From Lysobacter sp. ISL-50 (lineage in GTDB: Bacteria > Pseudomonadota > Gammaproteobacteria > Xanthomonadales > Xanthomonadaceae), in assembly GCF_018612875.1 (NCBI RefSeq), contig NZ_JAGGRI010000035.1, forward strand, positions 1 through 64,000: 64,000 nt of DNA, given 5' to 3'. Under the pieces are notes generated by a model. It made no database searches. It had not been told where the DNA came from and saw nothing but the letters and a program-made list of their open reading frames with translations. Made by a program: the position numbers and the translations under genes. Positions 1 through 64,000 of this stretch are shown one piece after another; the stretch's first letter is position 1; the number at the start of each line of letters is the position of its first letter.

Positions 1-52
1 TGTCGCGCTTATTGATCTTGCGGGACGTCAGGGCCTTGGTGGCGTTGGCCAT
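1..52 (-). CDS. Partial leftward gene, N-terminal 17 codons only
   Basis: A leftward reading frame begins with ATG at 52 and runs off the left edge, reading MANATKALTSRKINKRD. The fragment is basic and too short to assign. A weak GGTGG lies four bases before the ATG. I do not recognise the family; the call rests only on the clean start and typical codon use. Confidence 0.4.
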   Translation of the reverse strand, partial: MANATKALTSRKINKRD

Positions 53-576
53 AACGCCACCAAAGAAAAAACGCTAAAAGCAGGATCAAACGCCTAAAGC
101 TTCCGCCATGGAGCGGCGGGTCACTTTCTTTGTCCAAAGCCACAAAGAAAGTAACCAAAGAAAAGGCTTTAGCTGTTTCGAGTCAAAAGCCACGAGTGGG
201 TAGCCGACGCAGGCAGGTCCCACATTGGGCATCCTGCCCAAGGTGGCACCCGGCGCACGTCCATGTGCGCCGCCCTTCGGGTGTCCCTGGTCTCGCGAGT
301 AACAAGCCGCGCCCAACAACGGCAACAACAAAGCCGAAGCACAGCAAAGTCGAGACAAAGCAAAATCTCGGCAACAGCAACTGCAACCCCGGAGTCGGCG
401 GCACGAAAGGCCGGACAGCACATAGCCGCCACAACGAGACCAACCTCGAAGCAACGGATCACCAGCATTGGTTCAAACAGAAATGCCGCCAGCAAAACCC
501 GACCGCCAAAGCGGCCGTCGCCGCCACGGCAACGCCATCAAGAAAAGCGCAAGATCAACCGAAGCCCAGCGAAAGA
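53..576. other. Gene-free stretch with a strong hairpin
   Basis: No frame here has convincing codon use, a ribosome site or recognisable protein content; the open frames on both strands are low-complexity arginine- or cysteine-rich shadows. The stretch carries the hairpin at 119-156 and then A-rich sequence rich in CAA/AAG words. It separates the edge gene from the end of the CBS-domain gene. Confidence 0.6.
119..156. repeat. Inverted repeat, 11-bp perfect stem
   Basis: ACTTTCTTTGT at 123-133 is followed, after an 8-base loop, by its exact complement ACAAAGAAAGT at 142-152. Flanking GGT/ACC bases add three more pairs across one mismatch. I recall CTTTCTTTG-type palindromes as common between genes in Xanthomonadaceae, so it is probably an interspersed element; it has no T-tract and is not called a terminator. 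Confidence 0.6.
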
Positions 577-1005
577 TCAGCTGGCGATATACCGCTGCAA
601 CTGATCCAACTCCACCCGCTGGTCCTCGATCACCGCCTTGACCAGATCGCCGATCGACACCACACCGACCACCTCCCCGCCCTCCACCACCGGCAGATGA
701 CGGATGCGCTTGTCGGTCACGATCTGCATGCAGCGCTCGGCGCTGTCGTTCAGATTCACGCTGACCACTTGCGCGGTCATGATGTCGCGTACCGGCGTAT
801 CGGCGGACGATCGTCCCTGCAGCACGATCTTGCGCGCGTAATCGCGCTCGGACAGGATGCCGGCCAGCCGTGCGCCCTCCATCACCAGAACCGCGCCGAT
901 GCGTTTTTCGGCCATCAGCCGGATCGCGTCGATCACCGGCGCATCGGGGCCGATCGCGAATACCTCAGCGGTTTTCGCTTCCAACAGTTGCCTTACTGTG
1001 CGCAC
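577..1005 (-). CDS. Tandem CBS-domain protein
   Basis: A 142-residue cytoplasmic protein made almost entirely of two CBS domains (about residues 5-60 and 72-130), including GILSERDYARK in the first and RHLPVVEGGEVVGVVSIGDL in the second. CBS pairs bind adenine nucleotides and act as energy or redox sensors; no catalytic domain is attached. Start choice: GGAAGGAG ends exactly where an ATG at 1011 begins, leaving no spacer, whereas a GTG at 1005 has six bases, so GTG (reading MRTVRQLLEAK) is preferred; the ATG start would add two residues. The 5' end overlaps the 3' end of the upstream glycosyltransferase by about 41 bases on the same strand, so the two are probably cotranscribed and translationally coupled. 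Confidence 0.88.
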   Translation of the reverse strand: MRTVRQLLEAKTAEVFAIGPDAPVIDAIRLMAEKRIGAVLVMEGARLAGILSERDYARKIVLQGRSSADTPVRDIMTAQVVSVNLNDSAERCMQIVTDKRIRHLPVVEGGEVVGVVSIGDLVKAVIEDQRVELDQLQRYIAS

Positions 1006-1999
1006 GGCCATCTCCTTCCGCGAGCGGGGGGAACCGGTTCTGGGCCGAGGATACTCCTGCCGCGGGCTGCCAGGTGTCGACAAGATATAAAGGCCGCTGC
1101 TTGGATTCCTCGTACAGCCGGCCCAGGTATTCGCCGATCAGGCCCAGCGCGATCAACTGCACGCCGCCCAGGAACAGGATCACCGCCATCATCGTCGGCC
1201 AGCCCTGCACCGGGTCGCCGAACAGCAGCGCCTTGAACACCACCTTGGCGCTGAAGGCGAACGCCACCAGTGCGGTCGCCAGCCCCAGGTACGTCGCCAG
1301 CCGCAGCGGCGCGGTGGAGAAACTGGTGATGCCTTCCAGCGCCAGATTCCACAGCCGCCACAGATTGAATTTGCTGTTGCCGGCCACCCGCGGCTCGCGG
1401 TGATACGGCAAGGCCACGCGGTTGTAGCCGACCCAGCCGAACAGGCCCTTCATGAAACGGTGACGTTCGCGCAGCTGACGCAAGGCATCCAGCGCGCGCG
1501 GCGACAGCAGGCGGAAATCGCCGGTATCGGCTGGGATCGGCGTGCGCGAGAGGCGGCCGATCACCCGGTAGAACGCGTGCGCGGTGCTGCGCTTGAGCCA
1601 GTTCTCGCCCTCGCGTTCCAGGCGCGTGCCGTAGACGTCGTCGAAGCCTTCGCGCCAGCGCGCGACGAACTGCGGAATCAGCTCGGGCGGGTCCTGGCCG
1701 TCGGCGTCCAGGATCAACGCCGCGCCGGTGTCGATCCGGTCCAGTCCCGCGGTCAGCGCGGCCTCCTTGCCGAAATTGCGCGACAGCCGCAACAGCCCCA
1801 CGCGCGGGTCTTGCGCGGCGAAGGATTGCAGGATCGCCCAGGTGCCGTCGCGGCTGCCGTCGTCCACGTAGAGCACCCGGCCTTCGACATCGTCGGCGGC
1901 GAGCGCGTCCAGCGCCGCGGCGATGCGCGGCTGCAGCAGGGGCAGGCTCTGCGCTTCGTCGAAGGCGGCCAGGACGACGGTGACGCGATCGCGGGTCAT
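965..1999 (-). CDS. GT2 family glycosyltransferase (polyprenyl-phosphate sugar transferase type)
   Basis: A 344-residue DPM/DPG-synthase-like family 2 glycosyltransferase. The N-terminal GT-A domain carries the nucleotide-sugar signatures YVDDGSRDGTW and DADGQDPPEL and the acceptor region TGDFRLLSPRAL. Two hydrophobic segments near the C terminus (about residues 235-265 and 275-310, ending GEYLGRLYEE) anchor it in the inner membrane. Family members (GtrB, ArnC, Ppm1 relatives) move a sugar from UDP- or GDP-sugar to undecaprenyl or dolichyl phosphate; which sugar cannot be told. ATG at 1999 is chosen because homologous sequence begins at TVVLAAFDE; a longer frame to 2143 reads low-complexity sequence. 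The tail overlaps the CBS gene. Confidence 0.9.
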   Translation of the reverse strand: MTRDRVTVVLAAFDEAQSLPLLQPRIAAALDALAADDVEGRVLYVDDGSRDGTWAILQSFAAQDPRVGLLRLSRNFGKEAALTAGLDRIDTGAALILDADGQDPPELIPQFVARWREGFDDVYGTRLEREGENWLKRSTAHAFYRVIGRLSRTPIPADTGDFRLLSPRALDALRQLRERHRFMKGLFGWVGYNRVALPYHREPRVAGNSKFNLWRLWNLALEGITSFSTAPLRLATYLGLATALVAFAFSAKVVFKALLFGDPVQGWPTMMAVILFLGGVQLIALGLIGEYLGRLYEESKQRPLYLVDTWQPAAGVSSAQNRFPPLAEGDGRAHSKATVGSENR

Positions 2000-2150
2000 G
2001 GGATCAATAGTAACGGCGTGATGTGGTGGCTGGGTGTGGAGGGGGTCGGTGCGGCGGTCGCTGTGGCGGACGTCGGTTGGGATCCGACGATGTTCGTTGC
2101 CCGCGAACGGCAAGACACGTCGGGGTGTCTTGGGCCTAGGCACCCAACAG

Positions 2151-2320
2151 TCGTCATTCCCGCGAACGCGGGCTCCGCTTTACTTACGGCGGAGCCGAAC
2201 AGCCAGCGACTTCAAACGTTCTCGCACGAAAAGCCCTGGATCTCCGCCTTCGCGGGGATGACGGTCTGGCTGTGTCTTGCACGAAAGTCACTGGATTCCC
2301 GCGTTCGCGGGAATGACGGG
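2151..2320. repeat. Three REP-like palindromes, family A
   Basis: Copies at 2151-2175 (orientation GTCATTCCCGCGAACGCGGG), 2236-2264 and 2291-2320 (both starting CTGGAT and ending GATGACGG or AATGACGGG). Each folds on a CCCGCG/CGCGGG core. The same element recurs at 21785-21871 as an inverted pair. Typical extragenic interspersed palindrome; function unknown. Confidence 0.75.
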
Positions 2321-2389
2321 CTTTGGGAGTCCCCGTCGCTATCCACGAACGCCGGTTTTTCTAAAGCGCGGGCCGCGACGCCGACCTCT

Positions 2390-2487
2390 CCCGACTCCCG
2401 ACTCCCGACTCCCGATTCCCGATTCCCGATTCCCGATTCCCGATTCCCGATTCCCGATTCCCGACTCCCGACTCCCGATTCCCGATT
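2390..2487 (-). repeat. 14-unit heptamer array (GGGAATC/GGGAGTC on the minus strand)
   Basis: Fourteen uninterrupted 7-base units. On the plus strand they read CCCGACT x3, CCCGATT x7, CCCGACT x2, CCCGATT x2, with no indel. The array begins a few bases after the mtgA stop codon and lies in its sense orientation as GGGAATC. Shorter arrays of the same unit follow three other genes in this window. Confidence 0.9.
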
Positions 2488-2493
2488 CCCCAA

Positions 2494-3228
2494 TCACTCA
2501 ATCTGCTTCAAATACCCATCCCCGCCGATAAACCGCATCTGCCGCTGGATCGCCCCGGCGCGCCGCTGCACATACGCGCCCGGCTTGGCGATGCTGTAGC
2601 GCTTGGGATTGGGCAGCACCGCGGCCATGCGCGCGGCTTCGGCCGCGCCGAGCCGGCTGGCGTCCTTGCGGTAGTAGGTCCGCGCCGCGGCCTGGGCGCC
2701 GTACACGCCGTCGCCGAATTCGGCGATGTTGGCGTAGACCTCGATGATCCGGCTCTTGGGCCACATCGCCTCGATCAGCACCGTGTACCAGGCCTCGATG
2801 CCCTTGCGCACCCAACTGCGTCCGCTCCACAGAAACAGGTTCTTCGCGGTCTGCTGGCTGATCGTGCTGCCGCCGCGCACCTTGCGGCCGCGCTCGTTGT
2901 TCTTGCGCGCCTTCTCGATCGCCTTGAGGTCGAAACCGAAATGCTCCGCGAAGTTCTGGTCTTCCGAAGCCACCAGCGCCACCGGCACGTTGGGCGAGAT
3001 CTCGTCCAGATCGCGCCAGTCGTGGGCCACGCGGAAATCGAAATCGCCCGAACCCCAGGCCTCCAGCTGGCGGATCAGCATGAACGCCGAGAACGGCGGA
3101 TCGATGAAACGCAGGGTCGCGACCTGCAGGATCGAGGCCAGCGCGAACAGGAACGGCAGGGCCAGCAGCCAGCGGAACCAGCGCCGCAGCCGGCGCGGAC
3201 GCGGCGCGGCTTCCGCCCGCGGCGGCAT
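2494..3228 (-). CDS. mtgA: Monofunctional peptidoglycan glycosyltransferase MtgA
   Basis: A 244-residue GT51 transglycosylase that polymerises lipid II into glycan strands at the outer face of the inner membrane. One membrane anchor near residues 15-40 is followed by the catalytic domain: [17 protein letters not shown] contains the catalytic Glu, then [17 protein letters not shown], and later [20 protein letters not shown]. There is no transpeptidase domain, as expected for MtgA. ATG at 3228 gives the usual family length; an in-frame GTG at 3336 with GGGGGAGG upstream would add 36 residues unlike the family, so it is less likely. Divergent from hslO. Confidence 0.93.
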
Positions 3229-3445
3229 GGCCGGCGCGGATACGCGATCGCTCAAGCCTTGCACCCCAGCGCCCCCGTCCCCACTCTTGCCGCAAGGCGG
3301 ATTGCCCGTGTCGGCGAACCAAGCTCCGATACCCACCGCATTGCCTCAACCTCCCCCTTCACAAGAACTTGCGCATTATCCGCGAAGCCGCGACCGCCGC
3401 GTTCGCCGACCCGTGATTTGCGCGCCGTAACCGCAGAGTACGACG

Positions 3446-4369
3446 ATGACCGATACCGCTTCGCCCCAGGCCGCCGCGCCCGACGACCACGACCGCCTGA
3501 CCCGTTTCATGATCGAAACCGCCGGCGTGCGCGGCGTGCGCGTGCACCTGCACGACACCTGGCGGCAGATCCGCGAACGCGCCGAGTATCCGGCCGCGGC
3601 CGCGGAAATGCTCGGCGAAGCCGCCGCGGCCGCGGCTTTGTTCACCGGCCACGCCAAGGTCGATGGCCGTTTGTCGGTGCAATTGCGCGGCGAAGGCGCG
3701 CTGCGCACCTTGTTCGCCGAATGCACGGCGGCCGGCACCTTGCGCGGCATCGTCCAATTGGCCGAGGACGGCGGCGAGGTCTCGCGCGACCTGCGCGAGC
3801 TGGGCCCGCAGGCGGTATTGGCCATCACCATCGAGAACCCGGCCTTGAACGGCCGCGATCCGGTCCGCTACCAGGGCCTGGTGTCGCTGGAGTCAGACAC
3901 CCTGGCCGGCGCCTTCGAGGACTATTTCCGCCAGTCCGAGCAATTGCCGACCCGCCTGCTGCTGGCCGCCGACGACCGCCACGCCGCCGGCCTGATGCTG
4001 CAGAAGCTGCCCGGCGACGAGGGCGACGACGACGGCTGGGCCCGGGTCGGCGCCCTGTTCGACACCTTGAACACCCGCGAATTGCTGGAGCTGCCGACCG
4101 GCACCCTGCTGACCCGGCTGTTCCACGAGGACGGGGTGCAACTGCTGGGCGGCAAGCCGCTGGGCTTCGCCTGCTCGTGCTCGCGCGAGCGGGTCGAGGC
4201 CATGCTGGTCTCGCTCGGCCGTGAGGAGGCCGATGCCGCCGCCGCCGACGGCCAGGCCCATATCCGATGCGAGTTCTGCGGCCAGAGCTATCGTTTCGAT
4301 CGCAACCAAATTGCCGGCCTGTTCGCGGCCGCGGCCGCGGAAATCCAGGCCCCGCAGCGAGTACAGTGA
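3446..4369 (+). CDS. hslO: Redox-regulated chaperone Hsp33
   Basis: A 307-residue cytoplasmic holdase that is switched on by oxidation. The N-terminal substrate-binding domain includes YQGLVSLESDTL and EDYFRQSEQLPTR. The C-terminal zinc switch is intact, with CSC at 243-245 and CEFC at 275-278 (CxC-X29-CxxC), the four cysteines that bind zinc when reduced and form two disulfides under oxidative stress. It stands alone, divergent from mtgA across about 217 bases. The N terminus has a roughly 15-residue extension before the conserved DRLTRFMIE. Confidence 0.95.
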   Translation: MTDTASPQAAAPDDHDRLTRFMIETAGVRGVRVHLHDTWRQIRERAEYPAAAAEMLGEAAAAAALFTGHAKVDGRLSVQLRGEGALRTLFAECTAAGTLRGIVQLAEDGGEVSRDLRELGPQAVLAITIENPALNGRDPVRYQGLVSLESDTLAGAFEDYFRQSEQLPTRLLLAADDRHAAGLMLQKLPGDEGDDDGWARVGALFDTLNTRELLELPTGTLLTRLFHEDGVQLLGGKPLGFACSCSRERVEAMLVSLGREEADAAAADGQAHIRCEFCGQSYRFDRNQIAGLFAAAAAEIQAPQRVQ

Positions 4370-4391
4370 GGTTGCCGACGGTCGGCCGAAG

Positions 4392-4410
4392 ACGGTTCTG
4401 GGACCGTTTT
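4392..4410 (+). terminator. Possible intrinsic terminator after hslO
   Basis: ACGGTT at 4392-4397 pairs with GACCGT (with a G-T pair) across a small loop and is followed by TTTT at 4407-4410. The stem is short, so this is tentative. Confidence 0.4.
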
Positions 4411-4414
4411 CAGA

Positions 4415-4443
4415 TTGTTAAATAAACATAAACCGGCTATAGT
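4415..4443 (+). promoter_or_regulatory. Sigma-70-type promoter for the exported protein gene
   Basis: TTGTTA at 4415-4420 and TATAGT at 4438-4443 with exactly 17 bases between, in a local A/T-rich patch unusual for this DNA. It implies a leader of about 65 bases before the ATG at 4516. Confidence 0.7.
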
Positions 4444-4515
4444 CGGGTCGAAGAAATGGGGAACTCGGCCGGTTTCATCCGGTCTTAACCACGGTCCGCG
4501 CTTAACACTATTTCA

Positions 4516-5364
4516 ATGCTCAAGCACCTGCGCCAGTTGCCGCTTGTCCTGACGCTCGCCCTAGGCGTGGCGGCGGGTGCGCACGCGCAAGCCAAGCACG
4601 ACACCACCTATTTGCCGGTGTGGAACCAGAACAACGGCAAGCTGGAATACCTGTTGCAGCTCGAGCCGACCGACAAAGCCGCCGGCGCGCGCTGGAAATC
4701 CGGCGCCAACACCTTCGATGCCACGTTGGGCCTGGATTCCGGCGATGGCCTGGGCCTGGTCTGCGATCGCAAGACCGGCCTGGCCGGCGCGATCGGCAAC
4801 CTCGCCAATCACTGCATGCTGGCCGCGCTCGACGAAGACGACGGCCACGACGACAGCCGTCAGCTCAGCGCCGGCGTCAGCCTCAGCCGTCCCGGCGGCA
4901 AGGTCGGCGTGTCCATCGGTTCCGGCCGCGACAGCCTGCCCGGCTGGCTCAGCCCGAACAACCGCGCCAGCCGCGTCGATCAGAACACCCTCACCGTTTA
5001 CGGCCAGAAGAATATCGGCCGCGAAGCGATGGTCTCCATCGGCGGCACCTGGGCCCGCGCCAAGCTGATCCCGGCCGGCGAAATGCCCGGCCTGGCCGAT
5101 CGCTGGAGCAGCAAGAGCATCACCATCGGCGCCGGTTACGGCAATTTCGGCGCCAATATCATCGGCCGCGTGGTCGATACGCCCGGGCAGCCCGGCCAGT
5201 GGGAAGGCCTCGGCGTCGGCTTGACCTGGCGCACGCCGTGGAGCGGCCAGCTCACCGTCGGCGCCGAAAACGTGGTCACCCGCGGCAAGAATCCATTCGC
5301 GCCGGGCAACGGCGAAAAGGACGAGGGCACCGTGCCTTACGTCCGTTACGAACAGGATCTTTGA
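4516..5364 (+). CDS. Exported protein, probable outer-membrane beta-barrel, unknown function
   Basis: 282 residues with a classical signal peptide (MLKHLRQLPLVLTLALGVAAGAHA, cleavage likely after AHA near residue 24). The mature part alternates hydrophobic and polar residues in short strands (VSIGGTWARAKL, SITIGAGYGNFGANIIGRVV, GLGVGLTWRTPWSGQLTVGAENVV) and ends in DL after an aromatic (YVRYEQDL), which resembles an outer-membrane barrel. Two cysteines (near 83 and 99) flank DRKTGLAGAIGNLANHC and may form a disulfide. I do not recognise the family. It has its own promoter at 4415-4443 and is monocistronic. Confidence 0.75.
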   Translation: MLKHLRQLPLVLTLALGVAAGAHAQAKHDTTYLPVWNQNNGKLEYLLQLEPTDKAAGARWKSGANTFDATLGLDSGDGLGLVCDRKTGLAGAIGNLANHCMLAALDEDDGHDDSRQLSAGVSLSRPGGKVGVSIGSGRDSLPGWLSPNNRASRVDQNTLTVYGQKNIGREAMVSIGGTWARAKLIPAGEMPGLADRWSSKSITIGAGYGNFGANIIGRVVDTPGQPGQWEGLGVGLTWRTPWSGQLTVGAENVVTRGKNPFAPGNGEKDEGTVPYVRYEQDL

Positions 5365-6081
5365 TCCCCGCGTCGGACCCTGCTTCGGCGAATCTTGCGT
5401 CTGTCCGGACTCGGCCCTGAGTCCGTAATCCGCATAAATGCCTCGCCGCACCGGCGGAAAGTTCAAGGGCGCCCGCCCTGCGCGCACGTCACTGGCGTGA
5501 GCTTCGATCTCGTCGCGAAGTCTTGAGTCCAGTCCCGGTCTCGCTGCCTGTCATCCCCGCCAATAGCCTGTCCGCACCTGGGCACGGCTAACGAATCGGC
5601 TTGCCCCGATCAAGCATTTCGATGCCCTGATCAAGGCCGCTGCATCGACCCTGCCGCGCAATGTCGCACTCGAATTCGCATGCGTATCGCCCGGTTTGCG
5701 CACCGCGCAGCGCACTCGACCGCGGACAGCAGAAATTGTGTGTTTTTGTACGTAGGTGCTGGCACGGCAGGCTGCCGCCTGCATTTGCGGCTATGGCCGG
5801 TCGCCGGCATCCACGGCCAGGCCAGCGACACCGATAAATGAACAGGGGATTTCCTGCGGATTCCGCCGCACCCTCCACCGACGCCACACAAAAATACGCA
5901 AAAGTACGGTCTTCGCGGGCGGGAGCCGGTACTGCCCCCACGTCACAAACCGACACTTAACGACACTTTAATTTTTGAGGACTCACGGTTAGCATCGGCA
6001 AACCTTGCTGGTCTTGGCGTCTTATTTGACACCTCCGGCCGGGCTACACGGGTACATCAGACCGATTTTCGGAGAGAGAGA
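5365..6081. other. 717-base gene-free stretch and receptor leader
   Basis: No convincing gene. A perfect 7-bp hairpin (CGGACTC at 5406-5412, GAGTCCG at 5419-5425) follows the exported protein gene but lacks a T-tract. The middle (about 5430-5900) shows nothing recognisable. The right end holds the promoter of the first TonB-dependent receptor and its GGAGAGAGAG ribosome site at 6071-6080. Confidence 0.6.
5957..5995 (+). promoter_or_regulatory. Promoter of TonB-dependent receptor 1, with element shared with receptor 2
   Basis: TTAACGACACTTTAATT at 5957-5973 matches 16 of 17 bases at 9165-9181 upstream of the second receptor. In both, TTTAAT (5967-5972) lies 17 bases before a -10-like hexamer (TAGCAT, 5990-5995). 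Identical geometry at two otherwise unrelated leaders argues for a shared promoter or operator. Confidence 0.65.
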
Positions 6082-9060
6082 ATGACTTTCAAGACCACCC
6101 AGCTCCGCGACGCGATCACCTTCGCGCTCGCAGTGAGCTCGACGGCCCTCGCCGGCGCCGCCGTAGCGCAGGAAGCGAACGCCCCCGCCACCAAGGAAGC
6201 GACCACGCTCGACCGCATCGAGGTGACCGGTTCGCGTATCCGTCAGGTCGATCTGGAAACCGCTCAGCCGGTACTGTCGATCACGCGCGCGGACATCGAG
6301 AAGCAGGGCTTCCAGTCCGTCGCCGACATCCTGCAGAACATCTCCGCCACCGGCGCTCCGACCATCAGCCGCGCACAGCCGCTGCTGGCCGGCGAAAACG
6401 TCGGCGGCCAGTTCATCAGCATGCGTAACCTGGGCGCCACGCGCACCCTGATCCTGGTCAACGGCAAGCGCCTGGGCATCAGCACCAGCGGCCTGCAGGA
6501 CATTTCGCTGATCCCGACCTCCGCGGTCGAGCGCATCGAAGTGCTGAAGGACGGCGCCTCGTCGATCTACGGCTCCGACGCCATCGCCGGCGTGGTCAAC
6601 ATCATCACCCGCACCAATTTCGAAGGCGCTTCGGCCAATGCCTACTTCGGCCAGTACAGCCAGGGCGACGGCGCGACCACTCGTGCCGACTTCGTGCTCG
6701 GCTTCACCGGCGATCGCGGCTCGCTGACCGCCGCCGTCGAATACCGCAAGGAAGACGAAGTCTTCGCGCGCGACCGCGAGTTCGGCGCGTATCCGCAGGG
6801 CCCGATGCATCCCGACCGCGGCTGGACCACGGTCAGCCAGTGGGGCGTGCTGAATCTGCCGACCGCCGCCGGCGGCAACCGCGTGCTCAACGCCGACGGC
6901 AACTGGCGCCTGCTCTCGAACTATCACGCGCAGAACGCCGACACCGGCGGCACCGCGGCCAACACCGCCGGCTCGACCGTCGACAAGAGCAACACCAACC
7001 TGCAGACGCACCTGCGTACGCCGCTGGAAAGCCGTTCGCTGTTCGTCAACGGCGTGTTCGACATCACCGACAAGGTCCGCTTCCGCAGCGACATGCTGTA
7101 TTCGTCGCGCGATGCCGAGCGTCAGGTCGCCGGCTATCCGTTCCAGAGCGGCTCGGCCGGCCCGGTTCCGGGCGGCTTCAAGATGTCGAAGGACAGCTAC
7201 TACAACCCGGTCGGCACCCTGTGGGGCCCCGCCAACGGCCAGACCGCGCAGGACATCAACTTCTGGCGCCGTACCTGGGAAGTGCCGCGCGTCGATAAGT
7301 CCACCTCGACCACCTGGCGCTTCTCGGCCGGCCTCGACGGCAGCTTCGACATCGGCGAGCGCAGCTTCGACTGGGACGTGGGTTACCTGTTCAACAACAA
7401 CAAGGTCACGCAGGAAAACTACGGCAACCTGAACATCGAGCGCACCAAGCAAGCGGTGGGCCCGTCGTTCCTCAATGCCAACGGTGTGGTCCAGTGCGGC
7501 AGCGCCGCCAACCCGATCCCGTTGACCCAGTGCACCCCGTGGAATCCGTACATCCCGTTCGGCCGCGTGGGCGACGGCGGCTTGACCGGCAACAAGGCGC
7601 TGCAGGATTTCCTGTTCCAGCGCCTGAACTCCAGCGGCGAAACCAAGACCAACGTCTACAGCGCCAACCTGTCGGGCTCGTTGTTCGCCCTGCCAGGCGG
7701 CGACCTGGGTTTCGCGGTCGGCTATGAACACCGCAAGGAAGAAGGTCGCTTCATTCCCGACGCTCAGGCGGTTACGGGCAACTCGACCACCCTCGCCGGC
7801 GGCCCGACCAGCGGTAGCTATTCGGTCGATGAGTTCTTCGTCGAACTCGCTATCCCGGTGTTGGCCGATCTGCCGGGCGCCAAGGAGCTGAGCTTCTCGG
7901 TCGCCAGCCGTTATTCGGACTACAGCACCTTCGGCGACACGGTCAACAACAAGTTCGGCTTCAAGTGGAAGCCGATCGACTCGTTGCTGTTCCGCGGCAC
8001 CTACGCCGACGGCTTCCGCGCTCCGACCATCAACGACCTGTACGGCGGCGGCTCGCAGACCTTCGCGTCCTTCACCGATCCTTGCGACACGGTGTTCGGC
8101 GCGGCCAAGGGCAACCCGACGATTCAAGCCGCTTGCGGCGCGCGCGGCGTGCCGAATCCGGCGACGTTCCGTCAGCTGCAGCAGGGCTTCGTGCCCTCGA
8201 CCACGGCCAGCCCGCAGACGCCGGTGGCGTTCTTCTCCGGTTCCAACGCGAACCTGATTCCGGAAACCTCCAAGTCCAAGACCCTGGGCGTGGTGTGGAG
8301 CCCGGAATTCGTCGAAGGCCTGAACGTCAGCCTCGACTGGTGGAAGGTCAAGATCGAAGACACCATCGTGGGCGACTCGCCGACGCAGATGCTCGACGAC
8401 TGCTATGTGCGTAACGACGCCAGCCGCTGCACCGCCTTCACCCGCGATCCGGTGCTGGGCTATGTCAACAGCCTGACCTTCACCAGCATCAATGCCGGTT
8501 ATCGTGAAGCCGAAGGCTACGACCTCGAGTTGAACTACCGCCTGCCCACCAGCATCGGTAACTTCAACCTCAACTGGCAGACGACCTACACCGTCGGCGA
8601 CGAGATCAAGACCGACACCAACCCGAACGGCAAGCCGATCCAGTTGGTCGGTTACGCGGTCAACCAGAGCAACCTGGGTACCTTCCGCGTGCGTTCGAAT
8701 GCCAGCCTGAGCTGGGAGAAGGGGCCGCTGAGCGCAACCTGGGGCGCGCGTTACTACTCGTCGCAGAAGGAAGCCTGCCTGTCGGCGGCGCTGTTCCCGA
8801 GCGAGTGCGACAATCCGACCCACCGTGCTCCGGATACCGGCGGCTCGGTTCGCGCGCTCAACAAGCTGGGCTCGAACACCTTCCACGACCTCGAGTTCCG
8901 CGTCGCCACCCCGTGGAATGCCACCGTGGCGATCGGCGCAAACAACGTGTTCGATCACCTCGGCCCGACCCTATACAGCGCACCGAGTTCGAGCACGGCC
9001 TATTCGGGCCAGTTCGACATCGGTCGCTTCGTGTACATGAAGTACCAGCAGCGCTTCTAA
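6082..9060 (+). CDS. TonB-dependent receptor 1
   Basis: 992-residue outer-membrane receptor. Signal peptide (MTFKTTQLRDAITFALAV, cleavage near AVAQ at about 30), a TonB-box-like region TTLDRIEVTGSRI, a plug domain (about 45-170) with MRNLGATRTLILVNGKRL and VEVLKDGASSIYGSDAIAGVV, then a 22-strand barrel with the receptor motif YADGFRAPTINDLYGGG, ending in the aromatic C terminus KYQQRF. Substrate cannot be told; the size and the VTGSRI start resemble large Xanthomonadaceae receptors for carbohydrates or peptides rather than siderophore receptors. The next receptor shares its N terminus, SD (GGAGAGAGA) and promoter element, so they are paralogs. Followed by a strong terminator, hence monocistronic. 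Confidence 0.93.
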   Translation: MTFKTTQLRDAITFALAVSSTALAGAAVAQEANAPATKEATTLDRIEVTGSRIRQVDLETAQPVLSITRADIEKQGFQSVADILQNISATGAPTISRAQPLLAGENVGGQFISMRNLGATRTLILVNGKRLGISTSGLQDISLIPTSAVERIEVLKDGASSIYGSDAIAGVVNIITRTNFEGASANAYFGQYSQGDGATTRADFVLGFTGDRGSLTAAVEYRKEDEVFARDREFGAYPQGPMHPDRGWTTVSQWGVLNLPTAAGGNRVLNADGNWRLLSNYHAQNADTGGTAANTAGSTVDKSNTNLQTHLRTPLESRSLFVNGVFDITDKVRFRSDMLYSSRDAERQVAGYPFQSGSAGPVPGGFKMSKDSYYNPVGTLWGPANGQTAQDINFWRRTWEVPRVDKSTSTTWRFSAGLDGSFDIGERSFDWDVGYLFNNNKVTQENYGNLNIERTKQAVGPSFLNANGVVQCGSAANPIPLTQCTPWNPYIPFGRVGDGGLTGNKALQDFLFQRLNSSGETKTNVYSANLSGSLFALPGGDLGFAVGYEHRKEEGRFIPDAQAVTGNSTTLAGGPTSGSYSVDEFFVELAIPVLADLPGAKELSFSVASRYSDYSTFGDTVNNKFGFKWKPIDSLLFRGTYADGFRAPTINDLYGGGSQTFASFTDPCDTVFGAAKGNPTIQAACGARGVPNPATFRQLQQGFVPSTTASPQTPVAFFSGSNANLIPETSKSKTLGVVWSPEFVEGLNVSLDWWKVKIEDTIVGDSPTQMLDDCYVRNDASRCTAFTRDPVLGYVNSLTFTSINAGYREAEGYDLELNYRLPTSIGNFNLNWQTTYTVGDEIKTDTNPNGKPIQLVGYAVNQSNLGTFRVRSNASLSWEKGPLSATWGARYYSSQKEACLSAALFPSECDNPTHRAPDTGGSVRALNKLGSNTFHDLEFRVATPWNATVAIGANNVFDHLGPTLYSAPSSSTAYSGQFDIGRFVYMKYQQRF

Positions 9061-9085
9061 GCATTTCTGCTGCACCGCAACACAA

Positions 9086-9115
9086 ACACGGCTCCCTCGG
9101 GGGCCGTGTTTTTTT
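9086..9115 (+). terminator. Intrinsic terminator of receptor 1
   Basis: A 10-bp stem starting ACACGGC at 9086 with a four-base loop and closing GCCGTGT, ending in seven T (9109-9115). Textbook rho-independent terminator. Confidence 0.9.
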
Positions 9116-9164
9116 ATGTCTGCGCGACCCCAGTCGCATGCCGTCATGCGACTTCAATCAGGCT

Positions 9165-9203
9165 TTAACAACACTTTAATTATTCCTCCAAGCCGTCTAC
9201 TAT
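9165..9203 (+). promoter_or_regulatory. Promoter of TonB-dependent receptor 2, with shared element
   Basis: TTAACAACACTTTAATT (9165-9181) repeats the receptor 1 element. TTTAAT (9175-9180), a 17-base spacer and TACTAT (9198-9203) keep the same spacing, and the ATG follows about 97 bases later (87 for receptor 1). Confidence 0.65.
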
Positions 9204-9299
9204 CGGGCCGGCTTTGCCAATTTAGGCCTTCAGTTATGCGCCGTTTGGCCAGCCCCTTTGCATGGGACCCGTTCGTTCAGGACAGACTTGGAGAGAGAG

Positions 9300-12203
9300 A
9301 TGACCCTGAAGACCACCAAATTGCGCGACGCGATCGTCTTCGCGTTGTGCGTGGGCGCGACCAGCCTTGCCGGTACCGGCTTGGCCTCGGCCCAGGACGC
9401 TGCGGCACCCGCCGCGCCGGCCGCTGAAGACGCCACCACCCTGGATCGCATCCAGGTCACTGGCTCACGCATTTCCATCCCCGGTCTGACCACCAACAGC
9501 CCAGTGATGACGGTCAGCCAAGAAGAAATCGCCCGCAACCAGCCGGTAACCGCGGAAGACTTCCTCAAGATCGTACCGGGCGCCGTCCCGTCGATCGGCC
9601 CCGGCACCAACAACGGCGCCAACGGCGGCGCAACGATCAATCTGCGCGGCCTGGGCGATAACCGCACCGTCGTGCTGATGGACGGCCGCCGCGTCGTTCC
9701 GTTCAACCTGTTCGGCGTGGTCGATACCAACGTCATCCCGGTCGCGCTGATCGACAGCGTGGACCTGGTCACCGGCGGCGCATCCGCGGTGTACGGCGCC
9801 GACGCCGTCGCCGGCGTGGTCAACTTCGTGCTGAAGCGCAACTTCGAAGGCATCGAAGTCAACTCCAGCTACGGCCAGTCCAGCAAGCAGGACGGCGACC
9901 GCCGCAACACCACCGTCACCATGGGCATGAACCTGGACGAGGGTCGCGGCAACTTCGTGATCAGCCTGGGCAAGACCGACAACGATCCGCTGTTGCAGGG
10001 TTCGCGCGGCTTCTCCGAGTTCAACCTCGACTCGACCAATGGCGAAGCCGGCGGTTCGGGCACCTCGATTCCGACCCGAGTCGGCGGTGGCCTGGGCCAG
10101 ATCAATCCGGCCACCGGCCGTTTCGACGGCATCGTTACGCCGTTCAACTACAACCCATACAACTTCAACCAGACCGCGCTGGATCGCTGGCAGGCCACCG
10201 CGCTGGGCCGTTACGAGATCAACAAGCACGCTGAGGCCTATACCCAGCTGCTGTACACGCGCTCCAACGTGTTCTCGCAGATCGCTCCGGGTGGCCTGTT
10301 CGGCGGCCGTTTCGATCTGGGCATCGGCAACCCGCTGATCCCCAACGCCGCCCGTCAGCAGATGTGCACCGCGTTCAACGTGGCCGCAGCCGACTGCGTC
10401 GCCGGCAGCCCGACCACCATCAACACCACGCTCAACCGCCGCACCACCGAGTTGGGCACCCGCTCCACCGACTTCCAGAACAAGGTCTTCCAGGCCACTG
10501 TGGGTGTGCGCGGCGACATCAACGACAACTGGCGCTACGACGCGTACTGGTCGCACGGTGAAGCCGATCAGCTGACCGTCTCGGCCGGCTTCCTGTCCAA
10601 GGCCCGCACCCAGCAGGCGCTGCTGTCCACCGACGGCGTCAACTGCGTTGATCCGAGCAATGGCTGTATCCCGCTGAACCTGTGGGGTCCGGAAGGCTCG
10701 ATCAGCAAGGACTCGAAGAAGTTCCTCGAAGTGCTGACCTTCGCCACCCAGCGCGTCGAACAGGAAGTGTGGTCGGGTTCGATCGACGGCGACCTGGGCG
10801 ACAACTTCAAGAGCCCGTGGGCCGATTACCCGATCGGTCTGGCGTTCGGTTTGGAAGGCCGCAAGGTCGATGCGCGCAATCAGGCCGATGCCGCTTCGCG
10901 CGATCCGGAAGAAGTGCAGGGCTCCGGCGGCGCCAACCCGGACGTGGAAGGCAACTTCACGCTGCGTGAGGCTTATGTCGAAACCATCGTTCCGCTGATC
11001 AGCGGCAAGACCGGCGCGCAGTCGTTGAACTTCGAAGCCGGCTACCGCCACAGCGAGTTCAAGTCGGGCCAGACCGACGTCGATTACGGCAGCTACAAGT
11101 ACGGCCTGGAATGGGCCCCGATCGAATCGCTGCGCTTCCGCGGCATGTTCCAGCGCGCGACCCGCGCCCCGAACGTCAACGAGCTGTTCCAGCCGGTGGT
11201 CACCGGTCTGGACAACACCGCGGTCGATCCCTGCGAACCCGGTCAGTTGGCGCTGAACGGCGGCGTGACCGGCCAGGTCGCGGCGTTGTGCGTCGCCACC
11301 GGCGTGCCGCAGGCGATTTTGGACCAGTTCGGCGGCGTCGACGGTCCGAGCGCTGGCCAGGCCAACGCGTTCGTCGGCGGCAATCCGATCCTGGGCCCGG
11401 AAAAGGCCGACACCCAGACCCTGGGTCTGGTCTGGCAGCCGCTGGAAGATCTGTCGATCACCCTGGACTACTGGAAAATCGACATCAAGGACGCGATCAC
11501 CCGTCCGGTGCTCGGCGATGCGCTGTTCGGCTGTTACGACAGGCAGTTCAACCCGACCCTCAGCGTCAACAACCCGATGTGCCAGCTGATGATCGGCGCT
11601 CGCGAAGCCGGCGACGGTTCGCTCAACGGCGAAGCGCGCGGCCCGTTCCTGGATCGCTCGAACAAGGGCCGCATCACCACCAGCGGCTGGGATCTGGGCG
11701 TTCGCTACGGCATCCCGCTGGCCAACGAGTGGGGCCGCCTGGACTTCTCGCTGGATCTGACCAAGACCGACGAGTACGACTACCAGGGTGACCCGCTGGT
11801 GCCGAAGCACGACTGCGTCGGCGTCTACGGCGTCTCGTGCAACGTCATCGCCGGCATCGTGTACGACTACAAGTCGAACTTCCGCGCGGTGTGGTCGATC
11901 AAGGACTTCGAGCTGGGCTTCAACTGGCGCCACCTGAGCGCGGTCGACGTCGAGCCGGGCCCGATCGAGTGGTTCCCGGACTACACCTCGATCGACGCCT
12001 ACGACTACTTCGATCTGACCCTGGCCTACGAGCTGCCGTGGAATGCGCGCATCAACTTCACCGTGAACAACGTCGCCGACAAGAAGCCGCCGGTCGTGGG
12101 CAGCAACATCGGCAGCACCGGCTTCAACAGCGGCAACACGTTCCCGCAGTACTACGACACCCTGGGTCGCTACTACACCATGGGCATCACGATGCGCTTC
12201 TGA
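9300..12203 (+). CDS. TonB-dependent receptor 2 (paralog of receptor 1)
   Basis: 967-residue outer-membrane receptor. MTLKTTKLRDAIVFALCV is nearly identical to the start of receptor 1; signal peptide cleavage is likely near GLASAQD. TonB-box-like TTLDRIQVTGSRI, plug with NLRGLGDNRTVVLMDGRR and VDLVTGGASAVYGADAVAGVV, barrel with RATRAPNVNELFQP, and a C-terminal phenylalanine (GITMRF). The ATG at 9300 is preferred because GGAGAGAGAG sits directly upstream and it matches the receptor 1 start; an in-frame ATG at 9258 has neither. The barrel loops diverge strongly from receptor 1, suggesting different ligands. Confidence 0.93.
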   Translation: MTLKTTKLRDAIVFALCVGATSLAGTGLASAQDAAAPAAPAAEDATTLDRIQVTGSRISIPGLTTNSPVMTVSQEEIARNQPVTAEDFLKIVPGAVPSIGPGTNNGANGGATINLRGLGDNRTVVLMDGRRVVPFNLFGVVDTNVIPVALIDSVDLVTGGASAVYGADAVAGVVNFVLKRNFEGIEVNSSYGQSSKQDGDRRNTTVTMGMNLDEGRGNFVISLGKTDNDPLLQGSRGFSEFNLDSTNGEAGGSGTSIPTRVGGGLGQINPATGRFDGIVTPFNYNPYNFNQTALDRWQATALGRYEINKHAEAYTQLLYTRSNVFSQIAPGGLFGGRFDLGIGNPLIPNAARQQMCTAFNVAAADCVAGSPTTINTTLNRRTTELGTRSTDFQNKVFQATVGVRGDINDNWRYDAYWSHGEADQLTVSAGFLSKARTQQALLSTDGVNCVDPSNGCIPLNLWGPEGSISKDSKKFLEVLTFATQRVEQEVWSGSIDGDLGDNFKSPWADYPIGLAFGLEGRKVDARNQADAASRDPEEVQGSGGANPDVEGNFTLREAYVETIVPLISGKTGAQSLNFEAGYRHSEFKSGQTDVDYGSYKYGLEWAPIESLRFRGMFQRATRAPNVNELFQPVVTGLDNTAVDPCEPGQLALNGGVTGQVAALCVATGVPQAILDQFGGVDGPSAGQANAFVGGNPILGPEKADTQTLGLVWQPLEDLSITLDYWKIDIKDAITRPVLGDALFGCYDRQFNPTLSVNNPMCQLMIGAREAGDGSLNGEARGPFLDRSNKGRITTSGWDLGVRYGIPLANEWGRLDFSLDLTKTDEYDYQGDPLVPKHDCVGVYGVSCNVIAGIVYDYKSNFRAVWSIKDFELGFNWRHLSAVDVEPGPIEWFPDYTSIDAYDYFDLTLAYELPWNARINFTVNNVADKKPPVVGSNIGSTGFNSGNTFPQYYDTLGRYYTMGITMRF

Positions 12204-12228
12204 TAAGAAACACGTAATCCGAGTCATT

Positions 12229-12256
12229 AAAGGCGGGCTTCGGCCCGCCTTTTTTT
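12229..12256 (+). terminator. Intrinsic terminator of receptor 2
   Basis: AGGCGGGC (12231-12238), a TTCG tetraloop and GCCCGCCT (12243-12250), followed by a T run to 12256; two flanking A-T pairs extend the stem. Strong terminator. Confidence 0.92.
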
Positions 12257-12378
12257 GTCTGCGGTTTGGTTGGGCGACGACCGCGGATTTCGAAAGCGGC
12301 GGGCATGGCTTCGGGCGAGAGGGGCCTCGCCGTGCGCGTGCTGCTCGTTGATCGCCGGGCCTGACGGCGACGTTAACC

Positions 12379-13644
12379 TCAGCGGTTCGCCAGAAAATCC
12401 CGGTGCGCGCTCATCATCGCGTTAACCATCTCGCGCTCGGCCAGCGACAACAGCGGGTTCCACACGTCGAAGATCAGCACCACGCGCAATTCGTCGCTGT
12501 CGTTGCGCGCCTCGTGTTCGATCGAATCGTCGAAGATCAGCACTTCGCCGACCGTCCATTCGCGCCGTTCGAAGCCGACCCGGTAGGTGCACTTCTCCGG
12601 CACGATCAGCGGCAGGTGCACGACCAGGCGCGCATTGGTCTCGCCGTGATGCGGCGGGATGTGCGTATGCGGCGCCAGCGCGGAGAACATCGCGTTCGGG
12701 CAGACGTCGGCGATCGCCGCCATCTCCACCGCCTCCAGCGCCGCGCGCGTGTTCGGGCAATGCGCCAGATGCTCGGGCACGGGCTGGGAATAACTCCACA
12801 GCTTGTAGGTGCTCCAGCGCCGCGAATGATTGAGCTCGCGCCACTGGTTGACCGGATCGCCGGGCTGGTACTCGATATACGGGGTGAACTCGGCCTGCTC
12901 GTTGCGCAGCACCTCGCGCATTTCGCGCTGGATATCAAAGGTGCGGCTTTCCAGCTCCGGCACCCAGGCGAACTGGCTGCGGTCGAAGAACGGAATCGCC
13001 GGCAAGCGCGGCACGCACAGCTGATTGCAATCGGCGTGATACGGCTTGCTGCGGCCGACCATGATCGACGCCGCTTCGTCCCAGCGACCCATCGCGCCGG
13101 CTTCCAGCGCCGCGCGCGGCCCGCCGACGCGATGGGCCAGGAACTCGGTGAACTCGTCGCGATACTGATCGACCTTGGCCTGGGCGTGGATCAACTGCTG
13201 CTTGAGCATGTCCGGCCACTGCGGCGGCGGCGGCGCGACGGTCAAGGCGTTGCGATAGGCCTGCGCGGCCGCGCGCGCGTGGCCCTGGCGTTCCAGGTAC
13301 GCGGCCTTGGCCAACAGGCCGGGAAGGAAATAAGCGTCGATCGCGAGCGCAGCGCCGATCGCCTGCCATTCGCCGTCGCTGTTGCCGCGTTCGCGCTGGA
13401 CCATGCCGATCGACAGCAGAATCATCGGGTCGTCGGGCGCGGCGTTGTGCGCGGCCTGCAGCAGTTCAACCGCGCCGCCGGTATCGCCTCGCTGCAGCGC
13501 GTGGATGCCCAGGCTGTACAGCGCTTGCGGGTGCTGCGGCGCGATCGCGCGGACCTGCATCCACAGGCGCTCGGCCTCTTGCCAGCGGCCCGCGCGCGAG
13601 GCCAGGCCGGCGGCCTGGACCAGTTGGTTGATCTGTTCGTTCAA
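12379..13644 (-). CDS. TPR-containing aspartyl/asparaginyl beta-hydroxylase
   Basis: 421 residues in two parts. Residues about 1-150 form TPR-type helical pairs (AERLWMQVRAIAPQHPQALY, LGIHALQRGDTGGAVELLQ, AAQAYRNALTVAP). The C-terminal part is an Asp/Asn beta-hydroxylase domain (Fe(II)/2-oxoglutarate oxygenase): HIPPHHGETNARLVVHLPL supplies the first iron His near 332, RVGFERREWTVGEVLIFDD the 2-oxoglutarate side, and SIEHEARN the second His near 377. Bacterial relatives (LpxO-like) hydroxylate lipid A acyl chains or peptides; no membrane segment is visible, so the substrate is open. TTG at 13644 has GGAG seven bases upstream; ATG at 13701 would add 19 residues without a ribosome site. Confidence 0.87.
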   Translation of the reverse strand: MNEQINQLVQAAGLASRAGRWQEAERLWMQVRAIAPQHPQALYSLGIHALQRGDTGGAVELLQAAHNAAPDDPMILLSIGMVQRERGNSDGEWQAIGAALAIDAYFLPGLLAKAAYLERQGHARAAAQAYRNALTVAPPPPQWPDMLKQQLIHAQAKVDQYRDEFTEFLAHRVGGPRAALEAGAMGRWDEAASIMVGRSKPYHADCNQLCVPRLPAIPFFDRSQFAWVPELESRTFDIQREMREVLRNEQAEFTPYIEYQPGDPVNQWRELNHSRRWSTYKLWSYSQPVPEHLAHCPNTRAALEAVEMAAIADVCPNAMFSALAPHTHIPPHHGETNARLVVHLPLIVPEKCTYRVGFERREWTVGEVLIFDDSIEHEARNDSDELRVVLIFDVWNPLLSLAEREMVNAMMSAHRDFLANR

Positions 13645-13848
13645 GCCCCGTCTCCGGCCCTGCGGCGACCTGCCGGCGCGGCCGGCGATGGCTGGAAGCA
13701 TACGGTCGCGCTTGCGCGCTGACCACGTCCGCGATTGCCTCTGACACGTCGCGACGGGTGTCTCGACGCGCTTACCTCATCCGAGGCGACGCCGCCGATA
13801 CCCGGCGACCGCAGCGCCGCTCAGCCCCGCCTCGCGGCGCCGGCCGGC

Positions 13849-14802
13849 TTATTCGAATTCCAGCGACGCGTCGCCGGAGAAGGTCTCGATCTTGATCTTG
13901 CCGCTGCCGCTGCCGTAGCGATGCTCGAAGCTCGAACCCGGGCCGTGCTTGGGCCGCTGGACTTCCACGTCCGGCGCGCTCAGATCGCCGCTGAAGCTCT
14001 GCCCGCGCACCACCGCCGACAAGCCGCGCGGCATCGACAGGATCACATCGCCGCTGACGGTTTCCAGCGAGATCTCGCCGCTGTCGGCCAGCGCCGCGGA
14101 GATGCGCAGATCGCCGGAGACCGAATTGCCCGAGATCTTGCTCAAGCGCGACTCGTGGGCGGCCATCTCCACCTTGCCCGACACGGTTTCCAGATGCGCC
14201 TCGCCGTTGAGGCGGCCGCGCAGGTCGAGATCGCCGCTGACGGTCTGCGCGGAAATCTTGCGGGTGTTGAGGGTCAGGTGCAGGTCGCCGCTGACGCTCT
14301 CGATTTCCGCCGAGCGCGGCGCGCCGGCCACGGTCACATCGCCGCTGACGCTGTCGATCTGAAGCTCGCGCGAGGCCACGCCGGTGACATCGACGCTGGC
14401 AGACACCGCGTCGATATCCAGCGCGGCCTGCAGCGGGACGGTCACGATCAGGTCGGTCGGCTCGCTCTTGTCGCCGCCGACCAGAAAGCCCATGCCGCTG
14501 CCGCGGTTGGGATAACGGACCTTGATCGACAACTGCTGGCGGTCGCCTTCGATGTCGAGTTTTTCCACACCCTCGCCGAGCGAGCCTTCGATCTTGACCT
14601 CGGGGCGATCCCACACCCGGACCTGGATCAGGCCCTTGACGTTGTCGATCTCGACGCTGCCCAGCGGGTCCAGCGGGCGGGTCTGGTTGATCGGGGTGCC
14701 GGCGAATGCGGGCAACGCGGCGCCCAGGGCGACGGCGAGCAGGCCGATCGCGGGCAGGCGGCGGAGAACGCGGCTACGTGTGCTGTGGCGGACGGTTGTC
14801 AT
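13849..14802 (-). CDS. DUF4097-type exported beta-repeat protein
   Basis: 317 residues with a signal peptide (RRLPAIGLLAVALGAALPAFA, cleavage near residue 35). The rest is a run of short beta-strands carrying about eight [ST](V/F)SG(D/K) motifs (DSVSGDVTVAG, ESVSGDLHLT, QTVSGDLDLR, ETVSGKVEMA, NSVSGDLRIS, ETVSGDVILS, QSFSGDLSAP, ETFSGDASLEFE), the DUF4097/adhesin-like beta-solenoid pattern. Function is unknown; such proteins often follow sigma/anti-sigma genes and may act in the envelope. AAGGAG sits eight bases before the ATG. It is the third gene of the sigma operon, 17 bases after the anti-sigma-like gene. Confidence 0.85.
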   Translation of the reverse strand: MTTVRHSTRSRVLRRLPAIGLLAVALGAALPAFAGTPINQTRPLDPLGSVEIDNVKGLIQVRVWDRPEVKIEGSLGEGVEKLDIEGDRQQLSIKVRYPNRGSGMGFLVGGDKSEPTDLIVTVPLQAALDIDAVSASVDVTGVASRELQIDSVSGDVTVAGAPRSAEIESVSGDLHLTLNTRKISAQTVSGDLDLRGRLNGEAHLETVSGKVEMAAHESRLSKISGNSVSGDLRISAALADSGEISLETVSGDVILSMPRGLSAVVRGQSFSGDLSAPDVEVQRPKHGPGSSFEHRYGSGSGKIKIETFSGDASLEFE

Positions 14803-14819
14803 GGGGCGTTCTCCTTGGA

Positions 14820-15434
14820 TCAGGTGTAAGCCACGCGCTGAGCCAGCGCGAGGCGTCGTGCGTAGGTGCGGCGCAGTTGCTCCAACAGCAGCCGCGAATC
14901 GGGGTCGTGCGCCAGCGCGTCGAGGATCAGCGCGGCGTTGCGGTCGAGTTCGTCGAACGCCGGCTTGAGCGCGACCGCCTGCTGGGTCGCCGGCGCGATT
15001 TCGCGCATCGCCGCCTGGTACTGGCGGGTCATGCCGTCGGCTTCGCGCTGCATCAAGGTGGCCGGGGCGGCGCCGTCGACCGTCGCCACCGCGCCCTGGG
15101 CCGGATCGGCCGGGGTATGCGGAGCGCGGAACTGGCTGCCGATGCCGATCGCCAATGCGGCGACGCTGGCCGCCAGCGCGAGCGGCGCCATCCAGCGATG
15201 GCGCGATACCTCGCGCGGCCGCATCGCGATCACCGCCGGAGTTTCCTCGCGGGGCGCGAGCGGCGCGGACGGCAGTTCCGCCGGCGGCGCCTGTTCGCCC
15301 AGGCGCGCGGCGATGCCGGACCACAGATCGCGCGACGGCGGCAGCTCGCGGCGCATCGCCCGCAACTGCCAGCGCAGCGCGTCGGGCAGTTCGCCTTCCG
15401 GGGCGCGGTCTTGGTTGAGATCGTTGTCGTTCAT
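14820..15434 (-). CDS. Anti-sigma-like single-pass membrane protein without zinc motif
   Basis: 204 residues: a cytoplasmic N-terminal part (about 1-80) with RRELPPSRDLWSGIAARLG, one membrane helix (WMAPLALAASVAALAIGIGS, about 81-100) and a periplasmic helical part ending LLEQLRRTYARRLALAQRV. Position (start overlapping the ECF sigma stop as ATGA) and topology suggest an anti-sigma factor, but the HxxxCxxC zinc motif is absent; the N-terminal half has no cysteine. A protein with the same plan follows the other ECF sigma gene in this window. The function is inferred from context. Confidence 0.75.
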   Translation of the reverse strand: MNDNDLNQDRAPEGELPDALRWQLRAMRRELPPSRDLWSGIAARLGEQAPPAELPSAPLAPREETPAVIAMRPREVSRHRWMAPLALAASVAALAIGIGSQFRAPHTPADPAQGAVATVDGAAPATLMQREADGMTRQYQAAMREIAPATQQAVALKPAFDELDRNAALILDALAHDPDSRLLLEQLRRTYARRLALAQRVAYT

Positions 15435-16018
15435 GCCTGTTCTCCGAGCCGGCTGCGCAGCAGGCTGCGCGCGCGGTGCAACTGTGCCTTGGAACTGCCG
15501 ACCGCCATGCCGAGTTCGACCGCGATCTCTTCGTGTTTCCAGCCTTCCACGTCGTACAGCACCAGCACGGCGCGGGCGCGCGGCGGCAGGCTGGCGACGG
15601 CGCGTTCCAGATCCATCGACAGCGCGGTGACGTGCCCGGCCGAATCGGCGCTGCCGAGGGTGTCGAACACTTCTTCGTCGTTGTCTTCGAACGGACGGCT
15701 GCGGCGGCCGCGCAGTTCCATCAGCGCGGTGTTGACCGCCAGCCGGTGCAGCCAGGTGCCGAAGGCCGATTCGAAGCGGAAGTTCGGCAGCGCCTGCCAG
15801 GCGCGGACGAAGGCTTCCTGGGTCAGATCCTCGGCGCGGGCGCCGTGGTAGCCGACCAGCCGGGCGATGACGCCATGGACGCGGCTGGCGTGGCGGCGGT
15901 ACAGCGCCTCGAAGGCGGCGACCCCGCCGGACGCGGCCGCGGCCACCAGGGCGCGGTCGTCATCGACTTCGGTCGCTAGTGCGGCGTCGGGCATGGAGTC
16001 GTTCACGGCGGTCAGCAT
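15431..16018 (-). CDS. ECF RNA polymerase sigma factor
   Basis: 195 residues with sigma region 2 (AFEALYRRHASRVHGVIARL, then EDLTQEAFVRAWQALPNFRFES and FGTWLHRLAVNTALMELR) and region 4 (LPPRARAVLVLYDVEGWKHE, EIAVELGMAVGSSKAQLHRAR). It directs polymerase to envelope- or stress-type promoters; targets are unknown. First gene of a three-gene operon with the anti-sigma-like and DUF4097 genes, overlapping the second by four bases. The start is uncertain: ATG at 16018 is the first in the conserved stretch; ATG at 15994 is possible; neither has a good ribosome site. Confidence 0.92.
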   Translation of the reverse strand: MLTAVNDSMPDAALATEVDDDRALVAAAASGGVAAFEALYRRHASRVHGVIARLVGYHGARAEDLTQEAFVRAWQALPNFRFESAFGTWLHRLAVNTALMELRGRRSRPFEDNDEEVFDTLGSADSAGHVTALSMDLERAVASLPPRARAVLVLYDVEGWKHEEIAVELGMAVGSSKAQLHRARSLLRSRLGEQA

Positions 16019-16138
16019 ACTGAGTCCGATGCGGGGTCGGGGCTCAGGGTTTAAGGGGGCTGGGATGGGAGTTGGGGCGTTGAGCGGCAGTGCCGGCGCC
16101 GGCGCGAAGGCTCTTGGACAGGCCTCGGCTTCTTGAAG

Positions 16139-16288
16139 CCCCTCTCCCGCTTGCGGGAGAGGGGTTGGGGTGAGGGCACGCGGTGCTGCGCCAATGACGC
16201 AGAGCATCCATCGGCGCCCGCCCTCATCCGCCCCCGCTTTCGCGGGGGCAGGCTCTATCGGCCTCCTTCTCCCGCAAACGGGAGAAGG
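16139..16288. repeat. Two CTCTCCCGC palindromes between the sigma operon and pckG
   Basis: CCCCTCTCCCGC (16139-16150) faces its exact complement at 16153-16164. A variant CCTTCTCCCG (16265-16274) pairs with CGGGAGAAGG (16279-16288). Both are perfect palindromes without T-tracts, typical of interspersed elements in this family; the second lies just after the pckG stop and could also stabilise its 3' end. Confidence 0.7.
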
Positions 16289-16301
16289 GAACAGCGGCTG
16301 T

Positions 16302-18107
16302 TTAAGCCTTCAAAGCCGCCGCGATGCGCTGCTGCTCGTCATGCAGCGCCTGCGGCATGCGCGGGCCGTATTCGCGCAGGTACTCGCCGATGCTGTCGAA
16401 CTCGGCGCTCCAGCCGGCATGGTCGAAGCCGAACAGCTTGGCGTGGGCCTCTTCGTTCAAGCTCACGCCGTCGAGGTTCAGGTCGCCGGCCTTGGGAAGA
16501 TGGCCGATCGGCGTTTGAGTCGCGCCGGCCTCGCCCTTGACCCGGCCGATCATCCACTCGATCACCCGCAGGTTGTCGCCGAAGCCCGGCCACAGGAACT
16601 TGCCATCGTCGCCTTTGCGGAACCAGTTGACATGGAAGACCTTCGGCAGCTTCGCGCCGGCGCCGTCGAAGGACAGCCAATGCGCGAAGTAATCCGCGAA
16701 GTTGTAGCCGCAGAACGGCTTCATCGCCATCGGATCGCGGCGCATCACGCCGACCGCGCCGGTCGCGGCGGCGGTAGTTTCCGAGCCCATCGCCGCGCCG
16801 ACCAGCACGCCGTGGGTCCAGTCGCGCGCTTCGAATACCAGCGGCACCAGCGAGGCGCGGCGGCCGCCGAAGACGATCGCCGAGATCGGCACGCCGGCCG
16901 GGTTTTCGGCTTGCGCCGAATAGCTCGGGCACTGCTTGGCCGACACGGTGAAGCGCGAGTTCGGATGCGCGGCCGGGCCCTTGGCCGCGTCGAAGGCGTT
17001 GCCGCGCCAATCGGTGACCGGGGTCTGGCCGTCGTCCAGGCCTTCCCACCACGGCTGGTTGTCGGCGGTGACGCCGACATTGGTGAAGATGGTGTTGGTC
17101 TGGATCGAGGCCAGCGCGTTCGGGTTCGATTGGGTCGAAGTACCCGGCGCGACGCCGAAGTAACCGGCTTCGGGATTGATCGCGTACAGGCGGCCATCGG
17201 CGCCCGGACGCATCCAGCAGATGTCGTCGCCGACGGTCCACACCTTCCAGCCGGCCTGACGATAGCCTTCCGGCGGAATCAGCATGGCCAGGTTGGTCTT
17301 GCCGCAGGCCGACGGGAACGCCGCGGCGACGTAATGGGTTTCGCCCTGCGGGTTCTCGATGCCGACGATCAGCATGTGCTCGGCCAGCCAGCCTTCGCTG
17401 CGCGCCTGATGCGAGGCGATACGCAAGGCGTGGCACTTCTTGCCGAGCAAGGCGTTGCCGCCGTAGCCCGAACCGAACGACTTGATGGTCAGCTCGTCGG
17501 GGAAATGCATGATGAAACGGCGCTCGGGATCGAGCTCGCCGATCGAATGCAGGCCGCGCACGAACTTGCCTTCGCGCTCGATGCGCTTGAGCGCCGGCGC
17601 GCCCATGCGCGTCATCACGCGCATGTTGGCGACCACGTACGGCGAGTCGGTGATTTCCACGCCGCAACGCGCCAGCGGCGAATCGATCGGGCCCATGCAA
17701 TACGGGATCACGTACAGGGTGCGGCCGCGCATGCAGCCTTCGAACAGCGCGTCCATCTTGGCGTGCGCCTCGCGCGGCGCCATCCAGTGATTGTTCGGGC
17801 CGGCGTCCTCGCGTTCGCTCGTGCACACGAAGGTCAGGTGCTCCACGCGCGCGACATCGTCGGGATGCGAGCGGTGCAGATAGCTGCCCGGATGGGTTTG
17901 TTCGTTAAGAGGTTCCAGGGTGCCGTCGGCCAGCATCTGCGCGATCAGCGCCTGGTTTTCGGCATCGCTGCCGTCGCACCACTGGATCTTGTCGGGCTGC
18001 GTCAGCGCAGCCACCTGGGCCACCCACTCGTTCAATGCGGCAAGGGAACTGCCGGCGCTCCCCAGCGCCGCAGTCATGGGGGTAGCGTCTTTGGAAATGG
18101 CATTCAC
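16302..18107 (-). CDS. pckG: Phosphoenolpyruvate carboxykinase (GTP)
   Basis: 601 residues. Converts oxaloacetate and GTP to phosphoenolpyruvate, GDP and CO2, the entry step of gluconeogenesis. GTP-type signatures: P-loop FPSACGKTNLAML, the metal and substrate region GDDICWMRPGADGRLYAINPE, the reactive-cysteine loop within the P-loop, and GVMRRDPMAMKPFCGYN. The length is normal for the GTP enzyme. Start is GTG at 18107 with GGAG nine bases upstream (reading MNAISKDATP). The TetR gene ends only 43 bases upstream on the same strand, so the two may be cotranscribed, which would tie gluconeogenesis to the divergent fadE. Confidence 0.97.
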   Translation of the reverse strand: MNAISKDATPMTAALGSAGSSLAALNEWVAQVAALTQPDKIQWCDGSDAENQALIAQMLADGTLEPLNEQTHPGSYLHRSHPDDVARVEHLTFVCTSEREDAGPNNHWMAPREAHAKMDALFEGCMRGRTLYVIPYCMGPIDSPLARCGVEITDSPYVVANMRVMTRMGAPALKRIEREGKFVRGLHSIGELDPERRFIMHFPDELTIKSFGSGYGGNALLGKKCHALRIASHQARSEGWLAEHMLIVGIENPQGETHYVAAAFPSACGKTNLAMLIPPEGYRQAGWKVWTVGDDICWMRPGADGRLYAINPEAGYFGVAPGTSTQSNPNALASIQTNTIFTNVGVTADNQPWWEGLDDGQTPVTDWRGNAFDAAKGPAAHPNSRFTVSAKQCPSYSAQAENPAGVPISAIVFGGRRASLVPLVFEARDWTHGVLVGAAMGSETTAAATGAVGVMRRDPMAMKPFCGYNFADYFAHWLSFDGAGAKLPKVFHVNWFRKGDDGKFLWPGFGDNLRVIEWMIGRVKGEAGATQTPIGHLPKAGDLNLDGVSLNEEAHAKLFGFDHAGWSAEFDSIGEYLREYGPRMPQALHDEQQRIAAALKA

Positions 18108-18150
18108 GGCAATGGTCTCCAGCCGGGGGACAACGGTAAGGGAACGGGTG

Positions 18151-18810
18151 TTACGACGAGGGAATCAACGTGGCCATCATGTGTTCGACATAAGCCTCGA
18201 ACTCGTCGTGTTGCATGCGGGTCTGGTGCAGCTGCAAGTTCAGCTGCAGGAAGCCGACGTAGGCGGCGTAGAGCAGGCGGGCGCGATGCTGCGCGTCGGT
18301 GCGGCTCAGGCCGGCCTGGCGGAAGGAAGCGGTGAGGTAATCCAGGCGGCGCTCGGAGACGCGCCCGATCACCGGCTGCACGGCGGGATGGTCCAGCGCC
18401 TTGAGCAGCTCGGAATAGATGACGTGCGATTTGACCTCGTGGGCGACGAGGTGGAACAGCGAACGCAGGCGCTGGCGCGGATCGGGGATCGGTTCGAGCT
18501 GGCCGAACACGGTTTCCTGCTCGACCTTCTCCCAGCGCTCCAACGCCGCGACCAGCAGCGCGTCGCGCGACGGGAAATGCCAGTAGAAGCTGCCCTTGGT
18601 CACGCCGAGCCGGCGCGCGAGCGGTTCCACCGCGACCGCGGCGACGCCTTGTTCGGCGATCAGGTCGAGCGCGGCCTGGGCCCAATCGTCGGCGCTGAGT
18701 CGGCCGCTGCGTTCGGGCTTGTGATCCGTCTTGGCGTCGCCGGTGGACGGCGCAGCGGAAGACGGGGCGTCGAGCTTCGGCTCGGGCTTGTTCGAGGCGG
18801 GCTGGTTCAT
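18151..18810 (-). CDS. TetR family transcriptional regulator
   Basis: 219 residues. After a 35-residue charged, Pro/Ala-rich extension comes a TetR helix-turn-helix (AALDLIAEQGVAAVAVEPLA, RRLGVTKGSFYWHFPSRDAL), then an all-helical ligand-binding domain. It is divergent from fadE and upstream of pckG, so control of fatty-acid oxidation and gluconeogenesis is the natural guess (acyl-CoA ligand by analogy with FadR/PsrA-type TetR proteins). The start ATG at 18810 is the first giving a normal N terminus; a longer frame to 19110 runs through the divergent promoter region. Confidence 0.9.
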   Translation of the reverse strand: MNQPASNKPEPKLDAPSSAAPSTGDAKTDHKPERSGRLSADDWAQAALDLIAEQGVAAVAVEPLARRLGVTKGSFYWHFPSRDALLVAALERWEKVEQETVFGQLEPIPDPRQRLRSLFHLVAHEVKSHVIYSELLKALDHPAVQPVIGRVSERRLDYLTASFRQAGLSRTDAQHRARLLYAAYVGFLQLNLQLHQTRMQHDEFEAYVEHMMATLIPSS

Positions 18811-19189
18811 GGACGACAAGTTTAACCATACGGCAGGGTCGGGAACAGTACGCAGTGCAGCAAAAAGCGGGGATTCGAGATCGGGGAATCGGGATTCGTG
18901 AAAAACAGCGGGAAAATCGCGGGCTAATGCTGCAATGCAGCAGAAAAACAAGGGGCGAAACGCCGCAACGCCTTGATGCGAGCGGTGTCCGCATGTGTCT
19001 AGCGAAGCGAAGGCCGGCTCGGTTGACAGCACCGGATTGCAATTCCATACTCGGCCGTATGTTACCCGTTTGATGCCAGCGTTTGAATGTCGATCGGACC
19101 GGCTGCGCAAGCCGATCCGGCCGAATTCAGCGCCGACATCACACGAGCCCCACTAGCCTGAGTCCAGCCGCATCCTCTGGAGCGCTCTG
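18811..19189. other. Divergent tetR/fadE control region
   Basis: 379 bases without a gene. It contains a CATACGG half-site at 18827-18833 just upstream of tetR, a short degenerate patch of the GGGAATC/GGGATTC heptamer at 18869-18897, and the fadE promoter with an overlapping palindrome at 19023-19061. The fadE ribosome site GGAG lies 11 bases before its ATG. Confidence 0.6.
19023..19061 (+). promoter_or_regulatory. fadE promoter overlapped by a candidate TetR operator
   Basis: TTGACA (19023-19028), 17 bases, then CATACT (19046-19051) form a good sigma-70 promoter. The -10 is the left arm of the palindrome CATAC-TCGGCC-GTATG (19046-19061). A half-site of the same sequence, CATACGG, occurs at 18827-18833 in front of tetR. 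A repressor bound here would block fadE and possibly tetR itself. Confidence 0.6.
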
Positions 19190-21676
19190 ATGAGTATCGC
19201 GATCCCCTTCCTTACCTTTCTTCTCATCGGCGCGATCGCCGCGTACCACCGCCTGCGTCTGCCGGTGTGGGCCGCGTTGACCGCCACCGCGCTGGTCGCC
19301 TGCTATCTGCTCGGCGCCAGCCCCACCGCGACCCTCATCGCCGCCGTGCTGGTGGCCCTGATCGCGGTCCCGCTGCTGGTGCCGGCGATCCGCCTGCCGC
19401 TGATCACCAAGCCGCTGCTGGGCTTCTACACCAAGATCCTGCCGCCGCTGTCGGAAACCGAACGCACCGCGCTGGAAGCCGGCACGGTGGGCTTCGAAGG
19501 CCAGCTGTTCTCGGGCAAGCCCGACTGGCAGCAGCTGCTGTCGCAGCCCAAGCCGGAACTGAGCGCGGAAGAACAAGCTTTCCTCGACGGCCCGACCGAA
19601 GAGCTGTGCAGGATGACCAACGACTGGCAGATCACCCACATCGATGCCGATCTGCCGCCGGAGATGTGGGAGTACGTCAAGAAGAACAAATTCTTCGGCC
19701 TCAACATCCCGAAGGAGTACGGTGGCCTGGGTTTCTCCGCGCTGGCCAATCACAAGGTGATCCAGAAACTGGCGTCGGTGTCGAGCGTGGTCAGCTCCAC
19801 CGTCGGCGTGCCCAACTCGCTGGGCCCGGCCGAACTGCTGATGCATTACGGCACCCAGGAACAGAAGGACCACTACCTGCCGCGCCTGGCCGACGGCCGC
19901 GAAGTGCCGTGCTTCGGCCTGACCGGTCCGTGGGCCGGTTCGGATGCGACCTCGATTCCCGACTACGGCATCGTCACCACCGGCGAGTGGAACGGCGCGC
20001 GCGTGGTCGGCGTCAAGCTGACCTTCGATAAGCGCTACATCACCCTGGCGCCGGTCGCCACGCTGATCGGCTTGGCCTTCCGCATGTACGACCCGGACGG
20101 CCTGATCGGCGACAAGCGCGACATCGGCATCACCATCGCGCTGCTGCCGCGCGACACCGCCGGCGTGGAAGTCGGCCGCCGCCACTTCCCGCTCAACTGC
20201 ACCTTCCAGAACGGCCCGATCCACGGCAAGGAAGTGTTCATCCCGCTGAGCCAGCTGATCGGCGGCGAAGCCTACGCCGGCAAGGGCTGGCAGATGCTGG
20301 TCGAATGCCTGTCGATCGGCCGCTCGATCACCCTGCCCTCCTCGGGCAGCGGCGGCGCCAAGATGGGCGCGATCGTCACCGGCGCGTATGCGCGCATCCG
20401 CAAGCAGTTCGGCCTGTCGGTCGGCCGCTTCGAAGGCGTGGAAGAAGCCCTCGCCCGCATCGCCGGCCACGCCTACGCGATCAGCGCGCTGTCGCAGGCC
20501 ACCGCCGCGGCGGTGGCGCGCGGCGAAAACCCGGCCGTGCCCTCGACCATCGCCAAGTACCACTGCACCGAGATGGCCCGCGAAGTGGCCAAGGACGTGA
20601 TGGACATCCACGGCGGCAAGGGCATCATCCTCGGCCCGAAGAACTACGCCGGCCGCAACTGGCAGGCGCTGCCGATCATGATCACGGTGGAAGGCGCGAA
20701 CATCATGACGCGCTCGCTGATGATCTTCGGCCAGGGCGCGATCCTGTGCCATCCGTGGGTGCTCAAGGAAATGAAGGCGGCGATGCTGCCCGACAAGGCG
20801 CAAGCGCTGCGCGAGTTCGACAAGAACCTGTTCGGCCACATCGGCTTCGCCATCTCCAATGCCGTGCGCAGCTGGTGGTTCGGCCTGACCGCCGCGCGCG
20901 TCGGCGCCGCCCCGGGCGATGCCTATACCCGCCGCTACTACCGCAAGCTCAACCGCTATTCGGCGACGCTGGCGGTGATGGCCGACACCTCGATGCTGTT
21001 GCTGGGCGGCAAGCTCAAGTTCAAGGAATCCCTGTCGGGGCGCCTGGGCGACGTGCTGAGCCAGCTGTACATCGCCAGCGCCATGCTCAAGCGTTACGAA
21101 GACCAGGGCCGTCCGGCCGGCGATCAGCCGCTGCTGGCCTGGGCCTTCCACGACTGCGTGCACAAGATCGAACTGGCGCTGTCGGGCGCGCTGCGCAACT
21201 TCCCGATCCGTCCGGTCGGTTACCTGCTGTGGATGCTGATCTTCCCCTGGGGCCGCCGCGCGCAGGCGCCGAGCGATCGCCTGGGCCACCGCGCCGCGTC
21301 CTTGCTGATGTCGCCCAACGACGCCCGCGACCGTCTGGCCGAAGGCGTGTTCACCACGCCGTGCGCCAACAACCCGGCCGGCCGCATCAACAGCTACCTG
21401 CAGAAGGTGATCCTGGCCGAGCCGGTGGAGCGCAAGTTCCTCAAGGCGCTGAAGAACAGCGACATCGAAGCACTGGACTTCCCCGGTCAGCTCGACGAAG
21501 GCGTGCGCGAGGGCTGGATCACGGCCGAGGAACGCAAGCAATTGGAAGAGCTGCGCGAGATGACCATCGATGCGATCAGCGTCGACGACTTCGACGCCGC
21601 CGAGCTGCGTTCGGCCGGTTACAAGGCGCTGCACGAGCGCGATCACGGCGCTACCGACGCACGCGCCGCGGCGTGA
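19190..21676 (+). CDS. fadE: Acyl-CoA dehydrogenase FadE
   Basis: 828 residues, the length of the large FadE type (about 814 in E. coli). FAD enzyme that introduces the first double bond of beta-oxidation. The N terminus has two or three hydrophobic segments (residues 1-75) expected to tether it to the inner membrane. Dehydrogenase motifs: FGLNIPKEYGGLGFSALAN, CFGLTGPWAGSDATSIPDYG, the FAD region DIHGGKGIILGPKNYAGRNW and the EGANIMTRSLMIFGQGA segment with the likely catalytic Glu. The C-terminal 250 residues are the FadE-specific extension. Transcribed from its own promoter, divergent from a TetR gene, and ended by a clear terminator. Confidence 0.95.
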   Translation: MSIAIPFLTFLLIGAIAAYHRLRLPVWAALTATALVACYLLGASPTATLIAAVLVALIAVPLLVPAIRLPLITKPLLGFYTKILPPLSETERTALEAGTVGFEGQLFSGKPDWQQLLSQPKPELSAEEQAFLDGPTEELCRMTNDWQITHIDADLPPEMWEYVKKNKFFGLNIPKEYGGLGFSALANHKVIQKLASVSSVVSSTVGVPNSLGPAELLMHYGTQEQKDHYLPRLADGREVPCFGLTGPWAGSDATSIPDYGIVTTGEWNGARVVGVKLTFDKRYITLAPVATLIGLAFRMYDPDGLIGDKRDIGITIALLPRDTAGVEVGRRHFPLNCTFQNGPIHGKEVFIPLSQLIGGEAYAGKGWQMLVECLSIGRSITLPSSGSGGAKMGAIVTGAYARIRKQFGLSVGRFEGVEEALARIAGHAYAISALSQATAAAVARGENPAVPSTIAKYHCTEMAREVAKDVMDIHGGKGIILGPKNYAGRNWQALPIMITVEGANIMTRSLMIFGQGAILCHPWVLKEMKAAMLPDKAQALREFDKNLFGHIGFAISNAVRSWWFGLTAARVGAAPGDAYTRRYYRKLNRYSATLAVMADTSMLLLGGKLKFKESLSGRLGDVLSQLYIASAMLKRYEDQGRPAGDQPLLAWAFHDCVHKIELALSGALRNFPIRPVGYLLWMLIFPWGRRAQAPSDRLGHRAASLLMSPNDARDRLAEGVFTTPCANNPAGRINSYLQKVILAEPVERKFLKALKNSDIEALDFPGQLDEGVREGWITAEERKQLEELREMTIDAISVDDFDAAELRSAGYKALHERDHGATDARAAA

Positions 21677-21713
21677 TGCGGATCGCGCGCATGCGACGCG
21701 ATGCTTGAATCGG

Positions 21714-21742
21714 AACGGCGGGCCTTCGGGTCCGCCGTTTTT
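21714..21742 (+). terminator. Intrinsic terminator of fadE
   Basis: AACGGCGG (21714-21721) pairs with CCGCCGTT (21732-21739) around a loop containing CTTCGG, and runs into T5 (21738-21742). Confidence 0.85.
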
Positions 21743-21784
21743 GTTTGGGGCTTGCCAATCAAGTTTTTCGCGAATCCCTCCTAT

Positions 21785-21871
21785 CCGTCATTCCCGCGAA
21801 CGCGGGAATCCAGCGACTTTCGTGCAGCAGCGACAAAGGCACTGGATTCCCGCGTTCGCGGGAATGACGGG
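21785..21871. repeat. Inverted pair of family A palindromes
   Basis: CCGTCATTCCCGCGAACGCG... at 21785-21813 and its complement-oriented copy CTGGATTCCCGCGTTCGCGG... at 21842-21871, separated by 28 bases. Each folds alone, and the two can also pair as one long stem. Same element as at 2151-2320. Confidence 0.8.
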
Positions 21872-21969
21872 CAGGAAGAGACGCACGCATTTGCGGGAAT
21901 AGCGGCCGGGAACACACGCACCCACCCGGCCCCATCCGACTCACCGCCCACACAACCACGGACCCGCCC

Positions 21970-22446
21970 ATGAGCGCCAACGTCCTGTCCCTGTACAAGA
22001 AAATCACCCGCTACCCCGCCGGCCACTGGCTGTTCACCCGCGCGGTGTGTTTCAAGGCGCCGTACTTCGCCAGCATCTCGCCGCGCTTCGAGTCGCTGGA
22101 ACCCGGCCGTTGCAGCGCGACCATGCGCCACCGCCGCGCGATCACCAATCACCTGGGCACCGTGCACGCCATCGCCATGTGCAATCTGGCCGAACTCACC
22201 GGTGGGGTGATGACCGACGCCAGCATCCCCAAATCGATGCGCTGGATCCCGGTCGGCATGAGCGTGGAGTACCTGAAGAAAGCCGTCGGCACCATGCGCG
22301 CGGTGGCGACGCCGGCCGCGCCCATCGTCGAATCCGACCGCGGTTATGATCTGCCGGTAGACGTCGAAGTCACCAACCCCGCCGGCGAGCCCGTGTTCCG
22401 TGCGCGCATCGCCATGCGGGTTTCGCCCAAGCCCAAGCGCGAGTGA
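21970..22446 (+). CDS. Hotdog-fold DUF4442-type protein (thioesterase-like)
   Basis: 158 residues with the DUF4442 hotdog pattern: PYFASISPRFESLEPGRCSATMR, then the helix-bearing NHLGTVHAIAMCNLAELTGGV and the beta-strands VGMSVEYLKKAVGTMRAVAT and VDVEVTNPAGEPVFRARIAMRV. The N and H of NHLGTVHA are where such folds place catalytic residues. It probably hydrolyses or binds an acyl thioester; the substrate is unknown. Its location after fadE fits acyl-CoA metabolism but a terminator separates them. The next gene starts 22 bases downstream, so they likely form a pair. Confidence 0.8.
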   Translation: MSANVLSLYKKITRYPAGHWLFTRAVCFKAPYFASISPRFESLEPGRCSATMRHRRAITNHLGTVHAIAMCNLAELTGGVMTDASIPKSMRWIPVGMSVEYLKKAVGTMRAVATPAAPIVESDRGYDLPVDVEVTNPAGEPVFRARIAMRVSPKPKRE

Positions 22447-22468
22447 ATCCGCGCGGAGGAGCCATGCC

Positions 22469-22846
22469 ATGAACGCGACTGCCTGGATCTGGATCGGCGG
22501 TGCCCACAGTCTGGCTTTCGCGCTGTTCCACATGGCGTTCTGGAAGCTGTTCGGCTGGCGGCAATCGCTCAAGGCCGCGAACCGGGCCGACCGGGCGATC
22601 CTGCAGATTCTCAACCTGCGGCTGATCTACGTGTTCTTGTGCATCGCCGCGCTGTGCTTCGTCTTCGCCGACGACTTGCACGGCACCGCGATGGGGCGCG
22701 CGGTGCTGGCGGGAATGTCGTTGTTCTGGGTCGGCAGGACGATCGAGCAATTCGTGTTCCTGCGGATCAACCGGCCGCTGGTGCATGCGCTGACGGCGCT
22801 GTTCGTGCTGGGCGCGGTGATTTTCGCGGTGCCGTTATTTCTCTAG
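22469..22846 (+). CDS. Small four-helix integral membrane protein
   Basis: 125 residues that are almost all membrane helices: about 3-24 (WIWIGGAHSLAFALFHMAFW), 45-68 (NLRLIYVFLCIAALCFVF), 76-92 and 105-124. GGAGGA lies ahead of the ATG with eight bases between. No enzyme motif; not recognised. It follows the DUF4442 gene closely and probably shares its transcript. Confidence 0.75.
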   Translation: MNATAWIWIGGAHSLAFALFHMAFWKLFGWRQSLKAANRADRAILQILNLRLIYVFLCIAALCFVFADDLHGTAMGRAVLAGMSLFWVGRTIEQFVFLRINRPLVHALTALFVLGAVIFAVPLFL

Positions 22847-22891
22847 ATCCGTCGCACTTTCAACCCTAACCACAATCCCCAAGCCCTGCTT

Positions 22892-23034
22892 CCCCCCTTT
22901 GAAAAAGGGGGGCCAGGGGGGATTCGCTTTTGCTTTGCTTCAATGCCACCAAGGCAAAAGCAAATCCCCCGCGCCGCGGTTCGCCATCGACAACGCGGCT
23001 TTCGCCGGGCGCTCGCCCCCTTTTTCAAAGGGGG
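22892..23034. repeat. Family B repeat: facing CCCCCTTT/AAAGGGGG hairpins, copy 1
   Basis: CCCCCCTTT-GAA-AAAGGGGGG at 22892-22912 and CCCCCTTT-TTC-AAAGGGGG at 23016-23034, with GGGGGATTCGCTTTTG next to the first and CAAATCCCCC inside. The same two-hairpin unit occurs at 25341-25435 (reversed) and 34086-34217. It sits between the small membrane protein and the MFS gene. Confidence 0.8.
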
Positions 23035-23053
23035 CCCCGATTTCGCGCTGCGG

Positions 23054-24262
23054 TTACGACGCGCAATCCATCGCCGGTTCCGCTTCCGATTCACCAGCAG
23101 CCGCCACCGCCTCCGGCGCGACCGGCTTACCCGCCGACATCAGCACGAAACCCAGCAGCACCGACACCGCAACGATGCCCGCGGCCGCGTAACCCAACCC
23201 GCCGACACCGATCGCATCGATTACCTGACCGCCGACGATCGCACCGACGCCGATGCCCAGATTCGCCCCGGAAATATTCAACGACGCCGCGAACGCCGGC
23301 GCCTGCGGCGCCGACTTCATCACCCGCACATGGCTGACCGGGAACAAGGCCGCCTGGGTGATGCCCCACAGCGCCAGCGTCACCGCGAACAAGGGCAGCG
23401 ACTGCACCGCCGGCACCACCAGCACCAGACCGATCGCCATCGGCACGCTGAAGATCAACGACGCCGCCAGCGGATTGCGATCGACGATGCGCCCGCCCAG
23501 CGTATTGCCGATCAGGCCGACCGCGCCGAAGGCCATCAGCGCCCAGCCGACCACCGAGCCGTTGAAACCGGCCAGACGCTCGAACATGTCCGCCAGATAG
23601 GTGTAGGCGGTGAACATGCCGGTGAACAGGATCACCGACAACAGCACATGCCCGCCCACGCGCGGGTCGCGCAGCACCTGGAACTGATGACGCAATTTCA
23701 TCTGCGGCTGAGCCGAGCGGCTGTCGGGCAGGAACACGAACAGCAGCGTGGCCTTGAGCACCGAGGCGATCGCCAGCGCGACGAAGGCCGCGCGCCAACC
23801 GAAGGCGTCGGCGATCAAGGTGCCGGTGGGAACGCCGATCACCGTCGCGCAGATCACGCCGAAGGAAATCACCGAGATCGCGCGCCCGGCGCGCTCCTGC
23901 CCGGCCAGATCGACCGCGGTTTCGCTGGCCAGCGCCCAGAACACCGGCACGCCCAACGCCGGGATCAATCGCGCGAGCGCCATCACCCCGAGATTCGGCG
24001 CCATCGCCGCGAGCAGATTGGAGGCGGCGAACAACAGCAACACCACGATGAACAAGCGCTTGCGTTCGAAGCGCGAGAAATACGCGGTCAGGAACGGCCC
24101 GCTGGCGGCGACCGCGAACGCGAACAAGGTCACCAGCAAACCCGCTTGCGAAACGCTCACGCCCAGATCGCGCGCGAGCGACGGCAACAGACCGACCAGG
24201 ATGAATTCGGTCGTCAGCACGGTGAAACCGGCCGCCGACAGCAACATGAGGGGCAACAGCAC
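23054..24262 (-). CDS. MFS efflux transporter (DHA1 type)
   Basis: 402 residues with twelve predicted membrane helices. Family signatures include LVTLFAFAVAASGPFLTAYFS followed by RFERKRLF (motif A region), and ALARLIPALGVPVFWALASE. It resembles AraJ/PbuE-type drug or metabolite exporters driven by the proton gradient. Start: GTG at 24262 has AAGGAG six bases upstream, giving MLLPLMLLSAAGF, the normal N terminus; the longer frame to 24373 has no ribosome site. Divergent from wrbA. Confidence 0.88.
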   Translation of the reverse strand: MLLPLMLLSAAGFTVLTTEFILVGLLPSLARDLGVSVSQAGLLVTLFAFAVAASGPFLTAYFSRFERKRLFIVVLLLFAASNLLAAMAPNLGVMALARLIPALGVPVFWALASETAVDLAGQERAGRAISVISFGVICATVIGVPTGTLIADAFGWRAAFVALAIASVLKATLLFVFLPDSRSAQPQMKLRHQFQVLRDPRVGGHVLLSVILFTGMFTAYTYLADMFERLAGFNGSVVGWALMAFGAVGLIGNTLGGRIVDRNPLAASLIFSVPMAIGLVLVVPAVQSLPLFAVTLALWGITQAALFPVSHVRVMKSAPQAPAFAASLNISGANLGIGVGAIVGGQVIDAIGVGGLGYAAAGIVAVSVLLGFVLMSAGKPVAPEAVAAAGESEAEPAMDCAS

Positions 24263-24697
24263 GGGGTGCTCCTTGAAGAAAGAACGGTCGCCGCCGCGCG
24301 GCGCGAGCCGTAGCGACGTAACCATCGAGGGGAATGCAGAGGAAGCCGGAGGGCGCGCCGTGTGCCGGCGCATGGGTTCACTCTAGAAAACGCCGCGGCA
24401 TCGATAAACCGCGCTGCGTCGCTTTCATTGTTCCGAATCCCGGACGCTGCGCGCAGGCCTTGCGGTTGCGGGCTTTGGCGGGTTTTCGTCGGTTCGGGAC
24501 TGTAAATCCCGGATTGCGAACTAGTCGCGCGCGCGCGGATGCGGCATGTTGGCCGGCGCGTTATCGACGACGCCCGATTGGTCCCGGCCGCGTGCCGGCT
24601 TCGGTGCGTTCGTTGCGATGAACGCGCAACCGGTCACACCGTTTGCAACATCGCCGGTCTAGGCTCGACGCCCTGTCCACCGCGCGAGGCGAAGATC
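24263..24697. other. Divergent MFS/wrbA spacer
   Basis: 435 bases without a supported gene. I could not pick a promoter with confidence; the sequence is C/G-rich with a run of CG repeats at about 24526-24538. It must hold the control signals for the two divergent genes. Confidence 0.5.
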
Positions 24698-25297
24698 ATG
24701 GCGAAGGTGCTGGTGCTTTATTACTCGGCCTACGGCCACTGCGAAAAAATGGCCGAAGCCGTGGCCGAAGGCGCGCGCGCGGCCGGCGCGCAGGTCGATA
24801 TCAAGCGCGTTCCGGAGCTGGTGCCGGAGGATGTCGCGCGCAAGTCGCACTACAAGCTCGATCAGGCCGCGCCGGTCGCGCAGATCGCCGACCTGGAGCA
24901 TTACGACGCCATCGTCGTCGGCACCGGCACCCGCTTCGGGCGGATGTCCTCGCAGATGGCCAACTTCCTCGATCAGGCCGGCGGGCTGTGGGCCAAGGGC
25001 GCGTTGCACGGCAAGGTCGGCGCGGCCTTCACCTCGACCGCGACCCAGCACGGCGGCCAGGAAACCACGCTGTTTTCGATCATCACCAACCTGCTGCACT
25101 TCGGCATGGTGATCGTCGGGCTCAACTACGGTTATGCCGGGCAGATGCGACTGGACGAAGTCACCGGCGGCTCGCCTTACGGCACCACCACCATCACCGG
25201 CGGGGATGGTTCGCGGCAGCCGACCGAGAACGAACTGGATGCGGCGCGTTATCAGGGGCGCGAGGTCGCTGAGACGGCTAAGAAGCTGCACGGGTGA
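24698..25297 (+). CDS. wrbA: NAD(P)H:quinone oxidoreductase, WrbA type
   Basis: 199 residues, the family length. Flavodoxin fold with FMN-phosphate loop near the N terminus ([20 protein letters not shown]), [19 protein letters not shown] and the WrbA signature [20 protein letters not shown], then [19 protein letters not shown]. It reduces quinones by two electrons, guarding against oxidative stress. ATG at 24698 matches the conserved [10 protein letters not shown] start. Confidence 0.95.
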
Positions 25298-25340
25298 GTT
25301 GATGAGGGTCGAGGGAGGAGCGAAAAGCGAATCCCCCTAG

Positions 25341-25435
25341 CCCCCTTTTTCAAAGGGGGAACGGTACGCAAGATGGAAGGTTTCGCCGCTGTCGGGGGCG
25401 AAGCACGAAAATCGCGCCCCCTTTGAAAAAGGGGG
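25341..25435. repeat. Family B repeat, copy 2
   Basis: CCCCCTTT-TTC-AAAGGGGG at 25341-25359 and CCCCCTTT-GAA-AAAGGGGG at 25417-25435, in the reverse order to copies 1 and 3. GGGGGATTCGCTCT follows at 25483. Lies between the convergent wrbA and DUF1304 genes. Confidence 0.8.
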
Positions 25436-25509
25436 CTGACGCCCGGCGACCGCTTCGTTTCAGACCAACAATCGGAGCGTGGGGGATTCGCTCTCGCCCT
25501 GAAAGAGAC

Positions 25510-25860
25510 CTAAAGCAACCACACCGCCGCCAGCGCAGCCAGCGCCGGAACCGCCTGCACGTAGAAGATCCGCCGGCTGACCGTAGCCGCGCCATAAGCG
25601 CCGGCGACCACCACGCAGGCCAGGAAGAACGTCGCCACGTCCACGCGCGCGCACACCAATCCCCAGACCAGACCAGCGACCAGGAAGCCGTTGTACAGCC
25701 CCTGGTTCGCCGCCAGCACCCGGGTGATCTCGGCCTTCTCCGGGGTGTTGCGGAACACCTTCATGCCGAGCGGCCTGGTCCACAGGAACATCTCCAGGAC
25801 CAGGAAATACAGATGAAGCAACGCGACCACGGCGATCAGGACGATGGCGAGCCAATGCAT
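25510..25860 (-). CDS. DUF1304 family membrane protein
   Basis: 116 residues with four membrane helices. Signature features: HLYFLVLEMFLWTRPLGMKVF near the N terminus and NQGLYNGFLVAGLVWGL, typical of DUF1304. ATG at 25860 has GGAG nine bases upstream; the longer frame to 25935 lacks it. Function of the family is unknown. Confidence 0.88.
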   Translation of the reverse strand: MHWLAIVLIAVVALLHLYFLVLEMFLWTRPLGMKVFRNTPEKAEITRVLAANQGLYNGFLVAGLVWGLVCARVDVATFFLACVVVAGAYGAATVSRRIFYVQAVPALAALAAVWLL

Positions 25861-25990
25861 CGGGCGTGCTCCATAAGCTGAGATCGAAGCGAGCAGCATA
25901 CGGCTTCGCACGGCCGGCGCCGAGATCCGCGCCACGGCTTGGGACCAACCGCGAGATCGCGTCCGTCACCCCGCACGACGCCCCGCGAAA

Positions 25991-27121
25991 TCAACCGCCC
26001 TTGGCCTCCGCCTTCGCATGCCAGGCCTTGAGCACCTCGGCCTCGCGCTCAGGCTTCAAGCCGGCCTTGAGCTTCGCGCGGCGCTCTTCCGGCAGCGTCC
26101 GCCACCAAGCCAGGGTATCGCGCGCGGTCTCCCGCAACGGCCGGTAGCTCAGCCCCGCCGCCTTCGCCTTGCTCACCGAGGTGCGGCCGAAGCCGGCGAA
26201 TTCGCCGCGCGCCGGAATCCACGTCGGCATGTCGCTCCAGGCCTGCACCTTCTGCTCTTCGAGGAAATCGGCCGGCACCCAGGTCACGCTGGACTTCTTG
26301 CCCGAGGCGCGCTGCGATTCGCGCAACACCGCGCCCATGGTCAGCGCGCCCGGCACGCCGTCGGCGTTGTAGATGCCGACATGGCCGTGTTCGATCGTGC
26401 TCAGCAGGAACGCAGCCAGATCGCGCACGTCGATGAACTGGGTCGGGTCCTGCTCGCTGCCGGGGGCGAGGATCTCGCCGCCGCGGTCGGCGCGCGCCGG
26501 CCAATAGGTGAAACGGTCGCTGTTGTCGCCCGGGCCGACGATCAAACCCGGCCGGACCACGGTCGTGCGGCCGGGCAGTTCCTGCTCGGCGGCCTTCTCG
26601 CACAGCGCCTTCAATCCGCCGTAGGTGTCGCCGGTGACTTCCGTGACGTTGGGATCGGCCAACGTCGCGACCGGCGAGGTTTCATCGGCCGGCACGTCGT
26701 TCTTGGCGTACACCGAAATGGTCGAAACCAGCACGTACTGCTTCACCCGCGCCGCGAGCAGCTTGCCCGAACGCGTCACATCGGCCGGGAGGTAAGCCGA
26801 GGTGTCGAGCACCGCGTCCCACTGGCGGTCGCCTTCGAGCGCCTTCATGTCGGTCTTGCGGTCGCCGTGCAGTTGCTCGATGTCGTGGTACTCCTCGCCG
26901 GAGAACTTGTCCGGGTTGGTCTTGCCGCGATTGAACAACGTCAGCGCATGGCCGTGCTTGCGCGCGATTTCGACGAAGTGCGGCCCGAGAAATCCGGTGC
27001 CGCCCATCACCAGAATCTTGCGCGGCTTGGGCTGAAGCATCGTGCGCGCGAACGAAGGCATCGCGAGCAGGCCGGCGCCAGCGGCACCGGCGGCGAGAAA
27101 ATCGCGGCGGTTGATGGTCAT
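25991..27121 (-). CDS. Tat-exported NAD-dependent epimerase/dehydratase-like SDR
   Basis: 376 residues. The N terminus is a twin-arginine signal (INRRDFLAAGAAGAGLLAMPSFA, cleavage near 25). The mature protein is an extended SDR: Rossmann motif KILVMGGTGFLGPHFVEIA, the Ser/Thr of VLVSTISVYA, and YxxxK as TYGGLKALCE, so the catalytic set looks intact. Export by Tat implies folding with its nucleotide cofactor before transport. The substrate is unknown; isoflavone-reductase or sugar-epimerase-like enzymes are possible. The first four bases overlap the end of the upstream transporter gene (ATGA), so they are coupled. Confidence 0.88.
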   Translation of the reverse strand: MTINRRDFLAAGAAGAGLLAMPSFARTMLQPKPRKILVMGGTGFLGPHFVEIARKHGHALTLFNRGKTNPDKFSGEEYHDIEQLHGDRKTDMKALEGDRQWDAVLDTSAYLPADVTRSGKLLAARVKQYVLVSTISVYAKNDVPADETSPVATLADPNVTEVTGDTYGGLKALCEKAAEQELPGRTTVVRPGLIVGPGDNSDRFTYWPARADRGGEILAPGSEQDPTQFIDVRDLAAFLLSTIEHGHVGIYNADGVPGALTMGAVLRESQRASGKKSSVTWVPADFLEEQKVQAWSDMPTWIPARGEFAGFGRTSVSKAKAAGLSYRPLRETARDTLAWWRTLPEERRAKLKAGLKPEREAEVLKAWHAKAEAKGG

Positions 27122-28464
27122 GATTCACCTCGTGCGGGTTGTCGGTCGAAAGCGCTATCGGAAGAAGAATCGGCGCCGGGCAGGCCGCGCTGCGCGCGCA
27201 CGATGCTCCAGGCGCCGGCGGTCATGCCCGCGGCGGCGACCGCGCCGGCCGCGAACACCGCCTGGGTGCCGAACAACGCCATCGCTTTGTGAATCCACAC
27301 GAAGGCCAGATCGGTGCCGCGGAAGATCGCGGTGTCGATCACCGCCTTGCCCTTGTAGCGCGACGGGCGGTCCACCCGCGTGTACAGGGTTTCGCGCGCC
27401 GGCTTGGCCAGGGCGAATTCGCTGCCGCGTTGCAGCACCTGCACGATCGCGACCATCACCGGCAGCGGCGAGGCCATCAGCACGCCGAAGCCCAGCAGCA
27501 GGATCAGCCCGGGCATCAGCAACGCGGGGGCGACGCCGTGGCGATCGAGCAGCCAACGCGTGAGCAGCAGTTGAGTGAGGATCGCGAGCAGATTCACCGC
27601 GCTGTCGATGCGGGCGAAATAAGCCGTCGCCGCTTCGGCGCCGGGATAGAACTCGCGCGCGATCGCCGCCTGCTGGTTGTAGAGCAAGGTCGCCGCGCCG
27701 ACGCTGAAGAACAAGGTCACCGCCATCGCCCGCAGCACCGGCCGCCGCCACACCAGTTTCAGCCCGGCCCAGACCGAGCCGCCCATCGCGCGCTCGCCGC
27801 TGTCGAGCCCTTGCGCATGCGCGCGCCGGATCGCCCACGGCCGCAGCCGCACGATGCACAGCACGCACAGCGACAGGAATCCGGCCGAAACCAGCAGCAG
27901 ATTCGCCACACCCAACGGCTGCACCAGCCATTGCGTCAACATCGGCCCGATCACCGCGCCGGCGGTGCCGCCGGCGCCGATGTAGCCGTACACCCGGCGC
28001 GCCTGGCGGTCGTCGAACACGTCCGCCATGTAGCTCCAGAACACGGTCACCGCGAACAGATTGAAGATCGCGGTCCACACGAAGAACACCATGCCGCGTC
28101 CGGGCACCTGGGCGTGGAAGGCCCAGTGGAACGCGAACAGGCAGACGATGAAGATGCCGTAGACCACCGGCAGGAACACCCGCCGCGGGAACCGCGCGAC
28201 CAGGGCGCCGTACACCGGCTGCAGCACGATCATGCTGACGAAGGTGCAGGTGAACAGCACCTGCAGGACGAAGTCCTTCAGAGCGAACCCGTGCGCCTGC
28301 GCCCACTGGATCATCGCTTGCGGAAACACCGTGGCCGCGTCGCTGGACGCGCCCATCGCATCGCGCACCGGCCGCAGCACGTAGTAGCCGCACAGCAGGC
28401 AGAAGAAGTACAGCAGCGACCACCATAGCGGCGTCTGCGCCAGCGCCTTGCGCAATCCGCTCAT
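27118..28464 (-). CDS. MFS/ATP-ADP translocase-like transporter 1
   Basis: 448 residues, about 12 membrane helices. The N-terminal FFCLLCGYYVLRPVRDAMG, FFVWTAIFNLFAVTVFWSYMADVFD and AGGTAGAVIGPMLTQWL segments match the group of bacterial MFS proteins related to nucleotide translocases (NTT/TlcC, COG3202) by my recollection. A second protein of the same kind (30756-32144) shares FFxxxxxYYVxRPVRD and FFVWxxxFNLFxVxVFWSxMxD. Substrate is unknown; nucleotide exchange should not be assumed. The C-terminal tail is hydrophilic. Overlaps the SDR gene by four bases. Confidence 0.82.
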   Translation of the reverse strand: MSGLRKALAQTPLWWSLLYFFCLLCGYYVLRPVRDAMGASSDAATVFPQAMIQWAQAHGFALKDFVLQVLFTCTFVSMIVLQPVYGALVARFPRRVFLPVVYGIFIVCLFAFHWAFHAQVPGRGMVFFVWTAIFNLFAVTVFWSYMADVFDDRQARRVYGYIGAGGTAGAVIGPMLTQWLVQPLGVANLLLVSAGFLSLCVLCIVRLRPWAIRRAHAQGLDSGERAMGGSVWAGLKLVWRRPVLRAMAVTLFFSVGAATLLYNQQAAIAREFYPGAEAATAYFARIDSAVNLLAILTQLLLTRWLLDRHGVAPALLMPGLILLLGFGVLMASPLPVMVAIVQVLQRGSEFALAKPARETLYTRVDRPSRYKGKAVIDTAIFRGTDLAFVWIHKAMALFGTQAVFAAGAVAAAGMTAGAWSIVRAQRGLPGADSSSDSAFDRQPARGES

Positions 28465-28675
28465 GCGCGCGCTCCGCGATCGCCCGCATACGAGGTTTCA
28501 TATTCGCCGCGCACCGCGCCCGATGGCACACGCACGCGTTCGCATCCGCACCGCAGGCACGGTTCGCGCATGATCCTGAGCTCCATTTTCCAACACACAA
28601 GCTAGCGCCGCGCTCAAAGCGGCGGCGTCTGCGGATGGTCATCCCGACCTTTGGCACAGGCCGCGGATGCGTTGC

Positions 28676-29827
28676 TCAGTTCCGCTCGAGTTCCCGCAGC
28701 ACCTCAGGGCGCTGCGCGATCGGCCGGGACGGATCGAGCTGCACGTAGGTCGCGCCGGTGCGCGCCAGCGCCGCGGCCGCCGCGGCGGAGCGCTGGTCGT
28801 CGACCAGCACACACACCCGGCGCCCCGCTAGGCGTCCCGCTGGAGCTTCCTGCGCCGCCTTGGCCAGGGCTGCGACCAGCGCGTCCTGTTCGGAGCGCGG
28901 GTCGAACGCCGTTGCGAACACCAATGCCCCGGTTTCGCGGTCGGGGTTCGACAAGGTCTCGACGATCTGCCGCAATTCGGGCAAGTCCGCGCGGCCGGCT
29001 TGCATCTGGATCCGCCGCAACCCCGGCTCACGCTCGCCTGCGTCGGGATCGAGCCGACGGCAAGCCTCGGACAGGTAGTGATTCCAGTCGCCGTAATCGC
29101 CCGTCGCCGGCGCCAGCAGCGGCGCGCGCCGGACCGCCTTCGTCGCCTCCCAAAGCACCTGCTCTCTGGCGATGGCCGGCGCGGCTTGGACATAAGCGCG
29201 CCGCAGTGCGGTCTCATAGCCGGATGCACGCCGTCCAGTCGTTGCATCCAGCGCCAGTTCGACATAACCGGCGGGCTCGTAGCTGCGGTCGTTGTTGTTG
29301 GGAATCGCCACGCGCAGCAGCACCTGGCGCCCGTCGGCCGAAAACCTGTGCTCGCGGCCCCAGCCGATCGAGCTGACCGAGCGCGGTAAGGCGCGCACAT
29401 AATCGGCCGGCAGCAATTGCTCCAGGCCCAGCGAGCGCACCATGCGGCCGGCGGTGTCGTACAGCACGACCACGCGTGGGCCGTGGCCGGCGCCGTACCA
29501 GTCGTTGAAGGTCGCCGTCCGACCGTCGTCCGACACCACGAGCCAGGGCGGCGCCACCGGATTGCGCAGCGGTCCGCGCCATACCTGCACCCAGCCCGCC
29601 CCTTCCCGGCGTTCCATGCGGGCTTGCGCAGCCTTTTCCGGCGGAACGTCTTTTCGCTCGCGCGGCGCAGGGTCCGCCGACGGCGTCACCGTCAGCCGAT
29701 AGCGCCCGTTGCCGGAGAGGTAAGTCTTGACGTGCGGCGGCTCGAAAAGATCGGCACGCGCCGGCCGCCACGGCCACAGGCTGGCCAGCATCAGCACAAC
29801 GGCGCACAGCATCGCATTGCGGTCCAT
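28676..29827 (-). CDS. Exported protein of unknown function
   Basis: 383 residues with a signal peptide (MLCAVVLMLASLWPWRPARA, cleavage near residue 25). The first half has beta-rich segments with GNGRYRLTVTPS, WLVVSDDGRTATFNDWYG and HGPRVVVLYDTAGRMVRSLGL, as in proteins that describe a value with its time course; the C-terminal part (GALVFATAFDPRSEQDALVA, GRRVCVLVDDQRSAAAAAAL) looks like a small alpha/beta domain. I do not recognise the family. GGAG lies ten bases before ATG at 29827. It lies between the metallophosphoesterase (50 bases upstream) and transporter 1. Confidence 0.75.
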   Translation of the reverse strand: MDRNAMLCAVVLMLASLWPWRPARADLFEPPHVKTYLSGNGRYRLTVTPSADPAPRERKDVPPEKAAQARMERREGAGWVQVWRGPLRNPVAPPWLVVSDDGRTATFNDWYGAGHGPRVVVLYDTAGRMVRSLGLEQLLPADYVRALPRSVSSIGWGREHRFSADGRQVLLRVAIPNNNDRSYEPAGYVELALDATTGRRASGYETALRRAYVQAAPAIAREQVLWEATKAVRRAPLLAPATGDYGDWNHYLSEACRRLDPDAGEREPGLRRIQMQAGRADLPELRQIVETLSNPDRETGALVFATAFDPRSEQDALVAALAKAAQEAPAGRLAGRRVCVLVDDQRSAAAAAALARTGATYVQLDPSRPIAQRPEVLRELERN

Positions 29828-29877
29828 CTGCCTGTGCTCCATATCCGTCAGCCGGCGCGGCCACCTTAGCGCGAAGA

Positions 29878-30759
29878 TCAGCGCCGCGCCGGTTCCCTCG
29901 CCGCCGCGCGCAAGGTCAACCGCGAAATCTCCGGCGGCACCCCGAACCGCACCGGCAGGATGCTGGTGCCGATGCCGGTGGAGACGAACAGATGCTTGCC
30001 GTGATCGATCAGGTAGCCGCCGGCATAACGCTGTTCGGCCGGCAGTACCGGCGTGCCGATCCACGGCAATCTGACCTGGCCGCCGTGAGTGTGGCCGGCG
30101 ATGGTCAGCGATGCGCGCGGCGGAATGTCGGGGAACAGATCCGGGTTGTGGGTCAACGCGATCGCCGGGGCGTCGTCGCTGACGCCGGCGAAGGCGCCGG
30201 CGACGTCGTGACGGGTTTCCCATTTGTCGCCGATGCCGACGATCCACACCCGGCAGGCGCCGAACTGCGCGGCCTGGGCCTGGTCTTCCAGCACGATCAC
30301 GCCGGCCGATTCCAACGCGGCGCGCACCTTGTGGCCGTCCTTCCACCAATCGTGATTGCCGAGCACGGCGTAGACCGGTTTGCGCGCGGTCAGCGGCTTG
30401 AGATGCGGCGCGAGTTGGTCGGCGGAGATGTAGGTGCCGCCGAGCACGCTGAGTATCACGTAGTCGCCCGCCATCAGCACCGCGCTGGCATCGCTGGCGG
30501 CGAGCCTGGCGACGATGTCGTCGAGCCTGTCCAGGCCGTTATGCGGCGAGCCGGTGTGCAGGTCGGCGACCACGTCCAGGCGCAAGCCCTCGCATTCGCG
30601 CGACCAGTGCGGCAAGGCGAAGACGTAGTCGCGCTCGACCAGTTGCCGCGGTTCCCAGAAGAATCCCCAGGCCAGGCACGCCAGCGCGCACAGCACCAGG
30701 GTGACGAACAAGCGCTGCAACCATTGTTGACGCGGCCACGGCCGCCAGCCACGTCTCAT
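29878..30759 (-). CDS. Membrane-anchored metallophosphoesterase (YaeI-like)
   Basis: 293 residues. One N-terminal membrane helix (LFVTLVLCALACLAWGFFW) and a calcineurin-type phosphoesterase domain with all metal motifs: VVADLHTGS, LMAGDYV, VLGNHDWW, ALTHNPD and IAGHTHGGQVRLP. This order matches YaeI/LpxH-like enzymes that hydrolyse phosphodiester or pyrophosphate bonds, often on lipids; the substrate is not known. The stop region of transporter 2 overlaps its start (ATGA), so it is translationally coupled to that gene. Confidence 0.9.
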   Translation of the reverse strand: MRRGWRPWPRQQWLQRLFVTLVLCALACLAWGFFWEPRQLVERDYVFALPHWSRECEGLRLDVVADLHTGSPHNGLDRLDDIVARLAASDASAVLMAGDYVILSVLGGTYISADQLAPHLKPLTARKPVYAVLGNHDWWKDGHKVRAALESAGVIVLEDQAQAAQFGACRVWIVGIGDKWETRHDVAGAFAGVSDDAPAIALTHNPDLFPDIPPRASLTIAGHTHGGQVRLPWIGTPVLPAEQRYAGGYLIDHGKHLFVSTGIGTSILPVRFGVPPEISRLTLRAAAREPARR

Positions 30760-32144
30760 GCGCGAGCGCTCTCGCCCGCTTCGGACGCGCCGCCGCGCTG
30801 CACCCAGCGCGCGACGTTCCAGCCGATCACGCCGGCGCCGGCCGCGACCACCGCGCTGATGCCGGCCAGCCCGGCGACGCCGACGCCCAGGCTGCGCAGG
30901 CCGACCATCGTCGTCGCCACCGCCACGTCGCCGAAGCGCCAGGCTGCGGTGTCGACCGCGTTCTTGCCCTTGTAACGCAGGGTGCGCGCGGCGCTGGAGA
31001 ACAGGCTCTCGCGCGCCGGACCGACCATGCCGTAGGCCAGTCCGCGACTGACCACCAGCGCCATCGCCACCGCCGGCAGCGGCCCGATCATCGCCGCCAT
31101 GCCCGCCGGCAACGACGCGATCAAGGCGCCGTAGGCGGGAAACAGTTCGGTCAAGGGCGCGTGCGCATCGGCGACCGAGGCCGACAGCGTCAGGAACATC
31201 ACCGTCACCACCGACCACACGCCGATCACCGAGGCTGCGCCGCGTCGCGACAGCAGCCACGGCGTCAACAGCACCTGCGCGCTCAGCGCCACGATGTTGG
31301 TCATCAGGTCCAGGTCGGCGGCGAAGCGGGTGCGCGAGACCGCGTCGGTGAAGGTCGCCTTGGAATAATCCACGACCAGGCCGTAGTTGACCGTGCCGAT
31401 CCAGTCGCCCAGCAGCAGCAGGATCGCCATCGAACGCATGAACGGATTGGCGAAGACCTGCTTGATGCCGTCGAACATGCCGCCGCCGATCGCGGCCTCG
31501 TGGCTGCTCTCGAAACGGCGCGTGCCGTGCACGCGCGACCACTGCCCGAGCAGGATCACGAACACCAGCGCCAGCGCCAGCAGCGAGGCCGACACCACCA
31601 GCAGCGGCGCCACGCCGATCACGCCGACCAGCCGCCCGGTCAACGCCGGCCCGACCAGCGAGCCGACGGTGCCGCCGACGGCGATGATCGGGAACAGCCG
31701 GCGCGCCTGGCCTTCGTTCCAGATGTCGGTCATGAAGCTCCAGAACACCGACACCACGAACAGATTGAACACGCTGATCCAGACGAAGAACACCGTGCCG
31801 AGCACGCGCGGACTCAGCGGCCCGTGCGCGCCGAACAGCGGCACGAAACCGATCAGGCAGGCGATGAAGAAGCCGTACACCACCGGCACCACCACCCGCC
31901 GCGGATAGCGCGAGACGAGGGCCGAGAACACCGGCGTCAACGCCAGCGTCGCCAGCAAGGTGGCAGCGTAGAACCACGGCAACTGAGTAGAGCCGACCAC
32001 GGCGCTGAGCTGGTCGCGCACCGGCCGGATCACGTAGTACGCGGTGAGTACGCAGAAAAAATAACCCACCGATAAAGCCACCGCGCGCCATTCGCCGGTA
32101 TGGACCCGTCCGGTGGACAGGCTGGCGCCTTGAACTGCCGACAT
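30756..32144 (-). CDS. MFS/ATP-ADP translocase-like transporter 2
   Basis: 462 residues, about 12 membrane helices. Key segments: SVGYFFCVLTAYYVIRPVRD, TVFFVWISVFNLFVVSVFWS, FMTDIWNEGQARRLFPIIAV and ARTLRYKGKNAVDTAAWRFGD; the last has a counterpart in transporter 1 (RPSRYKGKAVIDTAIFRGTD). So the two are paralogs, diverged well beyond recent duplication. Start ATG at 32144 has GGAG seven bases upstream; the upstream frame to 32318 is not conserved-looking. First gene of the leftward cluster, divergent from the GMC oxidoreductase. Confidence 0.82.
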   Translation of the reverse strand: MSAVQGASLSTGRVHTGEWRAVALSVGYFFCVLTAYYVIRPVRDQLSAVVGSTQLPWFYAATLLATLALTPVFSALVSRYPRRVVVPVVYGFFIACLIGFVPLFGAHGPLSPRVLGTVFFVWISVFNLFVVSVFWSFMTDIWNEGQARRLFPIIAVGGTVGSLVGPALTGRLVGVIGVAPLLVVSASLLALALVFVILLGQWSRVHGTRRFESSHEAAIGGGMFDGIKQVFANPFMRSMAILLLLGDWIGTVNYGLVVDYSKATFTDAVSRTRFAADLDLMTNIVALSAQVLLTPWLLSRRGAASVIGVWSVVTVMFLTLSASVADAHAPLTELFPAYGALIASLPAGMAAMIGPLPAVAMALVVSRGLAYGMVGPARESLFSSAARTLRYKGKNAVDTAAWRFGDVAVATTMVGLRSLGVGVAGLAGISAVVAAGAGVIGWNVARWVQRGGASEAGESARA

Positions 32145-32431
32145 CGCGTCGCTCCGTGAGTGAACCGCCGGAGGCCGGTCGGCTCTGCAGATCGTGGATT
32201 GCGGATCAGCGGCGCGGGAGCCGTCGCGATGCGTTCCCGTCGTCGCCTGCGCGGCCGCCACTGCCGGCCGTGCAGGTTTGCCGGCACGGTAGCCCAAGGC
32301 GTCGGCGGCCGCCACCACGGCGTGTGGCGGAACCGGGCGCGTCCGCTGTTGGGAGCATTTGCTCTAGTTTTGCCGCTTACGGTCGCCCGATCCGCGCGGC
32401 AACCGATGCCGCGCCCCTGCGGGATGCACCA

Positions 32432-34024
32432 GTGCCCACCGAGTTCGACTACATCATCATCGGCGCCGGTTCGGCCGGTTGCGTGCTCGCCAATCGCCTC
32501 AGCGAAGACCCCGATACCCGGGTACTGCTCATCGAAGCCGGTCCGCGCGACCTGCACCCCTTCATCCACATGCCCGCCGGCGTGTCCAAGCTGGTCAACA
32601 AGAAGGGAGTGAACTGGGACTACGACACCGCGCCGGAGCCGAACCTGGACAACCGGGTGCTGTGGTGGCCGCGCGGCAAGGTGCTCGGCGGTTCGAGTTC
32701 GATTAACGCCATGTGCTACATCCGCGGCGCGGCCGGCGACTACGACGGCTGGGCCGCCGCCGGCGCCAGCGGCTGGGACTGGAACAGCGTGCTGCCCTAC
32801 TTCCGCCGCAGCGAACGCAACAGCCGCGGCGACGACGCCCTGCACGGCAGCATGGGCCCGTTGTACGTATCGGATCTGCGCTACACCAACCCGTTGTCGG
32901 CCGCCTTCATCGAAGCCGCGCGCCAGGCCGGTTATGCGGCCAACAGCGATTTCAACGGCCCCAGCCAGCACGGCTTCGGCTATTACCAGGTGACGCAGAA
33001 GAACGGCGCGCGCTGCTCCAGCGCGGTCGCCTACCTGGACCCGGCGCGCGAACGCCGCAATCTGCACATCGTCACCAAGGCGCTGGTCAGCCGCATCACC
33101 ATCGAAAACGGCCGCGCCACCGGCGTGGTCTACAGCAGCGGCGGCCGCGCCTATCACCAGCACGCGCAGCGCGAAGTGCTGCTCAGCGGCGGCGCGATCA
33201 ATTCGCCGCAGTTGCTGATGTTGTCGGGCGTCGGTCCCGCCGATCAGCTGCGCCGGCACGGCATCGAGGTCGTGGCCGACGCGCCGCAGGTCGGGCAGAA
33301 CCTGCAGGACCATCTGGACATCTGCACGCTGCAGCACTCCACCCAGCGCGTCACCTACGATCGCCTCAGCGACGTCGTGGTCGCCTTCAACTATTACCTG
33401 CGCGGTCACAGCGGCCCGGGCAGCAGCAACATCGCCGAGGCCGGCGGCTTCGTGCGCTCGGATCTGGCGCCGGACGATCGCGCCGACGTGCAGTTCCATT
33501 TCGTCCCGGCGATGCTCGACGATCACGGCCGCCATCGCCTCAGCGGCGACGGCTACACCGCCCATGCCTGTTTCCTGCATCCGCGCAGCCGCGGCCATGT
33601 CGAACTGGTCAGCGCGAGCGCCGGCGACAAAGTCCGCATCAACGCCAATTATCTGAGCGATGCGGAAGGCTTCGACATGAAGATGATGGTCGAGTGCGCC
33701 AAGCTCTCGCGCACCTTGTTCAAGCAAAAAGCCTTCGATGCGTACCGCGGCAAACCGATCTTTCCCGCGCGCGAAGATCTGAGCGACGCCGAGCTGGCCG
33801 AGTTCGTGCGCGCCAAGGCCGAGAGCGTGTATCACCCGGTCGGCACCTGCCGCATGGGCGACGACGCGGCTTCGGTGGTGGATTCGCAACTGCGCGTGCG
33901 CGGCATCGACGGCCTGCGGGTGATCGATGCCTCGGTGATGCCGAGCCTGGTCAGCGGCAATACCAATGCGCCGACGATCATGATCGCCGAGCGCGCTTCG
34001 GATTTGATTCGCGGGCGGGGTTGA
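32432..34024 (+). CDS. GMC family FAD-dependent oxidoreductase (choline dehydrogenase-like)
   Basis: 530 residues. FAD-binding motif FDYIIIGAGSAGCVLANRL with the ribose-binding Glu in LLIEAGP, the GMC signature GKVLGGSSSINAMCYIRG, second signature GAINSPQLLMLSGVG, and the C-terminal active-site region ESVYHPVGTCRMG plus SGNTNAPTIMIAERA. Such enzymes oxidise alcohols to aldehydes; the closest recalled relatives are BetA-like proteins but no betaine genes are nearby. Start GTG at 32432 (VPTEFDYI) is chosen because the conserved fold begins at once; GGGA lies about eight bases upstream. Confidence 0.9.
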   Translation: MPTEFDYIIIGAGSAGCVLANRLSEDPDTRVLLIEAGPRDLHPFIHMPAGVSKLVNKKGVNWDYDTAPEPNLDNRVLWWPRGKVLGGSSSINAMCYIRGAAGDYDGWAAAGASGWDWNSVLPYFRRSERNSRGDDALHGSMGPLYVSDLRYTNPLSAAFIEAARQAGYAANSDFNGPSQHGFGYYQVTQKNGARCSSAVAYLDPARERRNLHIVTKALVSRITIENGRATGVVYSSGGRAYHQHAQREVLLSGGAINSPQLLMLSGVGPADQLRRHGIEVVADAPQVGQNLQDHLDICTLQHSTQRVTYDRLSDVVVAFNYYLRGHSGPGSSNIAEAGGFVRSDLAPDDRADVQFHFVPAMLDDHGRHRLSGDGYTAHACFLHPRSRGHVELVSASAGDKVRINANYLSDAEGFDMKMMVECAKLSRTLFKQKAFDAYRGKPIFPAREDLSDAELAEFVRAKAESVYHPVGTCRMGDDAASVVDSQLRVRGIDGLRVIDASVMPSLVSGNTNAPTIMIAERASDLIRGRG

Positions 34025-34029
34025 TTTTC

Positions 34030-34050
34030 GGGAATCGGGAATCGGGAATC
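34030..34050 (+). repeat. GGGAATC heptamer array, 3 units
   Basis: Three exact GGGAATC units starting six bases after the TGA of the GMC gene, in its sense orientation. Same heptamer as 2390-2487. Confidence 0.85.
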
Positions 34051-34085
34051 GCAGCAAGTTTCACCGCGCCCCCGCCAGAACGATT

Positions 34086-34217
34086 CCCCCCTTTGAAAAA
34101 GGGGGGCCAGGGGGGATTCGCTTTTGATCTTCCCGCACCCCGAAGCAAATCCCCCGGCGCAGCCGGCTTCTCGCCTGCCTCAGCAACGCAGGCGCCAGCC
34201 CCCTTTTTCAAAGGGGG
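34086..34217. repeat. Family B repeat, copy 3
   Basis: CCCCCCTTT-GAA-AAAGGGGGG at 34086-34106, GGGGGATTCGCTTTTGA at 34111-34127, CAAATCCCCC at 34146-34155 and CCCCCTTT-TTC-AAAGGGGG at 34199-34217. The order and spacing repeat copy 1 closely. Confidence 0.85.
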
Positions 34218-34410
34218 CGAATTATCCGGGCCGGCTACACCAAAACCTCCCTCCACTGGCCGCTTGCCGGCACTGCCAACGTTTGCGCAATCGGCCCTCA
34301 GCCCGGCCATTAATCCCTGAAAAATCAGAATCCTGAATGCGGTTGTTGTTCAATTCCCTGAGATCGGAGCTAGAATCGGCTCATCCCGGTCCACGCAGGC
34401 GCTGCGAGCG

Positions 34411-35838
34411 ATGAAACACGACTCCTCCCGACGCTCACTCAACCCCTGGCGCCTGGGCACACTCGCTGCCCTGCTTACGCTCACCCTGGGGTCCACGGCG
34501 CAGACGTCGCTGCGCTGGCACACTCCCGATCCATCGCAGCCCACCGTGTCGCAAGCGGACGTGGCGCGCTCGCAAGGCATCGATGGCACTGTCGCGCCGC
34601 AAGGCCTGCAGATCGGTTCCAACTCCAACAACCTCAATCCGCGCGTGATGCCGCTGGCCGCCGACTTCGACGTGCGCCAGTTCGAAGCGATGGCGCAGGC
34701 GCTGGTCGCCGACCAACGCATTCCGGGCATGGCCATGGCCATCGTCCACAACGGCCAGATCCTCAGCGCGCGCGGCTACGGCATCACCGACGTGCGCAAC
34801 GCCGAGCCGATCGACGCCCACACCGTGTTCCGCCTGGCCTCGCTGTCCAAGAGCTTCGCCGGCACCCTGACCGGACTGCTGGTCAACGACGGCACGCTGC
34901 GCTGGGACAGCAAGCTGGTCGATTACATGCCCAGCTTCCAGTTGGTCGATCCCAACGCCGCGCGCACCGTCACCGTCGCCGACCTGCTCAGCCATCGCGT
35001 CGGCCTGACCCACAACACCTACGACCGCGATCTGGAAAACTACGCCGACTACCGCGTGCTCACCCAGAAGCTGGCCTACGCGCCGATGAGCTGCCAGCCC
35101 GGCACCTGCTACGGCTACCAGAACATCGCCTTCAGCCTGATCGGCGACGTGGTCTTCGCCGCCACCGGCGATTTCTACAGCCAGGAAGTGCAACGCCGCC
35201 TGTTCAAGCCCCTTGGCATGAACGACGCCAGCCTGGGCCTGGAAGGCATCACCTCGGCCGCGCGCTGGGCCAAGCCGCACGTGCGCGCGCGCGGCGGCTG
35301 GGCGTCGCTGACGCCCAAGCCGACCTACTACCAACTGCCGCCGGCCGCCGGCGTCAACGCCAGCGCCAGCGACATGGCGCAATGGCTGATCGCGCAGACC
35401 GGGCATCGCCCCGACGTGCTGCCGCTGCCGCTGCTGGCGACGCTGCATCAGCCGCTGGTGGAGACGCCGACCGAGATCCGCGGCTCCAGTTGGCGCCGTC
35501 AGCGCCTGGGCTCGGCCGGTTATGCGCTGGGTTGGCGCGTGTTCGACTACGCCGGCCACCGCGTGGTCTTCCACGCCGGCGCGGTGCAGGGCTATCGCGG
35601 CATGGTCGCGATGCTGCCCGAGCGCGACCTCGGCATCGCCGTGCTGTGGAACAGCGAGAGCGGCCTGCCGACCGGCCTGTTGCCGACCCTGCTCGATCGC
35701 GCCATCGGCATGCCGGTGCAGCGCTGGCTCGACGTGGACGGCTTCGACGACCCGGGCCTGTACGCATCGGAAGGCGTGAACCCGCAGCAGGACCCGACCG
35801 GCAGCAACGCGCAGAAGTCCACCGCGGCGCCGCACTGA
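34411..35838 (+). CDS. Exported serine hydrolase, class C beta-lactamase/DD-peptidase fold
   Basis: 475 residues with a signal sequence (LGTLAALLTLTLGSTAQ, about residues 15-31) and an unusual linker of about 50 residues. Beta-lactamase fold motifs: SxxK as FRLASLSKSFAG (nucleophile Ser near 145), YxN as YGYQNIAFS, and a third motif HAG in VFHAGAVQGYRGM. The HxG form is typical of esterases and DD-peptidases (EstB, AmpH types) rather than of AmpC (KTG). Likely acts in the periplasm on peptidoglycan or esters. SD is not obvious. Followed within seven bases by a GGGAATC array. Confidence 0.88.
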   Translation: MKHDSSRRSLNPWRLGTLAALLTLTLGSTAQTSLRWHTPDPSQPTVSQADVARSQGIDGTVAPQGLQIGSNSNNLNPRVMPLAADFDVRQFEAMAQALVADQRIPGMAMAIVHNGQILSARGYGITDVRNAEPIDAHTVFRLASLSKSFAGTLTGLLVNDGTLRWDSKLVDYMPSFQLVDPNAARTVTVADLLSHRVGLTHNTYDRDLENYADYRVLTQKLAYAPMSCQPGTCYGYQNIAFSLIGDVVFAATGDFYSQEVQRRLFKPLGMNDASLGLEGITSAARWAKPHVRARGGWASLTPKPTYYQLPPAAGVNASASDMAQWLIAQTGHRPDVLPLPLLATLHQPLVETPTEIRGSSWRRQRLGSAGYALGWRVFDYAGHRVVFHAGAVQGYRGMVAMLPERDLGIAVLWNSESGLPTGLLPTLLDRAIGMPVQRWLDVDGFDDPGLYASEGVNPQQDPTGSNAQKSTAAPH

Positions 35839-35844
35839 GGGGGC

Positions 35845-35879
35845 GGGAATCGGGAATCGGGAATCGGGAATCGGGAATC
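35845..35879 (+). repeat. GGGAATC heptamer array, 5 units
   Basis: Five exact units from seven bases after the TGA of the serine hydrolase, in sense orientation; a sixth, GGGAAAA, is degenerate. Faces the array at 35979-36006 across the shared terminator. Confidence 0.9.
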
Positions 35880-35902
35880 GGGAAAAGCATGAAACGAAAA
35901 GG

Positions 35903-35923
35903 CCCGCCATTGGCGGGTTTTTT
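35903..35923. terminator. Bidirectional intrinsic terminator
   Basis: CCCGCC (35903-35908) pairs with GGCGGG (35912-35917), followed by T6-T7 on the plus strand and preceded by AAAA (35897-35900), which gives a short T run for leftward transcripts. It serves the convergent serine hydrolase and SRPBCC genes. Confidence 0.85.
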
Positions 35924-35978
35924 CATTTATTTGCCAGTCTCAGTCGCACTCGCAAGCCGCGATGCCTGCCGCTTTAAC

Positions 35979-36006
35979 GATTCCCGATTCCCAATTCCCG
36001 ATTCCC
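35979..36006 (-). repeat. GGGAATC heptamer array, 4 units on the minus strand
   Basis: Four units on the minus strand (one reads GGGAATT), starting eight bases after the stop of the SRPBCC gene, in its sense orientation. Confidence 0.88.
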
Positions 36007-36014
36007 GGCAACAA

Positions 36015-36551
36015 TCACCTCGGCTCGCTCTCCAACACCAGCTTCAGCTTAGCCAACCCCTTCTCATAGTCCTTGCCGACCATCGAGTCGAGCAGCAGCA
36101 GGCCGAACCAGCGCGAGACCAGGTTGTTGCCGTGCTCGCTCTCCAGCGTCCAGGTCACCCGCGTGCCGGCGCCCTGCACCTGCAGGCCGAAGATGCCGGT
36201 CGCCTGGGTGCCGTCGAAGTCGAGCGCGTTGACCACCTTCTGCTGCGGCACCGACTCGGTGATGCGCTGGCTGCCCTTGCCGACCTTCGCCCCTTCCCAG
36301 CTCATCGCCGCGCCGACACCCGACTCCGGGCCGCTGTAGGCGTACTTCGCGGTCGGCTCGATCTCGAACCACGGCGACCACTCGTTGAAGCGCTTGTAGG
36401 AGTCGAGCATCGCGTGCACCTCGCCCGGCGGCCGATCGATGGTGATCGAGCGCTCGACGTGGCTGCTGGACGGCAACAGGAAGCCGCCGACCACGAACAC
36501 GGCGGCGAGCAGGACGACGAGGTACAGCAGGCCCTTGAGCAAAGTCTTCAT
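36015..36551 (-). CDS. SRPBCC (START-like) family protein with membrane anchor
   Basis: 178 residues. An N-terminal membrane helix (LLYLVVLLAAVFVVGGFLLP, about 8-28) is followed by the polyketide-cyclase/START fold: HVERSITIDRPPGEVHAMLD, FNEWSPWFEIEPTAKYAYSG, TQATGIFGLQVQGAGTRVTW and the C-terminal helix SMVGKDYEKGLAKLKLVLE. Folds of this type bind hydrophobic ligands; the ligand is unknown. Anchoring would place the domain in the periplasm. Convergent with the serine hydrolase. Confidence 0.88.
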   Translation of the reverse strand: MKTLLKGLLYLVVLLAAVFVVGGFLLPSSSHVERSITIDRPPGEVHAMLDSYKRFNEWSPWFEIEPTAKYAYSGPESGVGAAMSWEGAKVGKGSQRITESVPQQKVVNALDFDGTQATGIFGLQVQGAGTRVTWTLESEHGNNLVSRWFGLLLLDSMVGKDYEKGLAKLKLVLESEPR

Positions 36552-36760
36552 GGCGCGTCCCTGGCGGTGTGTTGACCGCGATGCTAACCGCTGCCGCCGT
36601 GACGGGAACGCGGCGGCGGCGTGTTGCCGACGAGAGGCGATGCGCCGGCGCCCGCTGGCGCCGTGGCTGGCGCAGCCCGATGTCGTGACCGCAGGTCTCG
36701 CCGGCCGCCGCGGTCCGGCCGAACGGCCGTTCGTCCGCCTGCCGCGGGATTCGTCCGCGC

Positions 36761-36800
36761 AAAAAAAAACTCTCTCCCCGCCTGGGCTGCGGGGAGAGAG
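36761..36800 (-). terminator. Intrinsic terminator of the histone H1-like gene
   Basis: Stem CTCTCTCCCCGC (36770-36781) with GCGGGGAGAGAG (36789-36800), 12 perfect pairs, with nine A at 36761-36769 that read as T9 on the minus strand. Very strong leftward terminator, 28 bases after the stop. Confidence 0.93.
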
Positions 36801-36828
36801 CTGGATTACGGCTAATCGGGGATTTTTA

Positions 36829-37275
36829 TTAGATCAGCGGTGCCGGGGTAGCGGGCATCGCAGCAGCCTTCGGCTTGCGGGCACGCTTGGCGGCCTTCTT
36901 CGGGGCCTTCTTGGCGGCCTTCTTAGCAGTCTTCTTGGCAGCCTTCTTGGCGGCCTTCTTCGGGGCCTTCTTAGCCGCCTTCTTGGCGGTCTTCTTGGCA
37001 GCCTTCTTGGCGGTCTTCTTGGTGGCCTTCTTAGCCGTCTTCTTGGCGGCCTTCTTGGCGGTCTTCTTGGCAGCCTTCTTAGCCGTCTTCTTCACGGCTT
37101 TCTTGGCGGCCTTCTTGGCGGTCTTGCGGACGGCCTTCTTGGCGGTCTTCTTCACGGCCTTCTTGGCGGTCTTCTTGGTGGCCTTCTTGGCAACCTTCTT
37201 AGCGCCGGCCTTCTTGGCGACCTTCTTGGTCGCTTTCTTGGCGGAGGACTTCTTAGCAGCTTTCTTAACGGCCAT
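36829..37275 (-). CDS. Histone H1-like lysine/alanine repeat DNA-binding protein
   Basis: 148 residues, almost entirely KKA(A/T/V)KK-type repeats (KKTAKKA is the commonest unit) with a short tail RKPKAAAMPATPAPLI. Such proteins bind DNA like the C-terminal tail of histone H1 (compare Hc2 and AlgP/HupN-type tails) and condense the nucleoid. There is no folded domain, cysteine or aromatic residue. GAGGAG sits seven to eight bases before the ATG. Repeats make length variation between strains likely. It has a perfect -35 far upstream (37755-37760) that would give a leader of about 450 bases. Confidence 0.9.
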   Translation of the reverse strand: MAVKKAAKKSSAKKATKKVAKKAGAKKVAKKATKKTAKKAVKKTAKKAVRKTAKKAAKKAVKKTAKKAAKKTAKKAAKKTAKKATKKTAKKAAKKTAKKAAKKAPKKAAKKAAKKTAKKAAKKAPKKAAKRARKPKAAAMPATPAPLI

Positions 37276-37731
37276 GGGATGGCTCCTCGTCAGTGATGAT
37301 CAGGGATGATCAGTGGTGGTGCGGTAAGCCCAGTTCTAAGGAACTCTGTGGTGGCAGAGCCGCGGGAGTCGGACCCGCGTGCAACCGCCGGCGCGCGTGG
37401 CGCGTCGGAACGGATCGGGGATCGCGTCCGGCCGTGGCGGCGGCGGGACCGATGGCGTACCCGCCCAAAGGGCAGGTGTGGCTGGCCGCGAAACGGGGCG
37501 ACCAAACAAAAACCCGGGCCGCCAAACGCGAACCGGGTTGCATAAAGCAGGACGCCAGCGATGTCATCAGGGATTTGGATGTCATCGGCGAAGAGAGCGT
37601 GGCCAACATTTCTGCAGAGGAAGCGAACCCTGCGTCCACCGTTTTGATTGTCCGGGCGGAGGTTCGAATTGTGCTGCATGTTGTCGCGCTGTGTTTTCTC
37701 ACTCTCTTGGCAGGAAGCGTCTGCTGGGCGA

Positions 37732-37760
37732 AACCTAATCACGCTTTTTCTGACTGTCAA
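37732..37760 (-). promoter_or_regulatory. Candidate promoter of the histone H1-like gene
   Basis: On the minus strand, TTGACA (37760-37755), 17 bases, then TAGGTT (37737-37732). The -35 is perfect and the -10 weak. If used, transcription starts near 37724, about 450 bases before the ATG at 37275. Confidence 0.45.
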
Positions 37761-39036
37761 CAACCCCGGCGATTTTTTTTAGGGGCCGCAAGCCCGGACG
37801 TCGCCGTCGGCGCCGACGCGCGCGGCGGCGCCGAACGCGCGCGCGCATCGACGCGTTCGCGATGCGTTCGCAACTACATCGCTGAAACCTAAGCGTGGCG
37901 CGGGTTTCAGAGCATCGTCGTTTTTCGTTTTAGTTTTTTCGTCGATGCGCGCGCGCGTTCGCGAACGCTTCGCAGGCGTCCGCGACGACCTGTACCGGAA
38001 GAAAAAATTCCTCTCCGCGAGGGTGCCGGATTTCGCGTCGCACAAGCCCGAATGCGCGAAAGTGCGCGAACTTTTTTTGCCCCTCGCGGGCGCTCGACGG
38101 CCGTCGCGCACGCTCGCGACGGGTCGGCGTCGGCATCGTTGGCGGTGTCGGCGATGGCTTCGCGGCGCGCGCGACCGCATCGGCGAAGCGACCGTTCGTC
38201 AGCCGCGGAGGCCGGCGACGCGCGCGCCGACCTCGCCGCGTGCACCGCGCGTGGCTGCGTCCACGCCGCGCGACGCGCACGCATCGGTCGGGAAAGCGTT
38301 TACGCCGACGGCGGTCAAACTCGTGCTCGCGGCGTGAGCGAACGCGCGCGGGCGATGCCGGAATGCTGTCGTCGGCTCTCCCGACGACGGATTTGGAACG
38401 AGTGAAATCGCCCACGCGAAAGTGGCGCGGCGCGGCGGAGCGGCTCGACGCGGAACTGTCGCCGGCGTTCGCCGGCCGGGTTCTGTCTTCACGCCGATTG
38501 CACGAATCGCGCGACGACGCGGCCGGCTTCGCGCTCGCTTTCCGGCACCGCGGCGGGTCGATCGAGTTCGTATCGACGTCTTCGCGCGGCGCCTTGCCGC
38601 GCTGCCGGGTTGCGCTGCGGTCGCGTCGGCGACGGCTATGCGCGCGCCTTGATCGCATTTCGATATCACGCTTTTTCCCGCTGGATTTTCGAAACGCGCG
38701 GGCTGGATGCGCGGCTGCGCAGACCCGGACTCGCGCGCGCATCGCGACTCCATCGGCACGCCGTGCGAACACAAGCGCGCCCGCTCTGCGAGGTCGGGTG
38801 AGGACGCGGCCGATGCGCGGATCGACGCTTGTCGGTCGAGGCGTCGGCGGGCAGTCGAGGCCGTGAGCGCGGGTGAGCTTGTGCGTAGCGAGCGCGCGGT
38901 CGCGGCAGACGCCGACGCGTGATAGTCCTTCGTGTTGCCACCTCGGATTCGCATTCGGCGAAACGCAGTGCACCCCTCGGTTGCCGCTGCCGCGACCATC
39001 GGTGGAGGAGGCTTCGACTCCGACCCGCGGCATCGA

Positions 39037-39108
<72 letters not shown>

Positions 39109-39190
39109 TCGGGCATCGACGACCATCCGTCACCGCCTCCCGCCGCGGGCCGTGTCGGGAACCAACCCGCGACACGATCGGTTCGCCGCA

Positions 39191-39247
39191 ACAAAACGGG
39201 GAGCCAGTCCGGTGCCGCGTGTCGCGGTTCGGTGCTGCGCTCCCCGT
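39191..39247 (-). terminator. Candidate gcvH terminator
   Basis: ACGGGGAGC (39196-39204) pairs with GCTCCCCGT (39239-39247) around a 34-base loop; read leftward it runs into TTTTG (39196-39192). Lies 34 bases after the gcvH stop. The loop is long, so confidence is moderate. Confidence 0.5.
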
Positions 39248-39280
39248 CGGCCGTGGCCGTGGCCGGCCGCGGCGGGTGGA

Positions 39281-39676
39281 TCAGTGGTCGTCTTCTTCGA
39301 GCAGTTCGGCGTAGTCGTCCGGCGCGAGCAGCTCGTTGAGCTGATCGGGCTCGTCGATTTCGACGGTGTAGATCCAGCCTTCGCCGTAGGCGTCTTCGTT
39401 GATGGTTTCCGGCTTGTCGGCGAGCGCGGTGTTGACCGCGGTCACGGTGCCGGAGACCGGTGCGTAGACGTCGGAAGCGGCCTTGACCGATTCCACCACG
39501 GCGCTGGCGTTGCCGGCCTCGACGCGGTCGCCGATGTTGGGCAGTTCGACGTAGACCAGATCGCCGAGCAGGCCCTGGGCATGGTCGGAGATGCCGACGG
39601 TGACTTTGCCGTCGCCTTCGACGCGGGCCCACTCGTGGGACTTCATGAACTTAAGATCGCCGGGAATTTCACTCAT
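39281..39676 (-). CDS. gcvH: Glycine cleavage system H protein
   Basis: 131 residues, the family length. Lipoyl-carrier that shuttles the aminomethyl group between the P, T and L proteins. The lipoylation Lys is in [18 protein letters not shown] (near residue 65), preceded by [10 protein letters not shown] and followed by [18 protein letters not shown]. The acidic C terminus ELLEEDDH is slightly longer than usual. GAGG precedes the ATG by about eight bases. Two hundred bases separate it from the isomerase gene; gcvT lies further upstream on the same strand. No gcvP in the window. Confidence 0.97.
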
Positions 39677-39877
39677 GGCAGGGGCCTCGGACGTTGCGGG
39701 GAGCGGCGGGTAATGGCGCGTAGTTTAACGATGCTGGAGCGTCGTGGGAGGGGGGCGGCGAAGGAGACGATCGATGGCATGAGGTGAACGGCCATCGCAG
39801 AACCGGCGAGAACCCGCGCCCACGCGGCGCGGATCGCGCCGTGCGGGCGGTCGGCATCGCCGCGGACTCGCATCGGT

Positions 39878-40504
39878 CTAACGTCCCGCGTCGATCAGGA
39901 ACGGCTCGCGGCCGCTGCGCAGCGCCTCGCGCAGCGCTTCGACGCGGTCCTGCCCCCAGAACGGTTCGCCGCGCAGCACGTAGCCGGGCAGGCCCGGCAG
40001 ATCGGCGGCGATGGCGGCGGCGGTGTTGGCCTCGTAGATCGCGCCCACCGCCTCGCTCTGCGCCGCGGCGAAGGTCGCTTCGGCATCGTGACCGTGATCG
40101 CGCAACAGCCGCGCCAGCACGTCGCGGTCGGCGAGGTCCTGGTCGTGGACCCAGATCGCGCGGAAGGCGGCGTCCATATAAGAGGAAGGATCGCGGCCGG
40201 CCTCGCACAGGGCGATGACGCAGCGATCGGCCAGGCTCGGATCGACCGGAAAGAACTTCGGCGCCAGATTCAGCGGCACCTCGCGCTGCGCGCGGGCGCG
40301 CTGCAGCTCGACCAGGCGATAGCGCTGCCGCGCCGGCGCGCGCTGGCCCAGCGGCAAGCCGCCGTTGGCCGAGAACAGTTCGAAGATCCGCACCGGCTTG
40401 TAGGCCAGGCGCGCGCCGGTCTCGCGCGCGAGCGCCAGCACCGGCGCGTGGCCCAGATAGGCGTAGGGCGAGATCAGGCTGACGTAATAGTCAATGACGG
40501 TCAT
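39878..40504 (-). CDS. 2-hydroxychromene-2-carboxylate isomerase-like DsbA-family protein
   Basis: 208 residues with the HCCA isomerase/GST-kappa fold: YYVSLISPYAYLGHAPVLAL at the N terminus (Ser replaces the CxxC cysteine), then the helical insertion and LPGLPGYVLRGEPFWGQDRVEALREAL at the C terminus. The family includes glutathione-dependent isomerases and oxidoreductases of aromatic breakdown. No aromatic-degradation gene is nearby. It lies 14 bases after the gcvT stop, so it is probably cotranscribed with gcvT, an unexpected partner. Confidence 0.88.
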   Translation of the reverse strand: MTVIDYYVSLISPYAYLGHAPVLALARETGARLAYKPVRIFELFSANGGLPLGQRAPARQRYRLVELQRARAQREVPLNLAPKFFPVDPSLADRCVIALCEAGRDPSSYMDAAFRAIWVHDQDLADRDVLARLLRDHGHDAEATFAAAQSEAVGAIYEANTAAAIAADLPGLPGYVLRGEPFWGQDRVEALREALRSGREPFLIDAGR

Positions 40505-40518
40505 GGCCGCGGCGCCGT

Positions 40519-41640
40519 TCAGGCGATCACGCCGTCTTGCGCCTGTCCGTCGCGCACGAACGGGAACTTCACCACCCGCACCGGCACTTCCTTGCCGCGG
40601 ATGTCCACGCGCACGTTGCCGCCCGCGCCGAGCGCGATCTCGCCGGCCGGCACGCGCGCGAACGCGATCGACTTGCCGAGCGTCGGCGAGAAGGTGCCCG
40701 AGAGGATTTCGCCATCGCCGTGCGCGGTCAGCACTTTCTGGCCGTGGCGCAGCACGCCCTTTTCGTCCATCACCAGCGCGATCATCTGGCGCGGCGCGCC
40801 GGCGGCCTTCTGCCGTTCCAGCGGGCCGCGGCCGATGAAGTCGCGGCCTTCGTCGAGAGCGACGGTCCAGGCCAGCGCGGCTTCGAACGGCGACACGGTG
40901 TCGTCCATGTCCTGGCCGTACAGATTCATGCCCGCTTCCAGGCGCAGGGTGTCGCGCGCGCCCAGGCCGGCAGGCTTGACGCCGACGGCGAGCAGCGCGT
41001 CCCACAACGCGACCGCGCGGTCTTCCGGCACGACCACTTCGAAACCGTCTTCGCCGGTGTAGCCGGTGCGGGCGATGAACAACGCGATGCCGTCGCCGGT
41101 CTGGGCTTCGCCGGCGACGAACTTGCCGAGCTTGCCGATGCGCGCGCGGTCTTCCTCGCGCAGCAGGCCGACGACTTTCTCGCGCGCGTTCGGGCCCTGC
41201 ACGGCGATCATCGCCAGTTCCGGACGCTCGGTCACCGACACGTCGAAGGCGCGCGCCTGCTCACCGATCCAGGCCAGGTCCTTCTCGCGCGTGGCGGCGT
41301 TGACCACCAGGCGGAAGTACTGCTCATCGAGGAAATAGACGATCAGGTCGTCGATCACGCCGCCGTCGGGATTGAGCATGCAGGTGTACAGCGCCTTGCC
41401 CGATTTCTGCAGCTTGTCCACGGAGTTGGCGACCAGGTTGCGCAGGAAATCGCGCACGCGCGCGCCGCGCAGATCGACCACGGTCATGTGGCTGACGTCG
41501 AACATGCCGGCGTCGCGGCGCACCTGATGGTGTTCTTCGATCTGCGAGCCGTAGCTGATCGGCATGTCCCAGCCGCCGAAATCCACCATCTTGGCGCCGA
41601 GTGCGCGGTGGGCGTCGTTGAGGATGGTCTTCTGGCTCAT
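40519..41640 (-). CDS. gcvT: Glycine cleavage system T protein (aminomethyltransferase)
   Basis: 373 residues. Transfers the methylene group from aminomethyl-H protein to tetrahydrofolate, releasing ammonia. Motifs: [45 protein letters not shown] and [20 protein letters not shown] (folate-site aspartate region), then [13 protein letters not shown] at the C terminus. ATG at 41640 is the conserved start. First gene of a leftward set gcvT, isomerase, gcvH. Confidence 0.97.
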
Positions 41641-41929
41641 GGGGCGCTGCCTGCTCGTGGGGGTTTGGAGCGGGCGATTATCCCTCATGCGCGTGTCGCG
41701 CGTATTTGCCGGATTTCGGTACGCGGGCGAATGGTGTGAGGGGTGGCGCGGATTTTGGGGGCTGCGGTGAGCGTGGCGGCTGCGAATTGCGCGGATCGCG
41801 GTGTGGGGCCGGGGCTCGGGATGCGCGCGGTCGCGGCTTGCGCCGCTGCTGTCGTTTCCGGGTGGGTCGGGGAAGCGAGTGGTCGGGCTTCGGGCTTGCT
41901 CTGCGAACGGGCGCGTGGCGCGGCCGACT

Positions 41930-42547
41930 CTATTCCCCTTCGGCGCCTTCGTTGTAACAGCGTACTTCGGTTGGCTTCACCTCGATGAACCTCCCCTTGC
42001 GCCGATCCAGCTTCACCGCCCAGCGCACCGCGTCGAACATCTCGCGCGCGGCGGCGCCTTCCACCGCGGTGTCCACGATCGCGATCACGCCGGGGTCGGT
42101 CACGCCGTCGATCATGCAGGTTGACATCGATACCCGCTCGCCGTGCTGCAGCTTCGGATACGGCACCACGTCGGTGATCTTCCAGCGCGCCTCGTTGCCG
42201 ATCCGGCCGACCAGTTCGGCGGCGTAGAACTTCAGCGAACGGTCCTCGGCGTCGTCGATGGTGCCGATGCTGCGCGCGCAGACTTGCTCGGCGCTGCGGC
42301 CGCTGCCGACGCAGCCGCCGGTGTTGGATTTGTAGCCGTCCGGGTACGGCGGAACGACCTTGCCGACCCAGTCTTCGCCGCCGCGCGCGCCGGCGCGCAC
42401 CAGCGCGGGCGCGGTCTGGCTTGGTTGCGCGGCCGGCATCGCCGCCGCCTGCGGCGTGCCGGCGTGGCCGCTGCCGGCGAAGGCCGCCGCCAGCCACGTC
42501 AGCATCGCCGATGCGCGCAGGAGCCGCTTAGCGCGCAGGGCGATCAT
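41930..42547 (-). CDS. Exported protein in the SPFH/NfeD operon, unknown
   Basis: 205 residues with a signal peptide ([22 protein letters not shown], cleavage near 29), then a roughly 25-residue Pro/Ala linker and a compact domain with [34 protein letters not shown]-like [26 protein letters not shown] and [20 protein letters not shown]. Four cysteines are present, probably as disulfides. Not recognised. It starts three bases after the NfeD stop and is therefore the third gene of that operon. Confidence 0.75.
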
Positions 42548-42550
42548 CGT

Positions 42551-42991
42551 TCAACCGGCCGGCTCGACCCGCAGGGTCATGCCGTCGGTGCCGACCACGC
42601 GCACCATCGCGCCGGTGTCCAGGTCCGGGCCGGACACGTCCCAGAACGCATCAGCGATCTGCACCCGCCCGCGTCCCTGCACGATGCCGCGCTCGAGCGC
42701 GACCACGCGGCCGACCAGTTGCTCGGCGCGACGGTTCAACAAGGGCTGGTCGCTCTGCCGCTCGCGGCCGCGGAACCAAGTGCGGTAGACCTGGATCGCG
42801 GCGAAGCTGAGCACCACGAACGCGGCGACCTGGGCCAGCAGGGACAAGCCCGGAAACATCAGCACCAGCGCGAACACCGCCGCCGCGGCCAGGCCGAGCC
42901 AGAGCATGAACGCACCCGGCGCCAGCGCCTCGGCCGCGAACAGCAGCAGCGCGAAGGCGGCCCAGGCGATGGTCTGCCAACTCCACGACAT
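42551..42991 (-). CDS. NfeD family protein
   Basis: 146 residues: three hydrophobic segments (about 5-30, 33-50, 52-68) and a C-terminal OB-fold (about 85-146) with GRVVALERGIVQGRGRVQIA and TGAMVRVVGTDGMTLRVEP. This is the short NfeD type (membrane plus OB-fold), which works with SPFH proteins in membrane microdomains and quality control. Starts three bases after the SPFH gene. Confidence 0.92.
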   Translation of the reverse strand: MSWSWQTIAWAAFALLLFAAEALAPGAFMLWLGLAAAAVFALVLMFPGLSLLAQVAAFVVLSFAAIQVYRTWFRGRERQSDQPLLNRRAEQLVGRVVALERGIVQGRGRVQIADAFWDVSGPDLDTGAMVRVVGTDGMTLRVEPAG

Positions 42992-42994
42992 GGC

Positions 42995-43951
42995 TCAGCC
43001 TCCGCTGCGCGGCGTCGCGGCGGGAGCGCGCGCCGCCTGCTGGGTGGCGAGCGCGTCCTTGGCCAGCTCGCCGATGCCGGCCAGCGAGCCGATGATGCCG
43101 GCCGACTCCATCGGCATCATCACGAACTTCTGATTCGGCGCTTCGGCCAGCGACTTGAACGCCTCGATGTACTTCTGCGCGATGAAGTAGTTGATCGCCT
43201 GCACGTTGCCCGAGGCGATCGCGTTGGACACCACTTCGGTGGCCTTGGCTTCGGCCTGGGCCAGGCGCTCGCGCGCCTCGGCCTGGCGGAACGCGGCTTC
43301 CTTCTCGCCTTCGGCTTCCAGGATCACCGACTGCTTCTCGCCCTCGGCCTTGAGGATCGCGGCCTGGCGGAAGCCCTCGGCTTCGAGGATGTTCGCGCGC
43401 TTCTCGCGCTCGGCCTTCATCTGCCGGGCCATCGAATCGACCAGATCGCGCGGCGGCTGGATGTCCTTGAGCTCGATGCGGTTGACCTTCAGCCCCCACG
43501 GATGGGTCGCCGCGTCCACCGCGTTGAGCACCTTGGTGTTGATTTCGTCGCGCTTGGACAGCGACTCGTCCAGGTCCATCGAACCGATCGCGGTGCGGAT
43601 GTTGGTCATGACCAAATTAAGGATCGCGATCTCCAGCGTAGCGACCTCGTACGCGGCCTTGGCCGCGTCCTGCACCTGGAAGAACACGATGCCATCGACC
43701 TTGACCACCGCGTTGTCCTTGGTGATCACGTCCTGACTGGGAACCTCCAGCACCTGTTCCATCATGTTGATCTTGCGCCCGACCCCGTAGATCACCGGCA
43801 TCAGGAAATGCAGGCCCGGGTCCATCGTGTGGGTGTAGCGGCCGAACCGCTCCACGGTCCACTGGTAGCCCTGAGGCACCATGCGCACGGTCTTGAACAG
43901 CAGCACTACGCCCGCGAATATCAATACCAGCGCCAGCAAGGTCCCGCCCAT
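42995..43951 (-). CDS. SPFH/Band 7 membrane protein (QmcA/stomatin-like)
   Basis: 318 residues. N-terminal hairpin membrane segment (LLALVLIFAGVVLLFKTVRM) then the SPFH domain: VERFGRYTHTMDPGLHFLMP, PSQDVITKDNAVVKVDGIVF, TNIRTAIGSMDLDESLSKRD and LKVNRIELKDIQPPRDLVDS, and a coiled coil of alternating E/A/K about 175-225. It forms oligomeric scaffolds that organise inner-membrane domains and control FtsH-type proteases. AGGAGGGGG precedes the ATG by five bases, a very strong site. First of three genes. Confidence 0.94.
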   Translation of the reverse strand: MGGTLLALVLIFAGVVLLFKTVRMVPQGYQWTVERFGRYTHTMDPGLHFLMPVIYGVGRKINMMEQVLEVPSQDVITKDNAVVKVDGIVFFQVQDAAKAAYEVATLEIAILNLVMTNIRTAIGSMDLDESLSKRDEINTKVLNAVDAATHPWGLKVNRIELKDIQPPRDLVDSMARQMKAEREKRANILEAEGFRQAAILKAEGEKQSVILEAEGEKEAAFRQAEARERLAQAEAKATEVVSNAIASGNVQAINYFIAQKYIEAFKSLAEAPNQKFVMMPMESAGIIGSLAGIGELAKDALATQQAARAPAATPRSGG

Positions 43952-44040
43952 GATGTCCCCCTCCTTGTGTCCGTTGGGCGCAGTATAGGCCTTGCACCCG
44001 GCTGCGACCCTTCACGCCCCTGCCGCATCCTTGTCTGGGA

Positions 44041-44664
44041 ATGCCACCGCAAATCACCTCATCGCCGCCGCCCGCGCCCGCCTCCGACCGGCCGCTGTCG
44101 AGCTTCGCCATCGACGTCCCCGAGACGCTGCTGGCGCGCGTGCGCGCCGGCGAAGGCGCGGCGTTCGAGCAGATCTACCACTGGTTCGAGCGGCCGGTGT
44201 TCACCCTGGCGGTGCGGATCGCCGGAGATCGCGACGAGGCCACCGACGTGCTGCAGGAGACCATGCTCAAGGTGTTCACGCGGATCGGCGATTTCCGCGG
44301 CCACCGCGACGGCAGCGGCACGCCGTTCTGGGGCTGGCTGCGGCAGATCGCGGTCAACGAAGCGCTGATGCGGCTGCGCAGCCGGCGCCGCCTGGAGCAC
44401 GCGGTCGAAGCCGACGACGAACACCTCGCCGACGACCGCATGCCGCCCCCGCCGGCGGCCGCCGACGCCGCCGCGCTGGGCCGGGCGATGGCGCAGTTGC
44501 CGGCGCCGACCCGCAGCGTGCTGTGGCTGTACCACGCCGAGGGCTATACCCACGAAGAGATCGCCGCGCTGATGCAGCGATCGACCAGTTTTTCCAAATC
44601 GCAACTCGCGCGCGGCGGACGCCGCCTGCGCCAGCTGCTGGAACCGGAGCAGGCCCATGCCTGA
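44041..44664 (+). CDS. ECF RNA polymerase sigma factor 2
   Basis: 207 residues. Region 2: GAAFEQIYHWFERPVFTLAV, TDVLQETMLKVFTRIGDFRG and FWGWLRQIAVNEALMRLRSR; region 4: LPAPTRSVLWLYHAEGYTHE, EIAALMQRSTSFSKSQLARG. A linker of about 30 residues rich in Asp/Pro/Ala joins them. The stop overlaps the next gene by eight bases. Sigma 1 at 15431-16018 is the same type but the two are not close paralogs. Confidence 0.92.
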   Translation: MPPQITSSPPPAPASDRPLSSFAIDVPETLLARVRAGEGAAFEQIYHWFERPVFTLAVRIAGDRDEATDVLQETMLKVFTRIGDFRGHRDGSGTPFWGWLRQIAVNEALMRLRSRRRLEHAVEADDEHLADDRMPPPPAAADAAALGRAMAQLPAPTRSVLWLYHAEGYTHEEIAALMQRSTSFSKSQLARGGRRLRQLLEPEQAHA

Positions 44665-45658
44665 TCGCAATCCCAACCCGCCGCGGACCTGGACGGAGGC
44701 GTTCGCGCAGCTGCCGGCGGAGACGCCGCCGGCCGACGGCTGGGCGCGCATGGCCGCGACCTTGGCCGCGCGCCAGGGCGCCCCGGCGCACATGCCGCCC
44801 TCGCCCGCCGCGCGCATCGACCCCTCGCCTCGCCGTCGCAGCGCGGCGCATCCGGCGCGGCGGTGGGCGATCGCGGCGATGCTCGCCGCCGCGCTGCCGC
44901 TGGGGTTGTGGCTGAGCCTGCGGGCGCAGCGACCGACGCTCGAAATCCAATCGCCGGGCCCGATCGCGCACGAAGCGGCTGCGCGCGACGGCGGTCCCGC
45001 GGCGCCGGGCATTCGTCCGGGCGGTGACGCGGTGCCTGTCGGCCCGGCCCATGCCGATACTCAACGCAGCGACTCGCTCGCGGTCCAGCCGAATCCGGCC
45101 ACTCCACTCCATATAGAACCCGCGGACGCCGGTCCCAAGCGCGCGGCGCCGAAGGCCGCCGTTGTGGCGAGCACTCAACGCCCCAGTTCGACGCGAGCGG
45201 CTGCGACGCGTGCGACACCGTCCCGCGCCGACACGCCCGCCTCCGAACGCATCGCCGCGACCGCGAACGCCACGCCGGCGCTCAGCGGCGGCGACACCGA
45301 TCCGGCCAAGGCCGCCACGCTCGTCGCCGACGCGTCCGGCGGCCAGCGCGACACCGCCGTCGCCGCGCAACTGCGCGAGCTGCAGACCGAATCGGCGCAG
45401 CTCGAAGCGCTGGTGACGCTGACCCGCGACGATCGCGTCGCCAGCGCCACCGCGGCGCTGATGAGTTCCGACCTCGACCAACGCCTGAGCCTGATCGACA
45501 CCGCCCTGACCGACGCCGCGCTGCCGGCCGAACAGCGCCTGGCGCTGTGGCGGCAACGGGTCGGCGCGCTGCGCTCGCTGGCCGGCGTGGAAAGCACCCA
45601 ACGCTGGTTCGCCGCGCGCGGCGAACGCTACGACGACGCGCTGGTGCGCGTCGACTAA
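44657..45658 (+). CDS. Anti-sigma-like membrane protein 2
   Basis: 333 residues. The N-terminal 70 residues have TWTEAFAQLPAETPPADGWARMAATLAARQ, matching the LPPSRDLWSGIAARL plan of the first anti-sigma-like protein; one membrane helix follows (WAIAAMLAAALPLGLWLSL, about 70-90), then about 130 residues of Ala/Pro/Thr linker and a C-terminal helical part (QLRELQTESAQLEALVTL, LDQRLSLIDTALTDA). No HxxxCxxC zinc motif and no cysteine. It overlaps the sigma gene, so an anti-sigma role is inferred from context and topology only. Confidence 0.75.
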   Translation: MPDRNPNPPRTWTEAFAQLPAETPPADGWARMAATLAARQGAPAHMPPSPAARIDPSPRRRSAAHPARRWAIAAMLAAALPLGLWLSLRAQRPTLEIQSPGPIAHEAAARDGGPAAPGIRPGGDAVPVGPAHADTQRSDSLAVQPNPATPLHIEPADAGPKRAAPKAAVVASTQRPSSTRAAATRATPSRADTPASERIAATANATPALSGGDTDPAKAATLVADASGGQRDTAVAAQLRELQTESAQLEALVTLTRDDRVASATAALMSSDLDQRLSLIDTALTDAALPAEQRLALWRQRVGALRSLAGVESTQRWFAARGERYDDALVRVD

Positions 45659-45698
45659 TCCTTCCTCAATTCGTACATCCGCTGCACCGGAGACCGTC

Positions 45699-46979
45699 AT
45701 GTCCCGCATTTCCCTGCTTCCCGCGCTGTTGTTCGCCGCGATCGGCAGCGCGCTCGCGCCGACCGCCGCGCCCGCGACCGACGCGCAGCCCGCCGAAGCG
45801 CGCACGCGCACCGTGGTGATCCAGCGCCACCCCGGCGACGCGCCGCTGCTGTTCGCGCAAGCCCGTCCGCACCTGCTGCCGATGCCGGGCACCGCGACGA
45901 TTCCGAACGCGATGCCCGATCCGGTGACCAAGCCGGTGTTGATCCGCGACGATATCCGCGGTCCGCAGCTCGGCGTGATCCTGGCGCCGGACGACAGGAG
46001 CGGCGTCGGCATCATCGCGGTCACGCCCGGCAGCGCCGCGGCCAAGGTCGGTTTGCGCAGCGGCGACCGCTTGATCGCCATCAACGGCACGCCGGTCGCC
46101 GGCAAGGAGCCGGGCGCGCGCCTGGGCAACGCGCGCGCGCTGCTCGGCAAACTGGAAGCCGGCAAGACCACGCGCATCCGCTACCTGCGCGACGGCCGCG
46201 AGGCCACGGCCGATGTCTCGCCGCAAGTCGGCGAACGGGTCATGGTGTTCGAGAACGCCGACGGTTCGCAGATCATCAGCAGCGGCCGGGTCAAGATCCT
46301 GCGTTCGGCCGACGGCACGATGGATGTCAGCAGCGACTCCGTGCAGCACATCCCGGCCCGCGTGGCGGTCGCGCCGGGCGTGCGCACGGAAATCTATCGC
46401 ATCGGTCCGGACGACGACTGCGGCGGCAGGCCCTGCCCGATGCCGCTGATCAGCGAAGCGCTGCGTTGGAACGGCCTGAATCTGGCCTCGCTCGACACCA
46501 AGCTGGGGCGCTATTTCGGCACCGATCGCGGCGTGCTGGTGCTCAGCGCCGGTCCGGAGCTGAAGGGGCTGGAAGCCGGCGACGTGATCCAGAGCATCGA
46601 CGGCCGCCGCGTGGATACGCCGCGGCAGACGATGGAGGCTTTGCGCGGCAAGGCCGAAGGCAATCAGGTCGAGATCGGCTATCTGCGCGATCGCGCCGCC
46701 GCCAAGGTCAAGCTGACGCTGCCGAAGGCGGTGGCTTGGGTGCCGCCGGTTCCGCCTGTGCCGCCCGTACCGCCGGTTCCGCCGCACGCTCCGGTACCGC
46801 ATGCTCCGGCGCCTCCTGTTCCGCCCGTGCCTCCGTCGCCGGCAGCGCCGCCGCCCCCGCCTCCTCCGCCGCCGATCCCGAACAAAGTGAGCGTGGCGCC
46901 GCAGCCGCCCATCGCACCGGTGCCGCCGCAGTGGGCGATGGCGGAAGGCCTGCATGTCCGCGTGCATAGCGTGGACTGA
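45699..46979 (+). CDS. Exported protein with two PDZ domains and a proline-rich tail
   Basis: 426 residues. Signal peptide (LLPALLFAAIGSALAPTAAPA). PDZ 1 at about 85-175 (GPQLGVILAPDDRSGVGIIA, AAKVGLRSGDRLIAINGTPV) and PDZ 2 at about 270-345 (GRYFGTDRGVLVLSAGPELK, GLEAGDVIQSIDGRRVDTPR). The remainder is a run of PPVPP/PPPPP (about 350-405). No protease domain is attached, so it probably binds or scaffolds envelope proteins. It follows the sigma/anti-sigma pair by 40 bases and may be a target of that sigma; it ends in a strong terminator. Confidence 0.88.
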   Translation: MSRISLLPALLFAAIGSALAPTAAPATDAQPAEARTRTVVIQRHPGDAPLLFAQARPHLLPMPGTATIPNAMPDPVTKPVLIRDDIRGPQLGVILAPDDRSGVGIIAVTPGSAAAKVGLRSGDRLIAINGTPVAGKEPGARLGNARALLGKLEAGKTTRIRYLRDGREATADVSPQVGERVMVFENADGSQIISSGRVKILRSADGTMDVSSDSVQHIPARVAVAPGVRTEIYRIGPDDDCGGRPCPMPLISEALRWNGLNLASLDTKLGRYFGTDRGVLVLSAGPELKGLEAGDVIQSIDGRRVDTPRQTMEALRGKAEGNQVEIGYLRDRAAAKVKLTLPKAVAWVPPVPPVPPVPPVPPHAPVPHAPAPPVPPVPPSPAAPPPPPPPPPIPNKVSVAPQPPIAPVPPQWAMAEGLHVRVHSVD

Positions 46980-47013
46980 TCGACGCGTTCGCGAAGTTCC
47001 GGTTTTCCTAGCA

Positions 47014-47051
47014 GGGCTGGCGGATGTGTCATCGCCAGCCCTTCTTTTTTT
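47014..47051 (+). terminator. Intrinsic terminator of the PDZ gene
   Basis: GGGCTGGCG (47014-47022) pairs with CGCCAGCCC (47033-47041) and runs into TTCTTTTTTT. Strong. Confidence 0.92.
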
Positions 47052-47094
47052 CAGTGGCTGCGCTTGCTGATGCCTGTTCGCGGCTGAGCGAAGA

Positions 47095-47172
47095 GCATCG
47101 GGGCTGAAGCCCCTCCCACAAGAGACTTCGTCGCCACGCGATCTTTTGTGGGAGGGGCTTCAGCCCCGATGC
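47095..47172. repeat. Family C repeat: inverted pair (GGGGCTGAAGCCCC element)
   Basis: GCATCGGGGCTGAAGCCCCTC at the left and GAGGGGCTTCAGCCCCGATGC at the right, each a CTGAAG/CTTCAG palindrome flanked by CCCAC/GTGGG. The two face each other over about 16 bases. Three further units are at 58784-58895. Confidence 0.85.
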
Positions 47173-47262
47173 TTTCCTTTCCGATCACGCAACTCCCTCA
47201 TCGCAACTTGCGAACACCTTGAAGAAACAAAAAGGCCTGGCATTCTGCCCGGCCTGTTCCGC

Positions 47263-48213
47263 CTACTCCGCCGGCGCGCTAGTCACCCACTTGGCGAACA
47301 CCGCATCGATGTCCTTGTCGGCGACCTTCTTGCCCGCTTCCAGCTTGCCCGCCTGTTCGAACAACGGAACGATCATCGCCATGCCATCGACCTTGGTCTT
47401 GAGCAGCACGCCCGGCGCCTGACCGAGGTAACGGTCCCAATGCGCGCGCACCTTGGCCCAGTAACCCTGGGTCGCGTCCCAGTACTTGTAGGCCGGCTTG
47501 AAATCGACGTCCTGGGTCTTCTGGTAGTCGTTGAAGCCGAACTCGCGCGCCAGTTCCTCCTGCGTGCCGTCGGGCTTGCGCAGCACCTTGGTGTTGAACT
47601 GCTCATGGGTCCAGCCGTTCGGAGTGATGGTGTGGCGGTTGATCGCCGCGACCGCGTTGTAGTCGCTGCGCTTGGTGTATTCGCGCCGCGGCAGCGGGCG
47701 CCAGCTCGCATCGCTGGTCCAGGTGGCGACATTGTTCTTGTAGTCCCAGCGGCCGGTGCCGCAGTAGCGCGGCGCGTCGCTGACTTCGAACACGCACTGG
47801 GTCCAGGCGCCGCGGTTCAGATCGGCCGGAATCTTGCGCACGTGCCAGGTCTGGTCGGCGCTGAATTCGAAACGTTGCGGCGCTTCATAGGTCCAGTCCT
47901 GACGCCAATGCTTGGTCACGTGGCCGCTCTTGGCGTCGACCAGGATGTGCTGCAGCACCAACTTGGCCGGGGTGTTCTCGACCACGATGACGGTTTCGTT
48001 GCCGCCGCTGCGCATCGCCGGCGCGCGCTCGTAGCCGGGCTTGAGCAGCACGGTTTCGTCGAAGGCGAAATCGACGACGTATTCGCCCTGCATCAAAAGG
48101 ATCGAAGCGCGGTCGCGCTCGGGCGACGGCGCGGCGGCGGACTGGGCCAGCGCCAGCGGGCTGGACATCAGGCAGATCGCCAGCACGCTGGCGCGGTAAG
48201 TCATTCGGGTCAT
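47263..48213 (-). CDS. DUF6607 family exported protein in the heme-uptake locus
   Basis: 316 residues with a signal peptide (VLAICLMSSPLALAQ, cleavage near 22). Beta-rich with many Trp/Tyr: LKPGYERAPAMRSGGNETVI, VTKHWRQDWTYEAPQRFEFS, APRYCGTGRWDYKNNVATW and TIPNGWTHEQ-like PNGWTHEQFNTKVL, the pattern of DUF6607 by recollection. Function unproven; family members often lie next to TonB-dependent heme receptors. Last gene of the leftward heme cluster, 67 bases after the 199-residue gene. Start ATG at 48213 (MTRMTYRAS); 48204 is an alternative. Confidence 0.8.
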   Translation of the reverse strand: MTRMTYRASVLAICLMSSPLALAQSAAAPSPERDRASILLMQGEYVVDFAFDETVLLKPGYERAPAMRSGGNETVIVVENTPAKLVLQHILVDAKSGHVTKHWRQDWTYEAPQRFEFSADQTWHVRKIPADLNRGAWTQCVFEVSDAPRYCGTGRWDYKNNVATWTSDASWRPLPRREYTKRSDYNAVAAINRHTITPNGWTHEQFNTKVLRKPDGTQEELAREFGFNDYQKTQDVDFKPAYKYWDATQGYWAKVRAHWDRYLGQAPGVLLKTKVDGMAMIVPLFEQAGKLEAGKKVADKDIDAVFAKWVTSAPAE

Positions 48214-48280
48214 GGCTGAACTCGTTGGCTCTATGGCTTTGAAAGTAGAAGAAGGCATTCGATTGCGGCTTTAAAAGAAG

Positions 48281-48880
48281 TCAGGCGAATTGCGCCGGCC
48301 CGGCGCCGTCGCCCAAGCCCGAGGCCATGCAGCAGCACACGTGCACCTGCGCGCTCAGGCGCGCGCCCTCGCCGGCGGCGATGCGGCGCGCGTGAGCGTG
48401 GCCGAGCGGCGACAACTCGGCGCCGTCGGCAAGCAGCACGCAATGGCCGGCGGCGTCGCGCAGCACCTGCAGGCGCAGCACCTGCGCGCACCAGCGACCG
48501 CGCCAGCGGCGCAACCAGCGGCGGCGCAGGCTCGCCCACACGCCGCCGCGCGACTCGGCGCCGTGATGCACGGGCAGATCCGCGGCGGCATCGTCCCAGG
48601 CGAGAAAATCGCTGTCGGGCAGCAGATACAAGCGCCAGCACGCGCGCCCGGCGGCATCACGGAACAGCAGCGCCTCGCGCACGTCCTCGCCGTCCTGGCG
48701 GCTGACTCTTTCGGCGCGGTCGGCCGCGAGCCAACCGTCGAGCGCATCGCGATGGCGCCTGGGGTACACGCACAACACCGTCGCCACCGCCGCCAATCGC
48801 TCGGGCGCCGGCAGGCCGGCGCGACCGCTCACGGCGGCCGGCCTGCCCGAAGCGATCGCGGCGGGCGACGGCGCGCGCAT
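48281..48880 (-). CDS. Heme-locus accessory protein, unrecognised
   Basis: 199 residues, no signal peptide or membrane helix, rich in Arg, Trp and Ala. Features: VLCVYPRRHRDALDGWLAAD, EDVREALLFRDAAGRACWRL, a basic RRRWLRRWRGRWCAQVLRLQ, and a C-terminal VHVCCCMASGLG with three adjacent cysteines. It starts three bases after the stop of the heme receptor with GGTGAG ahead, so it is translationally coupled. Short proteins in this position are sometimes called hemin transport proteins; heme binding or processing is a guess from context. Confidence 0.7.
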   Translation of the reverse strand: MRAPSPAAIASGRPAAVSGRAGLPAPERLAAVATVLCVYPRRHRDALDGWLAADRAERVSRQDGEDVREALLFRDAAGRACWRLYLLPDSDFLAWDDAAADLPVHHGAESRGGVWASLRRRWLRRWRGRWCAQVLRLQVLRDAAGHCVLLADGAELSPLGHAHARRIAAGEGARLSAQVHVCCCMASGLGDGAGPAQFA

Positions 48881-48883
48881 GCG

Positions 48884-51193
48884 TTACCAGCTCACCGCCA
48901 CGCTGGCGCCGACGTTGCGGCCCGGCGCGGTGTAGCGATCCAGCACGGCGCTGCTGACGGTCAAGGTGCCCGGCACATCGCCGCCGTCCCAATACTTCTT
49001 GTCGCCCAGGTTGAACACGCCGACGTTGAACCGGGCGCCCGGCGCGAACTCCCAGTGCGCCAGCAGGTCCAGCACGCCGTAGCCCGGCGCGGCGAAGCGG
49101 TTCGGCGCCGGCAGGTCGGTCTTGTGGCGGGCGAAACGTCCGGCCAACTCCACGCCCCAGGTGTCGCGGTCGTAGGCCACGCCGACGCTCGCGGTCAGCG
49201 GCGCGATCGATTCCAGCGGACGGTCGGCGGTCTTGTCCTCGCCCTTGTTGTAGGCCGCGGCGAAGCGCGTCGACCAGCCGGCCAGCGCGTCCGACAGTTC
49301 GCCGAAATCGACGCCGCCGCGCAGCTCGACGCCGCGGATGCGCGCCTTGGCCACGTTCTGCGACTGGAACACGATCAGCGGCGTCTGCGGCGGCGCGCTG
49401 ACCTGGCGGCTGGATTCGATGAAGTCCTTATAGTCGTTGTAGAACGCCGCCACCTGCGCGTACACGGCCTTGTTGCTGAAGCGCAGGCCCAGTTCGTAAC
49501 CGTCGCTGGTTTCCGGCTTGAGGTTGGGGTTGGGAATGGCGGTGTAGCCGAACTGCAGATTGGTGAAGCCCAGGTTGACGTCGCTGTAGGGCGGCGCGCG
49601 GAAACCGCGCTGATAGCCGCCGTACAACGACCAGTCCTGAGCGAAATGCCAGACCGCGCCGAGCTTGGGCGACACGCTGGTCTTGCTCAGGTCGCTGATC
49701 TTCACGCCCGGGTTGTCGCCGTTCCAGATCGTGTCCTTGCGCGGACGCAGTTCGTAACGGTCCACGCGCACCGCCGGCACCAGGCGGAACTTGCCGTCGG
49801 CGAACTGGATTTCGTCCTGCACGAACACGCCGGCGTTGCGGGTCTTGCTGACCGGGAAATCGCGCACCGGGAAGGTGTCCGGCGAGATCGCGTTGCTGAC
49901 CGCGCCGGTGGTCAGATTGACCGCGCGGCCGTCGCGCTTTTGGCGGAATTCGGTGTTCTCGTATTCGAAGCCGTAGGTCAGGGTGTGCTCGACCGAACCG
50001 GTGGCGAAGTTCTTGTGCGCGGTGGCTTCGGCGCCGTACACGCGCTGGTCGAAGTTGAACTCGCGCAGGCGCAGAGTCGGATTGGGGTTGTTGGACAAGG
50101 TGACGCGCTGCTCGCGGGTGCGCTGGGTGGTTTCGCTGTCCTGGCGATAAATCTGCCACTGCAGCGAATCGGCGAGAACGCTGTCGATCGAATCGATTTC
50201 ATGCGCGAAAGACACGCGGGCGCGGGTCTGGCGATCGTCGCCGGACATCGAGGCCACGCGCGTGCGCGGCGAATTCGGCGGTTGTCCCGGAACCAGCGCG
50301 ACCAGGCCGAGCGCACTGAACACGAGCGTGTCGGTCTGCTCTTCGCTGCCTTCCACGGTCAGGCGGAAGCGCTGGTTTTCGCTGGGCGCGTAGACCAATT
50401 TCGTCAGCACGCTGCGGCCGTCGAAATCCTGCGGGTTGGCGCGGGTGCGCGTGCCGTCGTGGGCATCGTTATCGCCCTGGTTTTCGGTCTCCTTGCCCTG
50501 GTGATGATTGACCACCACCAAGCCGGACCAGCGTTCGCCGCCGAACGCCGCGGTAGCGCCGCCGTACAGGCCTTCGTTCTGGCTTTCCGCGCCCAGCTTG
50601 AGGCCGAAGTACGTCTTGGCGCCGTCCTTGAGGTAATCGTTCGGGTCCTTGGTCACGAACGACACCACGCCGCCGAGCGCATCGGAGCCGAGCAGCGCGC
50701 TGCTCGGGCCGCGCACGACTTCGACCTGCTTGACCGTGTCCAGATCGACGGAGTTGCGCCCGGCGTTGGAGAAGCTGCCGATCGCGAAGCTGTCCGACAC
50801 CGACACGCCATCGACCAGCACGCGCACGCGGTTGCCGCCGAGGCCGCGGATGCGGATGTCGCCCAGGCCGAAGCGTTCACGGTTGGCGCCGACTTCGATG
50901 CCGGGCTCGTAGCGGAACAGGTCGCGGATGTCGCGCACCAGTTCGTTGTCCATGCGCTCGCGATCGATCGCACCGACGGTGGCCGGCACGTCCTGGACCT
51001 GACGCTCGGTGCGGGTGGCGCTGACCACCACGCGGTTGAGTTCGTTGACGTCCGCGCCGGCGGCATCGGCCGCATCGGCGGCGCTGGCCACGGCCGGCAG
51101 GGCCAGGGTCAACGCCATGGCCAGCGCGCAGCGCGCGGGGACGGGATTACGGATGGAACGTGCAGGCGCAGCCTGGGTATGGACGCGGGACAT
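48884..51193 (-). CDS. TonB-dependent heme/hemoglobin receptor
   Basis: 769 residues with a signal peptide (LAMALTLALPAVASA, cleavage near 38). TonB-box-like NELNRVVVSATRTERQ, plug with IRIRGLGGNRVRVLVDGVSV and VEVVRGPSSALLGSDALGGVV, barrel ending AVSW. The heme-receptor boxes are present: GYQRGFRAPPYSDVN (FRAP) and IPNPNLKPETSDGYELGL (NPNL), with the segment between them that in HemR/HmuR carries the heme-ligand His. It follows hemP on the same strand from a Fur-controlled promoter. ATG at 51193 gives a normal signal; TTG at 51250 would lengthen it. Confidence 0.93.
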   Translation of the reverse strand: MSRVHTQAAPARSIRNPVPARCALAMALTLALPAVASAADAADAAGADVNELNRVVVSATRTERQVQDVPATVGAIDRERMDNELVRDIRDLFRYEPGIEVGANRERFGLGDIRIRGLGGNRVRVLVDGVSVSDSFAIGSFSNAGRNSVDLDTVKQVEVVRGPSSALLGSDALGGVVSFVTKDPNDYLKDGAKTYFGLKLGAESQNEGLYGGATAAFGGERWSGLVVVNHHQGKETENQGDNDAHDGTRTRANPQDFDGRSVLTKLVYAPSENQRFRLTVEGSEEQTDTLVFSALGLVALVPGQPPNSPRTRVASMSGDDRQTRARVSFAHEIDSIDSVLADSLQWQIYRQDSETTQRTREQRVTLSNNPNPTLRLREFNFDQRVYGAEATAHKNFATGSVEHTLTYGFEYENTEFRQKRDGRAVNLTTGAVSNAISPDTFPVRDFPVSKTRNAGVFVQDEIQFADGKFRLVPAVRVDRYELRPRKDTIWNGDNPGVKISDLSKTSVSPKLGAVWHFAQDWSLYGGYQRGFRAPPYSDVNLGFTNLQFGYTAIPNPNLKPETSDGYELGLRFSNKAVYAQVAAFYNDYKDFIESSRQVSAPPQTPLIVFQSQNVAKARIRGVELRGGVDFGELSDALAGWSTRFAAAYNKGEDKTADRPLESIAPLTASVGVAYDRDTWGVELAGRFARHKTDLPAPNRFAAPGYGVLDLLAHWEFAPGARFNVGVFNLGDKKYWDGGDVPGTLTVSSAVLDRYTAPGRNVGASVAVSW

Positions 51194-51491
51194 TCTTCGA
51201 CTCGGATGATGGCGATTGGGCCGAGGCGAGCTGGCATCCGTGACGGACAAGGGCTGGCAGCCTTGGAGAGAGAAGGTGCTGGCGGGCCGCGCAGGGCCGA
51301 CGCGCCCCGCCGCGCCCCGAAGCTAGGGCGCGGCAGGGCGATGGGCGCGGTGGCCGGACGCTCAGCGGGCCGGTGCGATCGGGTTCGGACGTGGGGCGGA
51401 CTGGAGAGATCCGGGCGTCGAACGGGCGATGCGGACGGCGTGGGGAGGGAAGGGGCTGAGCGGGCGTGGCCAGGACGCGCCGTGCGCGGGG

Positions 51492-51749
51492 TTACTTCGT
51501 CAGGATCAACTTGTCGTTGCGGGTGTGGCGCAGGCGGTAGACCTCGCCGCCATGGCGGATCAGCACCTCGCGCGCGCCGCGCAACAGCGCGGTGCTTTCG
51601 ATCAGAACGCCCTGGGCGGCGGCGACGACGGCCGAGGTCATGGCGGCCGTGGCGGGTGCCGGGGCCACGGCGGCGACGGGCGCGGCGACGGCGCTCAGGG
51701 AACGATCAGTACGGGGCTTGAGCTGCAGCACGGGGTTGCGCAGAGACAT
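51492..51749 (-). CDS. hemP: Hemin uptake protein HemP
   Basis: 85 residues. The last 30 carry the HemP signature LLRGAREVLIRHGGEVYRLR and RHTRNDKLILTK, while the first 50 are Ala/Val/Pro-rich. HemP is a small Fur-regulated protein at the head of heme operons and is thought to help induce or support the receptor. A Fur box lies about 40 bases upstream. Downstream the heme receptor starts about 300 bases later. Confidence 0.92.
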   Translation of the reverse strand: MSLRNPVLQLKPRTDRSLSAVAAPVAAVAPAPATAAMTSAVVAAAQGVLIESTALLRGAREVLIRHGGEVYRLRHTRNDKLILTK

Positions 51750-51783
51750 GGCGGTGACTCGTTCGGGGGTGGGCTCCCGAATG

Positions 51784-51811
51784 ATGATAATGATTCTCAT
51801 TTGCCAGTCAA
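51784..51811 (-). promoter_or_regulatory. hemP promoter overlapped by a Fur box
   Basis: On the minus strand: TTGACT (51811-51806), a 16-base spacer and TATCAT (51789-51784). The Fur-type 19-mer at 51786-51804 (read on the plus strand as GATAATGATTCTCATTTGC) matches 15 of 19 positions of GATAATGATAATCATTATC and covers the spacer and -10. Iron repression of the heme locus follows. Confidence 0.88.
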
Positions 51812-51952
51812 CACGCAAATGCGGAAATTTGTGATCACCCGCCAAAACAGCAAAGTCCCGACCAAGCGGCGAAAAGCAGGCGCTGCGTAGTACTGGCAGC
51901 CACCGCGCCAGCCCCACCCCTCCAGACAACCCAAGCCCCAGCCGCACCCTCC

Positions 51953-52924
51953 TCAACCCACAGCCGCCTCCACCCGCTGCCAGCCGCCCTCATCCACCCG
52001 CCCCGCCAGCTCCAGCGCCTCCAGGTTCTGCAGCAACTGCTCGGTTCGGCTGGCGCCGAGAATCACGCTCGACACATGCGGATTGCGCAGGCACCAGGCG
52101 ATCGCCAGCGGCGCCGGCGCGACCCCGAGCTCGGCCGCGACCGCGGCAAAGGCCGCGACCCGCTCGAACCGCCGCTGCTCGGGACTGCCGACCGCGATCC
52201 GGCGCAGCCACTCCTTGTCCGATTGGCCCAGGCGGCTGTCGCCGGCGAAACCGCCGCGGTGCTTGCCGGTCAGCAGGCCCGAGGCCAGCGGCGACCAGAT
52301 CGTCGTGCCCAGCCCCAACTCGGCATAGAGCGGCGCGTATTCCAGTTCGACCCGCTCGCGATGCAGCAGGTTGTACTGCGGCTGCTCCATCGTCGGCGCG
52401 TGCAGATGATGGATGCGCGCGATCTTGTGCGCCTCGCGGATCAACGGCGCCGGCCACTCCGAGGTGCCCCAGTACAGCACCTTGCCCTGGCGGATCAGCG
52501 CGTCCATCGCCCACACGGTTTCCTCCACCGGCGTATCCGGGTCCGGTCGATGGCAGAAGTACAGATCGAGATGATCGACACGCAGCCGGCGCAGCGCATC
52601 GTGGCAGGCTTCGCTGACGTGCTTGCGCGAAAGTCCCTTCTGGGTCGGACGCGGTTCTTCATGAGCGCCGAAGAAGACCTTGCTCGACACGCAGTAACCA
52701 TCGCGCGGCAGGCGCAGATCGGCGATCGCCTCGCCCATCACCCGCTCGGCCTCGCCGTTGGCGTAACCCTCGGCGTTGTCGAAGAAGTTGATGCCGTGAT
52801 CCCACGCGGCGGCGATCAGCTCGCGCGCGGTGTCGCGGCCGATCTGCGCGCCGAAGGTAACCCAGGCGCCGAACGACAGCGCCGAAATCTGGAGGCCGGA
52901 TGAACCCAATCGGCGGTATTGCAT
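51953..52924 (-). CDS. Aldo/keto reductase (Kv-beta/YghZ-like)
   Basis: 323 residues, TIM barrel. Catalytic set: Asp/Tyr in NFFDNAEGYANGEAERVMGE, Lys in VSSKVFFG, His in LYFCHRPDPDTPVEE; NADPH site ILGASRTEQLLQNL at the C terminus. The EAERVMGEAI and HAPTMEQPQYNLLHRERVE segments resemble the voltage-gated K+ channel beta-subunit group (YghZ, Gpr). It reduces aldehydes with NADPH. Divergent from the TPR-less protein gene at 53001. Confidence 0.93.
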   Translation of the reverse strand: MQYRRLGSSGLQISALSFGAWVTFGAQIGRDTARELIAAAWDHGINFFDNAEGYANGEAERVMGEAIADLRLPRDGYCVSSKVFFGAHEEPRPTQKGLSRKHVSEACHDALRRLRVDHLDLYFCHRPDPDTPVEETVWAMDALIRQGKVLYWGTSEWPAPLIREAHKIARIHHLHAPTMEQPQYNLLHRERVELEYAPLYAELGLGTTIWSPLASGLLTGKHRGGFAGDSRLGQSDKEWLRRIAVGSPEQRRFERVAAFAAVAAELGVAPAPLAIAWCLRNPHVSSVILGASRTEQLLQNLEALELAGRVDEGGWQRVEAAVG

Positions 52925-53000
52925 GCGAACGCTCCAATCGAACGGTTGATTGCGGGCATGCTACGCCGATGATCGGCGACACGAAGGGCGGCAGGCGGCA

Positions 53001-53936
53001 ATGAGTTCGAATACCCGTGGCCTGATCGTGAGCCTGATCGCGATCGCCGTCGCATTGCTCGGCTGGCAGCTGTGGCGTTCGCGCGCGCCCGCCACCGTGG
53101 CGCCGGTCGCAACTGAGGCGCAAACGCCGCGGCCGTCGCCCGTCGTGCCGGCGGCGCAAGCCGACACGGCCGGCAAGATCGAACCGATCCGCGACGACTA
53201 CCGCAATCCGCAATTGGCCGAGATCAAGAACCGCGCCGACGCCGGCGACAGCCGCGCCTCGTGCCAGCTCGGCATGGAACTGCTGCGCTGCACCGACACT
53301 TCGGCGGCCGAACAGATGCTGGCCGCGGCGGAAGAAAACGCGCGCCCCGATCTGCCGCCGGACCAGCGCGGCTACATGACCAAGCTGGAGAACCGCGCCC
53401 GCCGTGTCCTCGCCGAATGCCGCAACGCCCCGGCCGATTCGTGGAAACAGGGCAATCACTATCTGCGCCAGGCCGCGCTGGCTGGCGAGCCCGAGGCGAT
53501 GTACCGCTACGCCCGCGGCGATTCGGTGCTGATCGACTACACGCACATGAGCACGCCCGAATTCGACCGCTGGCGCGCCGAGGCCGGCAACATGATGCAG
53601 CTCTCGTTCGAGGCCGGTTATCTGCCGTCGGTGTTCGATCTGATGGTCGCCTACAGCGACGATTCCTCGCCGCTGACCGGCATGATCGCCAACGATCCGA
53701 CCAAGGCGCGGGCGATGCGGCTGTTGATCGGCCGCCTGTCCGGCAAACCCGCCGATCGCCCGGAATCGCGCTATGCCAGCCTGGAACCGGCGGCGACCGC
53801 GCTGGCTTCGCAGTGGCAGCGCGACTACTTCCCCACGGTGAAGCCGCCGATGGAGAAGCTGCCGCGAGTGATGCCGGCGGGCTTCGCTTCGCTGTATGCC
53901 GACGAAGGCACCGAGGCGCCGCCGTGTTCGCAATGA
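53001..53936 (+). CDS. Membrane-anchored protein with Sel1-like helical repeats, unknown
   Basis: 311 residues. A signal anchor (RGLIVSLIAIAVALLGWQLW, about 6-25) and a Pro/Ala linker of about 35 residues, then helical pairs such as IKNRADAGDSRASCQLGMEL, YLRQAALAGEPEAMYRYARG and FEAGYLPSVFDLMVAYSD, reminiscent of Sel1-like repeats; there are cysteine pairs near 82 and 91. The soluble part would be periplasmic. Not recognised; possibly a protein-protein scaffold. ATG at 53001 fits the anchor. Confidence 0.75.
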   Translation: MSSNTRGLIVSLIAIAVALLGWQLWRSRAPATVAPVATEAQTPRPSPVVPAAQADTAGKIEPIRDDYRNPQLAEIKNRADAGDSRASCQLGMELLRCTDTSAAEQMLAAAEENARPDLPPDQRGYMTKLENRARRVLAECRNAPADSWKQGNHYLRQAALAGEPEAMYRYARGDSVLIDYTHMSTPEFDRWRAEAGNMMQLSFEAGYLPSVFDLMVAYSDDSSPLTGMIANDPTKARAMRLLIGRLSGKPADRPESRYASLEPAATALASQWQRDYFPTVKPPMEKLPRVMPAGFASLYADEGTEAPPCSQ

Positions 53937-54337
53937 ACCGATCGCGCGCCAGGCGCAAGGGCCGCGCCGCGCCTTAAGGCGCCGACGCAAGCCGGCCGGG
54001 CGGCGCTATGCGCGCAACGGCGAAAGCTTCTCATTTGCTGCGCGCGCCGGCCGATCCGCTACAATCGCGGCACTTTCCTCCTCCGGGGAGTAGCCCACCC
54101 GCGCACCGGCCCGATACACCGGCCCGTTTCGCGGGGACATGCGTCAACACACTTGGCCCACCGGCCATGGCGCGTGAGCGGCAGCCAGCGAGCGATCGCG
54201 ATTCCAGGCCCAGCGCCGGAACCTGATCGCCGCCAGCGACCACGGGCAAGACCGAAGGCAGGCGTTGCGCGAAACCCGGGTCGGGCCGCGCGGCGTCCGC
54301 CTTCGCGTCCACGCGAATGCCCGACCCCGGAGTTGTC
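53937..54337. other. Long leader of the Mn exporter gene
   Basis: 401 bases without a gene. It contains a candidate promoter (TACAAT at 54060-54065 with TTGCTG at 54035-54040) and the riboswitch annotated at 54080-54330. Confidence 0.7.
54080..54330 (+). promoter_or_regulatory. yybP-ykoY manganese riboswitch with SD-sequestering helix
   Basis: The class hallmarks GGGGAGTAG (54085-54093) and GTCAACACACTTGG (54143-54156) are both present and correctly ordered. Downstream, CCGGGTCGGGC (54276-54286) pairs with GCCCGACCCCGG (54319-54330, one bulged C); its 3' arm covers the first bases of the GGAG ribosome site (54329-54332) of the exporter. Mn2+ binding would favour a fold that frees it. Established class RF00080; the helix is read directly. 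Confidence 0.88.
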
Positions 54338-54928
54338 ATGGATCTGTCCTTCCTTCCGGCCTGGGTCGTCGCCAGTGCTGTCTCCACCGGTACCGTCGCG
54401 CTCGCCGAAATCGGCGACAAGACCCAGTTGCTGGCCTTGCTGCTGGCCGCGCGCTTCCGCAAACCCTTGCCGATCATCGCCGGCATTTTGCTGGCGACCT
54501 TGCTCAATCACGCGCTCGCCGCCTGGTTCGGCACGCTGGTCGCGCACTGGCTCAAGCCCGAAGTATTGCGCTGGGTGGTCGCGGCGAGCTTCTTCGCGGT
54601 CGCGCTGTGGACGCTCAAGCCCGATCGACTCGATGAGAAAGACGCGCAGTTCTCCGCGCGCGGCGCCTTCATCGCCACCACCATCGCGTTCTTCTTCGCC
54701 GAGATCGGCGACAAGACCCAGATCGCCACCGTGCTGCTGGCGACCCGCTACGAACCGCTGTGGGCGGTGATCTTCGGCACCACCGTCGGCATGCTGCTGG
54801 CCAATGTGCCGGTGGCCCTGCTCGGCAGCCGCTTCGCCGACCGCCTGCCGCTGAAGACCGCGCGCTACCTCGCCGCGGCGGTGTTCGCGGCGCTGGCGCT
54901 GTGGGCGGCGGTGCGCGGGATCGGCTGA
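54338..54928 (+). CDS. Manganese exporter, UPF0016/GDT1 family
   Basis: 196 residues with six membrane helices. Two copies of the family motif: ALAEIGDKTQLLALLLAARF in the first half and FFAEIGDKTQIATVLLATRY in the second (ExGDKTQ in each), the cation-binding sites of the UPF0016/GDT1/TMEM165 fold. Relatives in Xanthomonas and other bacteria export Mn2+ under a yybP-ykoY riboswitch, as here. The ATG at 54338 is chosen by GGAG six bases upstream; an in-frame ATG at 54317 lies inside the helix. Confidence 0.93.
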   Translation: MDLSFLPAWVVASAVSTGTVALAEIGDKTQLLALLLAARFRKPLPIIAGILLATLLNHALAAWFGTLVAHWLKPEVLRWVVAASFFAVALWTLKPDRLDEKDAQFSARGAFIATTIAFFFAEIGDKTQIATVLLATRYEPLWAVIFGTTVGMLLANVPVALLGSRFADRLPLKTARYLAAAVFAALALWAAVRGIG

Positions 54929-55065
54929 TCGCGCCACGCGCCGGTCGCCGCCATCGGCGACCGGCGTCGTATTCCTGCGCCCTGGATGGGGATTGGAGCG
55001 CTAGCCGGCCGCGCTCTCGCGCTATGCTCGCGTCGCGGCGGCATGCCGCAGGGACGGGAACCGGG

Positions 55066-56205
55066 ATGTACCAAGGCGTGGGCGGTCGGATACGCAACGT
55101 GATCGTGGCGCTGTTGTCGCGGCCGGATGAAATCATGCTGGAGATCGGCGCCGGCGGCGAACTGCTGGTCGCGCGCCTGCGCGCCGTGCTGGCGGCGATG
55201 CTGCTGCTGTTGCCGTTGTTCAACGCGATCGGCGGCGGCAGCGTCAAGGAAACCATGATCGGCCTGGGCGGGGCGATCTTCGTCAACGTGTTCTCGCAAC
55301 TGTGGCTGGCGCTGGCGCGACGTCAGCGCCGCTATCGCTGGCTGCCCTTCTCCACCGCCGCCTTCGACGTGTCGGCGACCACGCTGGTGCTGGCGGCGTT
55401 GGCGGTGCAGCACCTGCCGGCCGGGCTCAACAGCCTGATCGTGTGGTGCGGCTATCTGCTCGCCATCCTGATGACCGCGCTGCGCAGCGACGGCCGGGTG
55501 ACCTTGTTCGCCGGCGTGCTGGCGCTGGTCGAATACGGCCTGCTGGTGGTGTGGGTGTTCGCCGTGGCCGGCTCGCCCGAAGACCTGATGTCCAGCGATT
55601 ACGGCGCGGTCACCCTGGGCTCCCAGACCCAGCGCCTGGTGTTGCTGGCGATGATGACGGTGGCGACCTCGATGGTGGTCTACCGCATGCAGCGGCTGAT
55701 CGAGATGTCCGGCACCGACGGCCTGACCCGGCTGCCGAACCGGACCTGGCTGACCCACCGCATCCCGCGCCTGTTCGACACCGTGCGCCGCGACGGCGGC
55801 AGCCTGACCCTGGCCCTGATCGACCTGGACCACTTCAAGCGCATCAACGACGACTACGGCCACCGCCTCGGCGACCGCAGCCTGCGCCATCTGGTCGCGG
55901 TGCTGCGCGAGCAGTCCGAGCCCAGCGAATGGCTGGTGCGGCTGAGCGGCGGCGAATTCCTGCTGGTGATGCGCAAGCCGCTGGGCACCGCCTTCGAGGA
56001 GGTCGATGCGATCCGCCGCACCGTCGCCGAGCGCCCGTTCGAGCCCGGCCGCGGCGCCGAGCCGCTGTGGCTGAGCTTCAGCGCCGGCCTGGTGACCTTT
56101 CCGCAGGAAGGCGGCGACCTGTCGCGCCTGCTGCGCCGCGCCGATCTGCGCCTGCAGCGGGCCAAGCAGTCCGGGCGCAACCGGGTGGTGGCGCGGGATA
56201 TCTGA
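55066..56205 (+). CDS. Membrane protein with a degenerate GGDEF domain
   Basis: 379 residues. About five to six membrane helices (about 30-185) of no recognised sensor type, then a GGDEF domain (about 210-375) with DGLTRLPNRTWL, LIDLDHFKRINDDYGH (metal Asp present) and LGDRSLRHLVAVL. The signature is RLSGGEF rather than GGDEF/GGEEF: the third position, a metal ligand, is Gly. The RxxD inhibitory site is also missing (EPSE). Activity as a diguanylate cyclase is doubtful. Start ATG at 55066 gives an amphipathic then membrane N terminus; no strong SD. Confidence 0.87.
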   Translation: MYQGVGGRIRNVIVALLSRPDEIMLEIGAGGELLVARLRAVLAAMLLLLPLFNAIGGGSVKETMIGLGGAIFVNVFSQLWLALARRQRRYRWLPFSTAAFDVSATTLVLAALAVQHLPAGLNSLIVWCGYLLAILMTALRSDGRVTLFAGVLALVEYGLLVVWVFAVAGSPEDLMSSDYGAVTLGSQTQRLVLLAMMTVATSMVVYRMQRLIEMSGTDGLTRLPNRTWLTHRIPRLFDTVRRDGGSLTLALIDLDHFKRINDDYGHRLGDRSLRHLVAVLREQSEPSEWLVRLSGGEFLLVMRKPLGTAFEEVDAIRRTVAERPFEPGRGAEPLWLSFSAGLVTFPQEGGDLSRLLRRADLRLQRAKQSGRNRVVARDI

Positions 56206-56442
56206 ACGATCCGGGGCCGCGATCGGGCCTTGTGTCGGTCCCGCGGCCCTCCAATCCGCCGTCCGCGCGGGCCTTGTCTCGCCGTCGCGTTCCATACAAA
56301 AACCGCCTCAAGCGTCTTTTCCGCGCTGCGCTTGAGGCCGCGCGCTGCGCCGCGGCTTGCCGCTGGGGCGGCCAGCCTCTAGTCTGCGCCGACTAATTAG
56401 ACGTCAAAAAGCCGCCGGTGCTCCGGCGCCGGGGAGAGTGGA

Positions 56443-57741
56443 GTGGATTCGATTTCGCGCGTGGCCTTCGGCCTGTTCGGTTTGGCGGTGCTCGTAGGCA
56501 TTGCGTGGTTGTTCTCGGTGAAACGCCGCTCGGTGGATTGGAAGCTGGTCGGCATCGGCATCTCCTTGCAGATCGCTTTCGCCGCGCTGGTTCTGTTGGT
56601 GCCGGGCGGCAAGGACGTGTTCGACGCGATCGGCAAGGGCTTCGTGCACGTGCTGGAATTCGTCGGCAAGGGCTCGGGCTTCATCTTCGGCAGCCTGATG
56701 GACGTCAAGCAGTTCGGCTTCATCTTCGCCTTCCAGGTGCTGCCGACGATCATCTTCTTCTCGGCCCTGATGGGCGTGCTCTACCACCTGGGCGTGATGC
56801 AGGCGGTGGTGCGCGGCATGGCCTGGGCGATCACCAAGGTCATGCGCGTGTCGGGCGCGGAGACCACCAGCGTCTGCGCCAGCGTCTTCATCGGCCAGAC
56901 CGAGGCGCCGCTGACCGTGCGCCCCTACATCCCGAAAATGACCGAATCCGAGCTGATCACGATGATGATCGGCGGCATGGCCCACATCGCCGGCGGCGTG
57001 CTCGCGGCCTATGTCGGCATGCTCGGCGCCGGCGATCCCGAATCGCAGGCGTTCTACGCCAAGCACCTGCTGGCCGCTTCGATCATGGCCGCGCCGGCGA
57101 CGCTGGTGATCGCGAAGATCCTCGTGCCCGAGACCGGCGAGCCGCTGACCCGCGGCACGGTCAAGATGGAAGTCGAGAAGAACACCGCCAACATCATCGA
57201 CGCGGCCGCCGCCGGCGCCGGCGACGGTTTGCGCCTGGCGCTGAACATCGGCGCGATGCTGCTGGCCTTCATCGCCCTGATCGCGCTGGTCAACGCGCCG
57301 CTGACCTGGGTCGGCGAGCAGACCGGCCTGGCCGCCGCGATCGGCAAGCCCACCGACCTGTCCACCCTTCTGGGCTACCTGCTGGCGCCGATCGCCTGGG
57401 TGATCGGCACGCCGTGGCAGGACGCGACGCTGGTCGGCGGATTGATCGGCGAGAAGGTCGTGCTCAACGAATTCGTCGCCTACACCCATCTGGCCGATAT
57501 CGTGAACGGCAAGGTCGCCGGCGCCTCGCTCAGCGACGAAGGCCGTTTGATCGCGACCTACGCGCTGTGCGGCTTCGCCAATTTCAGCTCGATCGCGATC
57601 CAGATCGGCGGCATTGGCGGACTGGCTCCGGAACGTCGCCAGGATCTGGCGCGGTTCGGCCTGCGCGCCGTGCTCGGCGGTTCGATCGCGACCTTCATGA
57701 CCGCGACCATCGCCGGCGTACTCACTCACTTCGCCGGATAA
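56443..57741 (+). CDS. Concentrative nucleoside transporter (CNT/NupC family)
   Basis: 432 residues, about 10 helices. CNT motifs: GSLMDVKQFGFIFAFQVLPT, SALMGVLYHLGVMQAVVRGM, SASVFIGQTEAP-type CASVFIGQTEAPLTVRPYIP, and TVKMEVEKNTANIIDAAAAG, then GLIGEKVVLNEFVAYTHLAD and LCGFANFSSIAIQIGGIGGL. It imports nucleosides with Na+ or H+. Start GTG at 56443 with GGGGAGA upstream. The PfkB kinase begins seven bases after its stop, so nucleoside uptake and phosphorylation are likely coupled. Confidence 0.95.
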   Translation: MDSISRVAFGLFGLAVLVGIAWLFSVKRRSVDWKLVGIGISLQIAFAALVLLVPGGKDVFDAIGKGFVHVLEFVGKGSGFIFGSLMDVKQFGFIFAFQVLPTIIFFSALMGVLYHLGVMQAVVRGMAWAITKVMRVSGAETTSVCASVFIGQTEAPLTVRPYIPKMTESELITMMIGGMAHIAGGVLAAYVGMLGAGDPESQAFYAKHLLAASIMAAPATLVIAKILVPETGEPLTRGTVKMEVEKNTANIIDAAAAGAGDGLRLALNIGAMLLAFIALIALVNAPLTWVGEQTGLAAAIGKPTDLSTLLGYLLAPIAWVIGTPWQDATLVGGLIGEKVVLNEFVAYTHLADIVNGKVAGASLSDEGRLIATYALCGFANFSSIAIQIGGIGGLAPERRQDLARFGLRAVLGGSIATFMTATIAGVLTHFAG

Positions 57742-57747
57742 GTTCGC

Positions 57748-58725
57748 ATGAGCGACCTGCATTGCGGCCGCGTCGTCGTCGTCGGCTCGTTCAACGTCGA
57801 CCACGTCTGGGCGCTGACCGCGTTGCCGCGCCCGGGCGAAACCCTGGCCGGCCGCTATCACACCGGGCCCGGCGGCAAGGGCTTCAATCAGGCCACCGCG
57901 GCGGCGCGCGCGGGCGCGGCGGTCAGTTTCGTCTGCGCGCTCGGCGAGGACGCCGGCGGACAGCTGGCGCACGCGCTCGCCGCCGGCGACGGCATCGACC
58001 TGCGCGATCTGCGCAGCGACGAACCCACCGGCACCGCCGGCATCTACGTCGATGCCGAGGGCCGCAACACCATCGTGATCGGCCCGGGCGCCAATGCCGA
58101 ACTCTCGCCGGCCTTCGTCGGCGAACACGGGCAGGCGCTGGCGCGGGCGCGGGTCGTGCTGACCCAACTGGAAACCCCGGTCGAATCGGCCGAAGCCGCA
58201 TTCGCGCTGGCGCGCGCCGCGGGCGCGTTGACCCTGCTCAATCCGGCGCCGGCCGACGCCGTCGCCAGCGCCGCGCTGTGGGCGCTGGCCGATGTGATCA
58301 CGCCGAACGAAACCGAGTTCTGTGCGCAGTTGCAGCGCCATGCGGATACGCGGCTGGACCCGGATACGTTGGCGGGTTTGGCCGACGCCGAATTGCATGC
58401 GCATTGCCGGCGGTTGCTGCCGGACGGCAGCGTCGTCATCACCCTGGGCCAGTCCGGCTGCTTCGTTTCGCATGCCGACGGCGCACTGCGCGGCGATGCG
58501 CAGGCCTGCTATCGGGTCGCGGCGGCGGCGGTGCGCGCCGTCGATACCACCGGCGCGGGCGATGCCTTCAACGGCGCGCTGGCCGCGTCGCTGGCACGCG
58601 GCGGCGATGCCGCGTTCGCGGAGCATGTCGCCTATGCCAATCGCTATGCGGGCCTGTCCACCGAACGCGCGGGCGCGGCGGCGGCGATGCCGCGCGATGC
58701 CGAGTTGAAGGCGCGGTTCGGCTGA
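57748..58725 (+). CDS. PfkB family carbohydrate/nucleoside kinase (ribokinase-like)
   Basis: 325 residues. PfkB fold: VVVVGSFNVDHVWALTALPR at the N terminus, GPGGKGFNQATAAARAGAAV (signature 1) and AVDTTGAGDAFNGALAASLA (signature 2, with the catalytic Asp of GAGD). The NxNEx region is in DVITPNETEF. The overall pattern is of ribokinase, but the neighbour suggests a ribose or nucleoside substrate. It is the second gene of a pair with the CNT transporter. Confidence 0.92.
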   Translation: MSDLHCGRVVVVGSFNVDHVWALTALPRPGETLAGRYHTGPGGKGFNQATAAARAGAAVSFVCALGEDAGGQLAHALAAGDGIDLRDLRSDEPTGTAGIYVDAEGRNTIVIGPGANAELSPAFVGEHGQALARARVVLTQLETPVESAEAAFALARAAGALTLLNPAPADAVASAALWALADVITPNETEFCAQLQRHADTRLDPDTLAGLADAELHAHCRRLLPDGSVVITLGQSGCFVSHADGALRGDAQACYRVAAAAVRAVDTTGAGDAFNGALAASLARGGDAAFAEHVAYANRYAGLSTERAGAAAAMPRDAELKARFG

Positions 58726-58783
58726 GTTTGGTGTCCGGTGGGCTGCTGGTTCGCGGGCTGCTTTCACCGCGTCTGAGACAAAA

Positions 58784-58895
58784 GCATCGGGCCTGAAGGC
58801 CCTCCCACAAAAGACCTCGCCAGCTTCGAAGCCTCTTGTGGGAGGGGCTTCAGCCCCCCGAAGTCTTTTGTGGGAGGGGCTTCAGCCCCGATGCC
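58784..58895. repeat. Family C repeats, three units
   Basis: One unit GCATCGGGCCTGAAGGCCCTC (58784-58804 and on), then two direct copies reading TTGTGGGAGGGGCTTCAGCC at 58833-58862 and 58864-58895, the last with the GATGCC end. Same element as 47095-47172. Placed after the kinase gene and before the Fur box. Confidence 0.85.
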
Positions 58896-58930
58896 TTTCG
58901 CTCAGATCGCGCCGCCCACCCGCCCGCCCC

Positions 58931-58959
58931 TTTAAATTGAGAATGGTTCGCATTAGCAT
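58931..58959 (+). promoter_or_regulatory. Siderophore receptor promoter with Fur box
   Basis: TTTAAA (58931-58936), 17 bases, TAGCAT (58954-58959), the same arrangement as receptor 1. GAGAATGGTTCGCATTAGC (58939-58957) matches 13 of 19 positions of the Fur consensus and covers spacer and -10. The ATG follows 36 bases later. Confidence 0.75.
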
Positions 58960-58994
58960 GCCAACCCTGTCGCAGTTTTCAGGCCCGCCTCCCC

Positions 58995-61115
58995 ATGCCC
59001 CGCCCCCAGCTTCTCGCCAGCGCCCTGCTGGCCGCCCTCGCCGCGCCCATCGCCCATGCCGATGAGGCCAAGGACATCGATCGCGTCACCGTCTCGGCCA
59101 GCACCAGCCGCACGCCCAATTCGGAGGCGGCGCTGGCCAATACGATCACCGTGATCGACCAGGAGCAGCTCAAGCAGCAGCTGTCGGTCACGCAGGACAT
59201 CTCGCAGGTGCTGGCCAACCTGATCCCGTCGTTCTCGCCCTCGCGGCAGAAGCTCACCAACGGCGGCGAAACCCTGCGCGGGCGCAAGCCGCTGTACCTA
59301 GTGGACGGCGTGCCGCAATCCACGCCGCTGCGCGAAGGCGGCCGCGACGGCCATACCGTCGATCCGGCGATGATCGAACGCATCGAAGTCATCCACGGCG
59401 CCAACGCGCTGCAAGGCCTGGGCGCGTCGGGCGGCATCATCAACATCATCACCAAGCGCGCGCCGCGCAAAGACGGCGAAACCTTCCAGGACGTCAGCAT
59501 CGGCGCCAGCACCGCGCTGCCGAACCGCGGCGACAGCGTCGGCTATCGCGCGTCGTATCTGTTCGGCACCCGCAAGGGCGCGTTCGATTTCGTCGGCGGC
59601 GTCTCCTACGCCAGCGAAGGCCTGTACTACGACGGCCGCGGCCATGCCATCGCGGTCAACGATATCCAGGGCGACCTGATGGACGCGCGCAGCAACAACC
59701 TGTTCGCCAAGGCCGGTTGGGACATCGACGATCGCCGCCGCCTGCAGCTCACCGCCAACCGCTACGAGCTCAAGGGCAACAACGACTACATCACCGTCAA
59801 CGGCGATATTCGCACCGGCTTGCTGGCGACGTCGGCGCGCGGCAGCCGCGAAGGCCAGGGCGCGCGCAACCGCTCGACCTCGCTGGTGCTGGACTACACC
59901 GACAAGGCGCTGGGCGGCGGTTTCTTCAACGCGCAGTTGTTCTGGGTCGATTTCAAGGGCCTGTACGGCGCCACCGATTGGGAAGATTTCTGGCGCGACG
60001 GCCGCGACCTGCACTGGTGGGACCAGTCGCAGAACGTCTCGGAAAAAACCGGCGGCAAGTTCAGCTGGTCGCGCGACAATCTGTTCGACCAGCGCCTGCG
60101 CGTGACCCTGGGCCTGGACTGGAACCGCGACAAGACCTATCAGGAACTGGTCGTCGCCAAGCTCAAGTGGGTGCCGCAGACGCAGTACGAATCCTGGTCG
60201 CCGTTCGTGCAGGCCGAATGGTGGATCAGCGACAAAGTCATGCTGACCGGCGGCGTGCGGCATGAGCGCGGCACGCTGGAAGTCGGCGATTTCACCACCA
60301 TTCCGGCCAACGCCGGCGGCAGCCGCTTCGTCCGCGGCGGCTCGCCCAAGACCCGCGAAACCCTGCCCAATTACGGCATCGTGTTCGAAGCCACCGATGC
60401 GTTGAAGTTCTACGCCTCGTACTCGGAAGGCTATACGGTGGCCGACATCGGCCGCGTGCTGCGCGGCATCACCACGCCGAACCAGAGCGTGGACAAGCTG
60501 GTGGATCTGTCGCCGGTGGTGTCGGACAACCGCGAAATCGGCGTGGACTTCGACAACGGCCGCTGGCTCGCGCATCTGGCCGGGTACTGGTCGGATTCCG
60601 ACCTGGGCTCGCGCCTGGCCTTCGACCGCAACACCCAGAGCTATTTCGTCGTACGCGAACGCACCGAAATCCGCGGCATCGAAGGCAACATCGCCTTCCA
60701 GTTCTCCGATGCCGGCCGTATCGGCGTGGGTTACGCGCAAGCCAACGGCCGCTACGACAGCGACGGCGACGACCGCGTCGACAGCGACCTGCCGGGCATC
60801 AACATCAGCCCCGACCGCATCACCGCGTTCTGGGACCAGACCTGGAGCGACACCGTCTCCACCCGCCTGCAAGGCAGCCGCGCGCTCGATCGCGATTTCG
60901 ATCTCAAGGGCGTGCGCGTGGCCAGCACCGACGGCTACACCACCGTGGACCTGCAGGCGCGTTTCAAGCTGCCGCTGGGCCAGTTGAGCGTCGGCGTGGA
61001 GAATCTGTTCGACGAGCAGTACGTGACCTATTACTCGCAGAGCACGCCGCGCAACGACACCTTTGTTGCCGGCCGCGGCCGGGTGTTGAGCGCGAGCTGG
61101 TCGCATCGCTTCTAA
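58995..61115 (+). CDS. TonB-dependent siderophore receptor
   Basis: 706 residues with a signal peptide (LLASALLAALAAPIAHA, cleavage near 22). TonB-box-like IDRVTVSASTSRTPN, plug with ETLRGRKPLYLVDGVPQSTP and IEVIHGANALQGLGASGGII, barrel with YASYSEGYTVADIGRVLRGI and terminal WSHRF. Size and Fur box point to ferric-siderophore uptake; the ligand is unknown. The PepSY gene starts 27 bases downstream and is probably in the same operon. Confidence 0.93.
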   Translation: MPRPQLLASALLAALAAPIAHADEAKDIDRVTVSASTSRTPNSEAALANTITVIDQEQLKQQLSVTQDISQVLANLIPSFSPSRQKLTNGGETLRGRKPLYLVDGVPQSTPLREGGRDGHTVDPAMIERIEVIHGANALQGLGASGGIINIITKRAPRKDGETFQDVSIGASTALPNRGDSVGYRASYLFGTRKGAFDFVGGVSYASEGLYYDGRGHAIAVNDIQGDLMDARSNNLFAKAGWDIDDRRRLQLTANRYELKGNNDYITVNGDIRTGLLATSARGSREGQGARNRSTSLVLDYTDKALGGGFFNAQLFWVDFKGLYGATDWEDFWRDGRDLHWWDQSQNVSEKTGGKFSWSRDNLFDQRLRVTLGLDWNRDKTYQELVVAKLKWVPQTQYESWSPFVQAEWWISDKVMLTGGVRHERGTLEVGDFTTIPANAGGSRFVRGGSPKTRETLPNYGIVFEATDALKFYASYSEGYTVADIGRVLRGITTPNQSVDKLVDLSPVVSDNREIGVDFDNGRWLAHLAGYWSDSDLGSRLAFDRNTQSYFVVRERTEIRGIEGNIAFQFSDAGRIGVGYAQANGRYDSDGDDRVDSDLPGINISPDRITAFWDQTWSDTVSTRLQGSRALDRDFDLKGVRVASTDGYTTVDLQARFKLPLGQLSVGVENLFDEQYVTYYSQSTPRNDTFVAGRGRVLSASWSHRF

Positions 61116-61142
61116 ACCGCCCACACGAATCCATCGCCCAGC

Positions 61143-62252
61143 ATGAGCACGAGCCAGGCATCGCAACGACCCAAGCCGCGCCTGCGCTCGGCCTTGAAAT
61201 GGCTGCATCTGTGGCTGGGGCTCAGTGCCGGCACGGTGTTCGCGATCGTCGCGCTGGCCGGCACCGTGCTCGCGTTCCAGCGCGAGCTGGCGCTGTGGGC
61301 GTACCCGCAATTGCAGCGCGACGCCGCGACCACGCCGGAGCAACGCAGCCGCGCGCTGGCCCGCATCGTCGGCCAGTGGCAAACGCAGGGCATGAGTTCG
61401 CTGGATCTGCCCTCGCCGCAGTTTCCGGTTTGGCAAGGTTATTTTCCGGATAACGAACGCCGCTATTTCGATCCGGCCAGCGGCGAGTTGCTGCTGACGC
61501 GCAACACCGACAACGATCTGGTCCTGTGGCTGCGCGATCTGCACATCCATCTGCTGTCGGGCAAGACCGGCGAACAGGTGCTCGGCGTGGTCGGCATCCT
61601 CGCTTTGTTCATGCTGCTCAGCGGCCTGTATCTGTGGTGGCCGCGCTGGTCGGCGCTGGCGGCGAGCCTGAAGTGGTATCGCGGGCCGCCGACGCGGCGC
61701 TGGTTCAGCTGGCATCGCGGCATCGGCCTGTGGCTGCTGCCGTTGACCTTGCTCGCGGTGTTGACCGGCGTGTCGATGGTCTACGACGATGTCGCCCGCG
61801 GCGCGCTCAGCACTGCGTTCGGCGACCGCGAACCGCCGCCCAAGCCGCCGAAACTCGCCGCGCGCGACGCGCCGATCGATTGGGGCGGGGTGCTGCGCGC
61901 GGCTGAAGCTGCGACCGCGCCGCACGCCGGCCTGCCCGGCGCGCAGCTGCGCCGCATCAGCCTGCCCAAACCCGGCAGCGGCCTGATCGCGCTGCGTGCG
62001 CGCGCGGTCGGCGAATGGCACCCGGTCGGACGCAGCATGGTCTGGATCGACCCGTATCGCGGCGATGTGATCGGCACGCTGGACGCCACCGCGCAGGAGC
62101 GCGGCGTGCGCACCTTCGATGCGATCTATCCGTTGCATGGCGGTTTCGTCGGCGGCCGCGCGTGGCAGACGCTGATCGCGCTGACCGGGCTGCTGCCTGG
62201 GTTCTTGCTGATTACCGGGTTCTTGTTCTGGCGGCGCCGCCGGAACCGTTGA
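61143..62252 (+). CDS. PepSY-associated transmembrane protein (probable ferric-siderophore reductase partner)
   Basis: 369 residues. Four membrane helices at about 25-45 (AGTVFAIVALAGTVLAFQRE), 140-165 (GVVGILALFMLLSGLYLWWP), 195-215 and 340-360; PepSY-type periplasmic loops between them. Conserved histidines lie in LKWLHLWLGL, DLHIHLLSGK and SWHRGIGLWL, pairing sites for heme in related reductases such as FoxB/PiuB. It probably reduces or helps release iron taken in by the upstream receptor. Same operon and Fur control. Confidence 0.88.
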   Translation: MSTSQASQRPKPRLRSALKWLHLWLGLSAGTVFAIVALAGTVLAFQRELALWAYPQLQRDAATTPEQRSRALARIVGQWQTQGMSSLDLPSPQFPVWQGYFPDNERRYFDPASGELLLTRNTDNDLVLWLRDLHIHLLSGKTGEQVLGVVGILALFMLLSGLYLWWPRWSALAASLKWYRGPPTRRWFSWHRGIGLWLLPLTLLAVLTGVSMVYDDVARGALSTAFGDREPPPKPPKLAARDAPIDWGGVLRAAEAATAPHAGLPGAQLRRISLPKPGSGLIALRARAVGEWHPVGRSMVWIDPYRGDVIGTLDATAQERGVRTFDAIYPLHGGFVGGRAWQTLIALTGLLPGFLLITGFLFWRRRRNR

Positions 62253-62376
62253 CACCTGAGCGCAACGCACCGCAACCTGCCCCTCGACCGGTTCGGCTTC
62301 ACAACCGCGTTTTAAGAACGTGTAACTCGGAAGTCATACCCGTCCGCCCCAAGGCGGCCACAGCGAGGGATCGAAC

Positions 62377-62712
62377 ATGGCAGGCAAGTACGTCATCAGT
62401 AAGCAGAGCAACGGTGAATTCCACTTCGTTCTCAAGGCCGGCAACGGTCAAGTCATCCTCAGCAGCGAGAGCTACAAGGCCAAGGCCTCCTGCATCGAAG
62501 GTATTGATTCGGTACGCAAGAACAGCCAGATCGACGGGCGCTATCAAAGCAAGACCGCGTCTGACGGCCGTGAATATTTCGTCCTGATCGCAAGCAATGG
62601 CCAGGTGATCGGCACCAGTCAGCTGTACAAGGCTGGTGACAGCCGCGAAAACGGTATCGCCTCGGTCAAGGAAAACGGTCCGTCACAGACTCTGGAAGAC
62701 AATACGGTCTGA
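62377..62712 (+). CDS. YegP/UPF0339 (DUF1508) family protein
   Basis: 111 residues built of two similar halves: YVISKQSNGEFHFVLKAGNG with VILSSESYKAKASCIEGIDS, and YQSKTASDGREYFVLIASNG with VIGTSQLYKAGDSRENGIAS. This is the DUF1508 double repeat. Cytoplasmic, function unknown, often stress-linked. GAGGGA lies about nine bases before the ATG. The sequence after the stop forms a long hairpin without a T-tract (GTTTCCGCG 62721-62729, CGCGGAAAC 62735-62743). Confidence 0.93.
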   Translation: MAGKYVISKQSNGEFHFVLKAGNGQVILSSESYKAKASCIEGIDSVRKNSQIDGRYQSKTASDGREYFVLIASNGQVIGTSQLYKAGDSRENGIASVKENGPSQTLEDNTV

Positions 62713-62892
62713 ATTGCTCCGTTTCCGCGCGCAACGCGGAAACGCAGACCAGGAGGCGGCAGGCTATGCTTGCCGCCTTAACCGGCCCTACGATCATTAG
62801 CGTGGCTGCTCCGTCGGCTCCGATTGCACCGGCCCGGCGCCATGCCACCGGGACCCACCGAGCCTTCAACTGGTCTGGCTTACAATGCCGCC

Positions 62893-63891
62893 ATGCGCAT
62901 CGGCCCCTATTCCCTCGCCCCGCGCGTGATCCTCGCGCCCATGGCCGGGGTCACCGACAAGCCGTTCCGGGTGCTGTGCAAGCGCCTGGGCGCCGGGCTG
63001 TGCGTGTCGGAGATGACCACCAGCGATCCGCGCTTCTGGAGCACGGCCAAGTCGCGCCACCGCATGGACCACGACGGCGAGCCGGACCCGGTCAGCGTGC
63101 AGATCGCCGGCACGGTGCCGCGGATCATGGCCGACGCGGCGCGCTACAACGTCGATCACGGCGCGCAGATCATCGACATCAACATGGGCTGCCCGGCCAA
63201 GAAGGTCTGCAACGCCTGGGCCGGTTCGGCGCTGATGCGCGACGAAGGCCTGGTCGCGCGCATCCTGGAAGCGGTGGTCAAGGCGGTCGAGGTTCCGGTC
63301 ACGCTGAAGATCCGCACTGGCTGGGATCACGACCAGCGCAACGCGCCCCTCATTGCCCGCATCGCCCAGGACGCCGGCATCCAGGCGCTGGCGGTGCATG
63401 GCCGCACCCGCGATCAGCAATACACCGGCACCGCCGAATACGACACCATCGCCGCGATCAAGGCGCGGCTGTCGATTCCGGTGATCGCCAACGGCGACGT
63501 GGACGGCCCGCGCAAGGCCGCCTTCGTGCTCGCCCAGACCGGTTGCGATGCGGTCATGGTCGGGCGCGCGGCGCAGGGCCGGCCATGGATTTTCCGCGAG
63601 ATCGCGCATTTCCTGGCGCATGGCGAAGAACTGCCGCCGCCGTCGCTGAGCGAGGTGCGCGACATCCTGCTAGGCCATCTGCAGCATCTGCACGCGTTCT
63701 ACGGCGAGCTGTCGGGCGTGCGCATCGCGCGCAAGCACCTGGGCTGGTACGCGAAGGACCGCCCCGAAAACGCGGCGTTCCGCGCGGTGGTCAATCGCGC
63801 CGATTCGGCGGAATTGCAGTTGCGGTTGACGCGCGATTACTTCGACGCGCTGGTCGCCGGGGTGACGCCGGAGCTGTCGGCCGCGGCCTGA
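62893..63891 (+). CDS. dusB: tRNA-dihydrouridine synthase B
   Basis: 332 residues, typical of DusB. FMN enzyme that reduces uridine in the tRNA D-loop. Motifs: RVILAPMAGVTDKPFRVLCK, QIAGTVPRIMADAAR, IIDINMGCPAKKVCNAWAGS (the catalytic Cys of the NMGCPAKKV loop), VTLKIRTGWDH, VHGRTRDQQYTGTAEYD and IPVIANGDVDGP. The ATG at 62893 matches the conserved MRIGPY start; TACAAT lies seven bases before it, so the message may be nearly leaderless. In many species fis follows dusB; here a leftward gene follows. Confidence 0.95.
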   Translation: MRIGPYSLAPRVILAPMAGVTDKPFRVLCKRLGAGLCVSEMTTSDPRFWSTAKSRHRMDHDGEPDPVSVQIAGTVPRIMADAARYNVDHGAQIIDINMGCPAKKVCNAWAGSALMRDEGLVARILEAVVKAVEVPVTLKIRTGWDHDQRNAPLIARIAQDAGIQALAVHGRTRDQQYTGTAEYDTIAAIKARLSIPVIANGDVDGPRKAAFVLAQTGCDAVMVGRAAQGRPWIFREIAHFLAHGEELPPPSLSEVRDILLGHLQHLHAFYGELSGVRIARKHLGWYAKDRPENAAFRAVVNRADSAELQLRLTRDYFDALVAGVTPELSAAA

Positions 63892-63922
63892 ATCGCGAGC
63901 GGCGGCCTCGGCGCGCCTTCGC

Positions 63923-64000
63923 TTATTTCTTGTGCTTGTTCTTTTGTTTGGCGTACTCGTCCGGCGTCTGCCCGTGCTGGGGCACGGCCGGGAACTGCGG
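63923..64000 (-). CDS. Partial leftward gene, C-terminal 25 codons
   Basis: A minus-strand frame ends with TAA at 63923-63925 and reads PQFPAVPQHGQTPDEYAKQK then NKHKK. The lysine-rich, hydrophilic tail does not identify the family. It enters from the right edge and converges with dusB. Confidence 0.5.
   Translation of the reverse strand, partial: PQFPAVPQHGQTPDEYAKQKNKHKK

Follow-up and report, generated by a model that had tools for sequence, protein, structure and literature searches.

GGGAATC heptamer arrays at gene ends in Lysobacter: copies of a dispersed, polar repeat arm

Why should tandem arrays of one heptamer stand directly behind the stop codons of unrelated genes? The question is raised by a 64,000-nucleotide stretch of the Lysobacter sp. 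ISL-50 genome (the window), in which five patches of the GGGAATC repeat occur and the 14-mer GGGAATCGGGAATC is found 14 times, compared with 0.00 expected from 100 dinucleotide shuffles. The initial annotation had placed four arrays right after stop codons, each in the sense of its own gene. Both statements were confirmed, and the measured gaps are 3-8 nt. On the minus strand, 14 units (nine GGGAATC and five GGGAGTC; 2393..2490) start 3 nt past the stop codon (2494-2496) of an mtgA-like transglycosylase gene (2494..3228, minus strand, Transgly domain, start approximate). This array is single, as a search for a facing partner arm found none. That it creates the stop codon of mtgA is not supported, since array-less relatives have a stop at the corresponding place. 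On the plus strand, three units (34030..34050) follow the GMC oxidoreductase gene, the first base lying 5 nt past the stop.

The next two arrays belong together. Five units plus a partial unit (35845..35879, plus strand) begin 6 nt past the stop of the serine hydrolase gene, and four units, one of them GGGAATT (35979..36006, minus strand), begin 8 nt past the stop of the SRPBCC gene. They are the left and right arms of one inverted pair between two convergent genes. Each arm carries an inner box, GGGAAAAGC on the left (35880..35888, plus strand) and GTTAAAGC on the right (35971..35978, minus strand), both assigned from the sequence and box statistics. Enclosed by the pair is a terminator-like hairpin with a T run (35901..35923, plus strand; assigned from the sequence and an RNA fold), and a similar hairpin is also present in relatives without arms. 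The fifth patch, two clean units GGGAATCGGGATTC (18884..18897, plus strand), lies 73 nt upstream of the called tetR start and had been regarded as an exception. It is indeed antisense to tetR, but it does not break the rule, since its G strand is directed away from tetR and thus from the nearest gene end.

With no more than five patches, the window by itself would be compatible with chance placement or a small-sample artefact. The survey covered 829 kb of the window's genome, 800 kb from a congener and, from named species, 80 loci, and all counts rest on gene calls from a caller seeded with six window genes. Within 50 nt after stop codons, the G-rich strand was found 131 times and the C-rich strand 5 times; before start codons, the C-rich strand prevailed by 55 to 3. 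A sense array lies at most 40 nt past 129 stops, at a distance of 3-6 nt in 91 of them, and 104 of 141 stop-side arms start within 8 nt of the stop, where uniform placement predicts 8.1. The nearer ORF was the one on the 5' side for 180 of 199 intergenic arms, with a nominal p = 4e-34 that treats the arms of a pair as independent, which they are not. The reversed pattern used as control gave 0 hits in the window's genome and 0 in all sampled stretches. The placement and orientation of the arrays are thus confirmed to be far from chance, and the chance explanation is excluded by these numbers; we give it practically no weight. The orientation bias and stop proximity first seen in the window hold on this wider search. 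As a complete rule, however, "after stops" falls short, because the C-rich strand also precedes starts, where arms are found 8-13 nt before the start codon. The general rule is that the G-rich strand is transcribed on leaving an ORF and the C-rich strand on entering one. Avoidance of SD-like or rut-like sequence as the only cause of this polarity fails in convergent regions; there, the arm's own sense stop was the nearer one for 53 of 54 arms.

The array is only part of a composite arm, approximately GNC-(GGGAATC)~4-GNNAAAGC. Four units are the mode (56 of 102 arrays), and three-unit arms are also present. This mode and the recurrence of flanking boxes speak against an origin solely by expansion of a bare repeat. 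On the best explanation, each window array is one copy of a polar repeat arm dispersed between genes, and all belong to the GGGNATC repeats of Rehm et al. (PMC4692102), which were described in 2015 from Xanthomonas with their stop/start placement and convergent pairs. Those repeats have at least two units, including at least one GGGAATC, and so do the window arrays. They are mostly intergenic with four units commonest; here, 15 of 92 arms overlap called ORFs in the window's genome and 8 of 53 in the genome G001, and reading frames run through arrays. The sense placement after stops and antisense placement before starts is reproduced by the strand counts above, and the convergent close pairs by neighbouring arms, which face each other in 104 cases (102 distinct), face apart in 1, and point in the same direction in 13. 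The placement rule is already published for Xanthomonas (PMC4692102). Added here are the composite arm, facing pairs that enclose unrelated sequence, arm-less relatives, and dialects in other genera. The strings AAAAGC and GCTTT of the arm boxes do not occur in the available part of that paper. A known RNA family was rejected as the identity of the arrays, as Rfam at gathering score gave nothing over the arrays in the window and four further stretches; the only matches were two tRNAs, both in stretch L042.

As to what the arms do, the paper of 2015 leaves function open, and the roles suggested in the initial annotation (3' processing, RNA decay, transcription-coupled expansion, protein binding) are all possible. 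We tentatively propose, with a probability of about 0.4, that the arms are RNA-level gene-boundary elements that fold directly behind the stop codon. As soon as the polymerase is past that codon, the emerging transcript would form a long stem where a partner arm is present and a G-rich structure where it is absent. The fold could then fix the mRNA end, either as an obstacle to 3'-to-5' exonucleases or as the mark of a processing or termination point, by analogy with the REP/BIME hairpins of enterobacteria, which act comparably at mRNA ends. Slippage may lengthen single arrays afterwards, such as the one after mtgA. In favour of this reading, we count the strand biases at stops and starts, the stop proximity, the facing pairs, their strong RNA folding (z of -8.7 and -6.8 in two examples), and the recurrence of sites. 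Rehm et al. (PMC4692102) also report that quadruplex-capable arrays coincide with transcript starts or stops more often than control repeats do. Against it stands that the same authors found no effect on gene regulation. A role at 3' ends does not by itself account for the start-side arms just ahead of start codons, and there are array-poor congeners.

About two thirds of the arms have a facing partner, so that the pair encloses an intergenic region. Further points against the boundary element come from the pairs themselves. In the window's genome, 22 pairs between called genes were counted; 4 of them separate divergent genes, and neither mRNA should then hold both arms. Arms in G000, G087, and the named set are no more complementary to their own partner than to other partners. 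An excess appeared in G001 for the arms only (p = 0.04) and in the mixed set of relatives (p = 0.0005), and the latter can be explained by differences between genomes. The inner 12-nt flanks gave no pairing covariation in any of the five sets tested. Hence, locus-specific pairing covariation within genomes is unsupported. Mixed-dialect pairs also exist. Among the relatives, the two arms of a pair do agree in type (Fisher p = 0.0017), but the loci of this set are orthologues of chosen sites.

The missing covariation fits the main rival, dispersal without host function, which we hold possible but doubtful. Here, arms would be copied into gene junctions by a putative mobile process or by microhomology-driven template switching and survive only outside ORFs; slippage and gene conversion would keep them alike, and the polarity would stem from the copying mechanism. 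Arrays that lie 3 nt past the stop are in register with that stop in 16 of 23 cases, which speaks for such copying. So does the patchy distribution: the arm on the 3' side of mtgA is absent in 11 of 12 relatives, and array counts within the genus range from 0 to 273. As several congeners have few or no arrays, the element is dispensable in them. On the other hand, only 3 short hits at E <= 0.01 were obtained among 28 enclosed loops; as the loops are unrelated, no mobile core of the MITE-like kind is seen. RAYT-driven REP mobility is likewise rejected, as array numbers do not follow RAYT (Y1_Tnp) counts: G006 has no PF01797 match yet 93 exact three-unit hits, and G018 has 4 matches and 2 hits. 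We also know of no copying process that accounts for an orientation tied to gene ends.

That pairs recur at given junctions in several species, and to some extent in several genera, is a further argument against dispersal. Of ten chosen operon junctions, pairs are also present at 10 of 10 in G006 and 9 of 10 in G001, and the same junctions occur with and without arms among relatives. In other genera, some of these junctions carry pairs built from another heptamer (GGGATTC in G087), so that the heptamer varies by genome while the sites recur, and one polarity rule is valid for two heptamers. Genome-wide dialects suggest homogenisation, as dispersal would have it. They also raise the broader idea of a class of gene-boundary elements in Lysobacterales, with conserved architecture and sites, a genome-specific heptamer dialect, and the G-rich strand on the way out and the C-rich strand on the way in. 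We consider this unlikely; if true, it would point to either a so far undescribed trans factor or active rewriting, in each case able to read both the heptamer and the gene ends and co-evolving with the dialect.

The four-unit mode and the nearly invariant G tracts among the 56 four-unit arms fit a G-quadruplex element, in which four G tracts would fold at the DNA or RNA level and influence transcription, as proposed by Rehm et al. (PMC4692102), who reported quadruplex formation in vitro by CD in K+ for the Xanthomonas repeats. Quadruplex formation alone is weakened by facing pairs at three junctions of G061 whose units, for instance GTGATTG, have broken G tracts (read by eye; a 60 kb sample of G061 contained no arms). 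The recurrent flanking boxes are not needed by a quadruplex, and three-unit arms occur. We regard this explanation as improbable. The exit-G/entry-C rule at both stops and starts would also suit a directional transcription insulator. Here, Rho would load on the C-rich strand and halt stray polymerases on their way into an ORF, from whichever side they come; in operons, this site would be masked through pairing with the G-rich arm upstream of it. A partner is indeed present for 67 of 82 start-side arms compared with 83 of 143 stop-side arms (p = 4e-4), but 15 start-side arms have none. Rho would be expected to prefer C-rich sequence of the arm kind. The insulator is, in our judgement, likewise improbable. 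Translational coupling across the stem at SD-less starts is a further conceivable role.

The comparison between relatives makes the function of the repeat testable, as it offers ten operon junctions with and without arms and swappable dialects. Should the elements define mRNA ends or keep out stray transcription, they are a little-known gene-boundary mark in a whole bacterial order. Should they have no function, they show dispersal with strict polarity in a clean form.

Among known systems, REP/BIME elements with their RAYT transposases are dispersed intergenic inverted repeats at 3' UTRs and operon junctions. The arms share these features, but they are heptamer arrays instead of one short palindrome, and the dependence on RAYT is not seen in the counts of G006 and G018. 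Correia/NEMIS-type MITEs are intergenic, have terminal inverted repeats, and can be transcribed as hairpins, as can arm pairs, whereas the stretches enclosed by arms share no conserved sequence from locus to locus. The DNA uptake sequences of Neisseriaceae are short, have lineage-specific dialects, and often form inverted pairs near gene ends. The arms resemble them in dialects and pairing but have tandem units and a density of 50-111 per Mb in three sampled genomes. The TAACTGA repeats of Beggiatoaceae (PMC4679880) are likewise intergenic heptamers with an orientation bias relative to genes; they point mostly toward start codons and carry stop codons, whereas the arms lie mostly after stops and reading frames pass through them. 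Closest are the repeats of Rehm et al. (PMC4692102), with the same heptamer, intergenic position, four-unit mode, sense placement up to 50 nt after stops or antisense placement before starts, and convergent pairs. Two species share them at the same genes, and sites recur here in a like manner. The present arms differ in that they come from Lysobacter-type genomes and other genera and are composite, with flanking boxes and heptamer dialects; arm-less relatives were included in the comparison.

Heptamer arrays in the sense orientation lie just past four stop codons in the window, as the initial annotation had stated. The array of mtgA (Transgly domain) starts 3 nt after the stop, and those of the GMC oxidoreductase (GMC_oxred domain), the serine beta-lactamase-like hydrolase (Beta-lactamase domain) and the SRPBCC-type protein (Polyketide_cyc2 domain) start 5, 6 and 8 nt after it, each in its gene's own sense. 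Its claim that chance placement is unlikely also holds, as 0 of the window's four arrays are expected there at random. The patch at 18884–18897, with two clean units, is antisense to tetR and lies 73 nt upstream of its called start; the position upstream of tetR was described correctly, but the patch is no exception, since its G strand points away from tetR, and start-side arms (those before start codons) are generally antisense. The hydrolase and SRPBCC arrays form a single facing pair, i.e., two neighbouring arms pointing at each other, which encloses a terminator-like hairpin.

Other repeats were also recorded in the window. REP-like palindromes CGTCATTCCCGCG...CGCGGGAATGACG occur at 2152–2318, beside the mtgA array, and at 21786–21870; such palindromes trail several long single stop-side arrays, that of mtgA and others in further stretches. 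Two copies of a dispersed-looking palindromic element, CCCCCTTTGAAAAAGGGGG, lie past the GMC array (34083–34222), and this element also adjoins arrays in other stretches. A small, lysine/alanine-rich histone-like protein is encoded at 36829–37275 (minus strand), with roughly 30 repeats of a 12-bp unit (36886–37244). A hexamer array at 39037–39112 consists of GTCGGT x8.5 adjoining TCAGCG x3.3, and a 32-bp unit containing TGTGGGAGGGGCTTCAGCCCC occurs twice at 58827–58889; sequence similar to this unit lies past the GMC gene of two relatives, G008 and G004.

The 5.9-Mb genome contains 116 exact three-unit matches, and a three-unit search for the reversed heptamer gave 0. Orientation and stop distance were tabulated in an own-genome sample of 829 kb (the window, 34 stretches at or beside arrays and 6 picked regardless of arrays), 800 kb of evenly spaced sequence from congener G001, and 80 loci of named genomes retrieved, on either strand, with the composite-arm pattern. 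Gene calls came from a codon model seeded with six window genes; start positions are approximate. The tabulation that the initial annotation had suggested genome-wide gave, on these samples, a strong G-rich bias past stops: 1–50 nt downstream, the mRNA strand is G-rich in 36, 22 and 73 cases (this genome, G001 and named loci, respectively) and C-rich in 1, 0 and 4. Ahead of starts, it is C-rich in 22, 9 and 24 cases and G-rich in 2, 0 and 1; these arms are antisense to their gene. Of 141 stop-side arms, 104 start no more than 8 nt past the stop (8.1 under uniform placement), and the array lies 3–6 nt downstream at 91 of the 129 stops having a sense array within 40 nt. A single rule covers both kinds of arm: the G-rich strand points away from the gene end closest to it. 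Pooled, the nearest ORF is on the 5' side of the G strand for 180/199 intergenic arms, a count whose p-value is only nominal, since arms of one pair are not independent, and which leaves out ORF-overlapping arms (15 in this genome, 8 in G001, 0 in G087 and 6 named) and stretch-edge arms (1, 1, 1 and 9). A putative Rho insulator would agree with this entry/exit rule, but we consider it unlikely. In convergent regions, 53/54 arms are nearer their own sense stop; avoidance of SD-like or rut-like sequence near starts is therefore not the whole reason, and was rejected as sole cause.

Three data sets contain 23 stops whose array begins 3 nt downstream; 16 of these stops read as a degenerate unit zero in register (TRA.NTC, e.g., TGAATC-GGGAATC). 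Five start codons lie 8–12 nt past a C-rich arm (L042:3692, L051:10035, L043:1694, L054:7924, L063:663), and no Shine-Dalgarno sequence is evident at these starts or in relatives.

Exactly four units are present in 56 of the 102 arrays of this genome and G001. The outer flank of these 56 has C at −1 in 52 and G at −3 in 42, the second unit ends in G in 19, and the inner flank approximates GNNAAAGC. An [ACG]A[AG]GC box falls within the first 12 nt past the array in 49/102 arrays (24/56 four-unit ones), compared with 7 arrays for the next such interval and 17 for the outer flank; among random 12-mers, 7.4% contain it. Neighbouring arms 15–200 bp apart face each other in 104 cases (102 distinct), point apart in 1 and the same way in 13, counted over four sets, one of which comprises orthologues of chosen sites. 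The enclosed loops (31–127 nt) are unrelated to one another, with 3 short matches at E<=0.01 in 28 loops. A relaxed partner search located a facing partner for 150/225 arms and a wrongly oriented arm in that place for 12; of the single arms, 60 are stop-side and 15 start-side. The two examples that were folded gave strong predicted stems (z -8.7 and -6.8).

Among 12 relatives, 11 have no array past mtgA, and that of G006 is short and partly degenerate. G006, G001 and G016 also have the hydrolase-SRPBCC pair, and so does G003, there with GGGATTC-type units; the pair was not seen in G002, G004, G005, G007, G008, G009, G014, G017, G018 and G019. Several of the relatives without the pair keep a similar terminator, and the arms thus flank pre-existing sequence at this junction. 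At the nuoD-nuoE junction, 30 of the family's 56 matched loci were read: 14 have an ATGA overlap, 11 a gap of 13–48 nt, 1 a longer gap and 1 was unreadable; this genome, G061 and G087 show the arm-loop-arm arrangement. Ten junctions, picked for the framed pair that this genome carries there, had pairs by eye in 10/10 (G006), 9/10 (G001), 8/10 (G003), 6/9 (G087) and 3/8 (G061) cases; G002, with zero exact three-unit matches, shows remnants or nothing. We take these junctions to precede nuoE, rbfA, lepB, recO, fliQ, efpL, zipA, fadA, a DUF1820 gene and a DUF4198 gene.

Genomes have their own heptamer dialects. GGGAAT-type arms make up 78/92 in this genome, and GGGATT-type arms 15/17 in 340 kb of G087, from another genus (GGGAAT versus other, Fisher p=4e-10); the polarity rule holds for all 16 intergenic G087 arms that have a called gene on both sides. 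In G006, both arms have GGGATTC-type units at 5/10 pairs. The units of G061 are GTGATTG/GTGATTC-like at three junctions (a 60-kb sample of this genome contained no arms), which weakens the explanation that a quadruplex alone accounts for the arrays, one that we consider unlikely. Mixed-dialect pairs occur at lepB of G001 and in 3/29 pairs of this genome. Within genomes, arms match their own partner no better than other loci's partners, G001 arms alone giving p=0.04; complementarity is thus largely accounted for by the dialect of the genome.

The anatomy, polarity, spacing, persistence and dialects of the arms are direct observations. For their role, we tentatively propose (probability roughly 0.4) an RNA-level gene-boundary element: once the stop codon is passed, it would fold and fix mRNA ends. 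Dispersal of arms without function is possible and ranks close behind, because many relatives have no arms and no locus-specific covariation was seen.

An exact three-unit array occurs in 22 of 59 relatives searched, with counts from 0 to 273, and in 15/19 congeners. A scan for the composite of arm and box, which may omit records close to the window's genome, gave 84 stretches of named genomes. Most of these are from Xanthomonas; other carriers are Rhodanobacter, Luteimonas, Rehaibacterium, Pseudoxanthomonas, Lysobacter MAGs, unnamed MAGs and, outside the order, a Nevskia MAG. The 80 named loci yielded 78 distinct matches; of the 63 that are intergenic, 61 lie closer to the ORF on the 5' side, 54 of these 61 being sense and past a stop. 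Rehm et al. (2015; PMC4692102) reported these repeats from two Xanthomonas genomes and identified no function for them. The window's arrays therefore belong to a known kind of repeat, the one already described there in Xanthomonas.
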